This document shows, in pieces, positions 1-64,000 of a stretch of DNA of 64,000 nt. Position 1 is the first letter of the stretch, and each line of letters opens with the position of its first letter. The DNA lies in the NCBI GenBank assembly GCA_017625535.1, contig JAGAKR010000017.1:62001-126000 (forward strand), in the 5' to 3' direction. The DNA is from Bacteroidales bacterium (GTDB lineage Bacteria; Bacteroidota; Bacteroidia; Bacteroidales; UBA932). The notes below the pieces were generated by a model. The model saw only the letters and a program-made list of their open reading frames with translations. It was not told where the DNA came from and did no database searches. The position numbers and the translations under genes are program-made.

Positions 1-850
1 CATTCTCAATGGTCTCACGGTCCAACATTGTAAATATCTTAATGTATTTCTCGGCATCCTCATCACCTACGTTCATCCAGAACTGGTAGAAAGCGTATGG
101 AGATGTGTATTCAGGGTTCAGCCAGATGTTGCCTTTCTCTGTCTTTCCAAATTTGCCGCCGTCTGCTTTTGTAATGAGCGGGCAAGTAAGGGCAAATGCC
201 TCATTTCCGGTTTTTCTGCGGATAAGTTCTGTACCTGTGGTAATGTTGCCCCACTGGTCGCTTCCACCCATCTGCAGCTTGCAGTTCATATGCTCGTTGA
301 GGTATAGGAAATCATATCCCTGTACAAGCTGGTAAGAGAACTCTGTAAAAGACATACCCTCGCGGGCCTCACCTGTAAGGCGTTTCTTTACAGAATCCTT
401 GCTCATCATATAGTTTACGGTAATGTGCTTTCCAATGTCGCGGATGAATGAAAGGAATGAGAAATCCTTCATCCAGTCATAGTTGTTTACAAGCACTGCA
501 GCGTTCTCTTTGTCTGAATCAAAATCAAGGAAAATTGAAAGTTGCTTCTTTATGGCTGCAATATTGTGGTTAAGGGTAGCCTCATCCAAAAGGTTTCTCT
601 CTGCACTCTTCATAGAAGGGTCTCCAATCATACCTGTAGCGCCGCCAATAAGGGCGTAAGGTTTGTGGCCGCAATTCTGGAAATGTTTGAGCATCATAAT
701 GCTCACCAAGTGCCCGATGTGCAATGAATCTGCAGTAGGGTCAATACCCACGTATGCTGCAGTGCACTCTTTCATCAACTGCTCCTCTGTACCTGGCATC
801 ATTGTGTGGATCATTCCCCTCCAGGTAAGTTCTTCAACAAAATTCTTCAT
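1..850 (-). CDS. tyrS: Tyrosyl-tRNA synthetase, 3' part outside the window
   Basis: Class I aminoacyl-tRNA synthetase that charges tRNA-Tyr with tyrosine in the cytoplasm. Translation of the minus strand from the ATG at 850 gives about 283 residues before the window edge. The ATP-binding HIGH motif is present near residue 43 (LHIGHL), and the second class I signature appears as KFGKT near residue 230, the form known from bacterial TyrRS in place of KMSKS. The tyrosine-pocket stretch with QGYDFL and GGSDQWGN is also readable. The C-terminal tRNA-binding domain lies beyond base 1. A Bacteroidota -7 element (TACCTTTG on the minus strand) sits about 60 bases upstream. No internal stop was seen. 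The identity is secure; only the length is unknown. Confidence 0.97.
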
Positions 851-911
851 TGTATTTATATAATTTACGTTTAATATTTCTTTTTGGTACACAAAAACCT
901 GTGTCAACTGG

Positions 912-919
912 CAAAGGTA
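912..919 (-). promoter_or_regulatory. Bacteroidota -7 promoter element of tyrS
   Basis: The minus strand reads TACCTTTG here, an exact TAnnTTTG match, in the short gap between the NtrC-like regulator and tyrS. No good TTTG -33 box was found at the usual spacing. The expected transcript would have a leader of roughly 55 bases before the tyrS ATG. Confidence 0.5.
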
Positions 920-925
920 ACATTT

Positions 926-2236
926 TTACTTGAATAGGTTGTATTTCTTCCCCTTGTTATATAGAGTTTGCCTTGTAATGCCCAACTGGTCTGCGGCAAG
1001 AGTTATATTTCCCTTGTTCTTTTTAAGTGCAGCACGCATCATTTTCTTCTCCATCTGCTCAATTGTAAGGGTATTTATGCTCTGGGCAGATGCATCATCA
1101 GACAAGGTGCTTAGCAGCAGGAATCCGGGTTGTATTATCCCTTTGTGAGGAGTGAGGATAACAGCCCTCTCAATGGCAAGTGACAGTTCAGAGGTGTTTC
1201 CCACCCATTTGTATTCCAGCAGAACCTCCTTGGCAAGTTCAGAAAATCCCTCAATCTCTTTCCCGTATTTGCGGCAATATTTGTTCAGGAATACAGTTGC
1301 AAGGGGAATTATGTCCTCTTTCCTCTCGTTAAGGGAAGGGACCTTCATATAATTCTTTCTGAATAACCCAATAAGTTCATTATCAATCTTTCCAGACGAA
1401 TGAAGATTGCTGTAACTGCTGTATGAGCCTGCAATGAGTCTAATGTTAGCATTAATTGATGTAGAATACTGCAAACTGCTTAAAATCTTATTTTTCAATA
1501 TTTTTATAAGAAGTTTCTGTTCAGATACAGACAAACTCTCTATGTTCTCTATATAAACCGTCCCTCCATCAGCCATAGAAATCTTCCTTTCAAACTCACC
1601 TTCAAGCAGACTGCCCCCATCCATCTTTATGAACATAGATTTGCCTCTGCTGCTGAGATTATGTATCTGCTGGGCAAGCAACTCTTTCCCGCAACCCTTT
1701 TCTCCACTAAGGAGCACCGGCTCATCAGACTGTGAAAACTTCTGAGCAGCCTCAAAAATCCCTTTTGTTGAATCTGAGATACCCCAGTAAAATGGATTCT
1801 CACTCTTGAAAGATTCCTTAAGTGCCTCTATCTGGTTCAAAGCCGAGATATATTGTCTCATCCGGTAGGCATTCTTAAGGGTAACCAGCAGTTTTTCGTT
1901 GTTCCAGGGTTTGATGATAAAATCAAACGCCCCGGAATTTACAGTCTCCATTGCAAAAGAATTCTGCCCGAAATTTGTGAGGGTAACAATCTGTATGTTC
2001 AGCCCCAGTCCGTTGATTTCTCTTATCAGATTCAGATGTCCCTGCTGCTCTGCAGCCGAATTGTTGCCTGTATCAAGTACAATTATATCTACGGATTTCT
2101 CCTTTGCAATTCGTATTATTTTATCATGCTCAAATTCTGTAATTACATTGCTGAATTCCTTCTGCAGCAGCAGTACAAGAGCCGTAAGAAGCCCTTTGTT
2201 GCGGTCTGCCACCAGAACTGTACCCTTAATCTTCAT
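926..2236 (-). CDS. NtrC-type response regulator lacking the GAFTGA loop
   Basis: Three-part regulator of 436 residues: receiver domain (about 1-120), AAA+ domain (about 150-370) and Fis-type helix-turn-helix (about 395-436). The receiver keeps a candidate phosphorylatable Asp (VLDTG) and the switch Lys (IIKPW). The AAA+ domain keeps Walker A (GEKGCGKE), but the region that normally carries the sigma-54-contacting GAFTGA loop is missing: the chain runs from LLEGEFERK straight into ADGGTVYIENIE. Walker B is altered too, with EN in place of the usual DE. In known families, loss of GAFTGA removes sigma-54 activation, so this protein is inferred to act as a DNA-binding regulator, perhaps a repressor. 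No histidine kinase gene is adjacent. Operator-like dyads lie just upstream at 2285-2451. Confidence 0.85.
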   Translation of the reverse strand: MKIKGTVLVADRNKGLLTALVLLLQKEFSNVITEFEHDKIIRIAKEKSVDIIVLDTGNNSAAEQQGHLNLIREINGLGLNIQIVTLTNFGQNSFAMETVNSGAFDFIIKPWNNEKLLVTLKNAYRMRQYISALNQIEALKESFKSENPFYWGISDSTKGIFEAAQKFSQSDEPVLLSGEKGCGKELLAQQIHNLSSRGKSMFIKMDGGSLLEGEFERKISMADGGTVYIENIESLSVSEQKLLIKILKNKILSSLQYSTSINANIRLIAGSYSSYSNLHSSGKIDNELIGLFRKNYMKVPSLNERKEDIIPLATVFLNKYCRKYGKEIEGFSELAKEVLLEYKWVGNTSELSLAIERAVILTPHKGIIQPGFLLLSTLSDDASAQSINTLTIEQMEKKMMRAALKKNKGNITLAADQLGITRQTLYNKGKKYNLFK

Positions 2237-2280
2237 CTGTTTATTCTTCTTATAAATACCTGTAATACACCTTATTGCTA

Positions 2281-2332
2281 CAAATGTAAAAAATTTTTAC
2301 AAAATACAGAAATTGCGTAAACAAATTTTACA
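2281..2332 (-). promoter_or_regulatory. Promoter with two operator-like dyads upstream of the NtrC-like regulator
   Basis: On the minus strand TACATTTG (plus positions 2281-2288) fits the Bacteroidota -7 element. It overlaps a 17-base dyad, TGTAAAAAATTTTTACA, at 2285-2301. A second 17-base dyad of the same design (CGTAAACAAATTTTACA, about 14 of 17 positions shared) lies at 2316-2332, so the centres are 31 bases apart, about three helical turns. A dyad over the -7 box and another near -45 suggest negative autoregulation; this is inference from position. Confidence 0.5.
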
Positions 2333-2436
2333 TAAAATTCTGCATAAGGATTATAATTAGCAGATATACAATATTTAATAATGGTGTTTAATTTGGTTAT
2401 ATATTTTCTTAAGCAATTCAGAAATTCTTCCCTCTC

Positions 2437-2451
2437 TGTAAAATTTTTACA
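2437..2451. promoter_or_regulatory. Third TGTAAAA/TTTTACA dyad
   Basis: TGTAAAATTTTTACA is a 15-base palindrome with 7-base arms. It belongs to the same motif family as the two dyads at 2285-2332 but its centre is two bases shorter. It lies in the gene-free stretch about 200 bases upstream of the NtrC-like regulator and may be a further binding site. Confidence 0.4.
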
Positions 2452-2740
2452 CATTAATTTTCGGCACTATGTTTACTTATCCTACACCTTAAATTCCTCA
2501 AATGACAACAGCCGCTGTCCTTTAATAAAAAGACAGCGCCTGCTAATATTCAATCAGTATTGCTTAAAACTGTTCACTTTTCCCAATATCCTATTTGCAG
2601 CTTTTTGAGATAAGTCCACTTTAAATTTTCGCTCCTTCCCTCAACTTTTTCTTTTTTTGGACAGGTGTTAAATAAAATATTTGCAATATTGTATCAGAAG
2701 AACATTAACCGGGAAGGATTTTGGCGTGAGACTTGTTTTG
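2452..2740. other. AT-rich gap without a credible gene
   Basis: The stretch between the NtrC-like regulator and the transposase remnant holds no convincing gene; a 75-codon open frame at 2381-2608 has non-coding composition. The only structure seen is a weak hairpin, CGCTGTC at 2513-2519 against GACAGCG at 2532-2538, and a small AATATT palindrome near 2680. Confidence 0.5.
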
Positions 2741-3022
2741 AGGAAGTTTTTTGAAGCAGCAATGTTTGCAGCCATGAACAAATAAGAAAGACAAGCATAT
2801 ATAAGCAAGATGAACACAGAAAGAGATCTACGCAACCAACTGGACTACGCCAGATCTGAAGGCCTGGCTAAAGGTATGGCACAAGGTATGACCAAAGGCA
2901 TGGAGAAAGGCCGTAAAGAAGCTCTTACGGAGAGTGCCAGAAAATTCAAGGCCCAAAATGTCCCCATTGAAGTTATCTCATCCTGCACGGGATTGTCTGT
3001 AGAAGAGATAATGGCACTTTAA
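2741..3022 (+). pseudogene. Remnant of a Rpn/PD-(D/E)XK-type transposase, C-terminal end
   Basis: The open part from the ATG at 2810 gives 70 residues: a charged helix (RDLRNQLDYARSEG), a run of G-[ML]-x-K-G repeats, and the ending typical of C-termini in the Rpn/PD-(D/E)XK recombination-promoting nuclease family (IEVISSCTGLSVEEI). The same frame continues upstream as RKFFEAAMFAAMNK, resembling the preceding conserved stretch of the family, but a TAA at 2783-2785 interrupts it. The catalytic nuclease domain is absent. I read this as the eroded 3' end of a once complete gene. The small open frame could still be expressed, but nothing suggests a function. Confidence 0.7.
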
Positions 3023-3070
3023 TGAAAGTTATGCTCCGTAACCCATATTTTGGCCGCGTAGCATTATTTG

Positions 3071-3226
3071 TCAAACATCAACATTAAGAATCTCTTTTAT
3101 CTTTTTGCACATAATCCTGTTACCTTGCAGCATGGTCCTTTTACCAAAGGCCATACGATAATACCATTTACAATCCGATATATAATCTTGAATAATCCCT
3201 ACAAAATATTCATTGTAGTAAAGATT
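3071..3226 (-). pseudogene. Unrecognised gene remnant, about 51 codons
   Basis: On the minus strand a frame runs from just after an upstream TAG (3227-3229) to a TGA at 3071-3073. Its translation looks like a real protein tail: aromatic-rich YYNEYFVGIIQDYI, then WYYRMAFGKR, then a basic amphipathic end (KKIKEILNVDV). There is no start codon in the first half. I do not recognise the family. Its position beside the transposase remnant suggests both are leftovers of a decayed insertion. The coding impression rests only on composition. Confidence 0.35.
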
Positions 3227-3251
3227 CTATAGGTGATTTGGAATAAGATTG

Positions 3252-3259
3252 TAAATTTG
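3252..3259 (+). promoter_or_regulatory. Bacteroidota -7 element of the S37 peptidase gene
   Basis: TAAATTTG matches TAnnTTTG and lies 20 bases upstream of the ATG at 3280. A TTTG at 3237-3240 is too close to be a standard -33 box, so only the -7 half is well supported. Confidence 0.45.
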
Positions 3260-3279
3260 TAAAACTTAAATCAACAGAT

Positions 3280-4644
3280 ATGAAAACAAGACTTACCAGA
3301 TTTTTGGCCGTTGCGCTTCTGCTCTTTATTGTTGCGCCGGCGTTTGCCCAGTTGCCAGAGAAATTGGCACAATTCAAGAATATAAGCGGTATAAAGAAAC
3401 TTGAGGTTTCAGAGAAGATGGAGAACCCTTTCAAGGAGAAATATGTTATGTTCTTTGAGCAGCCCATAGACCACAGCAATCCTGCAAAGGGTACTTACAG
3501 GCAGCGTGTGGTTGTTGCAGTTGCAGATTACAATGCCCCTACAGTTATTGTTACAGAGGGTTATGGTGCAGCGTACGGCCTCAATCCAAGATACAGGGAG
3601 GAGATTTCACGTATGTTCAATACCAACCTTGTGGTTGTGGAGCACAGATACTTCCTGGAGTCTGTTCCGTTTATGCAGGATGACAAGAGCATTACCCCGG
3701 AGACTTTGGACTGGAGCTATATGACAGCAGTAAACGAGGCTGCAGACCTTCATAATGTGAACCAAATCCTCCGTCAGGTGTTGAAAGGTAAATGGATTGC
3801 TACAGGTATAAGCAAGGGCGGCCAGACAACAATGTTCTACACCGCTTACTATCCGGAGGATCTTGATGTTTCAGTTCCTTACGTAGGCCCTCTTTGCAAG
3901 GGTGTTGAGGACGGACGCCACGAGCCATTCCTTGCAGAGTATGCAGGTACCCCACAGGACAGGGAGATTCTTAAGAACTTCCAGATAGAGTTCCTTAAGA
4001 GAAGGGCTACAATCAAACCTTTCTTTGAGGAACTTACCGCAAAGGAGAAATATACCTACAAGATTGATATGGATGCGGTTTATGATTACTGCGTACTTGA
4101 GTTCCCGTTTGCTTTCTGGCAGTGGGGTATGAAAACCTCTATGGTACCTGATCCAAAAACAGCTACAGACAAGGAGATGTTTGACTTCCTGGTAAGGGCC
4201 AGCGGTCCCGATTATTTTGCAGAGGGGGGCAACAATGATCCTTTCTTTGTACAGGCTGCAAAAGAGTTGGGCTATTACGGTTATGATACAAAACCTTTCA
4301 AGGGCCTTCTTACCATAAAGGATGCTGAGGGTTACCTTAATAAGTTGTTTGTGCCTCAGACCCAGACATTCAAATTTGACAAATACCTTTACAAGAAAGT
4401 AAAGAAGTTCCTTGCAAAAACAGATTCAAAGATGATGTTCATCTACGGCCAGTTTGACCCTTGGAGTGCAGTTATGCCTGTTGCCCCTGTAAAGAACGAG
4501 GAACTTAAGAAGAAAGGCAAGGGCCGCCAGACAATGAAACTTTACATTGAGCCTAACGGCAGCCACAGGGCAAGAATCTCAACTTTGCCTGAGGAGATGA
4601 AGAAGGAGGCTATTGCAACCCTTAAGGAGTGGTTGGAGTTATAA
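3280..4644 (+). CDS. Secreted S37-family serine peptidase (PS-10 type)
   Basis: A 454-residue exported hydrolase with a clear signal peptide (MKTRLTRFLAV then a hydrophobic stretch, cleavage near AFA-Q at about residue 24). The alpha/beta-hydrolase fold of tripeptidyl-aminopeptidase family S37 is recognisable: the oxyanion region TEGYGAAYG, the strand VVVEHRYF, the nucleophile elbow GISKGG (Ser near residue 180), an acid in YGQFDPWS (about 390) and a histidine in NGSHRA (about 430). The family removes short peptides from protein N-termini, so the role is probably peptide nutrition or maturation in the periplasm. It has its own upstream -7 element and is followed one base after its stop by the DUF2156 gene, suggesting co-transcription. 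The exact substrate is unknown. Confidence 0.85.
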   Translation: MKTRLTRFLAVALLLFIVAPAFAQLPEKLAQFKNISGIKKLEVSEKMENPFKEKYVMFFEQPIDHSNPAKGTYRQRVVVAVADYNAPTVIVTEGYGAAYGLNPRYREEISRMFNTNLVVVEHRYFLESVPFMQDDKSITPETLDWSYMTAVNEAADLHNVNQILRQVLKGKWIATGISKGGQTTMFYTAYYPEDLDVSVPYVGPLCKGVEDGRHEPFLAEYAGTPQDREILKNFQIEFLKRRATIKPFFEELTAKEKYTYKIDMDAVYDYCVLEFPFAFWQWGMKTSMVPDPKTATDKEMFDFLVRASGPDYFAEGGNNDPFFVQAAKELGYYGYDTKPFKGLLTIKDAEGYLNKLFVPQTQTFKFDKYLYKKVKKFLAKTDSKMMFIYGQFDPWSAVMPVAPVKNEELKKKGKGRQTMKLYIEPNGSHRARISTLPEEMKKEAIATLKEWLEL

Positions 4645-4645
4645 T

Positions 4646-5569
4646 ATGGAATTCAGAGAGATTACATTAGAAGATAGAGATTGGATGCGTCAGTTGCTCG
4701 GTTATTCAGATAACCGGGCAACTGAATTTAATTTTACCGTACTGTTCATCTGGAGGGGGATAATGAACTCCAAGGTGTGCAGGGCGGATGATTTTTTTGT
4801 GGTGAGGTTCCACCCGCAGGGGGCACCTGACCCAATGTACATTTTCCCGGCAGGAAGGGGCACAGAGCAGCAGTTCAAGCACCTTATTCAGGAGTGTATG
4901 GCAGATGCAAAGGCATCAGGCCACCCTTTCCGTATGGCATCTGTACAGCAGGAGCAGAAAGAGGTTCTGGAATCCCTTTTTCCCGACAAATTTTCATTTG
5001 AACCGGTCCGCAACTCATTTGATTACATTTATTCAGCCCAGGACCTTACATTCCTCAGGGGAAAGAAGTTCCAGAGCAAGAGGAATTTTGTATCGAGGTT
5101 CAAGAGGCAGGAGGGATGGAGTTATGAAACTGTCGGGAAGGAAAATATTGCCGAATGTATGGAGATGAGCCTCAGATGGTGTGCAAAATATGGCTGTGGC
5201 AAGGACCCTTCAATGCAGAGCGAGTCCTGTTCTGTGAAGAATGCCCTGGATAATTTTCAGGAACTTGGGCTGCTGGGCGGGCTGCTCCGTCTTAATGGGG
5301 AGGTGGTGGCATTCACCATTGCGGAGAAGACAAATTCCGATACCCTGCTGGTGCATATTGAGAAGGCATACGGAGACATTGTGGGGGCATATCCAACCAT
5401 TGCAAATGAGTTCCTCAGAAACACAGTTGTTATAGATGAGGCGGCAGGTGAACTCTCTGTAAAATACATAAATAGGGAGGATGATGCCGGTGACTTGGGT
5501 TTGCGGGAGGCCAAAATGCAATATCATCCCCTCTTTTTGCTGGAAAAGTATTCGGTAAAAGAAAAATAA
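4646..5569 (+). CDS. DUF2156 (LPG-synthase C-terminal-like) acyltransferase-fold protein
   Basis: A 307-residue soluble protein of the DUF2156 family, which shares the GNAT-like fold of the aminoacyl-transferase part of phosphatidylglycerol lysyltransferases. Readable features are the N-terminal REITLEDRDWM, ATEFNFTVLFIWR, the basic stretch KKFQSKRNFVSRFKR and the C-terminal VKYINREDD with LREAKMQYHP, all of which recur in this family. There is no membrane region, so it is the free-standing enzyme domain and not a full MprF. The start at 4646 is chosen because it follows the S37 stop by one base; an in-frame ATG at 4613 would overlap that gene. The donor and acceptor cannot be told from sequence. 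Confidence 0.8.
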   Translation: MEFREITLEDRDWMRQLLGYSDNRATEFNFTVLFIWRGIMNSKVCRADDFFVVRFHPQGAPDPMYIFPAGRGTEQQFKHLIQECMADAKASGHPFRMASVQQEQKEVLESLFPDKFSFEPVRNSFDYIYSAQDLTFLRGKKFQSKRNFVSRFKRQEGWSYETVGKENIAECMEMSLRWCAKYGCGKDPSMQSESCSVKNALDNFQELGLLGGLLRLNGEVVAFTIAEKTNSDTLLVHIEKAYGDIVGAYPTIANEFLRNTVVIDEAAGELSVKYINREDDAGDLGLREAKMQYHPLFLLEKYSVKEK

Positions 5570-5570
5570 C

Positions 5571-5578
5571 TATATTTG
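5571..5578 (+). promoter_or_regulatory. Bacteroidota -7 element before gldE
   Basis: TATATTTG lies directly after the stop codon of the DUF2156 gene and 26 bases before the TTG start used by the GldE-like protein, so the next two genes may form their own transcription unit. No clear -33 TTTG was seen. Confidence 0.45.
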
Positions 5579-5604
5579 CACCCTAAACCAATACATTATA
5601 AAAT

Positions 5605-6642
5605 TTGGAACCTCCCAGTAGCATTACAGTAGAACTTATAGTTCTCTCGTGTTCAATATTAGGTCTTATAACCTGTTCGGCTCTCATTTCCGGCAGTGAA
5701 GCGGCGTTTTTCTCCCTTACACCCGGTCAGAGGGATGCGCTCAAACAGGAGGGGGATGCCAAAGGTGAAAGGGTGCTGTGGCTCCTTTCAAACCCCGATT
5801 ACCTGTTGGGTACAATTCTGCAGGCAAACAACGTAGTAAATATCCTTATAGTGCTCCTTTCAACAATGTTGTTGGGAAGGCTTTTTGATTTCTCGGCTTC
5901 TCCGGTTCTGGAGTTTCTGATCAATACCATATTGGTAACTTTCTTCCTTCTTATGTTCGGGGAGGTTCTTCCTAAGATTATTGCAACACATTACCCTGTG
6001 CAGTTTGCAAAGATGATGGCAATGCCAATCTCGGCACTGCTTCCTGTGGCCAGACCTTTCAACAAGTTCATGACAAACTTCACCACAAAAATATCTGAGC
6101 ATTTTGAGCAGAAGGGTGAGGTAACCCTGGAAGAGTTGTCTGAGGCGGTTGACATTGCAACCCCAACGGCCAGTCAGGAGAAGAAGATGCTCAAGGGTAT
6201 TGTAAAGCTCCCTACCATAAGTGTAGAGAAGATTATGAAGCCCCGTGTGGAGGTGGTGGCAATAGACATAGATTCCACCAACGAGGATGTTATAAGGATT
6301 GCAAATGAGTGCGGTTTTTCCCGTCTCCCTGTTTATCAGGAAGATTTGGATGACATAAAAGGATTCCTGTACATAAAGGATATGCTCCCTTACATTGCAG
6401 ACAGGAGCAAAGATTTCAGTTGGAAAGACCACATAAGGGAGGCATATTTTATCCCTGAGAGCAAGAAGATAAATGACCTGCTTGAGGAGTTCCGCAACAA
6501 GAAGATGCATCTGGCGGTAGTGGTTGATGAGTATGGCGGCACAGACGGCATTGTTACCCTTGAGGATATCCTTGAGGAGATAGTTGGCGAGATTATTGAT
6601 GAGAGCGATTTTGAAGAACTTAATGAATTGAACAGAAAATAA
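5605..6642 (+). CDS. gldE: GldE-like CNNM/CBS membrane protein, short form
   Basis: Inner-membrane protein of 345 residues. The N-terminal CNNM (DUF21) domain has about four hydrophobic segments (residues 8-155, including GSEAAFFSL and FGEVLPKI), followed by a CBS pair (about 190-320) with MKPRVEVVAID, FSRLPVY and VVVDEYGGTDGIVTLEDILEEIVGEI. In Bacteroidota this architecture next to a phosphopantetheinyl transferase is annotated as gliding-motility protein GldE, although many carriers do not glide; related proteins are linked to Mg/Co transport. Two oddities: the only suitable start is a TTG at 5605, and the chain stops soon after the second CBS domain, so the usual C-terminal CorC/HlyC domain of about 80 residues is missing. 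The PPTase gene follows after five bases. Confidence 0.82.
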   Translation: MEPPSSITVELIVLSCSILGLITCSALISGSEAAFFSLTPGQRDALKQEGDAKGERVLWLLSNPDYLLGTILQANNVVNILIVLLSTMLLGRLFDFSASPVLEFLINTILVTFFLLMFGEVLPKIIATHYPVQFAKMMAMPISALLPVARPFNKFMTNFTTKISEHFEQKGEVTLEELSEAVDIATPTASQEKKMLKGIVKLPTISVEKIMKPRVEVVAIDIDSTNEDVIRIANECGFSRLPVYQEDLDDIKGFLYIKDMLPYIADRSKDFSWKDHIREAYFIPESKKINDLLEEFRNKKMHLAVVVDEYGGTDGIVTLEDILEEIVGEIIDESDFEELNELNRK

Positions 6643-6647
6643 TATAT

Positions 6648-7283
6648 ATGGGCCTGTATTTTAGAAAAGAACTTAAAAACGGTGCAGAAATATCCGTGTG
6701 GGAAGTCACGGAAACCGAAGAAGAGTTATTGAAAATCATTTCCATCCCAAATGAGGAACTGGAAGAGTTGTTTTACACAAAGAGCGGAGCAAGAAGAAGA
6801 GAGAAACTTGCTGTAAGGGCTCTTTTGAATACAATTTTTGAAGACAAGGTGTATCTTGGACATCACGACAACGGCGCACCTTTTATCCAGAACCATCTTA
6901 CCCGTATAAGCATTACACACACAAACCGCTTTGTGGCAATAATAACCCACCCTACAGAGGAGGTTGGAATTGACATTGAGAGCATTGAGAGGGATTTCTC
7001 TGCAGTTGAGAAGAAAGCACTTTCAGAGGATGAGATAGATGATCTGCAGGACAAGAACCGCAATCTTCAGCTGGCAATCTACTGGTGTGCAAAAGAGGCC
7101 ATCTACAAACGTATGAGCCAGCACGGAGTTGACTTTGCAAAACAGATGGAGGTAGACAAGTTCAATCCTAAAGAGGAGGGAGACATAGAGGCAACCTTCA
7201 TAAACAAGGACGGTTCGGAGGAGGAGTTTGAACTGGAATACGAAGTGTTCGACAACCACGTAATGGTGTGGTTGGTAGGATAA
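6648..7283 (+). CDS. 4'-phosphopantetheinyl transferase superfamily protein
   Basis: A 211-residue enzyme that moves the 4'-phosphopantetheine arm from coenzyme A to a carrier protein. The three signatures of the Sfp/AcpS superfamily are visible: ISITHT (about residue 88), the metal-binding GIDIES (about 107) and WCAKEAIYK (about 147). Length is closer to Sfp-type than to the short AcpS type. It starts five bases after gldE, a pairing common in Bacteroidales, and ends before the groEL terminator. The pigment-type polyketide cluster at 57.6-64 kb would need a pantetheinylated carrier protein, so this enzyme could serve it as well as fatty-acid synthesis; that link is inference. Confidence 0.88.
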   Translation: MGLYFRKELKNGAEISVWEVTETEEELLKIISIPNEELEELFYTKSGARRREKLAVRALLNTIFEDKVYLGHHDNGAPFIQNHLTRISITHTNRFVAIITHPTEEVGIDIESIERDFSAVEKKALSEDEIDDLQDKNRNLQLAIYWCAKEAIYKRMSQHGVDFAKQMEVDKFNPKEEGDIEATFINKDGSEEEFELEYEVFDNHVMVWLVG

Positions 7284-7315
7284 TCTTCCTTGTTGAAATG
7301 ACGGCGTAAAATAAT

Positions 7316-7344
7316 AGCGGCAGCCCTTTTGAGGTGCTGCCGCT
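7316..7344. terminator. Shared hairpin between the PPTase gene and groEL
   Basis: AGCGGCAGC at 7316-7324 pairs perfectly with GCTGCCGCT at 7336-7344 across an 11-base loop. It lies between two convergent genes and could end both transcripts. T-tracts on either side are weak. Confidence 0.7.
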
Positions 7345-7365
7345 TGTGTTATCGGGAAGAGGATA

Positions 7366-9000
<1,635 letters not shown>

Positions 9001-9016
9001 TTATTTCCTCCTCAAA

Positions 9017-9286
9017 TTAGATGGTTGCCAAAATATCGCTCTGGCGCATAATTATATAAGATTTTCCCTCTGAGTGAACCTCTGTGCCGGCATATTTGCC
9101 ATAAAGTACAGTGTCACCAACTTTTACCTCCATAGGCTCATCCTTTTTGCCAGGTCCAACTGCCAATACTTTGCCCTCCTGTGGTTTCTCTTTTGCGTTG
9201 TCTGGGATAAACAATCCGCTTGCTGTTTTGGTCTCAGCCTCTCTTGGCTCTACCAATACTCTGTCTGCTAATGGTTTAATGTTCAT
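9017..9286 (-). CDS. groES: Co-chaperonin GroES (10 kDa)
   Basis: The 89-residue lid of the chaperonin chamber. N-terminus [13 protein letters not shown], the mobile loop region [12 protein letters not shown] and the C-terminal [13 protein letters not shown] are typical. It is the first gene of the groESL operon and is preceded by a leader of about 47 bases if the sigma-54-like promoter at 9342-9359 is used. No HrcA/CIRCE operator was found upstream, which is unusual for a heat-shock operon in bacteria generally, although not all Bacteroidota use CIRCE. Confidence 0.98.
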
Positions 9287-9341
9287 AGTTGTATAATTTT
9301 CTCTGTTTCTATTTTTCTGATTTGCTTTATGCCCGGTATAA

Positions 9342-9359
9342 GGGCAAAATGAGTGCCAA
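9342..9359 (-). promoter_or_regulatory. Candidate sigma-54 (-24/-12) promoter of groESL
   Basis: The minus strand reads TTGGCACTCATTTTGCCC. This matches the sigma-54 pattern TGGCAC-N5-TTGC, with exactly ten bases between the GG and GC dinucleotides. The predicted start lies near 9333, about 47 bases before the groES ATG. A competing standard element is poor: the nearest is TACCCTTTG, with three spacer bases in place of two. Confidence 0.55.
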
Positions 9360-9366
9360 AGGGTAA

Positions 9367-9385
9367 GTTTGCCATTTTGGCAAAC
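9367..9385. promoter_or_regulatory. Palindrome upstream of the groESL promoter
   Basis: GTTTGCCATTTTGGCAAAC has 8-base perfect arms and a 3-base centre. It lies about 10 bases upstream of the -24 element and 12 bases beyond the stop codon of the lipoprotein gene on the same strand. It could be a regulator site for groESL or a short 3' hairpin of the upstream transcript; the lack of a T-tract favours the first. Confidence 0.45.
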
Positions 9386-9397
9386 ACTGGTGAGTTG

Positions 9398-10369
9398 TTA
9401 TTGTATCTTCAGTCTCTCTATAACTCTATCAATTGTGGCATCCTTAAGGATCACCCTTTTTTCTTTGTCAAGCAGATAAAGGCTTGGGATTGCCCTCAAA
9501 CCATAAATGTTGTTGTCTCTCAGTACAAGATTCGGGTCGTATGCATATATCCAGTCTGAAGGGTATTTGCTGCGGTTCTCTTTCCAGGCTGTAAGGTCTT
9601 CATCTATATACATTGCCAGAACTTTCAGCCTCCCCTCCTTCACCATCCCTGTAAGAGGGGATGACTTTATGGTTTCCAGAATCTCAGCGCAGGAATTGCA
9701 GTCGGGATTATTGAAGAACAAAAGGGTATATTCCCCTTTTATATCTTTGTAAAGGGTGCGCTCTGCAAAACCGTCTGATGAAATTGCCCTGAACTGGAAA
9801 TCTGCGGCAGGGGTACCCATCCTGTTGAGGGAACATATCCTGTGCTGGTACTCATACTGCATTTTGTCAAGGTCTGAAAGGCTGCGGGCTGCAAGTATGC
9901 CGTTGAGGGCACAGAGGTAAATCTCTTCATCAAGAACCGGGGAAATGGGGTTGTAGAAGTAATGTTCTGCGTTCCTCATAATGGCAAGCAACGGCTTTCT
10001 GTCACCGCCAAGAGCCAGGGAATCCAGATTGGCAAAGAGTTCATTCAAGGAAGCCTGTACACTTTTGGAATCTGCCATAGTAAGGATTCTGGCATATGCT
10101 CCAAAAGCCTCTTCAAAAGAGATTGAATCCACCCCGTGTATTGCAGAAGAATCCTTTGTACAAGGGGCATCAATGGCAATAAACTTGTCCCAGAAGTTTC
10201 GGGCAAGGTAATTTACAGCCTGGGTGTTGTCATTTATATAACTTGGGACCTGTACCTGAGGAAACACTACAGGGCTGCAATCTTGTTGACCTGTGCTGTT
10301 TTGGCATCCTTGGAGTACCATTGATACAAGCAGGGCTAAAAATGCCAGAGAAAATATCCTTTTTTTCAT
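9398..10369 (-). CDS. DUF5106-like lipoprotein with a thioredoxin-like domain
   Basis: A 323-residue exported lipoprotein. The lipobox is in the first 25 residues (VLQGC, after a hydrophobic stretch beginning MKKRIFSLAFLALL). The N-terminal half is helical and resembles the DUF5106-type regions found with thioredoxin-like domains in Bacteroidota. The C-terminal half (about 190-320) has the order expected of a TlpA/thioredoxin fold: YTLLFFNNPDCNSCAEIL with a CxxC pair, then GLRAIPSLYLLDKEKRVILKD with the cis-Pro. Likely role: redox or envelope-stress function in the periplasm. The start at 10369 is chosen because the lipobox requires it; an open frame extends upstream to 10474 but carries no signal peptide and overlaps the tRNA-Gln terminator. 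Confidence 0.78.
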   Translation of the reverse strand: MKKRIFSLAFLALLVSMVLQGCQNSTGQQDCSPVVFPQVQVPSYINDNTQAVNYLARNFWDKFIAIDAPCTKDSSAIHGVDSISFEEAFGAYARILTMADSKSVQASLNELFANLDSLALGGDRKPLLAIMRNAEHYFYNPISPVLDEEIYLCALNGILAARSLSDLDKMQYEYQHRICSLNRMGTPAADFQFRAISSDGFAERTLYKDIKGEYTLLFFNNPDCNSCAEILETIKSSPLTGMVKEGRLKVLAMYIDEDLTAWKENRSKYPSDWIYAYDPNLVLRDNNIYGLRAIPSLYLLDKEKRVILKDATIDRVIERLKIQ

Positions 10370-10431
10370 AAATGATCTTTTGAGTGTGATGTAAATTTCC
10401 GGGAACGAATATAAGGAAAATGGCAGAAAAC

Positions 10432-10459
10432 AAAAAGGGGCCTTTTTGCAAAGCCCCTT
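10432..10459 (-). terminator. Rho-independent terminator of tRNA-Gln
   Basis: On the minus strand AAGGGGC pairs with GCCCCTT (plus positions 10453-10459 and 10435-10441) and is followed by a T-run. It lies just after the tRNA and before the lipoprotein start, so the two are separate units. Confidence 0.85.
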
Positions 10460-10463
10460 AATG

Positions 10464-10534
10464 TTGAGATACAAGGATTCGAACCTTGACAGACAGAACC
10501 AAAATCTGTAGTGCTACCATTACACCATATCTCA
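10464..10534 (-). tRNA. tRNA-Gln (anticodon TTG)
   Basis: The minus strand folds as a cloverleaf: acceptor TGAGATA with TATCTCA, a T-arm containing GGTTCGAATCC, and an anticodon loop ATTTTGGT within a CAGA/TCTG stem, giving anticodon TTG. The discriminator is A at 10464 and CCA is not encoded. It has its own perfect promoter and terminator. Confidence 0.95.
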
Positions 10535-10543
10535 GTGAGACCG

Positions 10544-10574
10544 CAAAGGTATGCAAATTTTTTTTATAAACAAA
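10544..10574 (-). promoter_or_regulatory. Promoter of tRNA-Gln
   Basis: The minus strand has TTTG (10571-10574), 19 bases, then TACCTTTG (10544-10551), an exact Bacteroidota promoter. It ends about 10 bases before the tRNA and overlaps the 3' end of the YqaA-like gene by 11 bases. Confidence 0.8.
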
Positions 10575-11028
10575 AATCCAGAAATTTTTGTCCGTAAAGC
10601 ACATATAATATGGTCCATACCCCAAAACGGAGTGCTTTGCCAAGGAAGATGAACACAAGGCATTTTGCAAAATTAAGCCTGTAGAATCCCAGTCCTATGG
10701 CAAATACATCCCCTATGAACGGGAGCCAGCACAGCATTGCCAGATACGGGCCGTATTTGTCTATTTTGGATTTCTGTTTCTCCAGTTTTTCTCGCGAGAC
10801 GTGGAACCACTTCTCTATCCATTCCCATTTTCCGAGATATCCCATACCGTATGAAGTGAGGCTTCCAAGGCTGTTCCCTACTGTTGCCACACAAAAAGTT
10901 GCCAGCGGATTGCACCCTGCCACAAGGGCTCCCACCAACAGAATCTCCGCACTGAACGGAATGACCGTTGCCGCCAGAAAACATCCTATAAACAGACCTA
11001 CAAGGCCCAGGCCCAACAAACCTTCCAT
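10564..11028 (-). CDS. YqaA/DedA-related small membrane protein
   Basis: A 154-residue inner-membrane protein. It has about four hydrophobic segments and family-like sequence (LFIGCFLAATVIPFSAEILL near the N-terminus, GNSLGSLTSYGMGYLGK in the middle, LCWLPFIGDVFAIGLGFYR later). This fits the YqaA branch of the SNARE-associated/VTT (DedA) superfamily, whose members have been linked to lipid carrier or phospholipid scrambling. It follows tadA after four bases, so the two are co-transcribed. Its 3' end carries the promoter of the tRNA-Gln gene. The transported molecule is not known. Confidence 0.8.
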   Translation of the reverse strand: MEGLLGLGLVGLFIGCFLAATVIPFSAEILLVGALVAGCNPLATFCVATVGNSLGSLTSYGMGYLGKWEWIEKWFHVSREKLEKQKSKIDKYGPYLAMLCWLPFIGDVFAIGLGFYRLNFAKCLVFIFLGKALRFGVWTILYVLYGQKFLDFCL

Positions 11029-11032
11029 TTCT

Positions 11033-11494
11033 CTACCTTTTACTTCTGAAAAAATCAGTTACAATCCTTCCGCATTCCTCTGCAAGAATCCCGCCAACCA
11101 CCTCAGTTTTGGGATGCATAAGCGACGGGGTATATCTGGAATATCCCCTTTTCTCATCTGCGGCTCCATAAACCACCCTTCTCACCTGGCTCCACGCAAG
11201 AGCGGCAGCGCACATTGGGCACGGCTCTACTGTTACATACAAGGTACATTTGTCCAGATACTTTCCCCCTACCGCAGCGGCTGCCATTGTAATTGCCTGC
11301 ATCTCGGCGTGGGCAGTTGCATCGGAAAGGGCTTCTGTAAGGTTATGTGCCCTGGCAATTACCCTCCCTCCGCATACCACAACGGCACCTATGGGCACTT
11401 CATCCCTTTCGGCCGCCTTTGCCGCCTCTTTAAGTGCCTCCAGCATATATTTCTCATCGGGAGTAATATCCCTGCCATAATTTCCCCTTTCCAT
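11033..11494 (-). CDS. tadA: tRNA-specific adenosine deaminase
   Basis: A 153-residue zinc-dependent deaminase of the CDA fold. TadA converts adenosine 34 to inosine in tRNA-Arg(ACG). The zinc ligands and proton shuttle are present: HAEMQAI (His and Glu near residue 65) and PCPMCAAAL (two Cys near 94-97). The C-terminal DEKRGYSRYTPSLMHPKTEVVGGI resembles Bacteroidota TadA more than guanine deaminase, but nucleoside deaminases of this size are hard to separate by eye. It is the first gene of a pair with the YqaA-like gene. Confidence 0.82.
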   Translation of the reverse strand: MERGNYGRDITPDEKYMLEALKEAAKAAERDEVPIGAVVVCGGRVIARAHNLTEALSDATAHAEMQAITMAAAAVGGKYLDKCTLYVTVEPCPMCAAALAWSQVRRVVYGAADEKRGYSRYTPSLMHPKTEVVGGILAEECGRIVTDFFRSKR

Positions 11495-11561
11495 AGGTGT
11501 GAATTTCTTTATTTACAAAAATACAAATTTCTTTTTTGCTCCCGATTTCAACAAAGCAAAA

Positions 11562-11590
11562 GAGCTGCAGGATCATTGTCCGGCAGCCCT
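11562..11590 (-). terminator. Terminator of the Na/Pi cotransporter gene
   Basis: On the minus strand GCTGC, a bulge and GGA pair with TCC and GCAGC, followed by CTCTTTT. It begins 24 bases after the stop codon of the transporter gene. Confidence 0.65.
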
Positions 11591-11613
11591 TTTTAGTATT
11601 GTAAGTAGGAGAA

Positions 11614-13311
11614 TTATTTGATCTCCATAATTGCCTCAGAGATATTGATCATAAAGTCACCTACACTCTCGCACTCATTTACAAGGTCCATATAGTATAC
11701 ACCTGTAAGATAGTTGTAGGTCTTGTTCTCAAGATTGAGCAGATGCTCTTCCTTAAGGTTGTTGCGGTATTCGTTAATATCCTGCTCAATGTCCTGTGCA
11801 TTTGCAATGTCATTGATCTGGGTGTAACCCTTCTTGAGATTGAATATCATTGCATCAAAACCTCTTTCAAGCAACTCGGTCATATAGTTGAGTTTCTTTA
11901 TCATAGGTTCATCAAACTTCATGTTGTGGATATTGCGGCGCTGCAGGATACGTGCAATGTTGAAGCCCGAATCACCAACACTCTCAAGTTCACTGATAAT
12001 CTTGTACATTGCCTGGATTCTGCGTGCAGATTCCTCACTTATTACACCATCCTTAACCTGGTCCAGGAATTTTGCAATCTCAAGTTCAATGCGGTCTGTA
12101 ACCTGCTCATAATGCTCAAGTTTCTTGTAAAGAGCATCAAATTTCTCAGGATCCGTTTCATTGATGGCACTCTTGGCATACACATACTGCCTGCGGCAGA
12201 TGTCTGCGTAATGTACAATCTCCTCTTTTGCCTGGTTGAGTGACAACTCAGCAGTGTTGAGCACACCACCCTGGATATACTGGAGACGGAATACCTCTCC
12301 CTCTTCTTTCTTGCCTTTGATGATTTTTGTAACAAGCTGGGCAATCTGGTTGGTGAACCATACAAGTACAAGGGTATTGCATATATTGAACAAAGTATGC
12401 ACCATAGAGATTGCATACAGGATTGAGTTTGCTGATGCCCCTGCAACCAGCGGATTGTCCATCCCTATCCCCATAATTATCTTGGATACCACAAACAGGA
12501 ACGGATGGAACAGGATAAGCACCCAAACCACACCAAATATGTTGAATACACAGTGTGCCATAGCTGCCCTTCTTGCAGATACGTTGGCAACGGCTGCCGC
12601 AATGTTGGCTGTAATTGTGGTACCTATATTCTCTCCCAATACCATTGCTGCACCCATCTCAAACGGAATCCATCCGTTGTTGCACATTACAAGGGTAAGG
12701 GCCATTGTGGCGCTTGAAGACTGTAGCACTATTGTAAGGATTGTACCTATTGCAACGAACATAAGTATAGAACCGAAGCCGTAACCTGTCCACTGCTGCA
12801 GGAACTCAAGAACTTCAGGCGAATTTTGAAGATCCGGAACGGAATCCTTAAGGAAACTCAAGCCCAGGAACAAAAGGGCAAAACCAATTATAAGTTCTCC
12901 AATGGATTTCTTTTTCTTTGCCTTGCACATCATGAATGCGAATCCGAAACCTATGAGCGGAATGGCAAGTATTGCAATGTCTGCCTTGAATCCAAGAAGT
13001 GAGATTAGCCATGCTGTAAATGTTGTACCAATATTGGCACCCATAATTACTCCAATTGACTGAACCAAAGAGAGGAGTCCTGCGTTTACAAAACTCACAA
13101 CCATTACTGTGGTTGCACTTGAAGATTGGATAACGGCTGTAATGAATAGACCTGTAAGAATCCTTGAAAGTGAATTTGAAGTCATTGCCGCCAGAATATT
13201 CCTCAATTTGTCTCCGGCAACCTTCTGAAGAGCTTCACTCATCAGGGTCATACCGTAAAGGAAGAGGCCCAATGAACCCAGAAGCGTTAGAATACTGAAA
13301 ACGGTGTCCAT
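11614..13311 (-). CDS. Na/Pi cotransporter family protein (NptA-like, PhoU-type tail)
   Basis: A 565-residue inner-membrane symporter. The N-terminal 330 residues hold the two inverted Na_Pi_cotrans repeats, each with the signature QSSSAT (VIQSSSATTVMVV near residue 61, VLQSSSATMALTL near 196). The rest is a cytoplasmic helical PhoU-like domain with many Glu and Lys (about 345-560). The family imports inorganic phosphate with sodium, and the PhoU-like tail may regulate it. It stands alone, with a terminator downstream and a minus-strand TATATTTG element (13337-13344) upstream. It is divergent from the large metallopeptidase-like gene. Confidence 0.92.
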   Translation of the reverse strand: MDTVFSILTLLGSLGLFLYGMTLMSEALQKVAGDKLRNILAAMTSNSLSRILTGLFITAVIQSSSATTVMVVSFVNAGLLSLVQSIGVIMGANIGTTFTAWLISLLGFKADIAILAIPLIGFGFAFMMCKAKKKKSIGELIIGFALLFLGLSFLKDSVPDLQNSPEVLEFLQQWTGYGFGSILMFVAIGTILTIVLQSSSATMALTLVMCNNGWIPFEMGAAMVLGENIGTTITANIAAAVANVSARRAAMAHCVFNIFGVVWVLILFHPFLFVVSKIIMGIGMDNPLVAGASANSILYAISMVHTLFNICNTLVLVWFTNQIAQLVTKIIKGKKEEGEVFRLQYIQGGVLNTAELSLNQAKEEIVHYADICRRQYVYAKSAINETDPEKFDALYKKLEHYEQVTDRIELEIAKFLDQVKDGVISEESARRIQAMYKIISELESVGDSGFNIARILQRRNIHNMKFDEPMIKKLNYMTELLERGFDAMIFNLKKGYTQINDIANAQDIEQDINEYRNNLKEEHLLNLENKTYNYLTGVYYMDLVNECESVGDFMINISEAIMEIK

Positions 13312-13336
13312 TTAAATAATGTTTTGTTTTAATACA

Positions 13337-13394
13337 CAAATATAATGTTAAAAAATGAGGTGCTGAAATATCACCGGAATTATTGTTATCTTCG
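13337..13394. promoter_or_regulatory. Divergent promoter region of the Na/Pi gene and the 13.4-kb gene
   Basis: On the minus strand TATATTTG (13337-13344) fits a -7 box 26 bases before the Na/Pi start. On the plus strand TATCTTCG (13387-13394) is a near match serving the gene that starts at 13435. The second element argues that an upstream in-frame ATG at 13345 is not used. Confidence 0.45.
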
Positions 13395-13434
13395 CAACAA
13401 TTCCGTAACAAATTTCTCCAAATTTTCACAGAGT

Positions 13435-16400
13435 ATGTGCCCCGGTGTAAAATATAAAATTCTCCTTCTTATCTCTGCTATCCTGCTCTCCCATACTGCA
13501 ATGATGGGACAGTTTGTAATAAATGGCGGCACACCGGCTTCAACCCGCTGGATGCAGGTGAAGGGTGACAGATACAAAGTGATTTATCCTCAGGGGGCAG
13601 ACTCTCTGGCAAAGAGATATCTGTGGCTGCTGGAACAGAACAGCAGTGCGGTAATGCTGGGCCTGGGTGGAATAAAGCCTGCAGGAATTCCGGTGGTGCT
13701 CTACAATGGTACGGCAAACAGCAACGGAATGGTGGTATGGGCACCCAAAAGGATGGAACTCTTTACCCTTCCAATGAGGCCCTCGTATCCAGTAAGGTGG
13801 GAAGAGCAGCTTGCTGTACATGAGAGCCGCCACGTAGGGCAGATGACCCATTTTACAAAAGGAATCTACAAACTTGGAACAATACTTATAGGACAGCAGG
13901 CCCCATCCCTGGGAGTGGGGATATACCCTTCCCGATGGATGCTTGAGGGTGATGCCGTTGTGGCAGAAACGGAACTCACCAATTCCGGCAGGGGAAGGAA
14001 TGCAGAATTTATGGAGTACTACAGGGCAGCCTTCCTGGAGGGGGACATCCGCAGATGGGAGAGATGGAAGCAGGGGTCATATAAATACTATACCCCAAAC
14101 CTGTACGCAATGGGTTACCTCATAAACAGTACAATAAGGTACTCTACAGGCAAATATGCCTATGCCGGGGAGGTTTTTGACGGGTTTGTGAAGAAATTCT
14201 ACACCCCTTTTGCCAGGGATGTGAGTTATGAAAAATCTGTTGGGAAAGGCCCCCGCCTCTTCTTCAGGCGGGGACGTGAGATGATGACCGGAATATGGCA
14301 GGAGGAACTCGCGGCCAGGGGTACAATCACTGAGCCTCAGGAGCAACTGCTTGAAAGGGGCAAAGGGTATCAGGAGTATCTCTCACCCGTATCAGTTGGC
14401 AAAGATTCAGTACTTTACATAAAATACTCATATAACAATGCCGCTTTACTGGTGTTGGTTTCCGGAGGAAAAGAGGAGGTGATAAGGGGCTTCTCAGCAT
14501 CGGCATCGGGGTTCAGATGCCACGGAGACCATATCTATTTCACAGAAAACATATCATCTTCCCGATGGAGCAACTATGCCTTCGGCACATTGTTCCGCTT
14601 CAACTGGAGAGCAGCCCTGGAGGGAAGTGGGACAGCAGGGGAGAGGGGTATGAAGAGATTGTCGGGAAGGAAATATTATAAATCCCCTGATCTGAGTGTT
14701 GCCGGGGATACTGTTATGGTGGTGGAGTTCTTCCCTCAGGGGGGCTCTGCACTGGCGTTGCTGGATGCCCGGAGCGGTGAGGTTGTGCAGAAGATTGGGG
14801 CTCCGGATGGCGGACAGATTACTGAGAGTGTCTTTTTGGGCAATGATATATATGCGTTGGCAGTTACCGGGAGGGGACTGGGATTGTTCAGGATGCCGGA
14901 GGGGCAGGGGGAGTGGGAGAGTGTTGTAGGGGAGCAGGCGGCTTCCATTGAGGATCTGCATTGTGCAGTGGTGGAGGATGAAACCGGTGGCAGAGCAAGG
15001 GTCCTCTATTTTGTGTCGGATATAGACGGAGTAAGGAATGTTTATATGCTCAATCCGGTGGAGGGTGAACTCAGGAGGCTTACAAATTCAAGGTATGGAG
15101 CAACTGCCCCCCATATTGCAGAGGGGAACCTCTACTATTCATCTCTGGAACTTGGAGGCAGATTTCCTGTTAGGATTGCCCTGGCTGATGTAAGGGAGAG
15201 CAATTCGGCATTTGAGCCCCGTATGGAGGGGAATTCTCTTGTGGGGAATTACAGATACAGGGTTGCGGATGAACTCTCTGCGCAGGCCAGGGAGGCGTTG
15301 GCAGGGAAGGGGCTGCTGGCACCGCAGGAGGAGATGCTCAGGCGCAACGGCACCTCAATTGTCAATTACAGTGTGTCTGAAGAAGAGTTTGCAGAGAGTG
15401 TGGAGGCACAGAGATACAGCATATTGGGCAACTTGTTCAGGTTCCACTCCTGGGCCCCTGTGTACTACAATGTAGACCGTATAATGGAGTTTGATTTTGA
15501 CAAAATTTATGAGGTTGCCTCATTGGGTGCAACTGCATATTCCCAGAATACCCTTGGTACTGCTGTAACTATGCTGGGATATTCTTATCATAAGGGGCTC
15601 CTTGCGGGACATTTCAAGTTCAAGTATACCGGCTGGTACCCTGCATTCCAGATAGGTGCGGATGTAAATGCGGCAGAGCGTTATAATGTAAGGGTTGTGA
15701 GGGATTCTTCCGGAGTTAAAAGGGTTGTGCAGGAGGCTCCAGGGGCTCTTGTGGAATTGGATGCCCTTGCTTATCTCCCTATGAGTTTCAATTCCCACGG
15801 CTGGCAGAGAGGGCTGGTGCCACAGGTTAGGGTGGAGTATGACAATAACGGCTATTATGATACTGCAAAAGGGAAGTATCTGAACGGAGGTACAATAACC
15901 CCTGCCCTGCAGTTTTATGTGATGAGGGATATGGCCCATTCGGGGATATTCCCAAAATATGGTTTTGGAGGTGTTGCAAGGTGGAGGTTCTCATTCAATG
16001 GGGGTGAGAATTTTGGGGATGTGTCATCTTTATACTTGTATGCGTATCTTCCGGGCCTGGCTCCAAACCACGGTGTAAAACTCTCAATGAGCACCCAGCA
16101 CCACAATGCGGATGGGAAGAATTATTATCTGGGGAATCTGGTGGATATGCCCCGCGGATATGATGAGGATTTCTACTCCGAAAACTACTTTATGGGCACC
16201 TTCGATTATGCATTTCCAATATACTTGGGAGATACACACGTATGGAGGCTTGCCTATCTGAAGAGGATGCAGGTGATTCCGTTCGCAGATTATGCTGTGG
16301 GCAAATTTGCCGCAGGCAGGAATGGGAAAGCCGGCAATTCTGCGCTGTATTCCTGCGGTACAAGTGTGCTGGTGGATTTTGCCCCGTTCTCAATAGGGCT

Positions 16401-16503
16401 TGAGTGCAGCATTGGAGTGCGTTACTCATACAACGGCAACAATGGCGGACTCCCTGGAAAAGGAAGCGCCGTACATTTCCTCTTCTCCACTTCGCTGTAC
16501 TAG
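13435..16503 (+). CDS. Large exported peptidase-MA-like protein with propeller and beta-barrel regions
   Basis: A 1022-residue exported protein. The signal peptide is KYKILLLISAILL with cleavage near MMGQ. The N-terminal part (about 30-300) carries a zinc-type HESRH motif near residue 128 within EEQLAVHESRHVGQM, as in the peptidase-MA/gluzincin group. The middle (about 320-640) has repeated strands such as GDHIYFTEN, VLYFVSDIDGVRNVYML and LRRLTNSRYGATAPHIAEGNLYYSS, typical of a TolB-like six-bladed propeller. The C-terminal 350 residues alternate polar and aromatic residues and end in FLFSTSLY, like an outer-membrane beta-barrel. I infer an outer-membrane protein with a peptidase domain; the substrate is unknown. 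Start chosen from signal peptide and promoter position. Confidence 0.7.
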   Translation: MCPGVKYKILLLISAILLSHTAMMGQFVINGGTPASTRWMQVKGDRYKVIYPQGADSLAKRYLWLLEQNSSAVMLGLGGIKPAGIPVVLYNGTANSNGMVVWAPKRMELFTLPMRPSYPVRWEEQLAVHESRHVGQMTHFTKGIYKLGTILIGQQAPSLGVGIYPSRWMLEGDAVVAETELTNSGRGRNAEFMEYYRAAFLEGDIRRWERWKQGSYKYYTPNLYAMGYLINSTIRYSTGKYAYAGEVFDGFVKKFYTPFARDVSYEKSVGKGPRLFFRRGREMMTGIWQEELAARGTITEPQEQLLERGKGYQEYLSPVSVGKDSVLYIKYSYNNAALLVLVSGGKEEVIRGFSASASGFRCHGDHIYFTENISSSRWSNYAFGTLFRFNWRAALEGSGTAGERGMKRLSGRKYYKSPDLSVAGDTVMVVEFFPQGGSALALLDARSGEVVQKIGAPDGGQITESVFLGNDIYALAVTGRGLGLFRMPEGQGEWESVVGEQAASIEDLHCAVVEDETGGRARVLYFVSDIDGVRNVYMLNPVEGELRRLTNSRYGATAPHIAEGNLYYSSLELGGRFPVRIALADVRESNSAFEPRMEGNSLVGNYRYRVADELSAQAREALAGKGLLAPQEEMLRRNGTSIVNYSVSEEEFAESVEAQRYSILGNLFRFHSWAPVYYNVDRIMEFDFDKIYEVASLGATAYSQNTLGTAVTMLGYSYHKGLLAGHFKFKYTGWYPAFQIGADVNAAERYNVRVVRDSSGVKRVVQEAPGALVELDALAYLPMSFNSHGWQRGLVPQVRVEYDNNGYYDTAKGKYLNGGTITPALQFYVMRDMAHSGIFPKYGFGGVARWRFSFNGGENFGDVSSLYLYAYLPGLAPNHGVKLSMSTQHHNADGKNYYLGNLVDMPRGYDEDFYSENYFMGTFDYAFPIYLGDTHVWRLAYLKRMQVIPFADYAVGKFAAGRNGKAGNSALYSCGTSVLVDFAPFSIGLECSIGVRYSYNGNNGGLPGKGSAVHFLFSTSLY

Positions 16504-16512
16504 CCACCTCCA

Positions 16513-18360
16513 TTACTTGAGATTTCTTATTATGAGTTCGGCCATTTTTGGGCCTACTACAGCCTCAATTTCTTCGCGTGGGGCAGCCTTGAGCCGTTTT
16601 ACACTCTTGAAGTGCTGCAGCAGTTTCTGTTGGGTGGCTTCGCCAACTCCCTTTATCTGAAGAAGTTGTGAAGTAATCTGGTTTTTGGTCCTTTTGCTCC
16701 TGTGGTGGGTTATGCCAAAACGGTGGGCCTCATCCCTCAGATGCATAAGGAGTTTCAGGGCAGGGGAGTTCTTGTCCATAAACAATGGGGTAGGGTCGCC
16801 CGGAATCATAATCTCCTCAAGCCTTTCGGCAATGCTTATCACCTCTACGTGAGGGAGCGGTGTGCCGTCATTGTTTTTGCGCATAGGGGCACCTGGACGG
16901 TCTCCCAAAAGTCCCAGGTCTTTAAGGGCATCGTAGGCAAAATGGAGCTGGCCCCGTCCGCCGTCTATAACTATGAGTTGCGGAATGTCTCCCCCCTCTT
17001 CCAGCAGGCGGGAGTAGCGGCGGTGCACCACCTCATACATTGAGGCGTAGTCGTTTGCCCCTACCACTGTCTTTATGTTAAAGTGGCGGTAGTCCCGTTT
17101 GCTCGGTTTGCCGTTCCTGAACACCACGCAGGCTGCAACCGGGTTGGTTCCCTGGGTGTTGGAGTTGTCGAAACACTCTATGTGCAGCGGCAGGCGGTCC
17201 ATATGAAGGGCCTCCTTCAGTGCTGTAACCGCACGGTTTTTCCCCTCTTCCGGGTCCTTTATCTCCTCCTGTTTCATTTTCTGGAACTGGAAGGCCTTTG
17301 CATTTTTGGTACTGAGTTCCAACAGGCTCAGTTTGTCCCCCTTGAGGGGTATGTGCATATTGCGGGCAATGGAAAGGTTGTCGGGAAGAAAAGGTACCAG
17401 AACCTCTTCTGTGCGGTGTTCCCCCTGTGCCCGGGTTATCTGGTAGATTTCCTGCATGAAACGGGTGAGTACCGCCTCTTTCTCCTCCTCTATGTTAAGT
17501 TTGAAGTGGAGGTTGAGGGTCTGTATAATGCATCCTCCGTTAAGGCGGAAGAAGTTGCCGAATGCGTTGCCTTTCTCAAATACAATGGAGAATACATCCG
17601 TATTGGTTATGCTTGGGTGTACAATGAGCGATTTGCTGTAGTGGTTCTGCAGCATATCTATCTTCTCCTTGTATTCCTGGGCCTGCTCAAATTCCAGCGC
17701 AGAGGCGGCCTCCTGCATCTTCTTTTTGTATTCCCTTATGAGGCTGCCGGTGTTGCCCCTGAGCAGTTCCTTTATTCCCGATATCTGAAGGTTGTACTCC
17801 TCTTCTGAGATCTCCCCCACGCACGGGCCGGCACATTTTTTAATGTGTATGTTAAGGCAGGGCTTGAATTTGTTCTGTGCAATGCTCTCCCGGTTCAAGG
17901 CCAGTTTGCAGGTGCGGAGTTTGTAGAGTGAGTTTATGAGGTCAAGCAGATGGTGGGCGTGCTGTACAGAACTGTAGGGCCCAAAATAGAGCGAACCGTC
18001 CCTTACAAAACGGCGGGTTAGGAATATGCGGGGGAATGGCTCATTCTTTATGCATATCCAGGGGTAACTTTTGCCGTCTTTAAGCAGGATGTTGTATTTG
18101 GGCTGGTACTGTTTTATAAGGTTGTTCTCCAGCAGAAGGGCATCCTGTTCGCTCTCCACAACGGTATGCTGCACATCTGCAATCTTTGAAACCAGCACCC
18201 TGGTCTTTGTGGTGAGTTTATCCTCACTCACAAAGTATTGTGCCACCCTTTTCCTCAGGCTCTTTGCTTTTCCAATGTAAATTATGGTGCCCGAAGAGTC
18301 CAGGAAACGGTATACGCCCGGTTCCAGCGGAAGTATGCTTATTTTCTCTTTCAGGTCCAT
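16513..18360 (-). CDS. uvrC: Excinuclease ABC subunit C
   Basis: Nucleotide-excision-repair nuclease that cuts on both sides of a UvrAB-bound lesion; 615 residues, normal length. Domains in order: GIY-YIG nuclease (about 10-95: GVYRFLDSSGTIIYIGKAKSLRKR), a cysteine-containing segment (CLNIHIKKCAGPCVG, about 170-185), the UVR motif (about 205-240), an RNase H-like endonuclease domain (ECFDNSNTQGTNPVAACVVF, then LIVIDGGRGQL) and tandem helix-hairpin-helix repeats at the end (LLQIKGVGEATQQKLLQHF). Its start codon is only 24 bases from the divergent lipid acyltransferase start, and its end faces the metallopeptidase-like gene with a 9-base gap. Confidence 0.98.
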   Translation of the reverse strand: MDLKEKISILPLEPGVYRFLDSSGTIIYIGKAKSLRKRVAQYFVSEDKLTTKTRVLVSKIADVQHTVVESEQDALLLENNLIKQYQPKYNILLKDGKSYPWICIKNEPFPRIFLTRRFVRDGSLYFGPYSSVQHAHHLLDLINSLYKLRTCKLALNRESIAQNKFKPCLNIHIKKCAGPCVGEISEEEYNLQISGIKELLRGNTGSLIREYKKKMQEAASALEFEQAQEYKEKIDMLQNHYSKSLIVHPSITNTDVFSIVFEKGNAFGNFFRLNGGCIIQTLNLHFKLNIEEEKEAVLTRFMQEIYQITRAQGEHRTEEVLVPFLPDNLSIARNMHIPLKGDKLSLLELSTKNAKAFQFQKMKQEEIKDPEEGKNRAVTALKEALHMDRLPLHIECFDNSNTQGTNPVAACVVFRNGKPSKRDYRHFNIKTVVGANDYASMYEVVHRRYSRLLEEGGDIPQLIVIDGGRGQLHFAYDALKDLGLLGDRPGAPMRKNNDGTPLPHVEVISIAERLEEIMIPGDPTPLFMDKNSPALKLLMHLRDEAHRFGITHHRSKRTKNQITSQLLQIKGVGEATQQKLLQHFKSVKRLKAAPREEIEAVVGPKMAELIIRNLK

Positions 18361-18370
18361 ATTTTTTAGT

Positions 18371-18378
18371 TATCTTTG
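18371..18378 (+). promoter_or_regulatory. Bacteroidota -7 element almost at the start codon
   Basis: TATCTTTG lies 6 bases before the ATG at 18385, in the 24-base gap between two divergent genes. If used, transcription would start at or next to the ATG, giving a leaderless mRNA. No good -33 box was found. Confidence 0.4.
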
Positions 18379-18384
18379 TTTCGT

Positions 18385-20178
18385 ATGCGTACAAAATTAG
18401 TCAATAAATCTGAAGTTAAGAACGCCATAAAGGTAAAAGGGTTTGCAGGAAATCTCCTTGCCGGCCTTATAATGCGTGTGTTGGGGCTCAACAGGATAAA
18501 CGGAATCTATAGCCACATACACCAATACCAGGGAATTGACTTTGCAGACAAACTGCTGGAGCACCTTAATGTTTCCTGTGATTTTCTTCCCGACGAACTT
18601 GAATATCTTCCCCAGGGGCAGCCTTTCATAATAGTGTCAAACCATCCGTTCGGAGCAGTTGACGGTGTGATGATGCTCAGTATCCTTGGCAAAAAACGCC
18701 CTGACCTCAAGATTCTTACAAACTTTATTCTGTCATATATACCTAACCTTGCAGACCATTTCTTCCCTGTAAACCCTTTTACAGACCGTCCCGGGATGAA
18801 AAGCAGCCTGGGGGGGCTGAAGATGGCCAAGGAGCATCTGGCTGCCGGTGGGGTGCTGGGACTTTTCCCGTCGGGAGAAGTATCTTCAAACAAGAACAAG
18901 GAGAGGGTTGTAAAGGACATTGAGTGGCAGCCTTCAATCATAAAACTCATAAAGGGTGCAGGGGTTCCGGTGGTTCCGGTCTATTTCAACGGTTCAAATT
19001 CGCGCCTTTTCCACCTTATGGGGAAAGTGAACCCGTATCTCCGTACGGCAAGACTTCCGCACGAACTGATAAACAAGCGTGACAAAACAATATCGCTGAG
19101 GATTGGAAGGCCTATAATGCCTACGGAACTGGAAGAGTTTGTAGATATACAGGATTTGGGGAGGTATTTGTGGAACAGGACATATGCGCTGGAGGCAAAT
19201 GTGGTTTCGCAGGATTCAGGCAGTGACAAAAAGGATACGGTTGCCCAGGTGCCTGTTGCACCGCACGTGGAACAGGAGAAATTGTCCGCAGACATTGCTT
19301 CAATTGCGGGGGAGAAACTCTTTGAACTGAACAGTTATGAGTGCTATCTGGCAAAGGCGGAACAGATTCCTTCTTTGATGCGGGAGATTGCTGTGTGCAG
19401 GGAGGAGACATTCCGTGCAGTGGGGGAGGGTACCGGCAACAGTATTGATACAGATGAGTATGACAAGTATTACAGACATCTGGTTCTGTGGGACAAAGAG
19501 AAGAAGATGCTTGTAGGTGCATACAGGCTTGGTATGGGAAATGAGATAGTGAGGAAATACGGACTTGACGGGTTTTATTCCAACTCCCTGTTCAAATTCC
19601 ACAGGGAATTCAGGCCGTATATGAGGAAAACTGTGGAGTTGGGACGTTCTTTTGTGGTTCCGGCTTATCAGAAGGATCCGCTTGCCCTTATGCTACTGAT
19701 AAAAGGGCTTATGTATATGGTAATAAAGAGACCGGAGGTACGCTACCTTATAGGGCCTGTGAGCATAAGTGCCTGGTATCCTCATTTTTACAGGAGCCTT
19801 ATGGTGCATTATCTGCAACAGAAGCAATCTGTTCCTGAACTTGGGAAATATGTTTCTCCAAAATATCCGTTTGAGCCTCAGTTCCATAGGGTTAAGGTAG
19901 ATGAACTTGCCGGTGGCAGGATGGAGTCTCTGGAGAGGTTCGACCGCTTCATGTACCGCCTGAGCAACAACCGTTTCCGTCTTCCTACCTTGTTGAAAAA
20001 ATATATAAAGCTGAATGCAAGGATACTGGCATTCAATGTAGACCCTGATTTCAACTTCTGTGTTGATGGCCTGATTATGCTTGATGTGATGGATGTGCCA
20101 AAATCAGAGATTGATGCCCTTTCCAAGGAGTTCCAGGATAAGGATATGGTATACAGGAGGTTCGGGCTTGAGCAATAG
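18385..20178 (+). CDS. Fused two-domain acyltransferase (OlsF/GlsF-like amino-acid lipid synthase)
   Basis: A 597-residue bifunctional protein. The N-terminal part (about 60-270) is a PlsC-type O-acyltransferase with NHPFGAVDG, the glycerol-3-phosphate-acyltransferase-like FPSGEVS and VPVVPVYFNG. The C-terminal part (about 320-590) is a hemolysin/OlsB-like GNAT N-acyltransferase (CREETFRAVGEG, YDKYYRHLVLWD, ELGRSFVVPAYQ). This order matches OlsF, which makes ornithine lipids in some bacteria. In Bacteroides the same activities are split into GlsB and GlsA and make glycine lipids. The product is thus an N-acyl, O-acyl amino-acid lipid, with the amino acid undetermined. The ATG at 18385 is favoured over an upstream TTG inside the promoter. 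Confidence 0.82.
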   Translation: MRTKLVNKSEVKNAIKVKGFAGNLLAGLIMRVLGLNRINGIYSHIHQYQGIDFADKLLEHLNVSCDFLPDELEYLPQGQPFIIVSNHPFGAVDGVMMLSILGKKRPDLKILTNFILSYIPNLADHFFPVNPFTDRPGMKSSLGGLKMAKEHLAAGGVLGLFPSGEVSSNKNKERVVKDIEWQPSIIKLIKGAGVPVVPVYFNGSNSRLFHLMGKVNPYLRTARLPHELINKRDKTISLRIGRPIMPTELEEFVDIQDLGRYLWNRTYALEANVVSQDSGSDKKDTVAQVPVAPHVEQEKLSADIASIAGEKLFELNSYECYLAKAEQIPSLMREIAVCREETFRAVGEGTGNSIDTDEYDKYYRHLVLWDKEKKMLVGAYRLGMGNEIVRKYGLDGFYSNSLFKFHREFRPYMRKTVELGRSFVVPAYQKDPLALMLLIKGLMYMVIKRPEVRYLIGPVSISAWYPHFYRSLMVHYLQQKQSVPELGKYVSPKYPFEPQFHRVKVDELAGGRMESLERFDRFMYRLSNNRFRLPTLLKKYIKLNARILAFNVDPDFNFCVDGLIMLDVMDVPKSEIDALSKEFQDKDMVYRRFGLEQ

Positions 20179-20192
20179 GTGAAGTACGGCAA

Positions 20193-20441
20193 TTACGGCA
20201 CAGGGTCATAACCGCTCCCTCCCCAGGGATGGCATCTGAGTATCCTTTTTACAGTAAGATACAGACCTTTCACAGGACCGTGCTTGCGCAGGGCCTCAAT
20301 TGCGTATGCAGAGCAGGTTGGGGTGAATCTGCAGGTGGCAGGTTTGAGCGGTGATATGCATATCTGGTAGAACCTTACCAGTATTATGAGGGGGAAAGAG
20401 AGGATTTTCTTAAGAATCTTTACCGGGCTGTACTGTTGCAT
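20193..20441 (-). CDS. yidD: Membrane protein insertion efficiency factor YidD
   Basis: A small basic protein of 82 residues from the ATG at 20441. The invariant core is clear: [27 protein letters not shown] and the end [14 protein letters not shown]. YidD assists YidC in membrane protein insertion. It overlaps the 3' end of rnpA by 32 bases in another frame, the classic rnpA-yidD arrangement. A longer start at 20498 would overlap rnpA by 89 bases and adds an atypical Arg-rich N-terminus, so the shorter one is preferred. Confidence 0.92.
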
Positions 20442-20853
20442 CTGTGTCCTCCTGTCTCTCTTTTGCCGCAGTATCCTTCCCGGCAGAAATCTTTGCAAGA
20501 ATCTCCTTCAGCCTTTTCTCTATATGGCTGAATTCCATTACATCTTTGGATACATATACAAAAAGGACATTGGTACGACATCCGCAAGGAGCCTCCAATA
20601 TCCCTTTGTTGAGTCTGTAACTCTCCCTTATCCTCCTTTTGAGCAGGTTCCTCTTTACCGCCCTCTTGAAGTTCCTTTTAGGGACAGATACAATAATTGA
20701 GTTTACCGGTTCCGTTTCACTTGTGGTCTGGGCCTGCACATGCAGGTATACCACTTTAAAAGGGTAATGGAAAAAGGTCTCCCCTTTTTTCATAAGTGTC
20801 TGAATCTCCTTGAATGAACTCAGACGTTCCCTTTTTGTGAATGTGGCGGACAT
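20410..20853 (-). CDS. rnpA: Ribonuclease P protein component
   Basis: Protein subunit of RNase P, which removes 5' leaders from tRNA precursors; 147 residues. The RnpA signature is [22 protein letters not shown] (about residues 58-79), preceded by the N-terminal [13 protein letters not shown] and followed by [24 protein letters not shown]. The last 30 residues are acidic and unconserved, and this part overlaps yidD. It is four bases downstream of hemD in the SUI1/DUF4271/hemD/rnpA/yidD run on the minus strand. Confidence 0.95.
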
Positions 20854-20856
20854 AAA

Positions 20857-21603
20857 TTACTTGTTTTCTTGCTGCATATAAAGCGTAAGGGCCTTTGCAA
20901 TTGACGGTGCCTCAGGTGTAGGGGCAGTGATGTCTGCCTTGAGCCCTGCCGCAGCAACAGCCTTTGCCGCTGCCGGTCCGAATGTTGCAATTTTAAGGTC
21001 CTTCTGCTCAAATTCAGGGAAGTTCTCCATAAGAGACTTCACATCTGAGGGGCTGTAGAATACGGCAATCTGATATTTGCCAAGATCCATCTCGGTAAGA
21101 TTGCTGTAGATTGTCTTTACAAAGGCTGCACTCTCAAATTTGAATTTGGTCTTTGAGAAAAGTTTGTGCAGGTCTCCCTTCATATTGTCTGCAATAGCCG
21201 CAATTAGGAATTTCTCATCCTTGTGCTTGTTGCCTATTATGTCTATGATGGAAGAAGTTGTACCGTTGCCATAGAAAATCTTGCGTTTGCGGAAAACAAT
21301 ATGTTTCTGCAGATATACGGCTGTTGCCTCTGAATTGCAGAAATACTTCATTGTTTCCGGTACGGTAACCCTCAGTTCCTCGCACAATTTGAAGAATGCA
21401 TCAATTGTCGTTTTGGCTGTGAATACTATTGCAGTAAAATCGAGGATATTTATCTTTTGAGCCCTGAACTCCTTTGCACTTAAAGGTTCAACCTTAAAGA
21501 ATGGATGGAAATCTATATTTACCTCGTATTTTGAGGTTAGTTCTGTATAAGGAGAACTGTTCTGTGGAGCGGGTTGTGAAATTAAAATATTTGAAATTCT
21601 CAT
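20857..21603 (-). CDS. hemD: Uroporphyrinogen-III synthase family protein
   Basis: A 248-residue protein of the HemD fold, which closes the linear tetrapyrrole hydroxymethylbilane into uroporphyrinogen III. Visible features are the N-terminal ILISQPAP, ILDFTAIVFTAKTTIDAFFKLC, and the C-terminal AVFYSPSDVKSL with IATFGPAAAKAVAAAGL, as in Bacteroidota HemD-like proteins. HemD is poorly conserved, so the call rests on these stretches and on position: in Bacteroidota it is regularly found between DUF4271 and rnpA. No other haem biosynthesis gene is in the window, so a different role is possible. Confidence 0.82.
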   Translation of the reverse strand: MRISNILISQPAPQNSSPYTELTSKYEVNIDFHPFFKVEPLSAKEFRAQKINILDFTAIVFTAKTTIDAFFKLCEELRVTVPETMKYFCNSEATAVYLQKHIVFRKRKIFYGNGTTSSIIDIIGNKHKDEKFLIAAIADNMKGDLHKLFSKTKFKFESAAFVKTIYSNLTEMDLGKYQIAVFYSPSDVKSLMENFPEFEQKDLKIATFGPAAAKAVAAAGLKADITAPTPEAPSIAKALTLYMQQENK

Positions 21604-21609
21604 ATCTAA

Positions 21610-22353
21610 CTAACTGAAATTGAGGTGCAATAGCACTGCTATCGGCAAAATTTCAAGGGTGCAAAGATACAAAATATAGAAAAAATGGGAAACCCCTTTT
21701 TGCAGAAAAATTCTATTTAATGCGTAAAAATATGGAATAAAAACAACTAACAGGCTGAAAATGATACAATAACGCATAGTGCCCATTGGGGCCGAAGGTA
21801 TTGATTTTATAACAAAAAAAGAACATAAAACCAGAATATACCATATGCAGCAGTATGTGTGCGAAAAATTGTCTGCAAGTCTGAACACAGGCTTGTTGTT
21901 GAGCCAGGCCAGGAAGTGCAGCGATACCTTCCGCAAAAAGAAATAAAGCATAATGAAACAGAATATCCCGGCAAACTTTACAGGGACGGTATATTCATAT
22001 CCCACTATCCTGGTTGCGTATGCTATGTTGGCAAATACAAAAGAACTGCACAGGGTGAGGAATATGAATAGTGTATTCCGGCACACCTGCATATTGGACT
22101 GCGTTTCAATTGACATAAGCCTTTTTATGTTTGTTGTTGCAGCCAGGACATCTCTCAGACCTGCCACAATCCTCCTATGTGCAAAGATCAGGTATATTAC
22201 AAGAGCCATTATTATGGCAAAGTTGGCTATGTCCCTGTACGGATCTGACAATATGATGCTGCTTGGGGGAACCACAATTTCATCTATTGCAATATGGCTC
22301 TCCTTCCACAACTCCTGTATGGACTTCTCCTGTATGGACTGCAGCAATGTCAT
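21610..22353 (-). CDS. DUF4271 membrane protein
   Basis: A 247-residue inner-membrane protein with about six hydrophobic segments (for example residues 45-65, 98-118, 125-150, 165-185, 195-215 and 225-245). It begins with a short soluble stretch containing ESHIAIDEIVVPP. The family DUF4271 is confined to Bacteroidota and its function is unknown; it is nearly always upstream of the hemD-like gene, as here with a 6-base gap. I see no catalytic motif. Confidence 0.82.
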   Translation of the reverse strand: MTLLQSIQEKSIQELWKESHIAIDEIVVPPSSIILSDPYRDIANFAIIMALVIYLIFAHRRIVAGLRDVLAATTNIKRLMSIETQSNMQVCRNTLFIFLTLCSSFVFANIAYATRIVGYEYTVPVKFAGIFCFIMLYFFLRKVSLHFLAWLNNKPVFRLADNFSHTYCCIWYILVLCSFFVIKSIPSAPMGTMRYCIIFSLLVVFIPYFYALNRIFLQKGVSHFFYILYLCTLEILPIAVLLHLNFS

Positions 22354-22358
22354 AAAGG

Positions 22359-22703
22359 CTAATTCCCCCTTTTGGCCCTGTATCCCAAAGTGGTGAGTAT
22401 ATTTGTTATCTTATCTCTCTGGTCTCCCTGAACCAGTATGAGCCCCTCCTTTACGGAGCCGCCCACACCGCACTTGCTCTTGAGCATTTTCCCAAGATCT
22501 TCCAGATCTTCATCCTTCCCTATGAATCCTTCCACCACTGTAACCTGTTTTCCCCCTCTTCCCTTCTTGTCTATCTTTACAATGAGTTTCTGTTCTTTGG
22601 CCGGGAGAGTCTCCTGCTCAGGAATCTCCTCCTGCTCAAACTGGTAATCCGGGTTTGTGGAGTATACCATTCCCAGACGGCTTTTCCAATCGTTGTTTGC
22701 CAT
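22359..22703 (-). CDS. SUI1/eIF1-like translation factor
   Basis: A 114-residue protein of the SUI1 (YciH) family, bacterial relatives of eukaryotic initiation factor 1. The core runs from about residue 40: KLIVKIDKKGRGGKQVTVVEGF, then LGKMLKSKCGVGGSVKEGLILVQGDQRDKI, with the family signature CGVGGS. The start at 22703 fits the family and the promoter just upstream; a longer open frame upstream has no family similarity. It leads the minus-strand run that continues with DUF4271 after five bases. Confidence 0.92.
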   Translation of the reverse strand: MANNDWKSRLGMVYSTNPDYQFEQEEIPEQETLPAKEQKLIVKIDKKGRGGKQVTVVEGFIGKDEDLEDLGKMLKSKCGVGGSVKEGLILVQGDQRDKITNILTTLGYRAKRGN

Positions 22704-22730
22704 AATTGAATAGTTGCACGAATTTTGCTG

Positions 22731-22785
22731 CAAAAATACACATAATTGCTGAAACCCAACAGTTGTACCTTTTTTATTATATTTG
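22731..22785. promoter_or_regulatory. Divergent promoters of the SUI1 and DUF2723 genes
   Basis: On the minus strand TATTTTTG (22731-22738) with TTG at 22757-22759 serves the SUI1 run. On the plus strand TATATTTG (22778-22785) lies 31 bases before the ATG of the DUF2723 gene. The -33 half is imperfect in both cases. Confidence 0.5.
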
Positions 22786-22816
22786 CAGTTTATATAGAAA
22801 ATATCATAACACATAT

Positions 22817-25800
22817 ATGGAGTTAAAGAAGTTCAACAGAATAAACAATATCATTGCAGTTGCAGTATTGTTTGTTGCATCATTCACCTATCTCTCCACA
22901 ATTGAGCCTACGGCAAGTTTCTGGGATTGTGGCGAGTTCATTGCATCATCTTATAAACTTGAGGTGGGACATCCCCCTGGAAACCCGGTATTCCAACTTA
23001 TAGCAAGGTTCTTCACTTTGGCAGGAGGTCCGGAGGATGCTGCAATGCTGGTTAATCTTATGAGTGCAATGTGCTCTGCATTCACCATCTTCTTCCTTTA
23101 TCTTACAATTGTCCATCTGGGCAGGAGGATAGTGGAGAAGAGCAGGGGAGCGCTTGATTTTTCATCTGCAGTTGCAGTGTTCGGTGCAGGTGTGGTTGGA
23201 GCCCTTGCCTATACTTTCTCAGATACATTCTGGTTCTCTGCAGTGGAGGCTGAGGTTTATGCAATGTCATCATTATTTACGGCCGTTGTATTCTGGGCAA
23301 TGCTCAAATGGGAAGAGGAGGCAGACCGCCCATATGCCAACAGGTGGATAATCCTCATTGCATTCCTTATGGGAATTTCAATTGGTGTGCATCTGCTCAA
23401 CCTGCTTACCATTCCGGCACTTGTATTCATCTATTATTATAAGAAGTATGAGGTTACAACAAAGAGGACTGTAATGGTACTGTTGCTGTCGGGAGTGATA
23501 TTGGCTGCAATCCTTTATGGAATCATCCCTTGGCTCCCTAAGGCTGCGGCTTACGTAGACCTGCTGTTTGTGAACGGTATGGGGCTTCCTATGAATCTGG
23601 GTGCAAGCATTTTTGTGTTGGGGCTCATTGCCGCAGGCTTCTGGGGCATCTATTGGACTTACAGGAACAACAAGGTGCTGTTGAATGCGGTGCTGTTGTG
23701 TGTCACCCTTATTGTAATAGGTTACTCAACTTTTGCAGTTGTTGTAATAAGGTCTTCTGCAGATACCCCTACAAATGAGTACCAGCCCGACAATCCTTTT
23801 ACCCTTGTAAGGTATATCGGGAGGGAGCAGTATGGAAGCAATCCGCTGCTGTTCGGTGAGACTTTTGCATCGCAGTATGACGACATAAAGACTCCAAAGT
23901 ACTATAATATTCTGGACGGCAAGTATGTTAAGGTAGATGGCCCGGCAGTTCCGGTTTACCCTTCAAACCAGAAGATGCTCTTCCCAAGGATGTGGTCATC
24001 GGGAGCAGGAGACAGTTATGTACCGTTCTATCAGATGTATACAGAAGGACGCGGCAAGGCTGTGCCAGGAGGCAAGTACAAGATGCCTACAATGAAGGAC
24101 AATCTGGCATATTTCTTTGATTACCAGATGGACTTTATGTATTTGAGATATTTTATGTGGAATTTTGTGGGAAGGCAGAATGACCTGCAGGCCACAATTC
24201 CGGGAGACAAATTCAAAGGCAACTGGGAGAGCGGAATAACCTTCATAGACCAGATGCGTCTTGGAGACCAGAGCGTGGGTCCCGATTATCTTGTAAACAA
24301 CAAGGCAAAGAACCATTATTATTTCTTGCCTCTCATCCTTGGATTGATAGGCCTCTTCTACCAGTTGAAGAAGGACAACAGGAACTGGGTGGTTACAATG
24401 CTTCTCTTTATCCTTACCGGTGTGGCGATTGTGGTTTATCTCAACCAGCCTCCTATGCAGCCTCGTGAGAGGGATTATGCATACGCAGGATCTTTCTATG
24501 TGTTTACAATATGGATTGGCCTGGCGGTGATGTGGCTGGCCGATCTTCTGGAGAAGGCCCTCAAGAACAGAACCGTATGCGGTGCTGTGGCAGGTGTTGT
24601 TTGTGTGCTGGTTCCAATACAGATGGCCTGTGAGAACTGGGATGACCATAACCGCAGCGGCAGATATACAGCAAGGGACCTTGCATATAACTATCTTCAG
24701 ACATTGGATCCCAATGCGGTGCTTGTAACCCACGGAGACAATGATACATTCCCGTTGTGGTACATCCAGGAGGTGGAAGGTGTAAGGACAGATGTAAGGA
24801 TAATGAACACATCGCTCCTTGGTACCGACTGGTATATAGACCAGATGCAGAACAGGACCTATGAATCTGATCCTGTGAGGTTCTCAATACCGCGCAAGCA
24901 GTATCTGTACGGTACAAATGATTTTGTACAGGTATATGACCGTTTCAACGGAAAAGAGGTGCCTGGAAAACAGGTTATGGAGATTTTCAGGAATCCTAAG
25001 ATTGTCCTCCCGATGAGTGACGGCCGCAGCCACGATTACATTGCTGCCTCCAAGATAGCAATTCCTGTGAACAAGGAGAATGTGAAAAAATATGGTATTG
25101 TATCTGAGCGTTATATGGACAAAGTTCTGGATACAGTTGTGCTGGATATTCCTAACAACAGTTTCCTGAGCAAGACAGACCTTATGGTTCTGGATATGAT
25201 ATGCAATTATGAGTGGGAGCGTCCGCTCTACTTCCTGCAGCAGGGTGGTGATCTTGCAATAGGCATAAAGGATTACCTGCAGTACGACGGCTTTGCATAC
25301 AAGTTTGTCCCTATAAAGAGTTCTGTAGGCCAGGGCGGAAGTGTAGTGGAGCAGATGGATGACCGCTTGTATGACAGGATAATGAATACATATGAGTGGG
25401 ATAACCTGAGTGCTGAGAATCTGAATGTGGATTACCAGAACCTCCTTACATTCAACAACCTCTGCTCACCAAGGGAGATAATGACAAATTGTGCAAAATG
25501 GCTCCTTGCAAACGGTGAGAAGGAGAAGGCTGTTGAGGTATTGGACAAGATGCAGCAGATTATGCCTGCAAGGAACTTCCCGCTGAACAACTCAGTAATC
25601 TCTTCACTTACTGAGAGGGCCCTTATGGATGCCATTGCAGTATATATTGGTGCAGGAGAAGTTGGCAAGTCAGAGGCTCTTGCAGATGAGTTCATAGCGG
25701 AGACTGAACAGTCAATTGCACTCTTCAGTACAGAGTACAAAGGCAATTTCATCTCTACAGATGACCTGCAGCGCAACTTGTATTACATATATATGGTTGC

Positions 25801-25876
25801 AGATGTGTTCGATAAGAACAACCAGCCTGAACTCTCAAAGAAATATGCAGACCTGGTGAACCAGTATCTTGAATAG
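22817..25876 (+). CDS. DUF2723 (GT117-type) membrane glycosyltransferase-like protein
   Basis: A 1019-residue protein. The first 600 residues are multi-spanning membrane and the rest is soluble. The N-terminal motif ASFWDCGEFIASSYKLEVGHPPGNP is diagnostic of DUF2723, with an Asp-Glu pair in the first periplasmic loop as in GT-C glycosyltransferases. CAZy groups this family as GT117, and Bacteroidota members are thought to add sugars to proteins or envelope molecules. LNQPPMQPRERDYAYAGSFY and the soluble VTHGDNDTFPLWYIQEVEGVRTDV are further family blocks. The TPR-like C-terminus (about 860-1019) may bind partners. It has its own promoter and a strong terminator, so it is monocistronic. Confidence 0.88.
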   Translation: MELKKFNRINNIIAVAVLFVASFTYLSTIEPTASFWDCGEFIASSYKLEVGHPPGNPVFQLIARFFTLAGGPEDAAMLVNLMSAMCSAFTIFFLYLTIVHLGRRIVEKSRGALDFSSAVAVFGAGVVGALAYTFSDTFWFSAVEAEVYAMSSLFTAVVFWAMLKWEEEADRPYANRWIILIAFLMGISIGVHLLNLLTIPALVFIYYYKKYEVTTKRTVMVLLLSGVILAAILYGIIPWLPKAAAYVDLLFVNGMGLPMNLGASIFVLGLIAAGFWGIYWTYRNNKVLLNAVLLCVTLIVIGYSTFAVVVIRSSADTPTNEYQPDNPFTLVRYIGREQYGSNPLLFGETFASQYDDIKTPKYYNILDGKYVKVDGPAVPVYPSNQKMLFPRMWSSGAGDSYVPFYQMYTEGRGKAVPGGKYKMPTMKDNLAYFFDYQMDFMYLRYFMWNFVGRQNDLQATIPGDKFKGNWESGITFIDQMRLGDQSVGPDYLVNNKAKNHYYFLPLILGLIGLFYQLKKDNRNWVVTMLLFILTGVAIVVYLNQPPMQPRERDYAYAGSFYVFTIWIGLAVMWLADLLEKALKNRTVCGAVAGVVCVLVPIQMACENWDDHNRSGRYTARDLAYNYLQTLDPNAVLVTHGDNDTFPLWYIQEVEGVRTDVRIMNTSLLGTDWYIDQMQNRTYESDPVRFSIPRKQYLYGTNDFVQVYDRFNGKEVPGKQVMEIFRNPKIVLPMSDGRSHDYIAASKIAIPVNKENVKKYGIVSERYMDKVLDTVVLDIPNNSFLSKTDLMVLDMICNYEWERPLYFLQQGGDLAIGIKDYLQYDGFAYKFVPIKSSVGQGGSVVEQMDDRLYDRIMNTYEWDNLSAENLNVDYQNLLTFNNLCSPREIMTNCAKWLLANGEKEKAVEVLDKMQQIMPARNFPLNNSVISSLTERALMDAIAVYIGAGEVGKSEALADEFIAETEQSIALFSTEYKGNFISTDDLQRNLYYIYMVADVFDKNNQPELSKKYADLVNQYLE

Positions 25877-25900
25877 GCGCCGGGGGCTGGAATATGAAAA

Positions 25901-25925
25901 AGGGACCGTCACCGGTCCCTTTTTT
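25901..25925 (+). terminator. Terminator of the DUF2723 gene
   Basis: AGGGACCG (25901-25908) pairs perfectly with CGGTCCCT (25913-25920) over a 4-base loop, followed by a T-run. It begins 25 bases after the stop codon. Confidence 0.9.
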
Positions 25926-25936
25926 ATATAATATGC

Positions 25937-25967
25937 TTTGGAGAACAAAAATTAATACTTATCTTCG
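25937..25967 (+). promoter_or_regulatory. Promoter of tRNA-Thr
   Basis: TTTG (25937-25940), 19 bases, then TATCTTCG (25960-25967). The last three bases of the -7 box fall in a perfect 12-base palindrome, TTCGCCGGCGAA, at 25964-25975, near the expected transcription start. Confidence 0.7.
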
Positions 25968-25993
25968 CCGGCGAAAATGATGATTGACATTCT

Positions 25994-26070
25994 GCCGATG
26001 TAGCTCAGTTGGCCAGAGCAGCTGATTTGTAATCAGCTGGTCGGGGGTTCGAATCCCTCCATCGGCTCCA
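25994..26070 (+). tRNA. tRNA-Thr (anticodon TGT)
   Basis: The acceptor GCCGATG pairs with CATCGGC. The D-arm contains AGCTCAGTTGGCCAGAGC, the anticodon stem CTGAT/ATCAG holds loop TTTGTAA with TGT, and the T-arm has GGTTCGAATCC. The discriminator is T and CCA is encoded (26068-26070). Confidence 0.96.
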
Positions 26071-26078
26071 TACAAAAT

Positions 26079-26107
26079 TAAGGTGACCATTTTGGCCACC
26101 TTATTTT
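26079..26107. terminator. Terminator between tRNA-Thr and the GH3 gene
   Basis: AAGGTG, a mismatch and CC pair with GG, a mismatch and CACCTT over an ATTTT loop, followed by a TTATTTTTT tract on the plus strand. It ends the tRNA transcript and may also stop the convergent GH3 transcript. Confidence 0.75.
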
Positions 26108-27640
26108 TTATCTGGGTCCGCACAATTCCTTTATAAACCTCTCATCCTTGTACAGCCTCGGAACTTTGTTCTGTCCTCCCACTTTCCCCCTGCTGTGCAT
26201 CCACTCCATAAATCTCCCTTTTGGAAGTACAACCACCTCCAGTTGTCTCATTGTGGCATCACCGGCCCTTTTGGCTTCATAGTCTGAATTCAGGGTGGTA
26301 AGGTAATAATCCAGCACAGATGCAAATTCATCTGTATCTGCAGGAGGTGTGCCGAATTCCACAGCCCAACGGTGGAACCCTTTGGAGGTATGTGAATCAT
26401 CCCCCAACTCCATAAATACAGGGGCAACGGTAAAATCGGTTACAGTACACCTGCACTTGCGGCATGCTTTGGCAAGTGCCTGCTCCGCATTGGAGATCAT
26501 AAGTTCCTCTCCAAAAGCATTTATATGGAGCTGTGTGCGGCCGGTAATTACAATCTTGTGAGGATATGTGGAGACAAACCTCACGCAATCCCCAATAAGG
26601 TAGCGCCAGAGCCCTCCAATGGTGGAGATGACCATTGCATAATCCACCCCTGTCTGAACCTCTGCAAGTGTGGGAATCTCTTTAACCTTTCCATCCAGCA
26701 CATCCTGGAGCATCCCCATAGGGATGAATTCATAGAAGATGCCGTTGTTTGCAGTAATGAGCATACCCTCTTCATCCTCCACATCCTGGAATGCAAAGTA
26801 TCCCTCAGAGGCATTGTAGTTCTCAAGGTAATGCATTCCTCCCGACGGAATAAGCTTCTTATATATTGCCCTGTATGGTTCAAACCCAATTCCCCCGTGC
26901 ATGAACAGTTCCATATTGGGCCAAACCTCGCAGATGTTTTTTCTGCCGGTATAATCCAGCACTTTATTCATAAGCATAAGGTTCCAGCTTGGCACTCCTG
27001 AGAAGTTTGTGACATTCTGCGGGGCACTCTCCCTGCATATTGCCTCCAGTTTCCTGTTGAAATCCCCCATAAGGGCGGTATCCCTGCGTGGTGTACGGAT
27101 GAATTCCACTATCCTTGGAGAGTTCATAAGAAGCAGTGCCGAGAGATCGCCTGTAACTGCTTTTCCTGTTGCAACAGGCTTTACACTTCCCCCAAGGGTG
27201 AGGGCCTTACCCATAAACATCCTGCTGCCGGGGTTATTGTTTATATAAGTGGCCAGCATCCTGAGGAATCCTCCATAATGGGTTGTTTTAAGGGATTCAT
27301 CCGTAACCGGAATGAACTTGCTTTTGTCTGCACTGGTGCCGCTGGATTTGGAGAACATCTTCACTTTCCTGTTCCAAAGCACATAATCTTCCCCCTCCAG
27401 AAGACGGTTTATATATGGTGCTGTGGCATTGTAGTCCATTACCGGCACCCTCTGCTGGAACTCCCTTATTGTATTTATATTGTCAAATCCATGCTCCTTT
27501 CCGAACGCACTCCCCCTTCCGCACTCCAGAAGGTATCTGAACCACTTCTTCTGATACTGCATCGGTTCCTTTCTGCCCAGATCCAACTCTTTCAGCAGAT
27601 TGTGCGAGTATTTTAGGAATATGTTGTTTATAAGGTTCAT
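26108..27640 (-). CDS. GH3 auxin-responsive-promoter family protein (acyl-adenylating type)
   Basis: A 510-residue protein of the GH3 family within the ANL adenylate-forming superfamily. Plant GH3 enzymes join amino acids to acyl acids such as auxin; bacterial members are uncharacterised but common in Bacteroidota. Readable landmarks are the ATP-binding SKSSGTSADKSKFIPVT (about residue 95), the middle YNASEGYFAFQ (about 265) and the later LWRYLIGDCVRFVS with ITGRTQLHINAFGEEL, the hinge before the C-terminal domain. It is 32 bases downstream of recO and probably part of an rdgB-recO-GH3 transcript. The substrate cannot be inferred. Confidence 0.87.
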   Translation of the reverse strand: MNLINNIFLKYSHNLLKELDLGRKEPMQYQKKWFRYLLECGRGSAFGKEHGFDNINTIREFQQRVPVMDYNATAPYINRLLEGEDYVLWNRKVKMFSKSSGTSADKSKFIPVTDESLKTTHYGGFLRMLATYINNNPGSRMFMGKALTLGGSVKPVATGKAVTGDLSALLLMNSPRIVEFIRTPRRDTALMGDFNRKLEAICRESAPQNVTNFSGVPSWNLMLMNKVLDYTGRKNICEVWPNMELFMHGGIGFEPYRAIYKKLIPSGGMHYLENYNASEGYFAFQDVEDEEGMLITANNGIFYEFIPMGMLQDVLDGKVKEIPTLAEVQTGVDYAMVISTIGGLWRYLIGDCVRFVSTYPHKIVITGRTQLHINAFGEELMISNAEQALAKACRKCRCTVTDFTVAPVFMELGDDSHTSKGFHRWAVEFGTPPADTDEFASVLDYYLTTLNSDYEAKRAGDATMRQLEVVVLPKGRFMEWMHSRGKVGGQNKVPRLYKDERFIKELCGPR

Positions 27641-27672
27641 TTTAAAACTGTCGGGAATAAAACTATAACAAT

Positions 27673-28425
27673 CTATACAAAAATTTGATGCAAGATATCA
27701 AGTGATTTCATTTCTATTGTGTTCCCAATGTGATGGGAAATGTACTCAATCATCCTTTTTGCATAGGAGAGCCGCACTTCCCCGTTCAGAAGGAGCTCCT
27801 CCCTGCCACAGAAAAGTTTCCCCAAATTTGTGGATGGGGTTCCCATTAGGGTGTGCAGCAGCCTTGACTCCACCTCTCCAATTGGCTGGCATCCGTATGG
27901 GGCACTTCCAAATGGCTGTGGAATGAATCTGGCCGATGCCATATCAAATATGGGGGCTGCATTGCTGTAGTTGTCCATTGGCATAAAGCCCAGCATCTTG
28001 CACAGGTGGGTGAGGAAGTGTATGTGGAAGTTGGCAACTCCGTCGGTTGTATGCTCCAGAATCTGTACCGAAGAACTTATGAAACTGTACAGATGCGGGT
28101 TTGCCTCAGCCTCCCTTACAGTTTTTCCAAGGAGTTCGCTTATGAAAATGGCAATGGAACTCTTGTAGATGTCGCTCCTTAGGGTGGAGAGGTTGTACGG
28201 AGCAGATATTTCCCTTATTGTGGGCATTGTCCCGCTGCCGCTGCTGTACGCCACCACATCCAATATGTTCAGTTTGTGCAGCAGGGCTGCATTGTTGGAC
28301 TTTTTGGATGAGCCCCTGAAGTAGAGCGCAGTACGCCCTGCAGTGTTGGAATAACACTGCACCACAATCCCCGTATCACCGTGCTTTATGGTGTGGAGTA
28401 CAATTATCTGGCTTTTGGCAAGCAT
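27673..28425 (-). CDS. recO: DNA repair protein RecO
   Basis: A 250-residue recombination mediator that helps load RecA on SSB-coated DNA in the RecFOR pathway. The N-terminal OB-fold is recognisable (IIVLHTIKHGDTGIVVQCYS, then GRTALYFRG), followed by the helical part with YKSSIAIFISELLGKTVRE and NFHIHFLTHLCKMLGF. The Cys-rich zinc motif of some RecO proteins is absent, as is common in Bacteroidota. Its first 22 bases overlap the end of rdgB, showing translational coupling. Confidence 0.9.
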   Translation of the reverse strand: MLAKSQIIVLHTIKHGDTGIVVQCYSNTAGRTALYFRGSSKKSNNAALLHKLNILDVVAYSSGSGTMPTIREISAPYNLSTLRSDIYKSSIAIFISELLGKTVREAEANPHLYSFISSSVQILEHTTDGVANFHIHFLTHLCKMLGFMPMDNYSNAAPIFDMASARFIPQPFGSAPYGCQPIGEVESRLLHTLMGTPSTNLGKLFCGREELLLNGEVRLSYAKRMIEYISHHIGNTIEMKSLDILHQIFV

Positions 28426-29006
28426 CTGAGGAATTCTGCAAGTGCACGCATTGCCTTTCCGCGGTGCGAAATGGCATTCTTCTCATCCAGGGATATTTCT
28501 GCAAGGGTTTTTGTGTATCCATCGGGAATAAAGAGAGGATCATATCCAAACCCTTCACTGCCGCTCCGCTGCAGTGCAATCTCCCCCTCCAGCACTCCGT
28601 TGAAAAGGTGCATCTCCCCCTCCAGTATAAGTGCCACAACGGTACGGAACCTTGCCTTGCGGGAAGTCTCCCCCCTCTTTGCTGCCGCCTCAAGTTCTGC
28701 CAGCAGTTTTGTCATATTTGCCTCACTCCCTTTGTCCGGACCGGCATATCTTGCAGAGTAGACACCGGGAGCACCTCCAAGAGCATCAACCTCAAGCCCG
28801 GTATCATCTGCAAAACAGTTCTTCCCGAACCTCTTCCAAAGATATTCAGCCTTCTCAATTGCATTGGCCTGCAGGGTATCCCCGTTTTCCGGAATCTCTT
28901 CTGTAAGGCCAAGCTCTTTTGGCATAATTAGTGTAAAAGAATCTCCAAGTGCCTTTTGTGCCTCAACCGCTTTATGGGTGTTGCCGGTGGCAAAAATAAT
29001 CTCCAT
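28404..29006 (-). CDS. rdgB: XTP/dITP diphosphatase (RdgB/HAM1)
   Basis: House-cleaning pyrophosphatase that hydrolyses non-canonical purine triphosphates (dITP, XTP). From the ATG at 29006 it has 200 residues. The family start IIFATGNTHK, FADDTGLEVDALGGAPGVYSARYAG and the end SGSEGFGYDPLFIPDGYTKTLAEI with SHRGKAMRAL are all present. An ATG eight codons upstream is in frame but lacks family similarity. It has a minus-strand TACCTTTG element (29028-29035) overlapping the promoter region of the divergent S41 protease gene, and it heads the rdgB-recO-GH3 group. Confidence 0.96.
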   Translation of the reverse strand: MEIIFATGNTHKAVEAQKALGDSFTLIMPKELGLTEEIPENGDTLQANAIEKAEYLWKRFGKNCFADDTGLEVDALGGAPGVYSARYAGPDKGSEANMTKLLAELEAAAKRGETSRKARFRTVVALILEGEMHLFNGVLEGEIALQRSGSEGFGYDPLFIPDGYTKTLAEISLDEKNAISHRGKAMRALAEFLRCLPKAR

Positions 29007-29021
29007 ATAAATGTGTTTAAT

Positions 29022-29053
29022 TTTGTCCAAAGGTACTAAATTGTATATTTTTG
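29022..29053. promoter_or_regulatory. Interlocked divergent promoters of rdgB and the S41 protease gene
   Basis: Plus strand: TTTG (29022-29025), 20 bases, TATTTTTG (29046-29053), 22 bases before the ATG at 29076. Minus strand: TACCTTTG (plus 29028-29035), 21 bases before the rdgB ATG. The two promoters share the same 30 bases, so polymerase binding for one should exclude the other. Confidence 0.65.
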
Positions 29054-29075
29054 TTTTTGCTAAAGTTGAAATATT

Positions 29076-30698
29076 ATGAAGATTTTCTGGAAAATTCTTA
29101 CAGTTGCAGCAATAGTTTTCCTTGCAGGTAACAGGGGTTACGCCCAGGGTGCTGATTTCAAGGCGGGCAAGGCGCTGGAGGTGCAGTACAACATACTTAG
29201 GGAACTTAATGCAGGGTTTGTAGATTCTGTTGATATAGAGAAACTAACAAATACAGGCATAAATGCGATGCTCAATTCATTGGACCCTTATACAGAGTAT
29301 ATTCCCGACGAAAACGAAGAGGATCTGGAGATGATGCGCACAGCATCATACGGAGGAATAGGGGCAATGATCCGCAAGATTGATTCTGTGGGAGTCCTCA
29401 TTTCCCAGCCATACCTGGGTTCCCCTGCAGTGAAGTTCAATCTGGAGCCGGGAGACTTTATCCTGGCAATAGACGGGGAGAGCGTTCTGCCGCTTCCTGT
29501 AGACAAATGCAGCGAAAAGATGAAGGGGCAGCCGGGCACACAGGTTAAGTTTCTGGTACGCAAGGGACGTACAGGCAAAGAGGAAGAGATAATTGTAACC
29601 CGCGAGAGGGTGCATATCCCCGATGTCTCATACAGCGGAGTATTGCGTGATTCAATAGGTTATATACGTCACGATGCCTTTACAGAGGGTGGCAGCCGTG
29701 ATTTCCGCAAGGCATTTGAACAGTTGCAGGGCAAAGGGGTGAAGCATCTGGTAATTGACCTCAGGGGAAACGGAGGAGGAATAGTGGATGAGGCGGTGAA
29801 CATCCTCTCACTTTTCCTTCCAAAAGGGACAGAGGTGGTTTCTGCCAGAGGACGCTCACAGCAGTCGGTATTTGCAATGAAGACAATGCAGGAGCCGCTG
29901 GATACCCTTATCCCAATAACCGTATTGGTAAATTCGGGTTCGGCATCTGCATCTGAGATTATAGCGGGTGCTGTGCAGGATCTTGACAGAGGTGTTATTG
30001 CAGGAACCCGCACTTACGGCAAAGGGCTTGTACAGGGATTCCGCCCGGTAGGATATAACGGAAGCCTCAAATTCACCACTGCAAAATACTACACCCCAAG
30101 CGGCAGATGCGTACAGGCAATAGATTACTCTAACAGGAATTCGGACGGGAGCGTGGGAGTTGTTCCAGATTCCTTGAAGAAAGCTTTCAAGACCTTGAAA
30201 AAGGGGCGTACAGTATATGACGGAGGTGGCATCACACCGGATACTCTCGTTAAAGCAGAAACATACAGCCGCCCCGCATATTCATTGGTGGCAAATGACA
30301 TATTTGGGGAATATGCCATAGAGTATTACAAGAAACATCAGTCAATTGCCGCACCGGGTGAGTTTGCCCTTACAGATGCGGAATACGAGGATTTTGTGGC
30401 CTTTGCATCCAAGAAGGAATTTGACAGCCGCAGCGCAGCCCAGGCCCAGTTGGACCAGATGCTTAAGGCTGCAAAAAGTGAAGATCTGTACGAACCTTAC
30501 AAAGAGGCATTTGACGCATTGGAGAAGAGCCTTTCAATCTCAAAGGAAGAGATGTTGAGGGTAAAGAAAGCGGAATTCAAACCATTGCTGGAAGAGGAGA
30601 TAGTCTACAAATACTACTACACTCCTGGCAGGGTGGAATCAATCATCAGAAATGATATGCAGTTGCACAAGGTGCTGGATATTATAGAGAACAACTAA
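29076..30698 (+). CDS. S41 carboxy-terminal processing protease
   Basis: A 540-residue exported protease with a signal peptide (cleavage near GYAQ, residue 24). The PDZ domain spans about 80-175 (GGIGAMIRKIDSVGVLISQPYLGSPA) and the S41 catalytic domain about 185-370. The nucleophile Ser lies in NSGSASASEI (about 290) and the general base Lys in RTYGKGLVQ (about 315), the CtpA-type Ser/Lys dyad. A C-terminal helical extension of about 140 residues follows. Such proteases trim or degrade periplasmic proteins. The 3' end overlaps the convergent HD gene by 17 bases. Confidence 0.95.
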   Translation: MKIFWKILTVAAIVFLAGNRGYAQGADFKAGKALEVQYNILRELNAGFVDSVDIEKLTNTGINAMLNSLDPYTEYIPDENEEDLEMMRTASYGGIGAMIRKIDSVGVLISQPYLGSPAVKFNLEPGDFILAIDGESVLPLPVDKCSEKMKGQPGTQVKFLVRKGRTGKEEEIIVTRERVHIPDVSYSGVLRDSIGYIRHDAFTEGGSRDFRKAFEQLQGKGVKHLVIDLRGNGGGIVDEAVNILSLFLPKGTEVVSARGRSQQSVFAMKTMQEPLDTLIPITVLVNSGSASASEIIAGAVQDLDRGVIAGTRTYGKGLVQGFRPVGYNGSLKFTTAKYYTPSGRCVQAIDYSNRNSDGSVGVVPDSLKKAFKTLKKGRTVYDGGGITPDTLVKAETYSRPAYSLVANDIFGEYAIEYYKKHQSIAAPGEFALTDAEYEDFVAFASKKEFDSRSAAQAQLDQMLKAAKSEDLYEPYKEAFDALEKSLSISKEEMLRVKKAEFKPLLEEEIVYKYYYTPGRVESIIRNDMQLHKVLDIIENN

Positions 30699-31341
30699 AA
30701 AGGGTAAATTCGGCGTTATGCCTTGAATTCCACTCCCGCTCAAACATTTCCCTTGTGGCGGCGGGGTCTTTCAGAAGTTGCTGGAAGGAGGCAAGCCGCT
30801 CCGCATTGGGTGATTGGGGAATCCAGAGTTTCAGGTAGCCCCCTTGGGCATATTTTTCGGCCATATGTTCCAGAAAACGGAGGTAATGCCCCTCCTTGTC
30901 CAGTTGCGGGTAGTGGGAGAGGCCGTACCGGATGGTGCGGCGCACAATGGTGGGGCCGTCTATGATTCTGTCCGCCTCCGCCACAATCCTTCCGTAGATG
31001 CTCCTGGGTGCATGGCTGCTGGAGGCACGGTGGTCCTCCACCGCCTGGGCCATAATTTCAATTTTGTCGGGAGAAAAATAATGCTTCAATGTGGCATCTC
31101 CCCTCAATATTCTTCCCGACAGAATATGATGTTCCTCCCTGCCTCCGCACAGGCCGGTGTCGTGGTAGGCGGCAACGGTGTAAACCATATCCACATCCAC
31201 ATCATAATGCAGGGCCAGTTCCAGACTGCCGCGGATCACTTCCTGAACGTGGTCTATCCGGTGTGCGGAATCAAACTCCCTGTAGCGGGGAAGTATTTCT
31301 GCCTCTATGTAATCTTTCAGCCGGGGATTGATAGCCTTCAT
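30682..31341 (-). CDS. HD-domain hydrolase
   Basis: A 219-residue cytosolic protein of the HD metal-dependent phosphohydrolase superfamily. Metal ligands are readable: H in SAHRIDHVQEV (about residue 26-30), the HD pair in AAYHDTGL (about 60) and the Asp in EADRI (about 122). The later DGPTIVRRTIRYG and the C-terminal EMFEREWNSR appear in uncharacterised Bacteroidota HD proteins. The substrate is unknown. It lies just after the terminator of the U32 gene, and its end overlaps the S41 protease gene by 17 bases. Confidence 0.83.
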   Translation of the reverse strand: MKAINPRLKDYIEAEILPRYREFDSAHRIDHVQEVIRGSLELALHYDVDVDMVYTVAAYHDTGLCGGREEHHILSGRILRGDATLKHYFSPDKIEIMAQAVEDHRASSSHAPRSIYGRIVAEADRIIDGPTIVRRTIRYGLSHYPQLDKEGHYLRFLEHMAEKYAQGGYLKLWIPQSPNAERLASFQQLLKDPAATREMFEREWNSRHNAEFTLFSCSL

Positions 31342-31348
31342 AATAAAA

Positions 31349-31369
31349 AAGCGGGCAGGAGCCCGCTGG
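31349..31369 (-). terminator. Terminator of the U32 peptidase gene
   Basis: On the minus strand AGCGGGC and GCCCGCT form a perfect 7-base stem with a 4-base loop, followed by a T-run. It lies between the U32 stop and the HD gene start. Confidence 0.85.
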
Positions 31370-31371
31370 AA

Positions 31372-32595
31372 TCATTCAAAAATATACACTTTGTCGGATC
31401 TGCGGAGCCTTTCAGGTACAGCAATTGAGCAGTACTGCCCCTTTACAGCCTTCTCTGTAGCGGCCAGATCCACACGTATTTCTGCAGGCTGCATCTCAAT
31501 AACCCCTGTAGAAGGGCCAATGATAAGGATGTTCTGCCCAACATTTATCTCTCCGGTCTCCACCAGAATCTCTGCAACCCCAATGTTTGAGAAATAGTTG
31601 GTAACCTTTCCAACATATGTCTTCTTTTTGGTTGCCTTGCTGCCGTAAACATCGCTCCACTCTCCAAGACGTGCACCCTGGTAGTAGCCGTCCCAGAATC
31701 CTCTGTTGAACACCTCAGATACCCCCTCCTTCAGAGAGGCCGCATACTCAGGGGTATATGTCCCTGCAAGCACCGCATCTGCGGCTGCCCGGTATGCTGC
31801 GGTAACCTTCTTCACATATTCAGCACTGCGGGCACGCCCCTCTATCTTGAACACAGTTACACCCGCATCAATTATCTTGTCCATAAATTCTATGGTACAC
31901 AAATCTTTAGGAGACATTATATATTTGTTGTCAACCTCAAGTTCAATTCCGGTCTCCAGGTCTGTAACCTTGTAGCCGCGGCGGCACAACTGGTAGCAGG
32001 CTCCCCTGTTGGCAGATGCCCCGTAATGCTGCAGGCTCAGGTAACATTTGCCGGAAACCGCCATGCACAATGCACCGTGGCAGAACATCTCCAGCTGCAC
32101 CTCTCTGCCTGAAGGTCCCTTTATCCCCTCCTCCTCAATCCTCCTCTTTATCTCCTTAACCTGAGGGAGGGTAAGTTCCCTTGCCAGAACCACAACATCT
32201 GCAAACTGTGCATAGAATTTCACCGCCTCAAAGTTTGAGACATTCAACTGGGTGGATATATGCACCTCAACCCCAATCTGGCGGGCGTATGAAATAACTG
32301 CCATATCTGATGCAATCACAGCAGTTACACCGGCCTTCTTTGCCTGGTCCAGTGCGTGGCGCATAGGCTCAAGATCATCATTATAGATTATGATGTTGAG
32401 GGTAAGGTAAGACTTAACCCCGTTCTCCCGGCATATTTCCACTATGCGGTAAATGTCGTCGGGATTGAAGTTGTTTGCCGAATGTGAACGCATATTCAGG
32501 TTGCCCACTCCAAAATAAATGGAATTTGCTCCACCCTGTATTGCAGCCATAAGGCATTCAAAGTTCCCCGCAGGGGCCATTATCTCCAGTTCCAT
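31372..32595 (-). CDS. U32-family peptidase-like protein (TrhP/YegQ type)
   Basis: A 407-residue member of the U32 family. Residues 1-230 form a TIM-barrel-like domain (MAPAGNFECLMAAIQGGANSIYFGVG) with the diagnostic cysteine cluster MFCHGALCMAVSGKCYLS followed by SANRGACYQLCRRGY (about 170-210), which binds an iron-sulphur cluster in characterised members. The C-terminal region (about 325-407) is the small beta domain. Relatives TrhP/YegQ act in tRNA wobble-uridine hydroxylation, and others were described as collagenases; the tRNA role is more likely for this architecture. It is the last gene of a run with the GT2 gene and the polyprenyl synthase. Confidence 0.9.
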   Translation of the reverse strand: MELEIMAPAGNFECLMAAIQGGANSIYFGVGNLNMRSHSANNFNPDDIYRIVEICRENGVKSYLTLNIIIYNDDLEPMRHALDQAKKAGVTAVIASDMAVISYARQIGVEVHISTQLNVSNFEAVKFYAQFADVVVLARELTLPQVKEIKRRIEEEGIKGPSGREVQLEMFCHGALCMAVSGKCYLSLQHYGASANRGACYQLCRRGYKVTDLETGIELEVDNKYIMSPKDLCTIEFMDKIIDAGVTVFKIEGRARSAEYVKKVTAAYRAAADAVLAGTYTPEYAASLKEGVSEVFNRGFWDGYYQGARLGEWSDVYGSKATKKKTYVGKVTNYFSNIGVAEILVETGEINVGQNILIIGPSTGVIEMQPAEIRVDLAATEKAVKGQYCSIAVPERLRRSDKVYIFE

Positions 32596-32601
32596 AAATT
32601 C

Positions 32602-33318
32602 TTAGATTTTATCAAGTCCTTTTGTAAACTTCAACCAATAATACTTCAAAGGGTTGGTATATTTCAACTGTTTCCACGGGCGGCTTCCGTGAGGGCGGTG
32701 CCATACCGGCTGGTTGGTGAACAGCCAGTTGTTGAAGCCAAGTTCCAGCGCCTTGTGCGAAATTGTAACGTCAAACCAGTTTTTGCTGCTGTCAAGTTCC
32801 CCAAAATCAAATGCCTTGAGGAACTGCGGGGTAAGGAGCGAGCAGCAGAAACTGCAGTGCTTCTCATATTTCACCACCATATTCTCTTTCCCCTTGGCCG
32901 GCAGATAAGGGTAATTTATGTCACCTTTCTCATCCACTGTAACAGAGGCTGCAATTGCACATTTCTCCCTCTCCAATGCCCCATTGTACAGATTCTGGAA
33001 AGTATCCCTCTTCACAATTACATCAGACTCCACAATGGCCAGACCCCAGTTCTTCCCGATTGATTCTTCCCTTGTCTTCTGCAGCACCAGCAGATAGTTT
33101 GGGGAGGGGTGGTCTGTAATGTCACTTAGGTTCACCAGCCTGAACCCCATCTCCTTGGAAGCCTTCTCCAGAATGGCGGTATTTTCAGGGGTGCTGAAAT
33201 CGTTGTAAACGGTGTATGTGTAGGGAACCTTTATATCAGAAGCCAGCGTTGCCTTTATGGTCTCCAGGGTAAGGTCTATGGAGTCCTTTACAGGTGTTAT
33301 TATATTGAGTCCCTCCAT
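32602..33318 (-). CDS. Family 2 glycosyltransferase
   Basis: A 238-residue GT-A fold enzyme of family 2. The nucleotide-sugar binding start LNIITPVKDSIDLTLETI and YTVYNDFSTPENTAIL are typical, and NWGLAIVESDVIVKRDTFQNL carries the DxD-like acidic motif (ESD, about residue 98). No membrane segment was seen, so it acts in the cytosol or at the inner face of the membrane. Its ATG shares its first base with the last base of the polyprenyl synthase stop codon, showing tight coupling. The sugar and acceptor are unknown; pairing with an isoprenoid synthase hints at lipid-linked sugar assembly, but this is only context. Confidence 0.85.
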   Translation of the reverse strand: MEGLNIITPVKDSIDLTLETIKATLASDIKVPYTYTVYNDFSTPENTAILEKASKEMGFRLVNLSDITDHPSPNYLLVLQKTREESIGKNWGLAIVESDVIVKRDTFQNLYNGALEREKCAIAASVTVDEKGDINYPYLPAKGKENMVVKYEKHCSFCCSLLTPQFLKAFDFGELDSSKNWFDVTISHKALELGFNNWLFTNQPVWHRPHGSRPWKQLKYTNPLKYYWLKFTKGLDKI

Positions 33319-34295
33319 TATTTTATCCTCTTTATAAGTTTGTTCGCAAAATTGTGCAGCTGTACAAGCTGGGAATCGCTGAACCCGGCTTTCGCAATCT
33401 TCTCCAAAGCATTTTCATAATAGCCGTTTATGGCTTTCGCTGCCCCCTCCTTTATACCCAGGGTGGTGTACATCTGCTGCATCCTTGCAATCTTCTCTTC
33501 CCCTTTCTCAAGCGGCATTGCAATTATTTCATCCAACTGCTGCCTCTGGGCATTGTCTGCAACCCTGAACGACTCCACAAGGAGCCAGGTCTTCTTGTTG
33601 TTCAGGATGTCCCCTCCAATCTTCTTCCCGAACACATTCCCCTGTCCGAATGTGTCAAAAAGGTCATCCTGTATCTGGAATGCTATGCCAAGGTCAAATG
33701 CAAAGTCGTACAATGTCTGGGAAACCTTCTCATTTGCACCTGCAATTAGGGCACCCATTTTGGCAGAGCACGCTATAAGCACTGCTGTCTTGAGGCTTAT
33801 CATTGAGATGTAGTCATCCATAGTAATGTATGGGATATCCTCAAAGTTCATATCGTACTGCTGTCCTTCGCAAACCTGGGCCGCAGTTTTTGAAAACAAT
33901 GAGAGTACCTGCGGAAGAACTTCTCCAGGACAGTTGGCAAGCAGTTCGTATGCCTTTATGCTCATTACATCTCCGCTCAGGATGGCAATGTTGTTGTCCC
34001 ATTTCCTGTATACGGTCTGCTGTCCGCGGCGCAGTTCGGCCTGATCCATTATGTCGTCGTGGATAAGGGTGAATCCGTGGAATATCTCCAGCGCAAGGGC
34101 AGGATACAGGATAGGTTTCTCTATCTTGTCTGAGAAAAGGTTATATGTGAGAAGGCAGAGTTCGGGACGCAGCCTCTTTCCCCCAATTGAAATCATATAC
34201 TCTATAGGTTCGTACAGTTCCTTAGGGTCCAGTTTGAAATTAAGGGCAGAGAGCCCGTTCTCCACATACTTGTCAAGTTCTGATATTGTAAACAT
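33318..34295 (-). CDS. Polyprenyl (farnesyl/geranylgeranyl) diphosphate synthase
   Basis: A 325-residue trans-isoprenyl diphosphate synthase from the ATG at 34295. The first Asp-rich motif is HDDIMD (about residue 84) and the second is FQIQDDLFD (about 210), with GGKRLRPEL (about 40) for binding IPP. The residues before the first motif are bulky, so chain length cannot be read with certainty; C15-C20 or longer is possible. An in-frame ATG 15 codons earlier precedes the likely promoter element (minus-strand TAACTTTG at 34320-34327) and is rejected. It is the first gene of the group with GT2 and U32. Confidence 0.93.
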   Translation of the reverse strand: MFTISELDKYVENGLSALNFKLDPKELYEPIEYMISIGGKRLRPELCLLTYNLFSDKIEKPILYPALALEIFHGFTLIHDDIMDQAELRRGQQTVYRKWDNNIAILSGDVMSIKAYELLANCPGEVLPQVLSLFSKTAAQVCEGQQYDMNFEDIPYITMDDYISMISLKTAVLIACSAKMGALIAGANEKVSQTLYDFAFDLGIAFQIQDDLFDTFGQGNVFGKKIGGDILNNKKTWLLVESFRVADNAQRQQLDEIIAMPLEKGEEKIARMQQMYTTLGIKEGAAKAINGYYENALEKIAKAGFSDSQLVQLHNFANKLIKRIK

Positions 34296-34319
34296 ACCTC
34301 GGTCAAAAATTTTATCATA

Positions 34320-34355
34320 CAAAGTTAATGGTTTTTGCACAAATTGCTATCTTTA
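34320..34355. promoter_or_regulatory. Divergent -7 elements of the polyprenyl synthase and rsgA
   Basis: The minus strand has TAACTTTG (34320-34327), 24 bases before the synthase ATG. The plus strand has TATCTTTA (34348-34355), a one-base departure from TAnnTTTG, 24 bases before the rsgA ATG. Their positions fix the start codons chosen for both genes. Confidence 0.5.
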
Positions 34356-34379
34356 CGCACTCGCATTGGGGCAATAATT

Positions 34380-35312
34380 ATGGATACTGCAAACAAAGCT
34401 ACAGTTGTAAAACATACGGGAAGCCACTATCTCCTTTCCAAACTTCCGCAGTGGGAACTGTTCCCTGCAGTGATAAAGGGAAAACTCAGACTCAAAGGGT
34501 TCAATTCCACCAACCCCATAGCGGTGGGTGATGTGGTTGAGTATGAGAAGGGTGAGGGGGACCTTGCAACCATAAAGAACATACTTCCCAGAAAAAACCA
34601 CATAATAAGGAAATCCACAAATCTTTCCCGACAATCCCACGTGATTGCCAGCAATCTGGATATGGTCTTCCTTATTGTTACCGTTGATATGCCCCAGGTG
34701 AAACTGCAGTTTGTAGACCGTTTCCTTGTAACCTGTGAGGCCTATAATGTGCCGGTTACAATTATCCTCAACAAGATGGACATCTATACCCCTGAGGCTC
34801 TGCAGATGGTGCAGGCCTTTGAGGAGATATATGCCGGTGCAGGTTACCGCATAATAGAGAGTTCTGCTGCCACAGGGCTGGGAATGGAGGAGATAAGGGA
34901 GTGCTGCAAAGGGAAAATTGTACTCTTCTCAGGACAGTCGGGAGTGGGAAAATCTTCACTCATAAGTGCCCTTGACCCTAATCTCAACCTCAGGGTGGGG
35001 GAAATCTCCGCTTACCACCAGCAGGGCAAACATACCACCACATTCTATGAGATGCACCCCATAAGCAGCGGCGGGTTTGTGATTGATACCCCGGGAATAA
35101 GGGGTTTCGGTCTGGTGGATGTGTCGCAGCTGGAACTCAGCGGATATTTTCCGGAGATGCTCCGTGTAGAGGACAATTGCCGTTTTGCCCCTTGTACCCA
35201 TACCCACGAACCGGGTTGTGCAGTAAAGGAGGCGGTGGAAAACGGTGAAATCTCAGTAGAGAGGTATGAATCATACCTTGGAATGTTGGATGAACAGACA
35301 AAGTACAGGTAA
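34380..35312 (+). CDS. rsgA: Ribosome small-subunit-dependent GTPase RsgA
   Basis: A 310-residue circularly permuted GTPase that assists late maturation of the 30S ribosomal subunit. An N-terminal OB-fold (about 1-75) is followed by the permuted G motifs: G4 NKMD (about 150), G1 SGQSGVGKSSLI (about 198) and G3 DTPG (about 250). The C-terminal zinc-binding part shows FAPCTHTHEPGCAVKEAVENG with Cys and His ligands. The ATG at 34380 is chosen from the OB-fold start and the promoter. The MATE gene begins 10 bases after its stop. Confidence 0.96.
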   Translation: MDTANKATVVKHTGSHYLLSKLPQWELFPAVIKGKLRLKGFNSTNPIAVGDVVEYEKGEGDLATIKNILPRKNHIIRKSTNLSRQSHVIASNLDMVFLIVTVDMPQVKLQFVDRFLVTCEAYNVPVTIILNKMDIYTPEALQMVQAFEEIYAGAGYRIIESSAATGLGMEEIRECCKGKIVLFSGQSGVGKSSLISALDPNLNLRVGEISAYHQQGKHTTTFYEMHPISSGGFVIDTPGIRGFGLVDVSQLELSGYFPEMLRVEDNCRFAPCTHTHEPGCAVKEAVENGEISVERYESYLGMLDEQTKYR

Positions 35313-35322
35313 TTCCTTTCCT

Positions 35323-36615
35323 ATGAACAAGACAGTACTGAAACTTGCCGTCCCAAGCATTTTGGCAAACATTACGGTCCCCCTTGTGGGTATGGCCGAT
35401 ACCGCCATTGCAGGGAGGATAGGTGATGCCTCTGTATTGGGAGGTGTTGCCATAGCATCAATGCTGTTCGACCTCCTCTATTGGAATATGGGTTTCCTTA
35501 GGATGGGTACCGGCGGTATGGTGGCACAGGCTTATGGAAGGAGGGATTTCAGGGATGCCATGAATGTCTATGCCCTTGGAATGGCAACGGCTTTTGCATT
35601 TGCTTTCCTTTTCCTGGTCCTGCAGTATCTGTATGTGGAGGTGGCGTTCCGTTTCATAGAGTGTTCGCCACAGGTTGAGGCTCTGGCAAGGGAGTACTTC
35701 TTCATAAGGATTTGGGCGGCGCCTGCAACACTCTCACTGAATGTCTTCAAGGGATTCTTCATAGGTATGCAGAATGCTGTGAGCCCTATGGCGGTTGATG
35801 TTACTGTAAACATTACCAATGTTGCAGCAAGCATTTTCTTTGCCTTTTATGCGGGAATGGGATTCAGCGGCATTGCATGGGGTACTCTGGTTGCCCAGTA
35901 TGCCGGAATGGCCCTGGCTGCAACCCTTATGATTCTCCATTACAGGAAACTTTTCCACTACATAGATATAAAAGGGAGTGTGAAATTCTCCAAGATGAAG
36001 AAATTCTTTATGCTCAATGCAGACCTCTTTGTAAGGTCGCTCAGTTTCCTCTTCATTTATGCAGGACTTACTTCACTTTCGGCAGGCTATGGAGATGTGG
36101 CTCTGGCTGTGAGTTCCATTATGATGAAACTGATGCTCCTGTACTCATACTTCATAGACGGGTTTGCCTATGCAGGCGAGGCTTTGTCGGGAAGATACAT
36201 AGGGGCCGGGGACAAGGTTTCACTCAGAAGGGCTGTAAGGGTGATTTTCATATGGTGCATTGGGATTGGAATTGTTTCCACGTTCGGATATTGGGTTGGG
36301 GGAGAATGGCTGTTTGCCTTCCTGGCTTCAGATCCTGTGGTAATTGAAGAGTCTGCAAAGTATATTCCGTGGCTGCTGGTTATGCCGCTTGTAAGTTGTG
36401 TGGCATTTACCTGGGACGGCATTTATATTGGGGCAACCGCCACAAGGGCCATAAGGAATTCAATGCTTTGCGCGGTGGCGGGATTTTTTGCAAGTTACTG
36501 GCTGCTGGGCGGAATGTGGGGTGTACAGTCGCTCTGGGTGGGTTATATGGTGCATCTGGTGGTCCGCAGTGTCTATCTTACGGCAACTGCCCGCAAAGAG
36601 GTTTTTGAAGCATAG
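35323..36615 (+). CDS. MATE-family efflux transporter
   Basis: A 430-residue inner-membrane exporter with about 12 hydrophobic segments. MATE features are visible in both halves: LAVPSILANITVPLVGMADTAIAG at the start with VGGVAIAS-like residues following, then GMQNAVSPM and, in the second half, FIDGFAYAGEALSGRYIGAGD. It resembles the DinF-like branch. MATE pumps export cationic drugs or metabolites using H+ or Na+. The start at 35323 avoids overlap with rsgA; in-frame ATGs at 35266 and 35290 would overlap it. A second, different MATE gene is at 52.2 kb. Confidence 0.92.
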   Translation: MNKTVLKLAVPSILANITVPLVGMADTAIAGRIGDASVLGGVAIASMLFDLLYWNMGFLRMGTGGMVAQAYGRRDFRDAMNVYALGMATAFAFAFLFLVLQYLYVEVAFRFIECSPQVEALAREYFFIRIWAAPATLSLNVFKGFFIGMQNAVSPMAVDVTVNITNVAASIFFAFYAGMGFSGIAWGTLVAQYAGMALAATLMILHYRKLFHYIDIKGSVKFSKMKKFFMLNADLFVRSLSFLFIYAGLTSLSAGYGDVALAVSSIMMKLMLLYSYFIDGFAYAGEALSGRYIGAGDKVSLRRAVRVIFIWCIGIGIVSTFGYWVGGEWLFAFLASDPVVIEESAKYIPWLLVMPLVSCVAFTWDGIYIGATATRAIRNSMLCAVAGFFASYWLLGGMWGVQSLWVGYMVHLVVRSVYLTATARKEVFEA

Positions 36616-36658
36616 ATTTTTTTCATAACTTTATAGTTCAAATATAACTTTTAGAACT

Positions 36659-39600
36659 ATGAAGAAACTGGCCCTTTTGCTGTTATGCATCCTTCCGATG
36701 TTTGCAGCCGCAGAAACCCTGCATTTTCCTTACAATCCTGTTTTGTCTCCAAATGGGGAAACAATCTATTTCTCATATGACGGAGATATTTTCAGTGTCC
36801 CTGCAGGCGGAGGGCTTGCAGTGAGGGTTGTTTCGCTTGGAGGTACGGAGAGCAATCCAAAAATCTCACCTTGTGGAAAATACATTGCATTTGCATCCGA
36901 TATCCAGGGCAACAATGATGTATATGTTGTTCCAGTAGCCGGCGGTGATGTGAAGAGGCTTACCTGGCACGAGGGCAATGATGTCCCTGCAGGGTGGAGC
37001 AAGGATTCAAAACATATCTATTTTGAGAGCAACAGGGCAAACAACAGGACAACCTATAAAGTTGCTTTGGCCGGAGGTACTCCGGAAAGGCTGTTCCCCA
37101 ACTATTTCAATACAATTGTAAATGTGGCTGAGAATCCGCAGACAGGGGAACTCTATTTCAACGAGTCTACAGAGAGCATAAATTTCCCAACCAGAAAACG
37201 TTATGTGGGAGACCACAATCCCAACATAAAGAGTTGGAACCCTGCAAAGAGACAATACAGGGAACTTACATCATACGAGGGGAAGGACAGCTGGCCTATG
37301 GCAGACAAGAAGGGCAACCTGTATTATGTTACAGACAGGTACAACAAGGAGTCCAACATTGTAAGGCACAATCCAGCAGGGGAGCCTGTGCAGCTTACAT
37401 CCTACAGCCAGTCTGTGCAGTATCCTTCGGTAAGTTACGGAGGTGATGCAATGGTGTTCATCCTGGAATACAAGATACATTATATGGATCTGGCTACAGG
37501 AAAAGTTACCGTTCCGCAGATATCAGTTGCAGACAACAATGTGGATGTGATGCGCAGATTTGAGGATGTTGCCCCAAGCAGGGTTGCAGTTTCTCCCGAC
37601 GGAAAGAAGTTTGCACTTGCCGTAAGGGGACTCCTTTACATAAGCGACGTTGAGGGGAAATACCAGCAGAAACTGGCCACCCCTGCAGCGGAACGCGTGG
37701 ATGAGATTGTCTGGGGCAAAGACAACAATACACTCTATTACACAAGAACAGACAAAGGCTTTACGGCTTTGTATACAATAAAGGCAGACGGATCATCTGC
37801 AGAGAGGAGACTTTACAGGCAGGAGTGCAACATAAAGAATCTGAAGATGTCCCACAATAAGGAGAAGATTGCCTTTGTGCTTGGCAATGATGCGGTAATG
37901 TGCCTTAATGTGGCCGACAATTCTGTAGTGAAACTTGCTGATGCACAGTTCTGGTCTTACAGCAGGTATAATCTCAATTTCTCATACGATGATTCCTGGC
38001 TTGCATTTGAGGCTGTGAATCTGTTTGAGGGAGAGGTTTATATGTATTCGTTCAAGGAGAAGAAACTTTATAACCTCACCAATTCTGCCTGCAGCGAGGG
38101 TATGCCTTGTTTCTCGCCTGATGGAAAATATATGTATTTGGTGGCAAACCTCTACGGCACATCGTTCCCAAGAGGAGGCGGACAGAGAAGCGTTTACAGG
38201 CTCCCATTGCTTGATTACAATACAAAACCTTTCAAATCTGACATCTATGACAAATTGTTTGAGGCTCCTGCAGAGGAGGGAAAGGACGGGAAAGATGACA
38301 AGGATTCTAAAGGTGAGAAGAAACCTGCTGCTGCACCTGAGGTAAAGGTGGATTTCAACGACATCTTCAGCAGAATGGAGAGGATGGATTTTGCAGGGGG
38401 ATACAATCTGTACACATTCAAGGATAAGGACAAAGCGTGGCTGATCTGTTCTGCAAGGGATAAAGTCTACAGTCTGGAAATTTCGGATCCATATGCGGAG
38501 GTGAAGACAATAAAGGACTTGAGAGGAGGTTCATTCATAAATTCAGACAAGGAACTGTATGCATACAGGGGAGCGGACATCTACAAAGTTGACCTCAAAG
38601 GCTCAAGGGCAACCAAGGTTACCATAAAGAAATCTGTGGAGAAGAACCTGAAGGATGAGTTCAGCCAGATGTTCAACGAGGCCTGGGGGCTTCTGGACCA
38701 GAATTTCTATGATGTGAACTTCCACGGTACAGACTGGAAGGCTAAGAGGGAGTATTATGCATCATTCCTCCCATATGTGAGGAGCAGGGCCAATCTCTCC
38801 ACTTTGTTCAATGATATGTTGGGAGAACTGAACTCATCACATCTGGGATTCCGCACTTCGCAGGGAGTGGAGGCCGTGCCTCCTCAGACAAGGACATACA
38901 GTGCCGAAACTGGCATAATCTGGAGCAAGGCCAATCCATATATGGTGGAGGAGATTGTTGCAGGTTCTCCTGCCCACAATGTTGATGCAGATATAAAGAA
39001 AGGGGATGTGCTTGTGGCAGTAAATGGCGTGAGGGTTGCCCCTTCGGCAAACAGGGAGAGTTATCTGGCATCATCTGTAAAGGAGCCTGAGATAAGGTTC
39101 ACATTCAACAGGGGTGGCAAGGAGCACGATGTAAAACTGCATACCATCAGTTATGGAGCCCTAAAGGGGCTGCTCTACAATGAGTGGGAGGAGGATTGCC
39201 GTGCAATGGTTGAAAAACTTGGCAAAGGACGCATCTCATATACCCATATGAAGGCTATGGGCGCAGAGGATCTGAATGCATTCCTTAAGGATATGCACAC
39301 CAGAATGGTAGGAAAGGAGGCCCTTATTCTGGATTTGCGTTTCAACAACGGTGGCAATGTGCATAAGGAAGTGCTTGATTTCATAAGCCAGAAGGCACAT
39401 TACAATTGGGCATTCAGGGACAACAAGACCAACTCGCACCCTAATGTAACCCCTGGAGATATGCCTATAGTGGCATTGGTTAATGAGAGGAGCCTTTCAG
39501 ATGCGGAGGTTACATCAAACGGCATAAAGACCCTGGGTCTGGCAACCATAGTGGGTACAGAGACTTACCGTTGGATAATCTTCACATCCGGAGCAACCCT

Positions 39601-39784
39601 TATTGACGGCACATCTTTGCGTCTGCCAGCCTGGGGATGCTACTCGCTTGACGGCAAAGATCTGGAGTTTACAGGTGTAAAACCGGACATCTACATAAAG
39701 AACACATTCAAGGACAGGCTTGAGGGCAAGGACCCTCAACTTGAGAAAGGTGTTGAAGAGATATTGCGCCAACTTGGAAAATAA
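36659..39784 (+). CDS. Tricorn-type S41 protease, exported
   Basis: A 1041-residue exported protein with a signal peptide (cleavage near FAAA, residue 18). Order: two beta-propeller regions of WD40/TolB type (about 25-540; for example VLSPNGETIYFSYDGDIFSV and KISPCGKYIAFASD), a linker of charged residues (EEGKDGKDDKDSKGEK, about 540-560), a helical C1-like part, a PDZ domain (about 760-840, NPYMVEEIVAGSPA) and the S41 domain. The active Ser lies in NERSLSDAEVTSNG (about 945), as in tricorn. The propellers gate peptide entry in archaeal tricorn; here the enzyme probably degrades peptides in the periplasm. The fbp gene starts eight bases after its stop. Confidence 0.9.
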   Translation: MKKLALLLLCILPMFAAAETLHFPYNPVLSPNGETIYFSYDGDIFSVPAGGGLAVRVVSLGGTESNPKISPCGKYIAFASDIQGNNDVYVVPVAGGDVKRLTWHEGNDVPAGWSKDSKHIYFESNRANNRTTYKVALAGGTPERLFPNYFNTIVNVAENPQTGELYFNESTESINFPTRKRYVGDHNPNIKSWNPAKRQYRELTSYEGKDSWPMADKKGNLYYVTDRYNKESNIVRHNPAGEPVQLTSYSQSVQYPSVSYGGDAMVFILEYKIHYMDLATGKVTVPQISVADNNVDVMRRFEDVAPSRVAVSPDGKKFALAVRGLLYISDVEGKYQQKLATPAAERVDEIVWGKDNNTLYYTRTDKGFTALYTIKADGSSAERRLYRQECNIKNLKMSHNKEKIAFVLGNDAVMCLNVADNSVVKLADAQFWSYSRYNLNFSYDDSWLAFEAVNLFEGEVYMYSFKEKKLYNLTNSACSEGMPCFSPDGKYMYLVANLYGTSFPRGGGQRSVYRLPLLDYNTKPFKSDIYDKLFEAPAEEGKDGKDDKDSKGEKKPAAAPEVKVDFNDIFSRMERMDFAGGYNLYTFKDKDKAWLICSARDKVYSLEISDPYAEVKTIKDLRGGSFINSDKELYAYRGADIYKVDLKGSRATKVTIKKSVEKNLKDEFSQMFNEAWGLLDQNFYDVNFHGTDWKAKREYYASFLPYVRSRANLSTLFNDMLGELNSSHLGFRTSQGVEAVPPQTRTYSAETGIIWSKANPYMVEEIVAGSPAHNVDADIKKGDVLVAVNGVRVAPSANRESYLASSVKEPEIRFTFNRGGKEHDVKLHTISYGALKGLLYNEWEEDCRAMVEKLGKGRISYTHMKAMGAEDLNAFLKDMHTRMVGKEALILDLRFNNGGNVHKEVLDFISQKAHYNWAFRDNKTNSHPNVTPGDMPIVALVNERSLSDAEVTSNGIKTLGLATIVGTETYRWIIFTSGATLIDGTSLRLPAWGCYSLDGKDLEFTGVKPDIYIKNTFKDRLEGKDPQLEKGVEEILRQLGK

Positions 39785-39792
39785 AGGAAGTT

Positions 39793-41757
39793 ATGGTAAT
39801 GAAAAGAGACCTCAAATACCTGAAATTGTTGGCAAAGAGTTTCCCTACAATTCAGGCGGCAAGTACAGAGATAATAAACCTGGAGGCAATCCTCAATCTG
39901 CCCAAAGGGACAGAGCATTTTGTAACCGACCTGCACGGTGAGCACGAGGCATTCAGCCATGTGCTCAGGAATGCATCCGGTGTTATAAAGAGAAAGGTAG
40001 AGGAGGTATTCGGACATACAATGAGGGAGTCCGAGAAGAGTGAACTCTGTACACTCATATATTATCCCAAGGAAAAACTGAGGCTTGTAAAGCAGAAAGA
40101 GAGGGATAGGGAACTGGATGAGTGGTACAAGGTTGTACTTATGCGTCTTGTGCAGGTGTGCTCTGCAGTATCTTCCAAATATACAAGATCAAAGGTGAGG
40201 AAGGCAATGCCCCCTGAGTACGAGTATATAATTCAGGAACTGCTGCACGAATCCAAAGGTGCGGAGGCCAACAAGCACGATTATATAGCAGCCATTGTAA
40301 AGACCATCATATCCACAGGGCGTGCAGACCACTTTATCATAGCCATCTGTAACCTTATCAAGAGGCTTACGATAGATTCATTGCACATCATTGGTGACAT
40401 TTATGACAGGGGTCCCGGTGCCCATATAATTATGGATATGCTGGGTACATACCACAACTGGGATGTGCAGTGGGGTAACCACGATCTGGTATGGATGGGG
40501 GCGGCTGCAGGAAGCCAGGCCTGCGTGGCCAATGTGGTTAGGATGTGCTGCCGTTATGCAAACTTCAGGATTCTTGAGGAGGGTTACGGCATAAACCTTA
40601 TGCCGCTTGTAACTTTTGCAATGGATGTATATGGCGATGACCCTTGTACCATTTTCCGTCCTAAAGGTGTGGATGCAGAGGGGCTGAATCCCAAACACGC
40701 AAGACTGGTGGCACAGATGCACAAGGCCATTACAATGATACAGTTCAAATTGGAATATCAGATAATAAAGCGCCGCCGGGAATTTGAAATGGAGGACCGC
40801 AATCTGTTGCACCTAATAGACAAGGAAAAGGGAACAATAACCATAAATGGCAAGGAGTATCCGTTGCGTGACCGTGACCTGCAGACTCTAGACCCTGCAG
40901 ATCCATATGCCCTTACTCCTGAAGAGAAGGTTGTGATTGAGAAACTTACCCATAGTTTTGAGATAAGTGCCACTATGGCCAGACATATGCAGTTGCTTTA
41001 CTCCCACGGTGCGCTGTATCTGGTAAGGAACTCAAATCTCCTTTACCACGGTTCAGTGCCTTTGAACGAGGACGGCACATTCAAGTCTCTTGTAATCCAG
41101 GGCAAGGAGTATGCCGGAAAGGCTTTGTTTGACAAGATAGACCAACTTGTGCGCCAGGCATATTTCGACAATGAAAACCCTGCTTCCAAACAGTTTGGAC
41201 AGGATTTCATATGGTATTTGTGGTGCGGTCCGGTATCACCTCCGTTTGACAAGGACAAGATGGCTACTTTTGAACGCTACTTCTTGGCCGACAAGGAGAT
41301 ACAGAAGGAACACAAAGGGTGGTACAATGTCCTTAAGAACAACAGGGAGATTTGTGAGATGATTCTTAAGGAGTTTGGTGTTGAGGGAGAGCCTTCACAC
41401 ATAATAAACGGACATATTCCTGTAAAGACATCAAAAGGGGAGAGCCCTATAAAGGCTGGAGGCAAACTCCTTATGATAGACGGCGGTTACTCCAAGGCTT
41501 ACCAGCAGGAGACAGGTATTGCCGGATATACACTCATCTATAACTCTTACGGGTTGAGGCTTGTCCAGCACGAGTCGTTTGAATCTACCCAAAAGGCCAT
41601 AGAGGAAGGGAAGGATATCATATCGGAAACCAAAGTTGTGGAGTTCCTTGACAAGAGGAAAATGGTTAGGGACACCGATATGGGCAAACAGCTTAAGGTG
41701 CAGATAGATGACCTGAAACAACTCCTGGTGGCGTTTAGAAAGGGACTTATCAGATAG
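39793..41757 (+). CDS. fbp: Fructose-1,6-bisphosphatase, class III
   Basis: Gluconeogenic enzyme that removes the 1-phosphate from fructose 1,6-bisphosphate; 654 residues, the expected size for the Firmicutes/Bacteroidota class III type. The metallophosphatase motifs are present: VTDLHGEHEAF (about residue 40), GDIYDRGPGAHI (about 198), WGNHDLVWMG (about 220) and, near the end, INGHIPVKTSKGESPIKAGGK. The start is either 39793 or the ATG two codons on at 39799. It follows the tricorn gene closely, and its terminator hairpin overlaps the promoter of the next gene. Confidence 0.96.
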   Translation: MVMKRDLKYLKLLAKSFPTIQAASTEIINLEAILNLPKGTEHFVTDLHGEHEAFSHVLRNASGVIKRKVEEVFGHTMRESEKSELCTLIYYPKEKLRLVKQKERDRELDEWYKVVLMRLVQVCSAVSSKYTRSKVRKAMPPEYEYIIQELLHESKGAEANKHDYIAAIVKTIISTGRADHFIIAICNLIKRLTIDSLHIIGDIYDRGPGAHIIMDMLGTYHNWDVQWGNHDLVWMGAAAGSQACVANVVRMCCRYANFRILEEGYGINLMPLVTFAMDVYGDDPCTIFRPKGVDAEGLNPKHARLVAQMHKAITMIQFKLEYQIIKRRREFEMEDRNLLHLIDKEKGTITINGKEYPLRDRDLQTLDPADPYALTPEEKVVIEKLTHSFEISATMARHMQLLYSHGALYLVRNSNLLYHGSVPLNEDGTFKSLVIQGKEYAGKALFDKIDQLVRQAYFDNENPASKQFGQDFIWYLWCGPVSPPFDKDKMATFERYFLADKEIQKEHKGWYNVLKNNREICEMILKEFGVEGEPSHIINGHIPVKTSKGESPIKAGGKLLMIDGGYSKAYQQETGIAGYTLIYNSYGLRLVQHESFESTQKAIEEGKDIISETKVVEFLDKRKMVRDTDMGKQLKVQIDDLKQLLVAFRKGLIR

Positions 41758-41767
41758 TGGACATACT

Positions 41768-41802
41768 TTTGTGGGGGCAAAAAATATATTACCTTTGCCC
41801 CC
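41768..41802 (+). promoter_or_regulatory. fbp terminator overlapping the promoter of the transporter gene
   Basis: Promoter: TTTG (41768-41771), 18 bases, TACCTTTG (41790-41797). Terminator: GGGGGCAAA (41773-41781) pairs with TTTGCCCCC (41794-41802), followed by GCATTTTTT. The TTTG of the -7 box is the first part of the 3' arm of the hairpin. Confidence 0.65.
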
Positions 41803-41836
41803 GCATTTTTTATAGGACAAATAAATTTTAAACATT

Positions 41837-43507
41837 ATGGACTGGTTCAGTGAATTGATGACAGGCACTTCAATTGCGCATGCGGTACTGGTTTTGTCGG
41901 GAGTTGTGGCATTGGGTGTTCTTTTGAGCAGAATCAAGATCTGCGGTGTCTCTCTTGGGGTAACCTGGATACTTTTTGTAGGTATTGTGGCGGGTCATTT
42001 CGGACTTTCTGTAAACGCGGATATCCTCAATTTCATAAAGGAGTTCGGACTTATTCTGTTTGTATATTCTGTGGGTCTTCAGGTTGGCCCGGGTTTCTTC
42101 TCTTCATTCAAGAAGGGAGGACTTACTCTTAACGGTGTGGCAGTAATTACAGTATTTATAAGTGTGCTGCTGGCATATATAATACATCTTGTAACCGGCA
42201 CCAGCCTCATTACAATGGCAGGCGTGCTATGTGGTGCAGTAACCAATACTCCAGGTCTTGGTGCAGCACAGCAGTCATATGTTGAGGCAACCGGAGTGGC
42301 GGATCCGTCAATTGCCATGGGCTATGCGGTTGCTTATCCTCTTGGAGTGGTTGGCATTGTAATGTCCATTGTGCTTGTAAAGGGGCTTTTTGGAATGACA
42401 ATGGAGAAGGAACTGGAGAAGGCTACCGGTGCAAGTGCTGATGCATCAAAGATGGCAACCAAATACTCTGTTGTTGTAAGAGGCGGCAATATAATAGGGA
42501 AAACCATTGAGACTCTGCACGGTATGATAGACAAGGATTTTGTGGTTTCAAGATTGTGCAGGGCAAACGGCAAGGTGGAGATTCCTACATCTTCAACCAC
42601 ACTTTCTGAAGGGGACAGGATACTTGTCATTTCTGTAGAGGCCAATAAAGAGGCTGTGACAAATTTCTTTGGGCAGGAGATAGAGATGAGCGAAGAGGAG
42701 TGGAAGGATATGGACAGCCAGATGGCATCAAGGAAAATAATTGTAACAAAACATAATATAAACGGCAAAACTCTGGGAGAACTTAAGATAAGGTCTGTTT
42801 TCGGACTGAATGTAACAAGGGTTACCAGAGCCGGCATAGACCTTATGGCAACACCAGACCTTGAACTCCAGGTGGGAGACAGGGTACGTGTGGTAGGTGA
42901 CGAGAAGAATATAGCGAGTCTGGCAAATGCTTTGGGCAACTCTTCCAAACAGTTGAGTTCCCCTAATCTGCTGGCAATATTCCTTGGCATTGCTGTTGGT
43001 GTGGTGTTCGGTTCAATACCGTTTATGCTTCCTGGTATGCCATCTCCTATAAAGATGGGTCTGGCAGGTGGTCCGCTCATCATCTCCATCCTTATGGGAA
43101 GGTTCGGACACAAGTTCAAAGTTGTTACATATACCACTTTCAGCGCCAATATGATGCTCAGGGAGGTTGGTATCTCACTTTTCCTTGCTGCAGTGGGTAT
43201 TGCTTCAGGAGCAGGATTTGTTGATACTGTAGTGAACAAGGGCGGTTTTGCCTGGATAGGATATGGACTTATAATAACTTTTGTTCCTATGATAGCCGGT
43301 GCTGCAATTGGAAGATTCTGTTTCAATTTCAATTATTTCCAGATAATGGGACTGATTGCAGGATGTGGCACAAATCCGTCGGGACTTGCATATTCAAACT
43401 CAATTTCACCAATAAACCAGCAGGCTGTATCTTATGCAACAATTTATCCGCTGGTAATGTTCCTGAGGGTGCTTACTCCTCAGTTGCTTGTAATTATGGC
43501 TTTGTAG
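41837..43507 (+). CDS. AspT/YidE-family transporter
   Basis: A 556-residue inner-membrane protein of the aspartate:alanine exchanger family. Two membrane halves (about 10-185 and 375-556) surround two cytoplasmic TrkA_C (RCK-C) domains (about 205-290 and 295-370, with GKTIETLHGMIDKDFVVSRL and GKTLGELKIRSVFGLNVTRV). Each membrane half carries the family motif region: VTNTPGLGAAQQSYVE and GCGTNPSGLAYSNS. The family exchanges amino acids or organic anions; the substrate of this YidE-like branch is unknown. It has its own promoter, partly formed by the fbp terminator. Confidence 0.88.
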   Translation: MDWFSELMTGTSIAHAVLVLSGVVALGVLLSRIKICGVSLGVTWILFVGIVAGHFGLSVNADILNFIKEFGLILFVYSVGLQVGPGFFSSFKKGGLTLNGVAVITVFISVLLAYIIHLVTGTSLITMAGVLCGAVTNTPGLGAAQQSYVEATGVADPSIAMGYAVAYPLGVVGIVMSIVLVKGLFGMTMEKELEKATGASADASKMATKYSVVVRGGNIIGKTIETLHGMIDKDFVVSRLCRANGKVEIPTSSTTLSEGDRILVISVEANKEAVTNFFGQEIEMSEEEWKDMDSQMASRKIIVTKHNINGKTLGELKIRSVFGLNVTRVTRAGIDLMATPDLELQVGDRVRVVGDEKNIASLANALGNSSKQLSSPNLLAIFLGIAVGVVFGSIPFMLPGMPSPIKMGLAGGPLIISILMGRFGHKFKVVTYTTFSANMMLREVGISLFLAAVGIASGAGFVDTVVNKGGFAWIGYGLIITFVPMIAGAAIGRFCFNFNYFQIMGLIAGCGTNPSGLAYSNSISPINQQAVSYATIYPLVMFLRVLTPQLLVIMAL

Positions 43508-43540
43508 AGGGGATTTTTTTCTCTTTTTAAAAATATCCCG

Positions 43541-43601
43541 TTTCCGCTTTTCCTGAAAAAGAAATTTTTTTGTGGGAAGCGGAAATTTTTTCTTTTTCAG
43601 G
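43541..43601 (+). ncRNA. Pseudoknot-capable leader before the fimbrial lipoprotein gene
   Basis: Two inverted repeats interleave: TTTCCGCTT (43541-43549) with AAGCGGAAA (43577-43585), and CCTGAAAAAGAAA (43552-43564) with TTTCTTTTTCAGG (43589-43601). The order a-b-a'-b' is that of an H-type pseudoknot, or of two mutually exclusive hairpins. It ends 43 bases before the ATG at 43645. A role as terminator of the upstream transporter gene is an alternative. Confidence 0.4.
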
Positions 43602-43644
43602 ATTCCGTCCTGAGCGGCAATCCTTATCATTGCGGAAAAAAGTC

Positions 43645-44871
43645 ATGTGTAAATTGTTTCTCCTTTTTGCCGCTTTTGCCGCCTTGCAGGGATGTGCTGA
43701 TTTTCTTCCCGACAATTCCCGTACTGAGGGAAAGTTGGGGTTGAGTTTTGTTGAGGATGGGCCTTATACCAAAGGCGGAACCTCCATACCCGAAGGGGTT
43801 GTGGAGGATGTAAATGTGTATGTTTTTGGAGAGGGTGGTGAATTGCTTTGCAGCAGGTTTTTCAGAGGGGAGGATGCCTTTATCGGTGACCTGCAGGTTT
43901 CACCGGGGAAGGAATATTCTGTTTACGCCGTTGCCAATTGGGGCAGTGAATGCATTGTGGAGGATAAGGCAGCAATAGAGGCCCTCACCTACAGTGCAGA
44001 TAATCCGGCAGATCTGTATTCAGACCGGGGAAGTGCCATAATGTGCGGTAAGGTGGAGGATGTACACTTTCCGCTGGATGGGGATATGCTGGAGATTGGA
44101 CTCAGGAGGCTTTATTGCAATGTGCGGCTGAAATTTAATTTTGCCAATGTAAATACCGGCATAGAGTTGTCGGTGAACAGGATAAGTGTAAAGAACATCC
44201 CTCTCAGTGTTGCCCTTTTTTCAGACAATGTTGCAGGGTATGTGGCTGACGGACCTGTGTTTGAGGGCGATGCATTGTCTTTGCTGGATTCGGAGGGGGT
44301 GTCTTTTCCCATTTTTGAAAATATGCAGGGTGAGGTGGCCGGATCTTCCTCAAACAAAGGGAAAGCTTCCCTCTTGTCGCAGGAGCGGCAGCAGGTATGC
44401 AGTTTTGTGGAAATGGAGTGCAGTTACCACTCTGCAGAACGTACAGGTACCATAATATACAGGTTCTTTTTGGGTACGGGCCATTCAGACTGCAATGTGC
44501 CCAGAAATACTGCACAGACAGTTACGGTAAAGTTCAATGGAAGTGTCTCCCAAAATGAAAACAGCGTGAGTGTAGATAATTCCGCTCTTCTATACAGGCC
44601 CACAAGAATAAGGGTTTCCCCAACTTACATACAGTTCATTTCATCCGAAAAGACTTCCAGACAATGTGTCCATACCATTGTCCCTTCATATGCATATGAT
44701 ACAAGGGTGGTGTGGAAAACTTCAAATGCCCGTGTCGCATCAGTTGACCAGAACGGTCTTATAACTACAGAAGGGAAGGGAAATTGTGTGGTTACCGTAT
44801 CATCTGTAGACAGACCGGATGTATATGCGCAGATAACCGTTAAAGTTGCCAAATATACCGGAGGAAGTTGA
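43645..44871 (+). CDS. Mfa2/FimB-like fimbrial lipoprotein with a Big_2 domain
   Basis: A 408-residue lipoprotein with the lipobox LQGC after a short hydrophobic signal (KLFLLFAAFAALQGC). The main part resembles Bacteroidales fimbrial assembly or anchor proteins: VEDVNVYVFGEGGELL, SPGKEYSVYAVANWG and the strand LRRLYCNVRLKFNF are typical of the FimB/Mfa2 transthyretin-like fold. The last 85 residues are a bacterial Ig-like (Big_2) domain: RIRVSPTYIQF, WKTSNARVASVDQNGLITTEGKGNCVVTV. No FimA-type stalk gene is next to it, so it may anchor a distant pilus or act as a stand-alone adhesin. The lipobox fixes the start. Confidence 0.75.
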   Translation: MCKLFLLFAAFAALQGCADFLPDNSRTEGKLGLSFVEDGPYTKGGTSIPEGVVEDVNVYVFGEGGELLCSRFFRGEDAFIGDLQVSPGKEYSVYAVANWGSECIVEDKAAIEALTYSADNPADLYSDRGSAIMCGKVEDVHFPLDGDMLEIGLRRLYCNVRLKFNFANVNTGIELSVNRISVKNIPLSVALFSDNVAGYVADGPVFEGDALSLLDSEGVSFPIFENMQGEVAGSSSNKGKASLLSQERQQVCSFVEMECSYHSAERTGTIIYRFFLGTGHSDCNVPRNTAQTVTVKFNGSVSQNENSVSVDNSALLYRPTRIRVSPTYIQFISSEKTSRQCVHTIVPSYAYDTRVVWKTSNARVASVDQNGLITTEGKGNCVVTVSSVDRPDVYAQITVKVAKYTGGS

Positions 44872-44898
44872 CAATTTGCGCCAAGTTGGGTATTTTTG
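44868..44898 (+). promoter_or_regulatory. Promoter of the YfcC gene
   Basis: TTG (44868-44870), 20 bases, then TATTTTTG (44891-44898), 29 bases before the ATG at 44928. The -33 half overlaps the last bases of the fimbrial lipoprotein gene, so the two are separately controlled. Confidence 0.5.
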
Positions 44899-44927
44899 CA
44901 CCTCAAACTTTTAATACATTGAGGATT

Positions 44928-46514
44928 ATGGGCAAAAAGAAGAGGGAGTTTCCCAACACATATGTCATTATTTTTGGAATCATACTTGTCTGTGCACTGG
45001 CCACATGGTTTGTACCTGGCGGTGAGTATGTGAAGGATGCTGCGGCAGGTGAGGTTGCCCAGTTCAGGGAAGTTGAGGCCCAGGGGCAGTGGTGGAGGAT
45101 TATGGAGGCATTCTACAACGGATTCACCAGGCAGTCGGGAATAATATGCTTCATTCTGGTAATTGGGGCTGCGTTCTGGGTTGTGAACAAGAGCAGGGCC
45201 ATTGATGCGGGGATATTTTCATTCCTCAAATTTGTAACACGTCTGGAGAAGAACAGGGCTTTGGCCAAAGTGGGTGTGAATAATATTGTAATTGTGCTCA
45301 TAATGCTTATGTTCAGCCTGTTCGGTGCAGTGTTCGGGATGAGTGAGGAGACAATTGCTTTTGTGGTGATTCTGGTACCGCTTGCAATATCAATGGGATA
45401 TGATTCCATTGTTGGTGTATGTCTGGTTTATGTGGCGGCACACGTGGGGTTTGCAGGGGCAGTGCTCAACCCTTTTACAATAGGCATTGCACAGGATCTG
45501 GCAGGGCTGCCGCTGTTCTCGGGAATTGAATACAGGTTTTTCTGCTGGGTGGTACTTAATGTAATTACCATTTCATTTGTACTCATTTATGCCGGCAAGG
45601 TAAAGCGCAATCCGCAAAAATCCCCTATGTATGAGATTGATGCCCATTGGAGGAACCATATTGCCCAACAGGGGGAAGGGGTTGAGTATTACAGGAACAG
45701 GGCTTCCTGGGTGTCTTTTGCCATTGCTGCAGTTGTTGTGCTGCTGTTTACTGTTGGGTATAGCGGAGAAACCTGGCTATCGGTAGGTGCACAGAAATAC
45801 CATACCGTATGGCTCCTTCCTGCAGTTGCCCTGGCATTCATTTTAACTTCGGTTGCTGCGCTCCGCAAGTCGGTACATTTCTATATATTGTCATTGCTGG
45901 GGTATACAATAGTATATCTTGTGGTTGGAGTGCTTGGGTTCAGCTGGTACATCGGGGAGATTTCCGCGCTGTTCCTCACCCTTGGTGTGCTGTCGGGAAT
46001 AGCAATGGGACTCTCAGGGAACTCAATTGTAAAGGAACTGATGGACGGGGCAAAGGATATCCTCAGTGCTGCACTTATTGTGGGACTTGCAGCAGGTATA
46101 GTGTATATATTGCAGGAGGGAAGGATAATTGATACAATCCTCCATTCTATGGCAAGCAGCCTCGGCCAGGCTGGAGAAACAGGTTCGCTGGGGCTGATGT
46201 ATATGATACAGACCGTAATAAACCTGGTGATACCTTCTGCCAGTGCAAAAGCAGCCATTACAATGCCGATTATGGCTCCGTTTGCAGATATAATAGGTGT
46301 AAGCAGACAGGCTACGGTTATGGCATTCCAGTTTGGGGACGGTTTCACCAATATGATAACCCCAACATCGGGTGTGCTCATTGCTGTGCTGGGCATTGCC
46401 AGAATCCCATACGGGAAGTGGTTCAAATGGGCTCTTCCATTTATTCTGACACTCATTGCAATAGGATTCCTGCTGCTGCTCCCTACCGTATATATGCAGT
46501 TGAACGGATTTTAG
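44928..46514 (+). CDS. YfcC-family (C4-dicarboxylate-type) membrane carrier
   Basis: A 528-residue inner-membrane carrier of the YfcC/DcuC-like ion-transporter superfamily. It has 11-13 hydrophobic segments and the family start PNTYVIIFGIILVCALATWFVPGGEY. Conserved blocks are GMSEETIAFVVILVPLAISMGYD (about residue 145) and, in the second half, NLVIPSASAKAAITMPIMAPFAD with GDGFTNMITPTSGVL (about 430-480). Relatives move dicarboxylates or basic amino acids; the substrate here cannot be named. The ATG at 44928 fits both the promoter and the family start. Confidence 0.87.
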   Translation: MGKKKREFPNTYVIIFGIILVCALATWFVPGGEYVKDAAAGEVAQFREVEAQGQWWRIMEAFYNGFTRQSGIICFILVIGAAFWVVNKSRAIDAGIFSFLKFVTRLEKNRALAKVGVNNIVIVLIMLMFSLFGAVFGMSEETIAFVVILVPLAISMGYDSIVGVCLVYVAAHVGFAGAVLNPFTIGIAQDLAGLPLFSGIEYRFFCWVVLNVITISFVLIYAGKVKRNPQKSPMYEIDAHWRNHIAQQGEGVEYYRNRASWVSFAIAAVVVLLFTVGYSGETWLSVGAQKYHTVWLLPAVALAFILTSVAALRKSVHFYILSLLGYTIVYLVVGVLGFSWYIGEISALFLTLGVLSGIAMGLSGNSIVKELMDGAKDILSAALIVGLAAGIVYILQEGRIIDTILHSMASSLGQAGETGSLGLMYMIQTVINLVIPSASAKAAITMPIMAPFADIIGVSRQATVMAFQFGDGFTNMITPTSGVLIAVLGIARIPYGKWFKWALPFILTLIAIGFLLLLPTVYMQLNGF

Positions 46515-46559
46515 GGAATCCCCATTTTCTTCCCGACAGATGAAAATTTTCCATAATTG

Positions 46560-46590
46560 TTTGTACTTTAAGAAATTAATTATACCTTTG
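46560..46590 (+). promoter_or_regulatory. Promoter of the str operon
   Basis: TTTG (46560-46563), exactly 19 bases, then TACCTTTG (46583-46590). The transcript should begin near 46596 and carries at its 5' end a small hairpin, CCGATT/AATCGG (46595-46609). The leader to rpsL is about 47 bases. Confidence 0.85.
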
Positions 46591-46642
46591 CAAGCCGATT
46601 TATAATCGGGTATTTGTATAAAGTTAAGATTAACAACAAATT

Positions 46643-47026
46643 ATGCCAACAATTCAACAGTTAGTACGCAACGGTCGCGAGGTGATTGTAGAGAAATCAA
46701 AATCACGCGCACTGGATGCTTGTCCTCAAAGACGTGGAGTTTGTGTACGTGTTTACACTACAACTCCTAAGAAACCTAACTCTGCTATGCGTAAAGTAGC
46801 ACGTGTTAGATTGACAAATCAGAAAGAGGTGAATGCCTACATCCCAGGAGAAGGACACAACTTGCAGGAGCACTCAATTGTTCTTGTTAGAGGTGGCAGG
46901 GTAAAAGACCTTCCTGGAGTACGTTATCACATTCTTAGAGGAGCTTTGGATACAGCAGGTGTTGACGGACGTAAGAAATCACGTTCACTATACGGCACCA
47001 AGAGACCAAAAGCAGCTAAGAAGTAA
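46643..47026 (+). CDS. rpsL: 30S ribosomal protein S12
   Basis: Decoding-centre protein of the small subunit, 127 residues. The start [44 protein letters not shown] and the loop [30 protein letters not shown] are textbook. The lysines that mutate to streptomycin resistance in other bacteria are wild type here: the PKKPNS and GRVKDLPG loops are intact. It is the first gene of rpsL-rpsG-fusA-rpsJ and has a strong promoter. Confidence 0.99.
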
Positions 47027-47055
47027 GTCATTAATTTTTTAAAATTTCTATTGAA

Positions 47056-47532
47056 ATGAGAAAAGCAAAGCCTAAAAAGAGGATTCTACTTCCTGATCCA
47101 AAATTCCACGATGTGTTGGTAACACGTTTCGTGAATAACTTGATGTTGCAGGGGAAGAAGAGTATCGCTTACGCTATTTTTTATGACGCAATCGACATGA
47201 TTGGCGAGAAGATGAAAGATTCTGACAAGGCTCCACTTGAAATTTGGAAGAAAGCTCTTGAGAATGTAACCCCACAGGTTGAGGTAAAAAGCCGCAGAGT
47301 GGGTGGTGCAAACTTCCAGGTTCCAACTGAGGTACGCCCAGAGAGAAAGATTTCACTTTCTATGAAGAATATGATTCTTTACGCTCGCAAGAGATCTGGT
47401 CGTTCAATGGCTGAAAAATTAGCTGCAGAGATACTGGCTGCATACAATAATGAAGGTGCTGCCTTCAAAAGAAAAGAGGATATGCACAAGATGGCTGAGG
47501 CCAACAAAGCATTTGCTCACTTCCGTTTTTAG
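47056..47532 (+). CDS. rpsG: 30S ribosomal protein S7
   Basis: Primary 16S rRNA-binding protein that starts assembly of the small-subunit head; 158 residues, normal length. The S7 signature [25 protein letters not shown] is at the N-terminus, and [22 protein letters not shown] and [18 protein letters not shown] follow. In other bacteria S7 represses translation of its own operon. It lies between rpsL and fusA with gaps of 29 and 17 bases. Confidence 0.99.
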
Positions 47533-47549
47533 TATCCAGATAGAACAAA

Positions 47550-49667
47550 ATGGCAAGAGATTTAAAGTATACTAGAAATATCGGTATCATGGCACATATT
47601 GATGCCGGTAAGACAACAACTTCCGAGAGGATTTTGTTCTACACAGGTAAAACCCACAAAATTGGTGAGGTACATGAGGGTGGTGCCACCATGGACTGGA
47701 TGGTTCAGGAGCAGGAGAGAGGTATTACAATTACTTCTGCCGCTACTACAGCTTTCTGGAAATACAATGGTGACCAGTACCAGATTAACCTTATCGATAC
47801 CCCGGGCCACGTGGATTTTACTGTAGAGGTAGAGAGATCATTGCGTGTTCTTGATGGTACAGTTGCCACTTTCTGTGCTGTAGGACGTGTACAACCACAG
47901 TCTGAGACAGTATGGAGACAGGCAGACAAACATAGAGTTCCAAAAATTGCATACGTAAACAAGATGGACCGCGTAGGTGCGGACTTCCTTGCAGTTGTTT
48001 CTGAGATGAAGGAGAAATTGGGTGCAAACGCAGTTCCAATCGCTCTTCCAATCGGTGCAGAGGACAAGTTCCAGGGTATCGTAGACCTTATAGCAATGAA
48101 AGGCTACTTCTACGATCAGGAGAGCAAGGAGCTTGTAAACTACGAGGTAAGGGACATTCCTGAGAATATGGTTGCAGAGTGCGAGGAGTGGAGAGGCAAA
48201 CTCATTGAGGCTGCCGCTGAGTACGACGAGGCACTTATGGAGAAATTCTTCGAGGATCCTGATTCAATCACTCCAGAGGAGATTATCGCTGCCATCAGAA
48301 AAGCAACAATTGATATGGCAATTGTTCCTGTTACTTGTGGTTCATCATTCAAGAATAAAGGTGTACAGTTCCTTTTGGATGCTGTAATGAGATATCTTCC
48401 ATCTCCACTTGACAAAGGCCAGGTAGAGGGTACAAACCCTAATACCGGTGAGACAGAGGTAAGGAAGTTCAATGTTAAGGAGCCTTTCTGTGCATTGGTG
48501 TTCAAGATTGCTACAGACCCATTTGTAGGCCGTCTTGCATTCATGAGGGCTTATTCTGGTAAACTTGAGGCAGGTTCATACGTTTTGAATACACGTTCAG
48601 GCAAAAAAGAGCGTATTTCACGTCTGTTCCAGATGCACTCAAACAAACAGAACCCTATTGAGTTCGTTGAGGCTGGTGACATCTGCGCTGCAGTAGGTTT
48701 CAAAGAGTTGAGGACAGGTGATACAGTTTGTATTGAGTCCAACCCTCTTGTACTTGAGCAGATGACTTTCCCTGATCCTGTAATTGGATTGGCAGTGGAG
48801 CCTAAGACTCAGAAAGACCTTGACAAATTGGGTATTGCACTTGGCAAACTTGCTGAGGAGGACCCTACATTTACAGTTAAGGCAGACCACGAGACAGGTC
48901 AGACCGTTATCAGCGGTATGGGTGAGCTTCACCTGGATATTATTGTAGACCGTTTGAGAAGAGAGTTCGGCGTAGAGATCAACCAGGGTGCACCTCAGGT
49001 TAACTACAAAGAGGCTATCCGCTCTACAGTACAGCACAGGGAGGTATTCAAGAAACAGTCTGGTGGTAAAGGTAAATTTGCTGATATCATTGTTGAGATT
49101 GGACCTGCAGACGAGGGTGTTACCGGACTTCAGTTCATTGACGAGGTTAAAGGTGGTAACGTTCCTAAAGAGTTCATCCCAGCTGTTGAGAAAGGTTTCA
49201 AATCTGCAATGGCAAATGGTGTATTGGCAGGTTATGAGGTTACTTCACTTAAGGTTAAACTTAAAGACGGTAGCTTCCACCCAGTAGACTCTGATGCCCT
49301 TTCATTTGAGATTGCTGCAAGACAGGCATTCCGTAAAGCGCTTCCTAAAGCAACTCCTGTAATTATGGAGCCTATCATGGCCCTTGAGGTTGTAACTCCA
49401 GAGGATTATATGGGAGACATCATCGGTGACTTGAACAAACGTAGAGGTCAGATCACCAGCATGGATGCCAACGGTAACGCAAGAGTTGTAAAAGCCAATG
49501 TTCCATTGTCTGAGCAGTTCGGTTATGTTACTATCCTAAGAACAATCTCTTCTGGTAGAGCAACCAGCACAATGCAGTTCTCACACTATGCAGACCTTCC
49601 TGCAGCTCTTGCAAAAGACGTTATTGAGCAGTCTGGCAACAAGAGAATTGGTGATGACGAAGAGTAA
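47550..49667 (+). CDS. fusA: Elongation factor G
   Basis: Translocation GTPase, 705 residues, five-domain full length. G motifs: AHIDAGKTT (G1, about residue 17), RGITITSA (G2, about 58), DTPGH (G3, about 87) and NKMD (G4, about 141). Domains II to V follow in order, with the domain IV loop [19 protein letters not shown]. Position within the str operon, between S7 and S10, marks it as the canonical housekeeping EF-G and not a specialised paralogue such as EF-G2. Codon choice shifts to that of highly expressed genes. Confidence 0.98.
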
Positions 49668-49701
49668 TAATGAATTATAAATTGGTTAACAATTATATAC
49701 A

Positions 49702-50007
49702 ATGAGCCAAAAAATAAGAATTAAACTAAAATCTTACGATCACGCTTTGGTAGACAAATCTGCCGACAAGATTGTAAAAACAGTTAAAGCTACTGGCGCT
49801 GTTGTAAGCGGTCCTATTCCACTTCCTACAGACAAGAAGATCTTTACTGTAAACCGCTCAACTTTCGTTAACAAGAAATCACGCGAGCAGTTTGAGCTAA
49901 ATTCTTTCCGCCGTCTTTTGGATATCTACAGCTCTACTCCTAAAACTGTAGACGCTCTTATGAAACTTGAGCTTCCTAGCGGTGTTGAGGTTGAGATCAA
50001 AGTTTGA
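49702..50007 (+). CDS. rpsJ: 30S ribosomal protein S10
   Basis: Small-subunit head protein that also serves as NusE in antitermination; 101 residues. Recognised by [22 protein letters not shown] at the start, [29 protein letters not shown] in the middle and [19 protein letters not shown] at the end. In many bacteria rpsJ starts the S10 operon; here it ends the str cluster and is followed by a stem-loop and a tRNA, so in this window it is not followed by rplC. Gene order beyond rpsJ is therefore broken compared with the longer S10 operon. Confidence 0.98.
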
Positions 50008-50015
50008 TAATATAG

Positions 50016-50054
50016 CCTGCAAGGCCCTCAACCTATGATTTGAGGGCCGGCAGG
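50016..50054 (+). terminator. Strong hairpin after rpsJ
   Basis: CCTGC and GGCCCTCA pair with TGAGGGCC and GCAGG in a long stem with a 10-base loop. It begins nine bases after the rpsJ stop. There is no T-tract, so it may act as a 3' end stabiliser or processing site instead of an intrinsic terminator. Confidence 0.6.
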
Positions 50055-50067
50055 TATATCATAAAAT

Positions 50068-50098
50068 TTTGCAGGTGTAAAAATTTTAATTATTTTTG
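50068..50098 (+). promoter_or_regulatory. Promoter of the CAT-anticodon tRNA
   Basis: TTTG (50068-50071), 19 bases, then TATTTTTG (50091-50098), both exact. Start of transcription is expected near 50104, seven bases before the mature tRNA. Confidence 0.8.
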
Positions 50099-50110
50099 CA
50101 TTCTCATTCG

Positions 50111-50185
50111 GGTCCTATAGCTCAGTTGGTTAGTAGCACCTGACTCATAATCAGGGGGTCGCTGGTTCAAGCCCAGCTGGGACCA
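50111..50185 (+). tRNA. tRNA with anticodon CAT, probably Ile2
   Basis: The acceptor GGTCCTA pairs with TGGGACC (with a G-T pair), the discriminator is A, and CCA is not encoded. The anticodon stem CTGA/TCAG holds loop CTCATAA, giving CAT. The variable region and T-arm (GGTCGCTGGTTCAAG) resemble the lysidine-modified Ile2 tRNA more than elongator Met, but the two cannot be separated with certainty by eye. Confidence 0.85.
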
Positions 50186-50200
50186 CTTAAATGAGCAACA

Positions 50201-50231
50201 AAAAGCCTTGCAGAAATGCAGGGCTTTTTTT
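50201..50231 (+). terminator. Terminator of the CAT-anticodon tRNA
   Basis: AAAAGCC, TGCA and their partners TGCA, GGCTTTT form a stem with a GAAA loop, ending in a T-run. Confidence 0.85.
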
Positions 50232-50288
50232 GTATCCAATTAGTTCAGTCTGTCGTTTGCCTGTCAGCCGGAGCCTGAACAGTAACTT

Positions 50289-50454
50289 CCCAAGAGGTTG
50301 TTCCACTCAACCCGCTCTACAGGCTTCCTGGTGCGCATTGCATACCCTAACCTCATCATTTAACTTGAGGTTAAGAATCTCCCTTAGCCACAAACAGGTT
50401 CTACAGAGCGTACAAAGCCATTCCTGGCAAATCAAGCTCGCTTAACCTCTTGGG
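50289..50454 (+). repeat. MITE-like element, copy 1
   Basis: A non-coding element bounded by terminal inverted repeats CCCAAGAGGTT (50289-50299) and AACCTCTTGGG (50444-50454). Inside it TAACCTCA and TGAGGTTA form another dyad. A second copy lies in the opposite orientation at 53995-54158; by hand alignment the shared 164 bases (from CAAGAGG to CTTGGG) differ at about 11 positions. No target-site duplication could be seen. It fills most of the 367-base gene-free gap after the tRNA. Confidence 0.75.
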
Positions 50455-50552
50455 GAACGGGAAAGTGAATGGAATATGAAACATCATTACTCAAAATGAA
50501 AAACAGCCCATACTCATCTGAATATGGGCTGCAGTTTTTCTTTCAAGAAGTT

Positions 50553-52073
50553 TTACTCCACCTTGCACTCTACTGTAACAACCTTGTTTTTGGCCAGGTT
50601 GTTTGTGATTGAGAGTTCTGCAGATTTGCCGTCTGCCGCAAATTTCCATTGGATGTGTATTGAGGTTACCCAGTTCACATAGTGGAATGAGGTGTTGAGG
50701 GTGTTTTTCTCCCAACCGTAGCTTGCAGAGGCATAGAATGGCCCCTCAAGTCCTTTCTTCCAATCTATAGGGTTCAAGGAGTATGGAGGGTACCCTGCAA
50801 TTTCCGATGTTTCCCAGTTCCTGTAACCAAGTTTCTGGGTGTAAGTTGAGCCATCCTGCATAACAATGTGCATAAGCATCTGCTGTTTGCCCACTTTCTC
50901 CAGTGAAACCTCTTTCCAGCCATAATTTGCAATAGGTACATTTTTGCCCGGAATAACTATTTTCTTCCCGACAATTTTTTTCTCAACAGATGAAGCGGCC
51001 TTTCCTGCAGGAAGTTCAAGGGTATAGGCAGCCTGTTTTTTCTTCAGCAACTCATAATCCTTGCTTGCAGGGAGCGGACCATCTGCCAAGGCAGGAAGGA
51101 ATTTGTCCCAGATAAGTCCTCTCTGAGGCTTGCCGTTGGTAAATGAAGCCTCTGTAAGTACTATAACCACATCTTTCTGAGGAACTACAATCACATACTG
51201 GCCAAGGGCGCCGTCAGCCCTTACTGCACTTGGATATTTGCACATCCAAACCTGATATCCATAGCCGTAGTCACCACCGTTGGCGTGTTTTGTACCCATC
51301 TGCTCAATCCATTCTTTTGATACCAGTTGTTTGCCGTCCCATACACCGCCATCGAGCCACATCTGGCCCACTTTGGCAAGTGATTCACTCTGGATATGCA
51401 AACCCCAGCCACCGGTATTTATCCCCTCAGGGCTTATCTCCCAGTTCACCTCTGTAATGCCCATTGGACCAAAAAGTTTCTCCTTAAGGTATTCAAGTAC
51501 GGTTTTGCCGGTAACCTTCTGCACAATTGCAGAGATCATATAGGTAACCATAGAATCGTATGCAAATACTTCTCCCGGTTTGTTTACTACAGGTTTTGAG
51601 AGGAATGTTTCCACCCAGTTGGTAACTTTTGCACGCATTCCCCAATCGGGTTTTATGCCCGACTGCATGGTAAGAAGGTCCTCCAGGGTCATTGCTGCAA
51701 GGTTTGTAGAGATACTGTCGGGAAGATGCTCAGGGAAAAATGCTGCAACCCTGTCTGTGAGGCGGAGCCTGTTCTCATCTATGGCAATTCCCACTGCAAG
51801 GCTCACAAGGGTCTTTGAACTTGAGTATTGGGTATGCCGGTACTCCGGTGCAAACGGTGCAGGATAGAATTCTCCCACAACTTTGCCGTGGCGCATTACA
51901 ATCATACTGTGAATGTCTGTGCCGGGCATTACGTGCAATGAGTCAAACAGGACAACAAGGGCCTTGGAAGGGACACCCTGCTCCTCTGGGGTGGAACGTG
52001 GAAGTTCATTTATCTGTGCATTTGCACCAATGGCCGTACAGGCCAGCAGAAGTATCAGAAAGAATCTTTTCAT
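50553..52073 (-). CDS. Serine hydrolase of the beta-lactamase/PBP4* family, exported
   Basis: A 506-residue protein with a signal peptide (MKRFFLILLLACTAIGANAQ). The class C beta-lactamase-like fold covers about 35-345: the SxxK motif is in QYSSSKTLVS (about residue 88), and GPMGITEVNWE and GYGYQVWM are typical later landmarks. A C-terminal beta domain of about 150 residues follows (from about 355). Such proteins are mostly esterases or D-amino-acid peptidases in the periplasm; drug resistance is not implied. A minus-strand TAAATTTG with CAA 20 bases further (52099-52129) forms its promoter. It lies inside the block enclosed by the inverted repeats. Confidence 0.85.
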   Translation of the reverse strand: MKRFFLILLLACTAIGANAQINELPRSTPEEQGVPSKALVVLFDSLHVMPGTDIHSMIVMRHGKVVGEFYPAPFAPEYRHTQYSSSKTLVSLAVGIAIDENRLRLTDRVAAFFPEHLPDSISTNLAAMTLEDLLTMQSGIKPDWGMRAKVTNWVETFLSKPVVNKPGEVFAYDSMVTYMISAIVQKVTGKTVLEYLKEKLFGPMGITEVNWEISPEGINTGGWGLHIQSESLAKVGQMWLDGGVWDGKQLVSKEWIEQMGTKHANGGDYGYGYQVWMCKYPSAVRADGALGQYVIVVPQKDVVIVLTEASFTNGKPQRGLIWDKFLPALADGPLPASKDYELLKKKQAAYTLELPAGKAASSVEKKIVGKKIVIPGKNVPIANYGWKEVSLEKVGKQQMLMHIVMQDGSTYTQKLGYRNWETSEIAGYPPYSLNPIDWKKGLEGPFYASASYGWEKNTLNTSFHYVNWVTSIHIQWKFAADGKSAELSITNNLAKNKVVTVECKVE

Positions 52074-52098
52074 GTTAAGATGTGTTTTATGTCAAACA

Positions 52099-52129
52099 CA
52101 AATTTAGCCAGAAATTGGATTTGATTCAA
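52099..52129 (-). promoter_or_regulatory. Promoter of the serine hydrolase gene
   Basis: The minus strand reads TTG (52127-52129), 20 bases, then TAAATTTG (52099-52106), 25 bases before the start codon at 52073. Confidence 0.55.
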
Positions 52130-52159
52130 GTATTTGGAGCCAATAATGGGCTTTTTTTG

Positions 52160-52167
52160 TACCTTTG
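52160..52167 (+). promoter_or_regulatory. -7 element close to the second MATE start
   Basis: TACCTTTG is followed by eight bases and then the ATG at 52176, so the transcript would be leaderless or nearly so. A TTTG at 52133-52136 is 23 bases upstream, a little far for a -33 box. Confidence 0.45.
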
Positions 52168-52175
52168 CGCCCCGT

Positions 52176-53516
52176 ATGAACAGAGACGCCATAGATTTTC
52201 AGAATGCACCGGTTTCCAGACTTTTCAGGAAACTGCTGTTGCCAACACTGCTGGGAACACTCTCAATTGCAGCTGTTACGGCAATAGACGGCATATTTAT
52301 AGGCCACGGTGTGGGGGCTGATGGTGTTGCGGCTGTGAACATTGCAGTACCTATATACCAGATAATGTCGGGAATAGGATTGATGGTTGGAGTGGGATGT
52401 TCTGTGGCCGCGTCTATACATCTTTCGCAGGGGAAGGCCAAAGTTGCAAGATATAATGTTACCCAGGCAATTGTATCTACATCCATTCTGGCAGCCGTTG
52501 CGTGCGCGCTGGTATGGTGTTTCCCAAAGCAGACCGCATTGTTGCTGGGCTCTTCCCAAACACTGCTGCCGCAGGTGAAGGATTATCTTGTGTGGATAAT
52601 GCCAAGTTTCATTTTTGAGATGTGGAGCCTTATAGGACTGTTTATAATAAGGCTTGACGGCTCGCCCCGCTATGCAATGTGGTGCAACGTAATAAATTCC
52701 ATCCTTAATGCGGTTATGGACTGGGTGTTCATCTTCCCTTTGGATATGGGTGTAAAAGGGGCTGCCATTGCTACGGCAATAAGCATATCTGCCGGAGGAG
52801 TGATGGCTCTGGCATACCTGCTGTTCTCAAAAGGAAAATTGAACCTTATACCCCTCAAGGCCAGTACCAAGAGCCTCATGCTGGCTTTGCGCAATGTAGG
52901 GTACCATTGCAGGATAGGCTCTTCAACCCTGCTGGGGGAACTTACACTGGCAGTGTTCTTCTTTATCGGGAATCAGGTATTTATGCGTTACCTTGGGGAC
53001 AACGGAGTGGGGGCATTCGGCATTGCCTGTTATTATGCGCCGTTTTTCTTTATGGTAGGCAACTCAATAGCCCAATCTGCACAGCCCATAATAAGCTACA
53101 ACTACGGCATCTCCAGATGGGGCCACATTGCCCAGGCAAGAAGGCTGCTCCTTGGCACCTCTGCCCTGTTCGGGGTGGCAGTATCCCTGCTCTTCATTTT
53201 TATTCCCGACAGCCTGGTGGCCCTTTTCATAGCCCCTTCAACCCCCGCGGCAAGGATAGCCATTGAAGGGTTCCCCTATTTTGCCGCGGGAATCATATTC
53301 TTTATCCTGAATGTGGCAATCATTGGATACTACCAAAGCATAGAACAGGTAAAACGGGCCACTGTGATGGTTTTTCTGCGTGGACTGGTATTTCTGCTGC
53401 CAAGTTTCATTATGCTGCCCAAATTGCTTGGAATACCTGGAATATGGCTTGCAATGCCTCTTGCGGAGGCCCTTACCCTTGCCGTAATCACCTACATTCT
53501 CCTTGCAAAGAAATAA
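52176..53516 (+). CDS. MATE-family efflux transporter, second copy
   Basis: A 446-residue inner-membrane exporter with about 12 hydrophobic segments, of the NorM/MepA-like branch: LLLPTLLGTLSIAAVTAIDGIFIGHGVGADGVAAVNIAVPIY is the characteristic first helix pair, and FGIACYYAPFFFMVGNSIAQSAQPIISYNYG matches the second half. It is clearly different from the MATE gene at 35.3 kb and is not a recent duplicate. The start at 52176 is preferred because the upstream frame from 52134 spans the promoter element. Its 3' end overlaps the convergent DoxX gene by 25 bases. Confidence 0.9.
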   Translation: MNRDAIDFQNAPVSRLFRKLLLPTLLGTLSIAAVTAIDGIFIGHGVGADGVAAVNIAVPIYQIMSGIGLMVGVGCSVAASIHLSQGKAKVARYNVTQAIVSTSILAAVACALVWCFPKQTALLLGSSQTLLPQVKDYLVWIMPSFIFEMWSLIGLFIIRLDGSPRYAMWCNVINSILNAVMDWVFIFPLDMGVKGAAIATAISISAGGVMALAYLLFSKGKLNLIPLKASTKSLMLALRNVGYHCRIGSSTLLGELTLAVFFFIGNQVFMRYLGDNGVGAFGIACYYAPFFFMVGNSIAQSAQPIISYNYGISRWGHIAQARRLLLGTSALFGVAVSLLFIFIPDSLVALFIAPSTPAARIAIEGFPYFAAGIIFFILNVAIIGYYQSIEQVKRATVMVFLRGLVFLLPSFIMLPKLLGIPGIWLAMPLAEALTLAVITYILLAKK

Positions 53517-53908
53517 TCGGCTGCAATTGAACCCGGCCCAAGGATGTACATTATAATGAAAATGAACAGATAAAGCAGGGCCATCTCCTTGGCTGAGAAC
53601 GGATCATTTGCGTGTACCACAAATGCAGCTATAATCATTGTGAAAATCATAGGAATCATTGAGAGCCTGTAGAGGAATCCTGTAATGAACCCCAATGTAC
53701 AGAACACCTCTGCAAAGATTGCCAGAGCCAGGGATACTGAACTGTTAAGCCCCATAACCCTTGGAAAAGAGTGTGACATTGCCCCAAAATTTGCCAGTTT
53801 CTGGAGTCCGTGGGTAAGGAACATTGCCCCAAAGGCAATCCTTGCCATTACAAGCATAACTGAAAGTCCAAAATTGTGGTAAGCCGGAAATAGAAAATCT
53901 CTTAACAT
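53492..53908 (-). CDS. DoxX-family membrane protein
   Basis: A 138-residue inner-membrane protein with four hydrophobic segments. The family motif is LVMARIAFGAMFLTHGLQKLANFG (about 18-41), followed by EVFCTLGFITGFLYRLSMIPMIFTMIIAAFVVHAND. DoxX proteins are linked to quinone or thiosulfate redox processes in some organisms but have no defined role in Bacteroidota. An in-frame ATG eight codons upstream exists; the shorter start leaves a typical N-terminus. Its end overlaps the MATE gene by 25 bases. An eight-C run (53971-53978) lies about 63 bases upstream. Confidence 0.85.
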   Translation of the reverse strand: MLRDFLFPAYHNFGLSVMLVMARIAFGAMFLTHGLQKLANFGAMSHSFPRVMGLNSSVSLALAIFAEVFCTLGFITGFLYRLSMIPMIFTMIIAAFVVHANDPFSAKEMALLYLFIFIIMYILGPGSIAADYFFARRM

Positions 53909-53994
53909 AACTGGGTTTTCTTTCCCAAACAATCGGATATATGGGATTGTTCATCAGCTGTCTCACTCCACCCCCCCCGGTCTCCGGCCGCCTA

Positions 53995-54158
53995 CCCAAG
54001 AGGTTAGGCGAGTTGGGTTTGCCAGGAATGGCTTTGTACGCTCTATGGAGCCTGTTTGTGGCTAAGGGAGATTCTTAACCTCAAGTTAAATGATGAGGTT
54101 AGGGGATGCAATGCGCGCCAGAAAGCCTGTAGAGCGGTTTGAGTGGAACAACCTCTTG
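53995..54158 (-). repeat. MITE-like element, copy 2 (inverted relative to copy 1)
   Basis: Ends CCCAAGAGGTT (53995-54005) and AACCTCTTG (54150-54158). The reverse complement aligns without gaps with 50291-50454. The mismatch-free core of about 50 bases, including the internal AACCTCA/TGAGGTT dyad, suggests the structure is conserved or the copies are young. It fills much of the gap between the DoxX and HAD genes (53909-54342), where I see no gene. Confidence 0.75.
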
Positions 54159-54252
54159 TTAAAGCCTACAGAGTATATGGTGCGCAATTGAACTTTTTAT
54201 TCATGGCATTGTTATTTATATGAAATAGTTTTTTAAGTTAGGTTAAGTCGGG

Positions 54253-54295
54253 CAAACCCTGCAGCTTCGGGATGAGGTTGCGGGGTTTGTTTTTG
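54253..54295 (+). terminator. Terminator-like hairpin upstream of the HAD gene
   Basis: CAAACCC (54253-54259) and GCA pair with TGC and GGGTTTG (54283-54289), followed by TTTTTG. No gene on this strand obviously uses it; it may insulate the HAD gene from transcription out of the repeat. Confidence 0.5.
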
Positions 54296-54323
54296 CACCT
54301 GCGCAAAATTGTCCCTATCTTCA
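54292..54323 (+). promoter_or_regulatory. Promoter of the HAD hydrolase gene
   Basis: TTTG (54292-54295), 20 bases, then TATCTTCA (54316-54323), 19 bases before the ATG. The -7 box differs from TAnnTTTG at two positions. The -33 box is the T-tract of the preceding hairpin. Confidence 0.5.
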
Positions 54324-54342
54324 CATCCTCAATTTTAAGGTT

Positions 54343-55074
54343 ATGGAGAGTCTTTTCAGCAAGGTAAAATGTATTGCATTTGATGCGGATGATACCCTTT
54401 GGGTGAATGAACCATATTTCCGCAAAGCGGAGGAGGAATATTGTGCTGTATTGGAGCGTTTTGCCGGCAGGGAAGAGATCATTGATACCCTGTATGGGAT
54501 TGAGATGAAGAACCTGGCCCCATACGGCTACGGAGCCAAGGCATTTACCCTTTCCCTTATGGAAACCGCAATCCTTTTCAGCAACAAAAGTGCTGTTCCA
54601 CCACTCACCCCATCAGAAATGCTGCGGATAATTGAAATAGGTACATCCCTGATAAATATCCCTATGGAAATCCTCCCCGGTGTGGAAGAGGTGTTGGAAG
54701 ATTTGTCGGGAAGCGGGAAATATACCCTTGTGGTGGCCACCAAGGGGGATTTGCTGGACCAGCAGAGGAAACTGGAGCGTTCAGGTCTGGCAAAGTATTT
54801 TCACCACATTGAGGTGATGAGCAACAAGGATGAAGCTGCCTTCAGCAGGCTTCTGGAGCACTTGGGCTGCCGCAATGATGAATTCCTTATGATTGGAAAT
54901 TCCATGAAATCAGACATCCTCCCCGTTCTTAATATTGGGGGGAATGCCATCTATATCCCGTTCCATTCAACGTGGGAGCACGAAAAGGTTGATGGGGAAG
55001 TGCAGCATCCAAACCTTTATGAATGCAATTCGTGCACAGAACTTAGAACTTCAGTTCCACTCCAAAGTTTATGA
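54343..55074 (+). CDS. HAD-family hydrolase
   Basis: A 243-residue phosphatase of the haloacid dehalogenase superfamily. Motif I is FDADDTLW (nucleophile Asp near residue 13), motif II VVATKGD (about 133), the motif III Lys is near 160 and motif IV is GNSMKSDI (about 184). The cap is alpha-helical (C1 type, about 20-100). The substrate is unknown: the family includes sugar-phosphate and nucleotide phosphatases. Its last 32 bases overlap the convergent DUF5686 gene. Confidence 0.88.
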   Translation: MESLFSKVKCIAFDADDTLWVNEPYFRKAEEEYCAVLERFAGREEIIDTLYGIEMKNLAPYGYGAKAFTLSLMETAILFSNKSAVPPLTPSEMLRIIEIGTSLINIPMEILPGVEEVLEDLSGSGKYTLVVATKGDLLDQQRKLERSGLAKYFHHIEVMSNKDEAAFSRLLEHLGCRNDEFLMIGNSMKSDILPVLNIGGNAIYIPFHSTWEHEKVDGEVQHPNLYECNSCTELRTSVPLQSL

Positions 55075-57583
55075 CCCAGGCGGTGGTTTTCTCGCCAAGG
55101 TAGTTGTGCCTGTGGTTGAGGCGCCAGTAGCTGTCTACCCTAAAGAGGCGGAAGATGTTGGTAATTCCAACTCCGGCTTCAAAGTAGGGTTTGCTTACTC
55201 CGCTCATTCCGGCAGGGAAGAGGAGATATGGCTGTGCAGCTCCCGGTGCAAATTGTCCGGTGGCAGGATCAGTATGGGATGAGATGTATTCTGCGCTTCC
55301 GTTGTTTTTGTCTTCCAGGGTTCCCACAACACCCCTGAATGATACCACTTCCCTCCATTTGAGTTTCTTGAGGAGCGGAATTTTGCCCAGGAAGAATCCT
55401 TTGAAGTTGTGTTCCCAGAACCATTGTACCCAGGTGTCTGATGCAAATTCGTAGAAATCCATACAGGCAAATGCACCTTCTGAGTTGAAGTAGGTACCGT
55501 TGCCTTCGTGCAATTTGAGGAACGGATATGGTACTTTGCCCCAAATTTTTCCTGCCTGAATCCTGAAGTATGATGTGCCAAGAGGTGGGAGGGCCAAGTC
55601 ATATCCAATCCCTATTTCACCCCTCAGGTAGTTGTAACTCCCTTTCCACAAATCTTTGAGCCCGGCCCTGATGTTGGCGGTGATTATAGGATAATCCGAG
55701 CCCAGATACATTTTGTCAAAATGGTCTCGGTTTACCATTTCATTCCAGCTGAGTCTGGCACCAAATCCTATGGAGGCGCTCCGTACGGCATTTACAATAG
55801 TGCTGTCGGGAGTATACATCTCCACATATCTGTTGCCGGCAATGCGGTTGATATCTGCGCTCCATATTGTGGTTATGCCGTCTGTCCACTCGTGTTCGTA
55901 TGAAAGGCTGCCCCGGTTAACCATACTCAGGCGCTGGCTGTTCCCTTTGGAGAGGAGAGAGCCCATTATGTTTCCCTCTGTAAAGGCATCCGAACCGGCT
56001 CCCAACTGCAGGGCATCCCGGCGGTATGTTGCGGTAAGTTTGCGGGTGGGCTGCTTGCCAAGCATATATTCTACTGTTCCTCCACCTTTCCACTCTTTGT
56101 CTTTTGTGCCGTATGCGGCATATCCTCCAAGCCGTATCTTTTTGCTCCAGTCTGAGGTTGTGCGGATGCCGGCCTGAAATCTGGCCCCTTCAAGATTATT
56201 GAAACTGAAGAGCTTGTAGTATGGGCCCAGTTCTATTTCCCCAAACTCATAATAGCCGCCAAACAGGGCGGAAACAATATTGTAGAGCGTGTTGTAGATC
56301 GGCACATTCTGAATGGAATCCACCATATTGTATATGTTCTGCTCTTTTTGGGTAAGTGCATACGGGCGCTCCTTTTCCCAGTAGGCGGGGTCATTCTGCA
56401 ACACATTTTCATCAATCACCACATTTGTGTTGAGTTTTAGCACCTCTTTTGGAGTGGGCTGGTTAATGGCCACATCTGAGTAGCTTACCTCCCTGTGCCC
56501 AAGGAATGAGACAATCTTTGAGGAATCGCTCATTGTAACGGAGAAATCTGCATAGAGTTTCTCCCTTTTGTTGAACCAGGTGGAATCATTTACAAGCTGG
56601 TTTTCCACATCAATTGCCAAATCCCTTACCCAGTTTACGTTAAGCCCCTTTACCATCTTTACGTGGGCATCACGCAGGGCCATTGTGGTTGAGTCTATTG
56701 TAAATTCACCGTCAAGCACCGGAGCGGATTTCATCTTTGGATGGAAACGGAGCTTGTAGGTCTTGCGTCCATCCACCTTCAGACTGTCTATAAGGTAATA
56801 GTTATAGTACATGAAGCCGTGCTCGCTCAGGGGAGAGGCAAACTTTATGTAGAAGATGTCTATGTAGTTGTCATACAGGTTCACATTGGCATGCAGATGC
56901 CCGGTAAATTGGGCCAAAGAGTAATCTTCCTCTATTCCCGATATCCTGCTGGCATCTATGATTTCCCTGGAAAGGGGAGGGTCCTTCTGCCTGTAGTGCC
57001 TTGCCGATGACTCAGTAATCATTATGGGAAGGTATGGTATTCCCGATATGGCAGAAGTATCCATATAATCCTCCACAAACCCAAAGTTCTTCTTCAGGAA
57101 CTTTATCTTCAGCAGGGGATCCACATTGGCAATGTCAAGTTCCATTTTGCTGTAGACTTTGCTCCGGGAACTCTCATATTCGTCGGGATTATTATATTTT
57201 TTCCTCTCATAGACCTTCTGCATAAAGGCCCTTACCTTCTTGTCATCTGCCTTTACGGTTACCCCTTCCAGCATTATGGAGAGGGGCTTGAGGACAAAAT
57301 TAAGTTCTGTAAAGCCTCCTGGGGTTATCTTGCCTTCTGAACCCTCATACCCCATCATCTCTGCCTTTAATGTTGCAGGGACACTCTGGCGGGTCTCAAT
57401 GGTGTACACCCCGTCAAAATCTGTGGTAACTCCCACAGTGGTGCCGGGAAACCATACATTCACAAAGGGGAGGGGCTCACCTGTAGTTGCATCCTTAACC
57501 GTACCCTTAACCTTTGTGGTCTGGGCAATGGCCGCAGTGCTTATCAGCAGCAGAGACAATATGTAAAAAAAATACTTTTGCAT
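55043..57583 (-). CDS. DUF5686 outer-membrane protein with carboxypeptidase-regulatory-like domain
   Basis: An 846-residue exported protein. A signal peptide (to about residue 20, AIAQ) is followed by a carboxypeptidase-regulatory-like (CarbopepD_reg_2) domain (about 23-110: VKGTVKDATTGEPLPFVNVWF, TTDFDGVYTIE), then the DUF5686 region (about 110-846). The last 400 residues alternate like beta-strands and end in WVINFGVELKF, the terminal aromatic expected of an outer-membrane barrel. Unlike SusC it has no TonB box or plug signature that I can see, and no SusD gene is nearby. The role is unknown. A minus-strand TACTTTTG (57603-57610) is the likely -7 box. Confidence 0.83.
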   Translation of the reverse strand: MQKYFFYILSLLLISTAAIAQTTKVKGTVKDATTGEPLPFVNVWFPGTTVGVTTDFDGVYTIETRQSVPATLKAEMMGYEGSEGKITPGGFTELNFVLKPLSIMLEGVTVKADDKKVRAFMQKVYERKKYNNPDEYESSRSKVYSKMELDIANVDPLLKIKFLKKNFGFVEDYMDTSAISGIPYLPIMITESSARHYRQKDPPLSREIIDASRISGIEEDYSLAQFTGHLHANVNLYDNYIDIFYIKFASPLSEHGFMYYNYYLIDSLKVDGRKTYKLRFHPKMKSAPVLDGEFTIDSTTMALRDAHVKMVKGLNVNWVRDLAIDVENQLVNDSTWFNKREKLYADFSVTMSDSSKIVSFLGHREVSYSDVAINQPTPKEVLKLNTNVVIDENVLQNDPAYWEKERPYALTQKEQNIYNMVDSIQNVPIYNTLYNIVSALFGGYYEFGEIELGPYYKLFSFNNLEGARFQAGIRTTSDWSKKIRLGGYAAYGTKDKEWKGGGTVEYMLGKQPTRKLTATYRRDALQLGAGSDAFTEGNIMGSLLSKGNSQRLSMVNRGSLSYEHEWTDGITTIWSADINRIAGNRYVEMYTPDSTIVNAVRSASIGFGARLSWNEMVNRDHFDKMYLGSDYPIITANIRAGLKDLWKGSYNYLRGEIGIGYDLALPPLGTSYFRIQAGKIWGKVPYPFLKLHEGNGTYFNSEGAFACMDFYEFASDTWVQWFWEHNFKGFFLGKIPLLKKLKWREVVSFRGVVGTLEDKNNGSAEYISSHTDPATGQFAPGAAQPYLLFPAGMSGVSKPYFEAGVGITNIFRLFRVDSYWRLNHRHNYLGEKTTAWVINFGVELKF

Positions 57584-57602
57584 CCCAAGTTATAAAGAGC
57601 TG

Positions 57603-57610
57603 CAAAAGTA
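57603..57610 (-). promoter_or_regulatory. -7 element of the DUF5686 gene
   Basis: The minus strand reads TACTTTTG, an exact TAnnTTTG match, 19 bases before the start codon at 57583. It separates this gene from the pigment-type cluster upstream on the same strand. Confidence 0.5.
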
Positions 57611-57644
57611 TTTCATTTTCTCCAAATTCAGTGGTCTCAAATGG

Positions 57645-58100
57645 CTAAATTATATTCCATTTTTCTTTCCACTTTATGAAAAATTCCGGTGTGTTTATCT
57701 CTATTTCGTTGTCTTCAACGCGGGTGAAGACCTGAAGGCTGCGGCCGAGGGCGGTTATGGCCATGTCGGATTCCCTGTAGATGACATATTCCATAAGGAT
57801 TTTGGCCCCTTTGGTGTTTACAAAGCGGGTCTCCACAATGGCGGTGTCGCCGTGTTTGAGGGGCATTATGTAGTCCACCTCAAGTTTTACAATTGGGATG
57901 TAGTACCCTTCGTCTGTAATTGTGGTGTAGCTGAGTCCCCCGAATTCGCGTCCGAAGGCCTCGCGTCCGTCTTCAAAGTAGCGGGTGTATTCCCCGTGCC
58001 ATACAACGCGCATGGCGTCAACTTCGCTGAACCTTACCCTGAATGAGTGCCTGTTCACAAGCGATGGTTCCTGAAGTTCCAATCTGTGAATTCTTGCCAT
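57645..58100 (-). CDS. Acyl-CoA thioesterase (4HBT hotdog), pigment cluster
   Basis: A 151-residue hotdog-fold thioesterase of the 4-hydroxybenzoyl-CoA type. FSEVDAMRVVWHGEYTRYFEDGREAF (about residues 18-43) contains the catalytic Asp/His region, and VDYIMPLKHGDTAIVETRF follows. In aryl-polyene and flexirubin clusters an ApeH-type thioesterase of this fold releases or edits acyl chains, which fits its place after the LolA-like gene. The start at 58100 is chosen because the upstream in-frame ATG adds 15 residues without family similarity and overlaps the LolA gap. Confidence 0.8.
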   Translation of the reverse strand: MARIHRLELQEPSLVNRHSFRVRFSEVDAMRVVWHGEYTRYFEDGREAFGREFGGLSYTTITDEGYYIPIVKLEVDYIMPLKHGDTAIVETRFVNTKGAKILMEYVIYRESDMAITALGRSLQVFTRVEDNEIEINTPEFFIKWKEKWNII

Positions 58101-58145
58101 AATTTCTTTTTTACCCGGAACAATCCAAAGGGGCGGATTGTTCAA

Positions 58146-58742
58146 TTATTTGAACTCCTTTACAGGGGTGTCATATACGGTGTAGTTGCCGTTTGGCTCC
58201 ACCATCTTCATTACGCACAAAGAGAAGTCCTTTTTGCTGTAACTGAGCACCAATTCAACATACTGGCTCTTTGCCCCTTTTCCTTTGGCAAGGGTGAAGG
58301 TGTAGTATTTTGGGGTATCCTCAAATTTTATTGTGGCGTTGTTCTCTGCTGCTACAGCCGCCACATCACCGCCCACACTGTAAAGGAGGGTGTTCTTGAG
58401 GGTTGCCATACGGCCGTCACCTTTTACATTTGATGAGCGTTTCTGTTTGCCGCTTATCATTGTAAGTGCATCGCCGTTGATGTCAAGCAGGTCGCCTGCA
58501 GGGGTGGTGTATTCCATCTTCAATTTGTCGGGACGGGTATATGTAAGGTTTCCTTCAGATACCAGTTCCTTCTCCATCATTACCATGTTTGCAGTTTTGG
58601 TAAATTTGCAGGTAATGGTGCTGTATTTTGCATTTGCATCTGCAATCTTCTTTATTGCAGCGTCACACTCAGGTGAGTTCTGTGCATTTGCAGCAAATAC
58701 CGCTGCAAAAAGCATTGCTATACAGGTAATAATACTTTTCAT
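58146..58742 (-). CDS. LolA-like outer-membrane lipoprotein carrier, pigment cluster
   Basis: A 198-residue periplasmic protein with a signal peptide (cleavage near ANAQ, about residue 21). The LolA fold is suggested by FTKTANMVMMEKELVSEGNLTYTRPDKLKMEY, then GDLLDINGDALTMISGKQKR and the C-terminal GAKSQYVELVLSYSKKDFSL. LolA-like proteins are standard members of aryl-polyene clusters (ApeL) and are thought to ferry the lipid-linked pigment across the periplasm. ATGs at 58748 and 58742 are both possible. The foldback element lies about 40 bases upstream and separates it from fabG. Confidence 0.82.
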   Translation of the reverse strand: MKSIITCIAMLFAAVFAANAQNSPECDAAIKKIADANAKYSTITCKFTKTANMVMMEKELVSEGNLTYTRPDKLKMEYTTPAGDLLDINGDALTMISGKQKRSSNVKGDGRMATLKNTLLYSVGGDVAAVAAENNATIKFEDTPKYYTFTLAKGKGAKSQYVELVLSYSKKDFSLCVMKMVEPNGNYTVYDTPVKEFK

Positions 58743-58781
58743 CTGCATTTATGTTTGATCACTTCTATTGTTTATGTTTTG

Positions 58782-58920
58782 TTGCACAATGTCTTTTGCC
58801 GGCAAAGTTTGAAGCCACGGCTTGCAGTCTCCTCTGCTTCGTCATTGCGCAAGCGCAATAACTCGCAACCGTCGAGTGATGCCGCGGCAGTTCAAACTTA
58901 TGCCTTATGACATTGTGCAA
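58782..58920. repeat. Foldback (MITE-like) element inside the pigment cluster
   Basis: Terminal arms TTGCACAATGTC (58782-58793) and GACATTGTGCAA (58909-58920) are perfect inverted repeats. Further inside, AGTTTGAA pairs with TTCAAACT and GCCACGGC with GCCGCGGC, so the arms are about 40 bases with few mismatches. The middle holds a second hairpin, ATTGCGC-AA-GCGCAAT. No coding capacity. It fills nearly the whole gap between fabG and the LolA-like gene. Confidence 0.75.
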
Positions 58921-58925
58921 TAATA

Positions 58926-59654
58926 TTATGAATACAATCCTCCGTTTATTGAGATAACCTCACCGGTAATGTATGAGGCATCCTTTGAGCAGAGGAATCC
59001 AACAAGTGCAGCAACCTCCTCAGGATTGCCAAAGCGTCCTGCAGGAATCTGTGCAACAAGCTCCTCCTCATTCAACCCCTCAACCATATCGGTCTTTATG
59101 AAGCCCGGAGCAACGGCATTTACAGTAACACCCCTCTTTCCAACCTCCTGTGCAAGCGCCTTTGTAGCGGCAATTATACCACCTTTGGCAGCAGAATAGT
59201 TGGTCTGGCCCGGCAAGCCCTTTAATCCCGACAGCGATGCCATATTGATCACCCTGCCGAATTTTTTCCTCAACATTGGCTGGATGAGCGGCTGGGTAAC
59301 ATTGTAGAAGGCATTAAGGCCCGTACCGATAACTTTGTACCAGTCATCTGAAGGCATAAGCGGAAGGATGTTGTCTTTCCTTATTCCGGCATTGTTCACC
59401 ACCACCTCAATGTATTCACCTTTGTGGGCAGCCTGCCACCCAGTGATTGCAGCGGCAGTCTCATCAAGGTTTGAGACGTCAAACTTAAGGAGTTCTCCGG
59501 TGCTTCCTGCCTCCTCAATCATTTTGAGGGTATCCAGGGCGTGAGCCTCGTTAGAAACGTAATTTACAATTACATGGTATCCCATAGTGGCCAGTTTTAC
59601 ACTAACTGCCCTGCCTATTCCGCGGCTTCCGCCTGTTACAAGTGCATATTTCAT
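58926..59654 (-). CDS. fabG: 3-oxoacyl-ACP reductase (FabG/ApeQ-like)
   Basis: A 242-residue short-chain dehydrogenase that reduces 3-oxoacyl carriers with NADPH. TGGSRGIGRA (about 7-16) is the cofactor motif, NNAGI (about 87) follows, and the catalytic Ser-Tyr-Lys set is MASLSGLKGLPGQTNYSAAKGG (Tyr about 152, Lys about 156). The C-terminal NAVAPGFIKTDM is FabG-like. Because it lies within the pigment-type cluster it is probably the dedicated ketoreductase (ApeQ-like) and not the housekeeping FabG; this cannot be proven here. It lies 13 bases after the FAD oxidoreductase gene. Confidence 0.9.
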   Translation of the reverse strand: MKYALVTGGSRGIGRAVSVKLATMGYHVIVNYVSNEAHALDTLKMIEEAGSTGELLKFDVSNLDETAAAITGWQAAHKGEYIEVVVNNAGIRKDNILPLMPSDDWYKVIGTGLNAFYNVTQPLIQPMLRKKFGRVINMASLSGLKGLPGQTNYSAAKGGIIAATKALAQEVGKRGVTVNAVAPGFIKTDMVEGLNEEELVAQIPAGRFGNPEEVAALVGFLCSKDASYITGEVISINGGLYS

Positions 59655-59667
59655 AGTCTTCTAAAAA

Positions 59668-61197
59668 TTAAAATTCCAAATCTTTTGTTGCCGCCTCCAT
59701 TCCAATTATCTGGGCGCATGTAAAGAAGGAGGTCATGCTTACTCCAAGCACTCCGTGCAGGTTCAATGACTGTCCTGTAAGGAACAGGTTCTCCAGCGGA
59801 GTTTTTGGCGTGAGGAGCGTCTGCATAAGGTTTGTGCAGTCTTTCCTTATTCCGTAGGCACTTCCGCAGAATGTGCCTGTATAATCTTTGTATGTAAGTG
59901 GAGTGCTGGTATAAACCTTTTCTACAGCATTGCCAAGCCCAGGAACCACCCTCTCTGCCAGTGCAAGGCATTCTGCCAGTTTGGCCTCTTTAAGGGCATT
60001 GTATTCTGCCGGTCTGTTCCCAACTCGTGAGCCTTCAAAGGCTGCAACCTCCCCCCAATCCATAGGTGCAAGCAAATCCAGGGCCAAAGCGCAGTTTCCC
60101 CCTCCAATAGGATTCCTAACTCCGCAACCTTGGGCACTTTTGCGGTTATAATAACTTACCAGTACACCGTTGGTGCCGTTCCCCCTCATAGGGTTCCACA
60201 GGCTCTCCCCCTCCTCCAGCGAGTATACATACTGGTTGCGGTTCAGGTATGGCACCATCCCCGGTTTCAGGGCTATGTTGGCTGTAAACATTCCAAATGT
60301 GTTCTCCAGCCTGTTTATCCTGTTGCGGTAAACTTTGCGCAGTCCGGCACTCTCCCCCACAAGGTTCATTGTGGTTGCAGGGTGCAGGTTGGAGATTATA
60401 TATTTTGCGGGGAAAAACTCCTCGCCGCAGAATACCCCGTCGGGAAGAATCTCTGTAACCTCCTTGCCGGTATATACTCTGCCTCCCATACTTTCAATCC
60501 CCTTTACAAGTGCTTCTGCAATTAGGTTTCCCCCTCCGCAAAGCCTCCAGGCGCTCTCTATGAATGAGTTGTTTATCTGGGCAAATGTGTAGAGGGGAAG
60601 GTTGGCACCAAGTTCCATCTTAAGGGATGTGCCGCTCAGCACCTCGCGCAGCAGCGGGTCTGTAATGGTTTCACAAAGGAACTCCTGTGCGCTGCGGGCA
60701 AACAGGGAACCGGTGAAAACATCTTCTGCGGCTTTTGGAGAGAGGCTGCGGGGCAATGATTCCCCAACCTCCTTAAGGAATGCCACATATCTGTTCAGAT
60801 TTTCCCTCTGTGCAGGGAAATACTCGCACATCTTCTCCACAAATTCTGTGTGGCCGTTGGCAAACATATAGCTTTTGCCGTTTATGTTCACCTCATCAAA
60901 CGCCTGCGGATCCATCTTCTCCCACGGAAGGTCCAGCAGCCCGAAATAGCGGAACAGCGAGTTCAACGGCTGCCCTTCATCCAAACCTCCCACATAGTGC
61001 ATACCGGCATCAAACTCCAGCACCCCCTCTGCACCTTTTCTGCAGTAACTCTGCAGACACCCTCCCGGAAGGGGGTTCTTCTCCAGCACGCATACATCCA
61101 TTCCGTTCTTTGCCAGAATGTATCCGCACTGCAGTCCGCCAAGGCCCGCACCTATAATGACGACGTTATTATTTCCAACTTTCTGATTCTCAGCCAT
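59668..61197 (-). CDS. CrtI/phytoene-desaturase-like FAD oxidoreductase
   Basis: A 509-residue flavoprotein. The dinucleotide-binding start is VVIIGAGLGGLQCGYILAKNGMDVCVLEKNPLPGGC (about residues 12-47), and the C-terminal FAD motif region is NLFLTGQSLNLHGVLGVSMTSFFTC. The size and both ends fit the CrtI/carotenoid-isomerase-like group. In this setting it may desaturate, isomerise or otherwise tailor the polyene chain; simple gammaproteobacterial aryl-polyene clusters lack such an enzyme, whereas some Bacteroidota pigment clusters include FAD oxidoreductases. It lies two bases after the MMPL gene. The ATG at 61197 is preferred over 61218, which would overlap the MMPL end. Confidence 0.82.
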   Translation of the reverse strand: MAENQKVGNNNVVIIGAGLGGLQCGYILAKNGMDVCVLEKNPLPGGCLQSYCRKGAEGVLEFDAGMHYVGGLDEGQPLNSLFRYFGLLDLPWEKMDPQAFDEVNINGKSYMFANGHTEFVEKMCEYFPAQRENLNRYVAFLKEVGESLPRSLSPKAAEDVFTGSLFARSAQEFLCETITDPLLREVLSGTSLKMELGANLPLYTFAQINNSFIESAWRLCGGGNLIAEALVKGIESMGGRVYTGKEVTEILPDGVFCGEEFFPAKYIISNLHPATTMNLVGESAGLRKVYRNRINRLENTFGMFTANIALKPGMVPYLNRNQYVYSLEEGESLWNPMRGNGTNGVLVSYYNRKSAQGCGVRNPIGGGNCALALDLLAPMDWGEVAAFEGSRVGNRPAEYNALKEAKLAECLALAERVVPGLGNAVEKVYTSTPLTYKDYTGTFCGSAYGIRKDCTNLMQTLLTPKTPLENLFLTGQSLNLHGVLGVSMTSFFTCAQIIGMEAATKDLEF

Positions 61198-61199
61198 AT

Positions 61200-63674
61200 T
61201 TATTTTCGTTCTTTCCACTTTTTGTAAATGTTGAACAGGAACGGCTCAAGTATGTAAGTTATGGAGATTGTAGAAGCCATACCTATAAGGGTTGAGAGTC
61301 CTATTGAACTTATTGCAGGGTGGGTTGCAAACATAAGGGATGCAATGCTCAGGATGAGGACAACAGCAGAGAAGAAGATTGCTGTCTTGTGGTAAGTGAG
61401 CAGTTTGGGATTGTCACGTCCAAGCAGCCCGTCCATTACAAATATGCTGTAGTCTACACCTATTCCAAAGATGAATGTGGATATTACAATGTTTATGAGG
61501 TTGAATTCAAGACCAAACAAACCCATAACCCCCAGCACAATGTACCAGCTCATGCTCATAGGGAGGAATGCAATGAGTGCAATTGCAATGTTGCGGAAAG
61601 AGAGGAGCAGCACCACAAGTACAAAGAGTGATGATATTCCCAGCACCACATTGAAATCATCATTGAGCAGTTCCACCATATTCTGGGTATAGAAGAACGG
61701 ATCTGCAACAATTATGGCGTTTGAAGGGATTCCCTCTGTACCCTTAACCAGGGCGTTGCTCACCGCCAGCATATCCTCAGGCAATGCCTGAGCGGAGGTG
61801 AACACGAGATATGTGCTGTCTGTATACTCCACAAGGTTTGCCAGAAGCCCATCAGGGATTATCCCTGCATCCACAAGGGAATTCACCTCAAACTCCCCTT
61901 CCACAAGCCCCATAAACGGCTCAAACATCCCCTCCTTGAATCCCTGTTTCTTTCCTGCGGCAGAGAGCATCTTCTCTGTGCGGGCAACTTTCTTGGCGCT
62001 CCAGAACTCCTGCCACTGTGCTATCCTCGCCTCTGTTACATCAGATGGGAGGAGCAGCATTGCAGAGTTTGTATATTTCTTTATAAGCCCACTGTCTGCC
62101 AATGCCTTGCAGTGCTTTTCAAGTGCAATGTTGTAGGCAAGTGCGCTGTCAAGGTCTTTAGAGAGAACAGCAAAGTATTTGCTCTCCATACCCGGCATTG
62201 TCTTTCGGGCCATAATCTGCCCCGAGCGCACAACGTCAGGCTCATTGTAACCTATGTTCTTTAAGTTTGAATCAAAACCTACGTTCCTTCCGGTAAAGAG
62301 TGAAACGGCAAAAACAACCAGTACCAGCGCCACAAGCCATTTCTTTTTCTCAAAAGGATATGTGTTCAGTTTCTCTATAAAATCAAACGCCTTCCTGTTC
62401 ATCCTGTTGTTCTCAGGCCTGAAGAAATGCGGCAGGAACACCAGACAGAACACTGTTGTGCCCACCATTCCAAGCGAGGCAAACAGTCCGAAGTCTGAAA
62501 GCAACTCTGATTTTGTAAACAGAAGCCCCATAAATGCACCAATGGTGGTGAGGCTTCCCATAATTACCGGTTTGGTCTGTTCGCGCAGAACCCTCTCCGG
62601 ATCACTTACATATTTGTAATGGGTAAGCACGTGCAGGCAGTAACTCAAAGCCACACCCAGTACAATGGCCCCAATGCCCAGAGCCATAAGGGACATGCCA
62701 CCCTTTATGATGTATATTCCCGACAGAGCAAAAAATGCCCCGTACACTACAGGGAGCAGCAGCATTGCCAGGGTGCTCTTGTTCCTGAAACAGAACCATA
62801 TGATAAGGCATATGAGCACCAGTGAGAAACTTAGGGTTGTGGCAAGGTCGCTCTTTATCTGCCTTGAGTTGAACACACTTTGTACAGGTGCTCCGTGGAA
62901 GAGTACCTCAATCTCAGGGTTCGCCGCCTCAAATTTATCAATCTCCCTCTCCAGCATCTCTACAAGGAAGGTTCCCTGCTGCGAGTCAAATGCCTTGAAG
63001 TTGGGGGAGAGGAATGCAAGGGCTACGGTGCTGTCGGGAGTGAAGAAATGCCCCTCCACAACTTTGTAGGTGCCTCCCATCATACCTGCAATGTCCTTGT
63101 TCTGCTCCATGAATATCTTGCGCATTGCAAGCGGGTCTGTCCTTACTATATCGTACCAGAACATTCCCTGTGCAGAGTAGAGCAACTCCACATTCTCTGC
63201 CATAACCTCATCTGCATACGCAGGGTTGAGGATTGAATCCAGGGCAGGGTAGAAGCGCCCGTCCAGGAACTGGGGCACATTCTCAAACAGGTAGCCGAGG
63301 GCATCCTGCAGGATGTAGTCATCCAGTCTCCAGGTAAGGTCCGCTATATAGTTTGTAGCAGTATCCTGTAATAAAAGCGAGTCTGCAAAGGCATCGGATG
63401 CCTCTGCCAAGGTGTATAAACTCTCCTCATTGTATGCAGTTGTATCCTTGAGGAGGAACTCCAGGAATATCTTGTCCTTTACTTTAAGGTTGTTGAATGC
63501 AAAGCCGGCAGATTTGCTCTCATCTGTAGAGGGAAGGAGTTTGGAAATGTCCTCTTCGTATACAACTTTGCTCCCCAAAAATACAAACAGCAGGGAGGAT
63601 GCAACCAGCAGGGTATAAAATAGAGCGCGGTTCTTGCCCAGCGCCCTATACAGTTTTATTACAAGATCTGTCAT
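61200..63674 (-). CDS. MMPL/RND-superfamily exporter, pigment cluster
   Basis: An 824-residue inner-membrane protein with the two-fold RND layout: one membrane helix (about 20-40), a large periplasmic loop (about 45-240), five or six helices (about 245-440), a second loop (about 450-640) and a second helix set (about 650-815). Motifs GIGAIVLGVALSYCLHVLTHY and IFGIGVDYSIFVMDG are the paired signatures of MMPL helix 4. In aryl-polyene clusters the corresponding protein (ApeM) is the proposed pigment exporter. The start at 63674 fits the first helix; a longer frame to 63713 reaches the stop codon of the dehydratase gene. Confidence 0.87.
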   Translation of the reverse strand: MTDLVIKLYRALGKNRALFYTLLVASSLLFVFLGSKVVYEEDISKLLPSTDESKSAGFAFNNLKVKDKIFLEFLLKDTTAYNEESLYTLAEASDAFADSLLLQDTATNYIADLTWRLDDYILQDALGYLFENVPQFLDGRFYPALDSILNPAYADEVMAENVELLYSAQGMFWYDIVRTDPLAMRKIFMEQNKDIAGMMGGTYKVVEGHFFTPDSTVALAFLSPNFKAFDSQQGTFLVEMLEREIDKFEAANPEIEVLFHGAPVQSVFNSRQIKSDLATTLSFSLVLICLIIWFCFRNKSTLAMLLLPVVYGAFFALSGIYIIKGGMSLMALGIGAIVLGVALSYCLHVLTHYKYVSDPERVLREQTKPVIMGSLTTIGAFMGLLFTKSELLSDFGLFASLGMVGTTVFCLVFLPHFFRPENNRMNRKAFDFIEKLNTYPFEKKKWLVALVLVVFAVSLFTGRNVGFDSNLKNIGYNEPDVVRSGQIMARKTMPGMESKYFAVLSKDLDSALAYNIALEKHCKALADSGLIKKYTNSAMLLLPSDVTEARIAQWQEFWSAKKVARTEKMLSAAGKKQGFKEGMFEPFMGLVEGEFEVNSLVDAGIIPDGLLANLVEYTDSTYLVFTSAQALPEDMLAVSNALVKGTEGIPSNAIIVADPFFYTQNMVELLNDDFNVVLGISSLFVLVVLLLSFRNIAIALIAFLPMSMSWYIVLGVMGLFGLEFNLINIVISTFIFGIGVDYSIFVMDGLLGRDNPKLLTYHKTAIFFSAVVLILSIASLMFATHPAISSIGLSTLIGMASTISITYILEPFLFNIYKKWKERK

Positions 63675-63713
63675 AATTTCAATTTGTGCAAAAATGCCTG
63701 CGGAAGGCTCCAA

Positions 63714-64000
63714 TTACTTTATTGGAGAGAGTTCTGCAGATATTTCAAAGAATTTCATCTCCGGGTCGCCAAGTTTGCTTCCGGTTGCCTTCATCTTGTA
63801 GATGAGGCCGGTCCCCTCTTTCTCCTCCTGGTTCAGATGTATCTCCACCATAAGGTTAGGATGCTCCTGTGGGGTAATTACGGAGAGGAGCCTGTACTGC
63901 TTTATGTAGCTTATAAGGAGCTGTTCGTGTGCCATTATCTGGGCACACTCCTTCACCATCTGCAATGTACACACTCCAGGACATACCGGTTCACCGGGGA
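63714..64000 (-). CDS. FabZ/ApeI-like hotdog dehydratase, 5' part outside the window
   Basis: The frame is open to the window edge. The outermost codons read PGEPVCPGVCTLQMVKECA, matching the FPGxPVxPG signature of beta-hydroxyacyl-ACP dehydratases of the hotdog fold. FLSVI-like residues (RLLSVITPQEHPNLMVEIHLN) and a final beta region follow, ending in SAELSPIK. The length and the PVCPGVC variant suggest the ApeI-type enzyme of aryl-polyene or flexirubin clusters. The stop codon is at 63714-63716, 39 bases before the MMPL start. The catalytic His lies just beyond the edge. Confidence 0.78.
   Translation of the reverse strand, partial: PGEPVCPGVCTLQMVKECAQIMAHEQLLISYIKQYRLLSVITPQEHPNLMVEIHLNQEEKEGTGLIYKMKATGSKLGDPEMKFFEISAELSPIK

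Follow-up and report, generated by a model that had tools for sequence, protein, structure and literature searches.

Copies of the octamer in the window and the genome

Twenty-four exact copies of the octamer TGTCGGGA, 15 on the plus strand and 9 on the minus strand, lie in the 64-kb window (the whole stretch of DNA analyzed), which comes from the 2.18-Mb genome of an uncultured gut Bacteroidales bacterium (the source genome, G000). This recount agrees with an earlier sequence-only reading of the same DNA except for one coordinate, given there as 53214 and correctly 53204, and the two copies described as intergenic (27649 and 46531) do fall between long ORFs. C or T precedes 23 of the 24 copies. 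All copies below are exact matches, and placement between ORFs is taken from the ORF list.

4981..4989, minus, TTGTCGGGA copy
5130..5138, plus, CTGTCGGGA copy
14659..14667, plus, TTGTCGGGA copy
17378..17386, plus, TTGTCGGGA copy
23486..23494, plus, CTGTCGGGA copy
27648..27656, plus, CTGTCGGGA copy, between ORFs
31064..31072, plus, TTGTCGGGA copy, half of a close inverted pair with 31114..31122
31114..31122, minus, CTGTCGGGA copy, half of a close inverted pair with 31064..31072
34626..34634, minus, TTGTCGGGA copy
36184..36192, plus, TTGTCGGGA copy
41894..41902, plus, TTGTCGGGA copy
43707..43715, minus, TTGTCGGGA copy
45990..45998, plus, CTGTCGGGA copy
46531..46539, minus, CTGTCGGGA copy, between ORFs
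50966..50974, minus, TTGTCGGGA copy
51715..51723, plus, CTGTCGGGA copy
52366..52373, plus, TGTCGGGA copy with A before it, alone among the 24 in lacking C or T there
53204..53212, minus, CTGTCGGGA copy (the one formerly placed at 53214)
54703..54711, plus, TTGTCGGGA copy
55803..55811, plus, CTGTCGGGA copy
58525..58533, plus, TTGTCGGGA copy
59226..59234, minus, CTGTCGGGA copy
62718..62726, minus, CTGTCGGGA copy
63031..63039, plus, CTGTCGGGA copy

One hundred dinucleotide shuffles of the window gave a mean of 1.11 copies and a maximum of 5, and a third-order Markov model ranked TGTCGGGA first among all 8-mers of the window (24 vs 1.2 expected); GTCGGGA, previously put at about 35 occurrences, was counted 36 times vs 2.9 expected. 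Genome-wide, G000 carries 740 copies (356 plus, 384 minus) vs 84 of the reversed word (38 plus, 46 minus). The Markov comparison that the sequence-only reading had proposed was run on 450 kb of G000 and gave 180 copies vs 31 expected (order 4, motif left in the model); this sample and one of 400 kb from G034, a single-contig sister genome, were used for the Markov, flank and near-match tests. When the motif was masked in the model, the excess in G000 was 12-fold for TTGTCGGGA (84 vs 7.0) and 18-fold for CTGTCGGGA (84 vs 4.8), and in G034 it was 55-fold for CTGTCGGGA (131 vs 2.4), the strict word having a density of 0.33 to 0.37 per kb. The yardstick put through the same tests was one Chi alone, GCTGGTGG of E. 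coli, which with masking reached 2.5-fold (98 vs 38.7).

Anatomy, placement and distribution among sister species

A longer element, YTGTCGGGA, has the octamer as its core; its 3′ side bears a strand-specific A-rich tail, and its 5′ side is A-rich to a lesser degree. The A-rich tail mentioned in the earlier reading was confirmed: it goes with the motif strand in genes of both orientations and also between genes. The A-rich flanks in G034 held 1.45 and 2.19 bits vs a noise of 0.20, and those of E. coli Chi 0.52 and 0.66 bits vs 0.26. Near matches formed a halo in G034 of 155 one-off copies vs 53 expected, raised in 5 of 27 variants and strongest in CTGTCGCGA (40 vs 1.1) and CTATCGGGA (33 vs 3.0), compared with 756 vs 675 expected and 1 of 24 variants for E. 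coli Chi. The halo of G000 was small with the C/T alternative set aside (136 vs 113), and only TTATCGGGA and TCGTCGGGA were clearly raised. The ratio of perfect to one-off copies was below 1 in each genome, at 0.41 in G020, 0.69–0.71 in G000 and 0.85–0.99 in G034, vs 0.13 for Chi and 0.025 to 0.030 for reversed words, i.e. 3 to 8 times the former and 14 to 40 times the latter.

The motif occurs on both strands, within and between genes and in several frames. Copies outside ORFs, as delimited by simple ORF calls, numbered 33 vs 15.4 expected in G034 and 22 vs 17.8, a weak excess, in G000. Spacing was even in G034 (P 0.0005 to 0.002) and not significantly so in G000 (P 0.08 to 0.54). Pairs of the wider motif at 8–50 bp comprised 11 inverted and 1 direct in G034, with 7 of each kind expected, and 8 inverted and 5 direct in G000, with 5.7 of each expected; close inverted pairs thus occur, but overall they are not clearly in excess of chance. 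The 9-mer was retained in 21 of 44 homologous comparisons vs 8% for control 9-mers, and among the 25 homologous sites listed, 20 align without gaps inside the 9-mer, the differences there being substitutions. Judged from these alignments, the motif evidently turns over by substitution. One stretch of 20 kb in G034 that lacks the motif is low in GC and holds a polysaccharide locus; as a single case it would at most suit exclusion of the motif from exchanged islands.

Comparison with related genomes, also suggested earlier, was carried out on a set of 39 species of one genus, with kinship gauged by EF-G identity to G000, and revealed dialects or scarcity of the word. The TGTCGGGA dialect was at least fivefold over control in 12 of 37 genomes, a YRTCGCYGAG dialect was present in 12 of 39, and a YYATCGBGA dialect was found in other sisters; R-T-C-G and the A-rich tail are common to all. 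Little or no motif was present in 10 of the 39. A-rich tails accompanied all three dialects; in five motif-poor species the tail signal beside those words stayed close to noise. For many species the sequence sample is small, the least being 6 kb, and not every species can be placed from such samples; genome-wide word counts are firmer and cover three words only. In other Bacteroidales (28 loci of 4 to 23 kb each) the three words were not enriched to a comparable degree, and since each locus is short a weaker signal could be missed there.

ComEC and DprA were each detected in 38 of 39 genomes and HHH_3 and NamZ_N in all 39, motif-poor species included, and the genomes without ComEC or DprA (G005 and G006) are both motif-bearing, so the motif does not go along with the presence of these genes. 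PDDEXK_1/AddB matches occurred in 38 of 39 (the miss being G028). As a discriminator gene presence failed, each of these families being found in 38 or 39 of the 39 genomes regardless of motif, and no reader protein was found. The ComEC of G000 is a short form of 363 residues; the genes adjoining comEC there are mostly of ordinary metabolism. A ComEA-like gene is found in matching gene surroundings in G000 and motif-poor G019. The pilus/secretion ATPase family PF00437, the only pilus component searched, was over cut-off in 0 of 39 genomes (31 had weak sub-cut-off matches) and in 13 of 14 control genomes.

Alternative readings of the motif

The motif could be the Chi of the genus's AddAB, a word that AddB reads on one strand at an unwinding broken end, whereupon degradation stops and RecA is loaded, but we consider this unlikely. 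Like Chi, the motif is short, G-rich, non-palindromic, octamer-sized and over-represented, at about one copy per 3 kb, and it is accompanied by a matching helicase-nuclease: G000 has a canonical AddB-AddA pair (945 and 1052 aa), and AddB matches are nearly universal in the genus, as noted above. Chi words vary among bacteria, according to PMC1193525. However, A-rich flanks and a halo like that of G034 are much weaker or absent for E. coli Chi, the fold excess of the motif is about 5 to 20 times higher, and a tunnel reading a single strand predicts no A-rich tail 3 to 6 bases past the core on the motif strand. Words of this kind are scarce in five species of the genus that do carry AddAB, and the dialects do not fit either. 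Nor is there strand bias beyond composition: over 20 stretches (400 kb) of G034, with replication halves inferred from GC skew and ori and dif not located, 58% of copies were leading (76 leading, 55 lagging) vs 57% predicted by composition, and the wider motif was split 173 to 163. The positive control, Chi in an E. coli K-12 sample, was 72% leading vs 63% expected (71 to 27).

A second possibility, which we regard as quite improbable, is that the motif is the site of an abundant chromosome-organizing protein that binds double-stranded DNA, a non-palindromic nucleoid-structuring or HIP1-like analogue unrelated to uptake. Double-strand-like anatomy (core plus A-tracts), even spacing in G034 and presence on both strands in genes and spacers alike are consistent with it, but scarcity in about ten sisters and wholesale dialect changes are unexpected of an essential organizer, the tight consensus is a prediction of biased uptake, and no candidate protein is known.

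Most copies do lie in ORFs (158 of 180 in G000, 98 of 131 in G034), as might be expected of a side effect of codon usage, of a recurring protein motif or of a mobile short repeat. Against this, the copies fall in three or four main frame/orientation classes plus spacers, and 48 of 103 Leu-Ser-Gly tripeptides in G000 are spelled with the motif vs 1.07 expected, 45 times the codon-usage expectation, compared with 4 vs 2.0 in five motif-poor species. These frame classes and synonymous spellings bear out the earlier argument that codon bias alone is insufficient and exclude codon bias and repeated peptides; the excess lies at the DNA level. A mobile repeat is rejected because the homologous sites differ mostly by substitution, and by-products as a whole are very improbable. 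Restriction sites are usually avoided in genomes rather than enriched, and marking of such sites was dropped on account of the opposite tendency of the motif. KOPS, the FtsK-orienting words, are likewise G-rich octamers with many copies, but the motif has no polarity along the replication direction, being distributed between leading and lagging strands as composition predicts and with no strand switch seen at the GC-skew change, so that a KOPS-like word steering FtsK toward dif has next to no probability.

A putative uptake signal

Of the three functions offered by the sequence-only reading, KOPS thus falls, Chi fits poorly (flanks, dialects, absence of strand bias, size of excess), and an uptake signal agrees with most hallmarks. 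Comparison with known systems suggests that the octamer is probably the core of a signal that serves self-recognition in natural DNA uptake, of the USS/DUS kind and separately evolved in one gut/rumen Bacteroidales genus. This is partly supported, in that most published statistical hallmarks are present, some in one of the two measured genomes only; the USS and DUS features used for comparison are taken from published papers. PMC1626085 gives as hallmarks high copy number (hundreds to thousands), lack of orientation bias, regular spacing, some close opposed pairs and a preference for non-coding DNA alongside many copies inside genes. The motif shows the copy number, the lack of orientation bias, an AT-rich 3′ segment (a feature of USS only) and dialects in relatives, and the PF00437 search of 39 genomes found no pilus-type ATPase over cut-off.

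Like the motif, the USS of Pasteurellaceae (AAGTGCGGT and ACAAGCGGT types) have a 9-bp core with an A-rich segment just 3′ of it, hundreds of copies on both strands without orientation bias, clade-specific types, origin by point mutation and even spacing (PMC1626085), the last shared here by G034. Unlike the putative signal, USS have an unrelated core, higher density, two 3′ A-rich segments rather than one 3′ and a weaker 5′ one, and a pilus connection for which no pilus-type ATPase was over cut-off here; three dialects occur here in one genus. The DUS of Neisseriaceae, in the account of their eight dialects in PMC3630211, resemble the motif in a short invariant core common to dialects (CTG there, TCG here) and in being abundant yet missing from some relatives. 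They differ in sequence, in having no flanking motif (PMC1626085) and in being bound by the pilin ComP.

The motif and its anatomy, its substitution turnover, the dialects, the scarcity in some sisters and the ComEC, DprA and ComEA-like genes are direct observations, and from them we infer an uptake function, a reader and a drive. A sequence-specific surface or periplasmic protein would bind the double-stranded core, the A-rich 3′ tail may aid bending or opening of the DNA at the entry pore, and entry would proceed via ComEA-like, ComEC and DprA steps. Motif copies would accumulate because tagged kin DNA would be preferentially taken up and recombined, through biased replacement of point-mutant alleles; dialects would arise by drift as reader specificity changes, and the signal would decay wherever uptake is lost. 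Several observations speak against the uptake reading. Motif-poor species also carry uptake genes, and G005 and G006 bear the motif despite a gene gap. The uptake signals known so far rely on type IV pili, and PF00437 was absent over cut-off. Density and the perfect to one-off ratio are below those reported for USS/DUS. In G000, finally, the halo is small, spacing not significantly even, the non-ORF excess weak and ComEC short. In favour of it, Riemerella, of the same phylum, transforms by means of ComEC, DprA, ComF and RecA together with proteins that do not resemble known uptake machinery, as reported in PMC8459023. We somewhat favour a separate Bacteroidota uptake signal that comprises three or more dialects, was lost several times inside a single genus and is read by a receptor other than a type IV pilin.

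Sequence-tagged uptake is described from two families of proteobacteria, which both rely on type IV pilus proteins; as of 2006 it was not known from any other transformable bacteria (PMC1626085). The open-licence literature searched yielded no description of an uptake signal or a Chi word from Bacteroidota, nor of TGTCGGGA itself. If true, this would be the first uptake signal outside those two families as far as the literature searched shows, and kin-selective transformation would by implication be widespread in Bacteroidales of rumen and gut. Such a third case, from Bacteroidota in which no pilus ATPase was detected, would show that these signals arise repeatedly in evolution and may be served by a different receptor. 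It would suggest that natural transformation is an active path of gene exchange for Bacteroidales of the herbivore gut and would supply a genus with dialects and losses for matching reader to signal.

Excess and anatomy of the motif

The excess of the motif, its anatomy and its dialects are demonstrated. All 24 exact copies of TGTCGGGA counted by the sequence-only reading, 15 on the plus and 9 on the minus strand, are present in the window, with one coordinate amended (53204 in place of 53214), and its claim of over-representation relative to random sequence holds, since a shuffled window contains approximately 1 copy; under a third-order Markov model TGTCGGGA is the top-scoring 8-mer of the window (24 vs 1.2 expected). 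The palindrome TCCTTAAGGA is also over-represented there, with 8 strand counts (4 places) vs 0.24 expected. Across the whole 2.18-Mb source genome (G000) there are 356 plus-strand and 384 minus-strand copies of TGTCGGGA, and 38 and 46 of the reversed word, a control with the same letters read backwards. With the motif masked from the model, a 400-kb sample of the sister genome G034 (20 evenly spaced stretches of its single 2.229-Mb contig) holds 131 copies of its word CTGTCGGGA vs 2.4 expected, together with the variants CTGTCGCGA (40 vs 1.1) and CTATCGGGA (33 vs 3.0). Under the same masked model, a 450-kb sample of G000 (the window and 20 other stretches) holds 84 copies of TTGTCGGGA vs 7.0 expected and 84 of CTGTCGGGA vs 4.8, with a smaller halo than that of G034 (TTATCGGGA 34 vs 4.5, TCGTCGGGA 25 vs 1.3). 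Perfect copies number 0.71 times the singly mismatched ones in G000, 0.85 times in G034 and, for YRTCGCYGAG (the second dialect word) in the sister genome G020, 0.41 times; for reversed words the figure is 0.025 to 0.030.

The element extends beyond the octamer. C or T directly precedes the core in 168 of 180 G000 copies and A is preferred at fixed positions 3′ of it, while in G034 the left flank carries 1.45 bits of information and the right flank 2.19 (noise 0.20). The A-rich tail tracks the motif strand in same-orientation genes, opposite-orientation genes and intergenic DNA, and in G034 A occupies +14, counted from the first base of the 9-mer, in 68%, 67% and 85% of copies in these respective classes. 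Because the tail follows the motif strand whatever the gene orientation, it is part of the DNA element and not of a protein. When the motif-bearing groups are lined up on the TCG that they share, each shows a pyrimidine 5′ of the R and an A-rich tail at approximately +8 to +12, counted from the T of TCG. The preference for A peaks at +8 in G000, other first-dialect species and the third dialect (YYATCGBGA), at +11 in G034 and at +9 in the second dialect. Flank signal around the same words is near noise in five motif-poor species (G008, G015, G019, G030 and G035).

Selection at the DNA level and turnover of sites

The motif is selected as DNA. As the sequence-only reading had noted of the window, copies are spread over codon frames, with three main classes of frame and orientation in G000 and four in G034, plus copies outside ORFs, as judged from simple longest-ORF calls. 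Leu-Ser-Gly is spelled YTG-TCG-GGA in 48 of 103 cases in G000 vs 1.07 predicted by codon usage, and as the motif in 19 of 70 in G034 (0.33 predicted) and 4 of 88 in the five motif-poor sisters (2.04 predicted). In blastn alignments with 65% identity or more, the 9-mer was conserved in 21 of 44 comparisons of G000 with first-dialect species, weak G021 included, vs 8% for nearby control 9-mers; several of these comparisons share one G000 site and so are not independent. Twenty of 25 displayed comparisons were ungapped within the 9-mer, and any differences were of one to several substitutions. Against motif-poor species, none of the 5 comparable sites was kept.

Dialects and kinship

TGTCGGGA was at least five times as frequent as its reversed word in 12 of 37 genus genomes (G000, 1, 5, 6, 7, 9, 10, 12, 17, 22, 24 and 34), in a search of 61 genomes that took in 24 from other families of the order and had G061 and G062 outside the count. 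YRTCGCYGAG was at least fivefold over its control in 12 of 39 (G003, 4, 11, 13, 14, 16, 20, 26, 27, 28, 31 and 32), for example 670 vs 28 in G032. In three first-dialect genomes this second word fell below its reversed control (G000 9 vs 22, G007 4 vs 12, G024 4 vs 13). YYATCGBGA was raised three- to sixfold in G013, 14, 18, 23, 25, 29 and 61, and in further genomes up to ninefold (G010); being raised across genomes of other words, it shows that the dialect words overlap, and G013 and G014 carry two. Ten genomes had little or none of the three words (G002, 8, 15, 19, 21, 30, 33, 35, 36 and 62), among which one word is still in three- to fourfold excess in G002 and G036, and in approximately twofold excess in several others. 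De novo k-mer discovery recovered the same words wherever samples were large enough. Motif-poor G008 (L032, L140, L163) and G015 (L121-L122, L158-L161) hold other enriched words, AACCTGCTC (14 vs 0.7) and CATCTGAAC (22 vs 2.1), possibly local repeats.

Kinship was gauged from how closely EF-G matched that of G000. With G034 and G001 set aside, identity is 89 to 98% for the strong first-dialect species, a range in which G007 and G009 figure by partial matches and G012's own copy is not among the matches listed. It is 87 to 89% for the five motif-poor species, and 80 to 82% for those species of other dialects that were listed. G034 and G001 bear CTGTCGGGA though their identity is only 80 to 81%, and weak-motif G021 is at 96%. 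No comparable enrichment was seen in 28 loci of other Bacteroidales. Six near loci were enriched, one (L170) with three copies only; the nearest relatives, where a source is stated, are from herbivore gut.

Candidate function and uptake genes

Among the three functions put forward by the sequence-only reading, a DNA uptake signal is the best explanation and a probable one, a Chi site is kept as an unlikely rival, and the KOPS option falls for want of strand polarity. Chi remains live because AddAB, the enzyme whose Chi site the motif would be, is present in the genus; the motif is nevertheless unlike Chi in size of excess and flanks and, in G034, in near-match halo and strand bias. In the yardstick of 400 kb of E. 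coli K-12, Chi has 98 sites vs 38.7 expected, compared with 131 vs 2.4 for the G034 motif; its one-off variants stand at 1.12 times expectation; its ratio of perfect to singly mismatched copies, 0.13, is below the G000, G034 and G020 values; and its flanks carry 0.52 and 0.66 bits (noise 0.26), weaker than those in G034. Chi strand bias, using oriC and terminus positions that we assume for K-12, is 71 to 27 (72% vs 63% predicted by composition). The G034 leading strand, assigned from GC skew, holds 76 of 131 motif copies (58% vs 57% predicted by base composition) and the wider motif divides 173 to 163, on which the KOPS reading is rejected.

The uptake-signal reading draws on likeness to USS of Haemophilus and DUS of Neisseriaceae, whose hallmarks are approximately one copy per kb, no orientation bias, fairly regular spacing, some close inverted pairs, non-coding preference, very strong consensus and related words in relatives, with AT-rich segments 3′ of the core in USS but not DUS (PMC1626085). 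Density here is lower: the strict word occurs 0.33 to 0.37 times per kb, and the wider word of G034 0.64 times. Evenness of spacing reaches significance in G034 (P 0.0005 to 0.002) and does not in G000 (P 0.08 to 0.54). Among close pairs, G034 has 11 inverted out of 12 and G000 has 8 out of 13, their total number being not above chance in either. On the longest-ORF calls, 33 copies lie outside ORFs in G034 vs 15.4 expected, and 22 vs 17.8 in G000. Three inverted pairs have starts 14-19 bp apart and perfectly complementary 9-bp arms; with no T run 3′ of them, they may or may not act as terminators:
L059:11088-11114, inverted motif pair
L011:10707-10730, inverted motif pair
L025:5681-5703, inverted motif pair
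Pairs with complementary arms are also reported for uptake signals of other bacteria. Neisseriaceae have eight DUS dialects built on a common CTG, and in five genomes of the family no repeat stands out (PMC3630211); similarly, TCG is constant here, its neighbours vary and some species are without the motif. Action in the manner of USS or DUS would best explain these patterns. We nonetheless keep the motif apart from those families because promotion of uptake is only predicted for it and because, in a search confined to the ATPase among pilus components, none of the 39 genomes gave a hit above the Pfam cut-off for the type II/IV secretion/pilus ATPase family.

ComEC and DprA were each found in 38 of 39 genomes, and HHH_3 proteins and NamZ_N (searched as PF07075, which we take to be the DUF1343 family) in all 39; none of the four distinguishes species with the motif from those poor in it, and the distribution of these genes over the 39 genomes singles out no reader protein. 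One HHH_3 protein of G000 has 343 residues, two helix-hairpin-helix stretches and ComEA-model matches below cut-offs. The G000 ComEC scores above the threshold of the ComEC N-terminal model and below that of full ComEC/Rec2. This ComEC (L058:15871-16962, C5) is short, at 363 residues, with the Competence domain as its sole Pfam match, and stands alone amid genes that mainly serve metabolism; in other genus members, the open frames listed for the ComEC match are mostly 357 to 479 aa. Transformation is documented in the phylum: Riemerella, also in Bacteroidota, uses for it ComEC, DprA, ComF and RecA together with four proteins that do not resemble known uptake machinery, including a triple-HHH and a DUF1343 protein (PMC8459023). 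For the present genus we only infer that natural transformation may occur.

One of the 20 G034 stretches, L021:1-20000 (C1:1320001-1340000), is the only one without CTGTCGGGA; it is low in GC and devoted to polysaccharide biosynthesis, with genes for glycosyltransferases, Wzy and MBOAT. Absence of the motif from such a locus is what one would predict were exchanged islands devoid of the signal.
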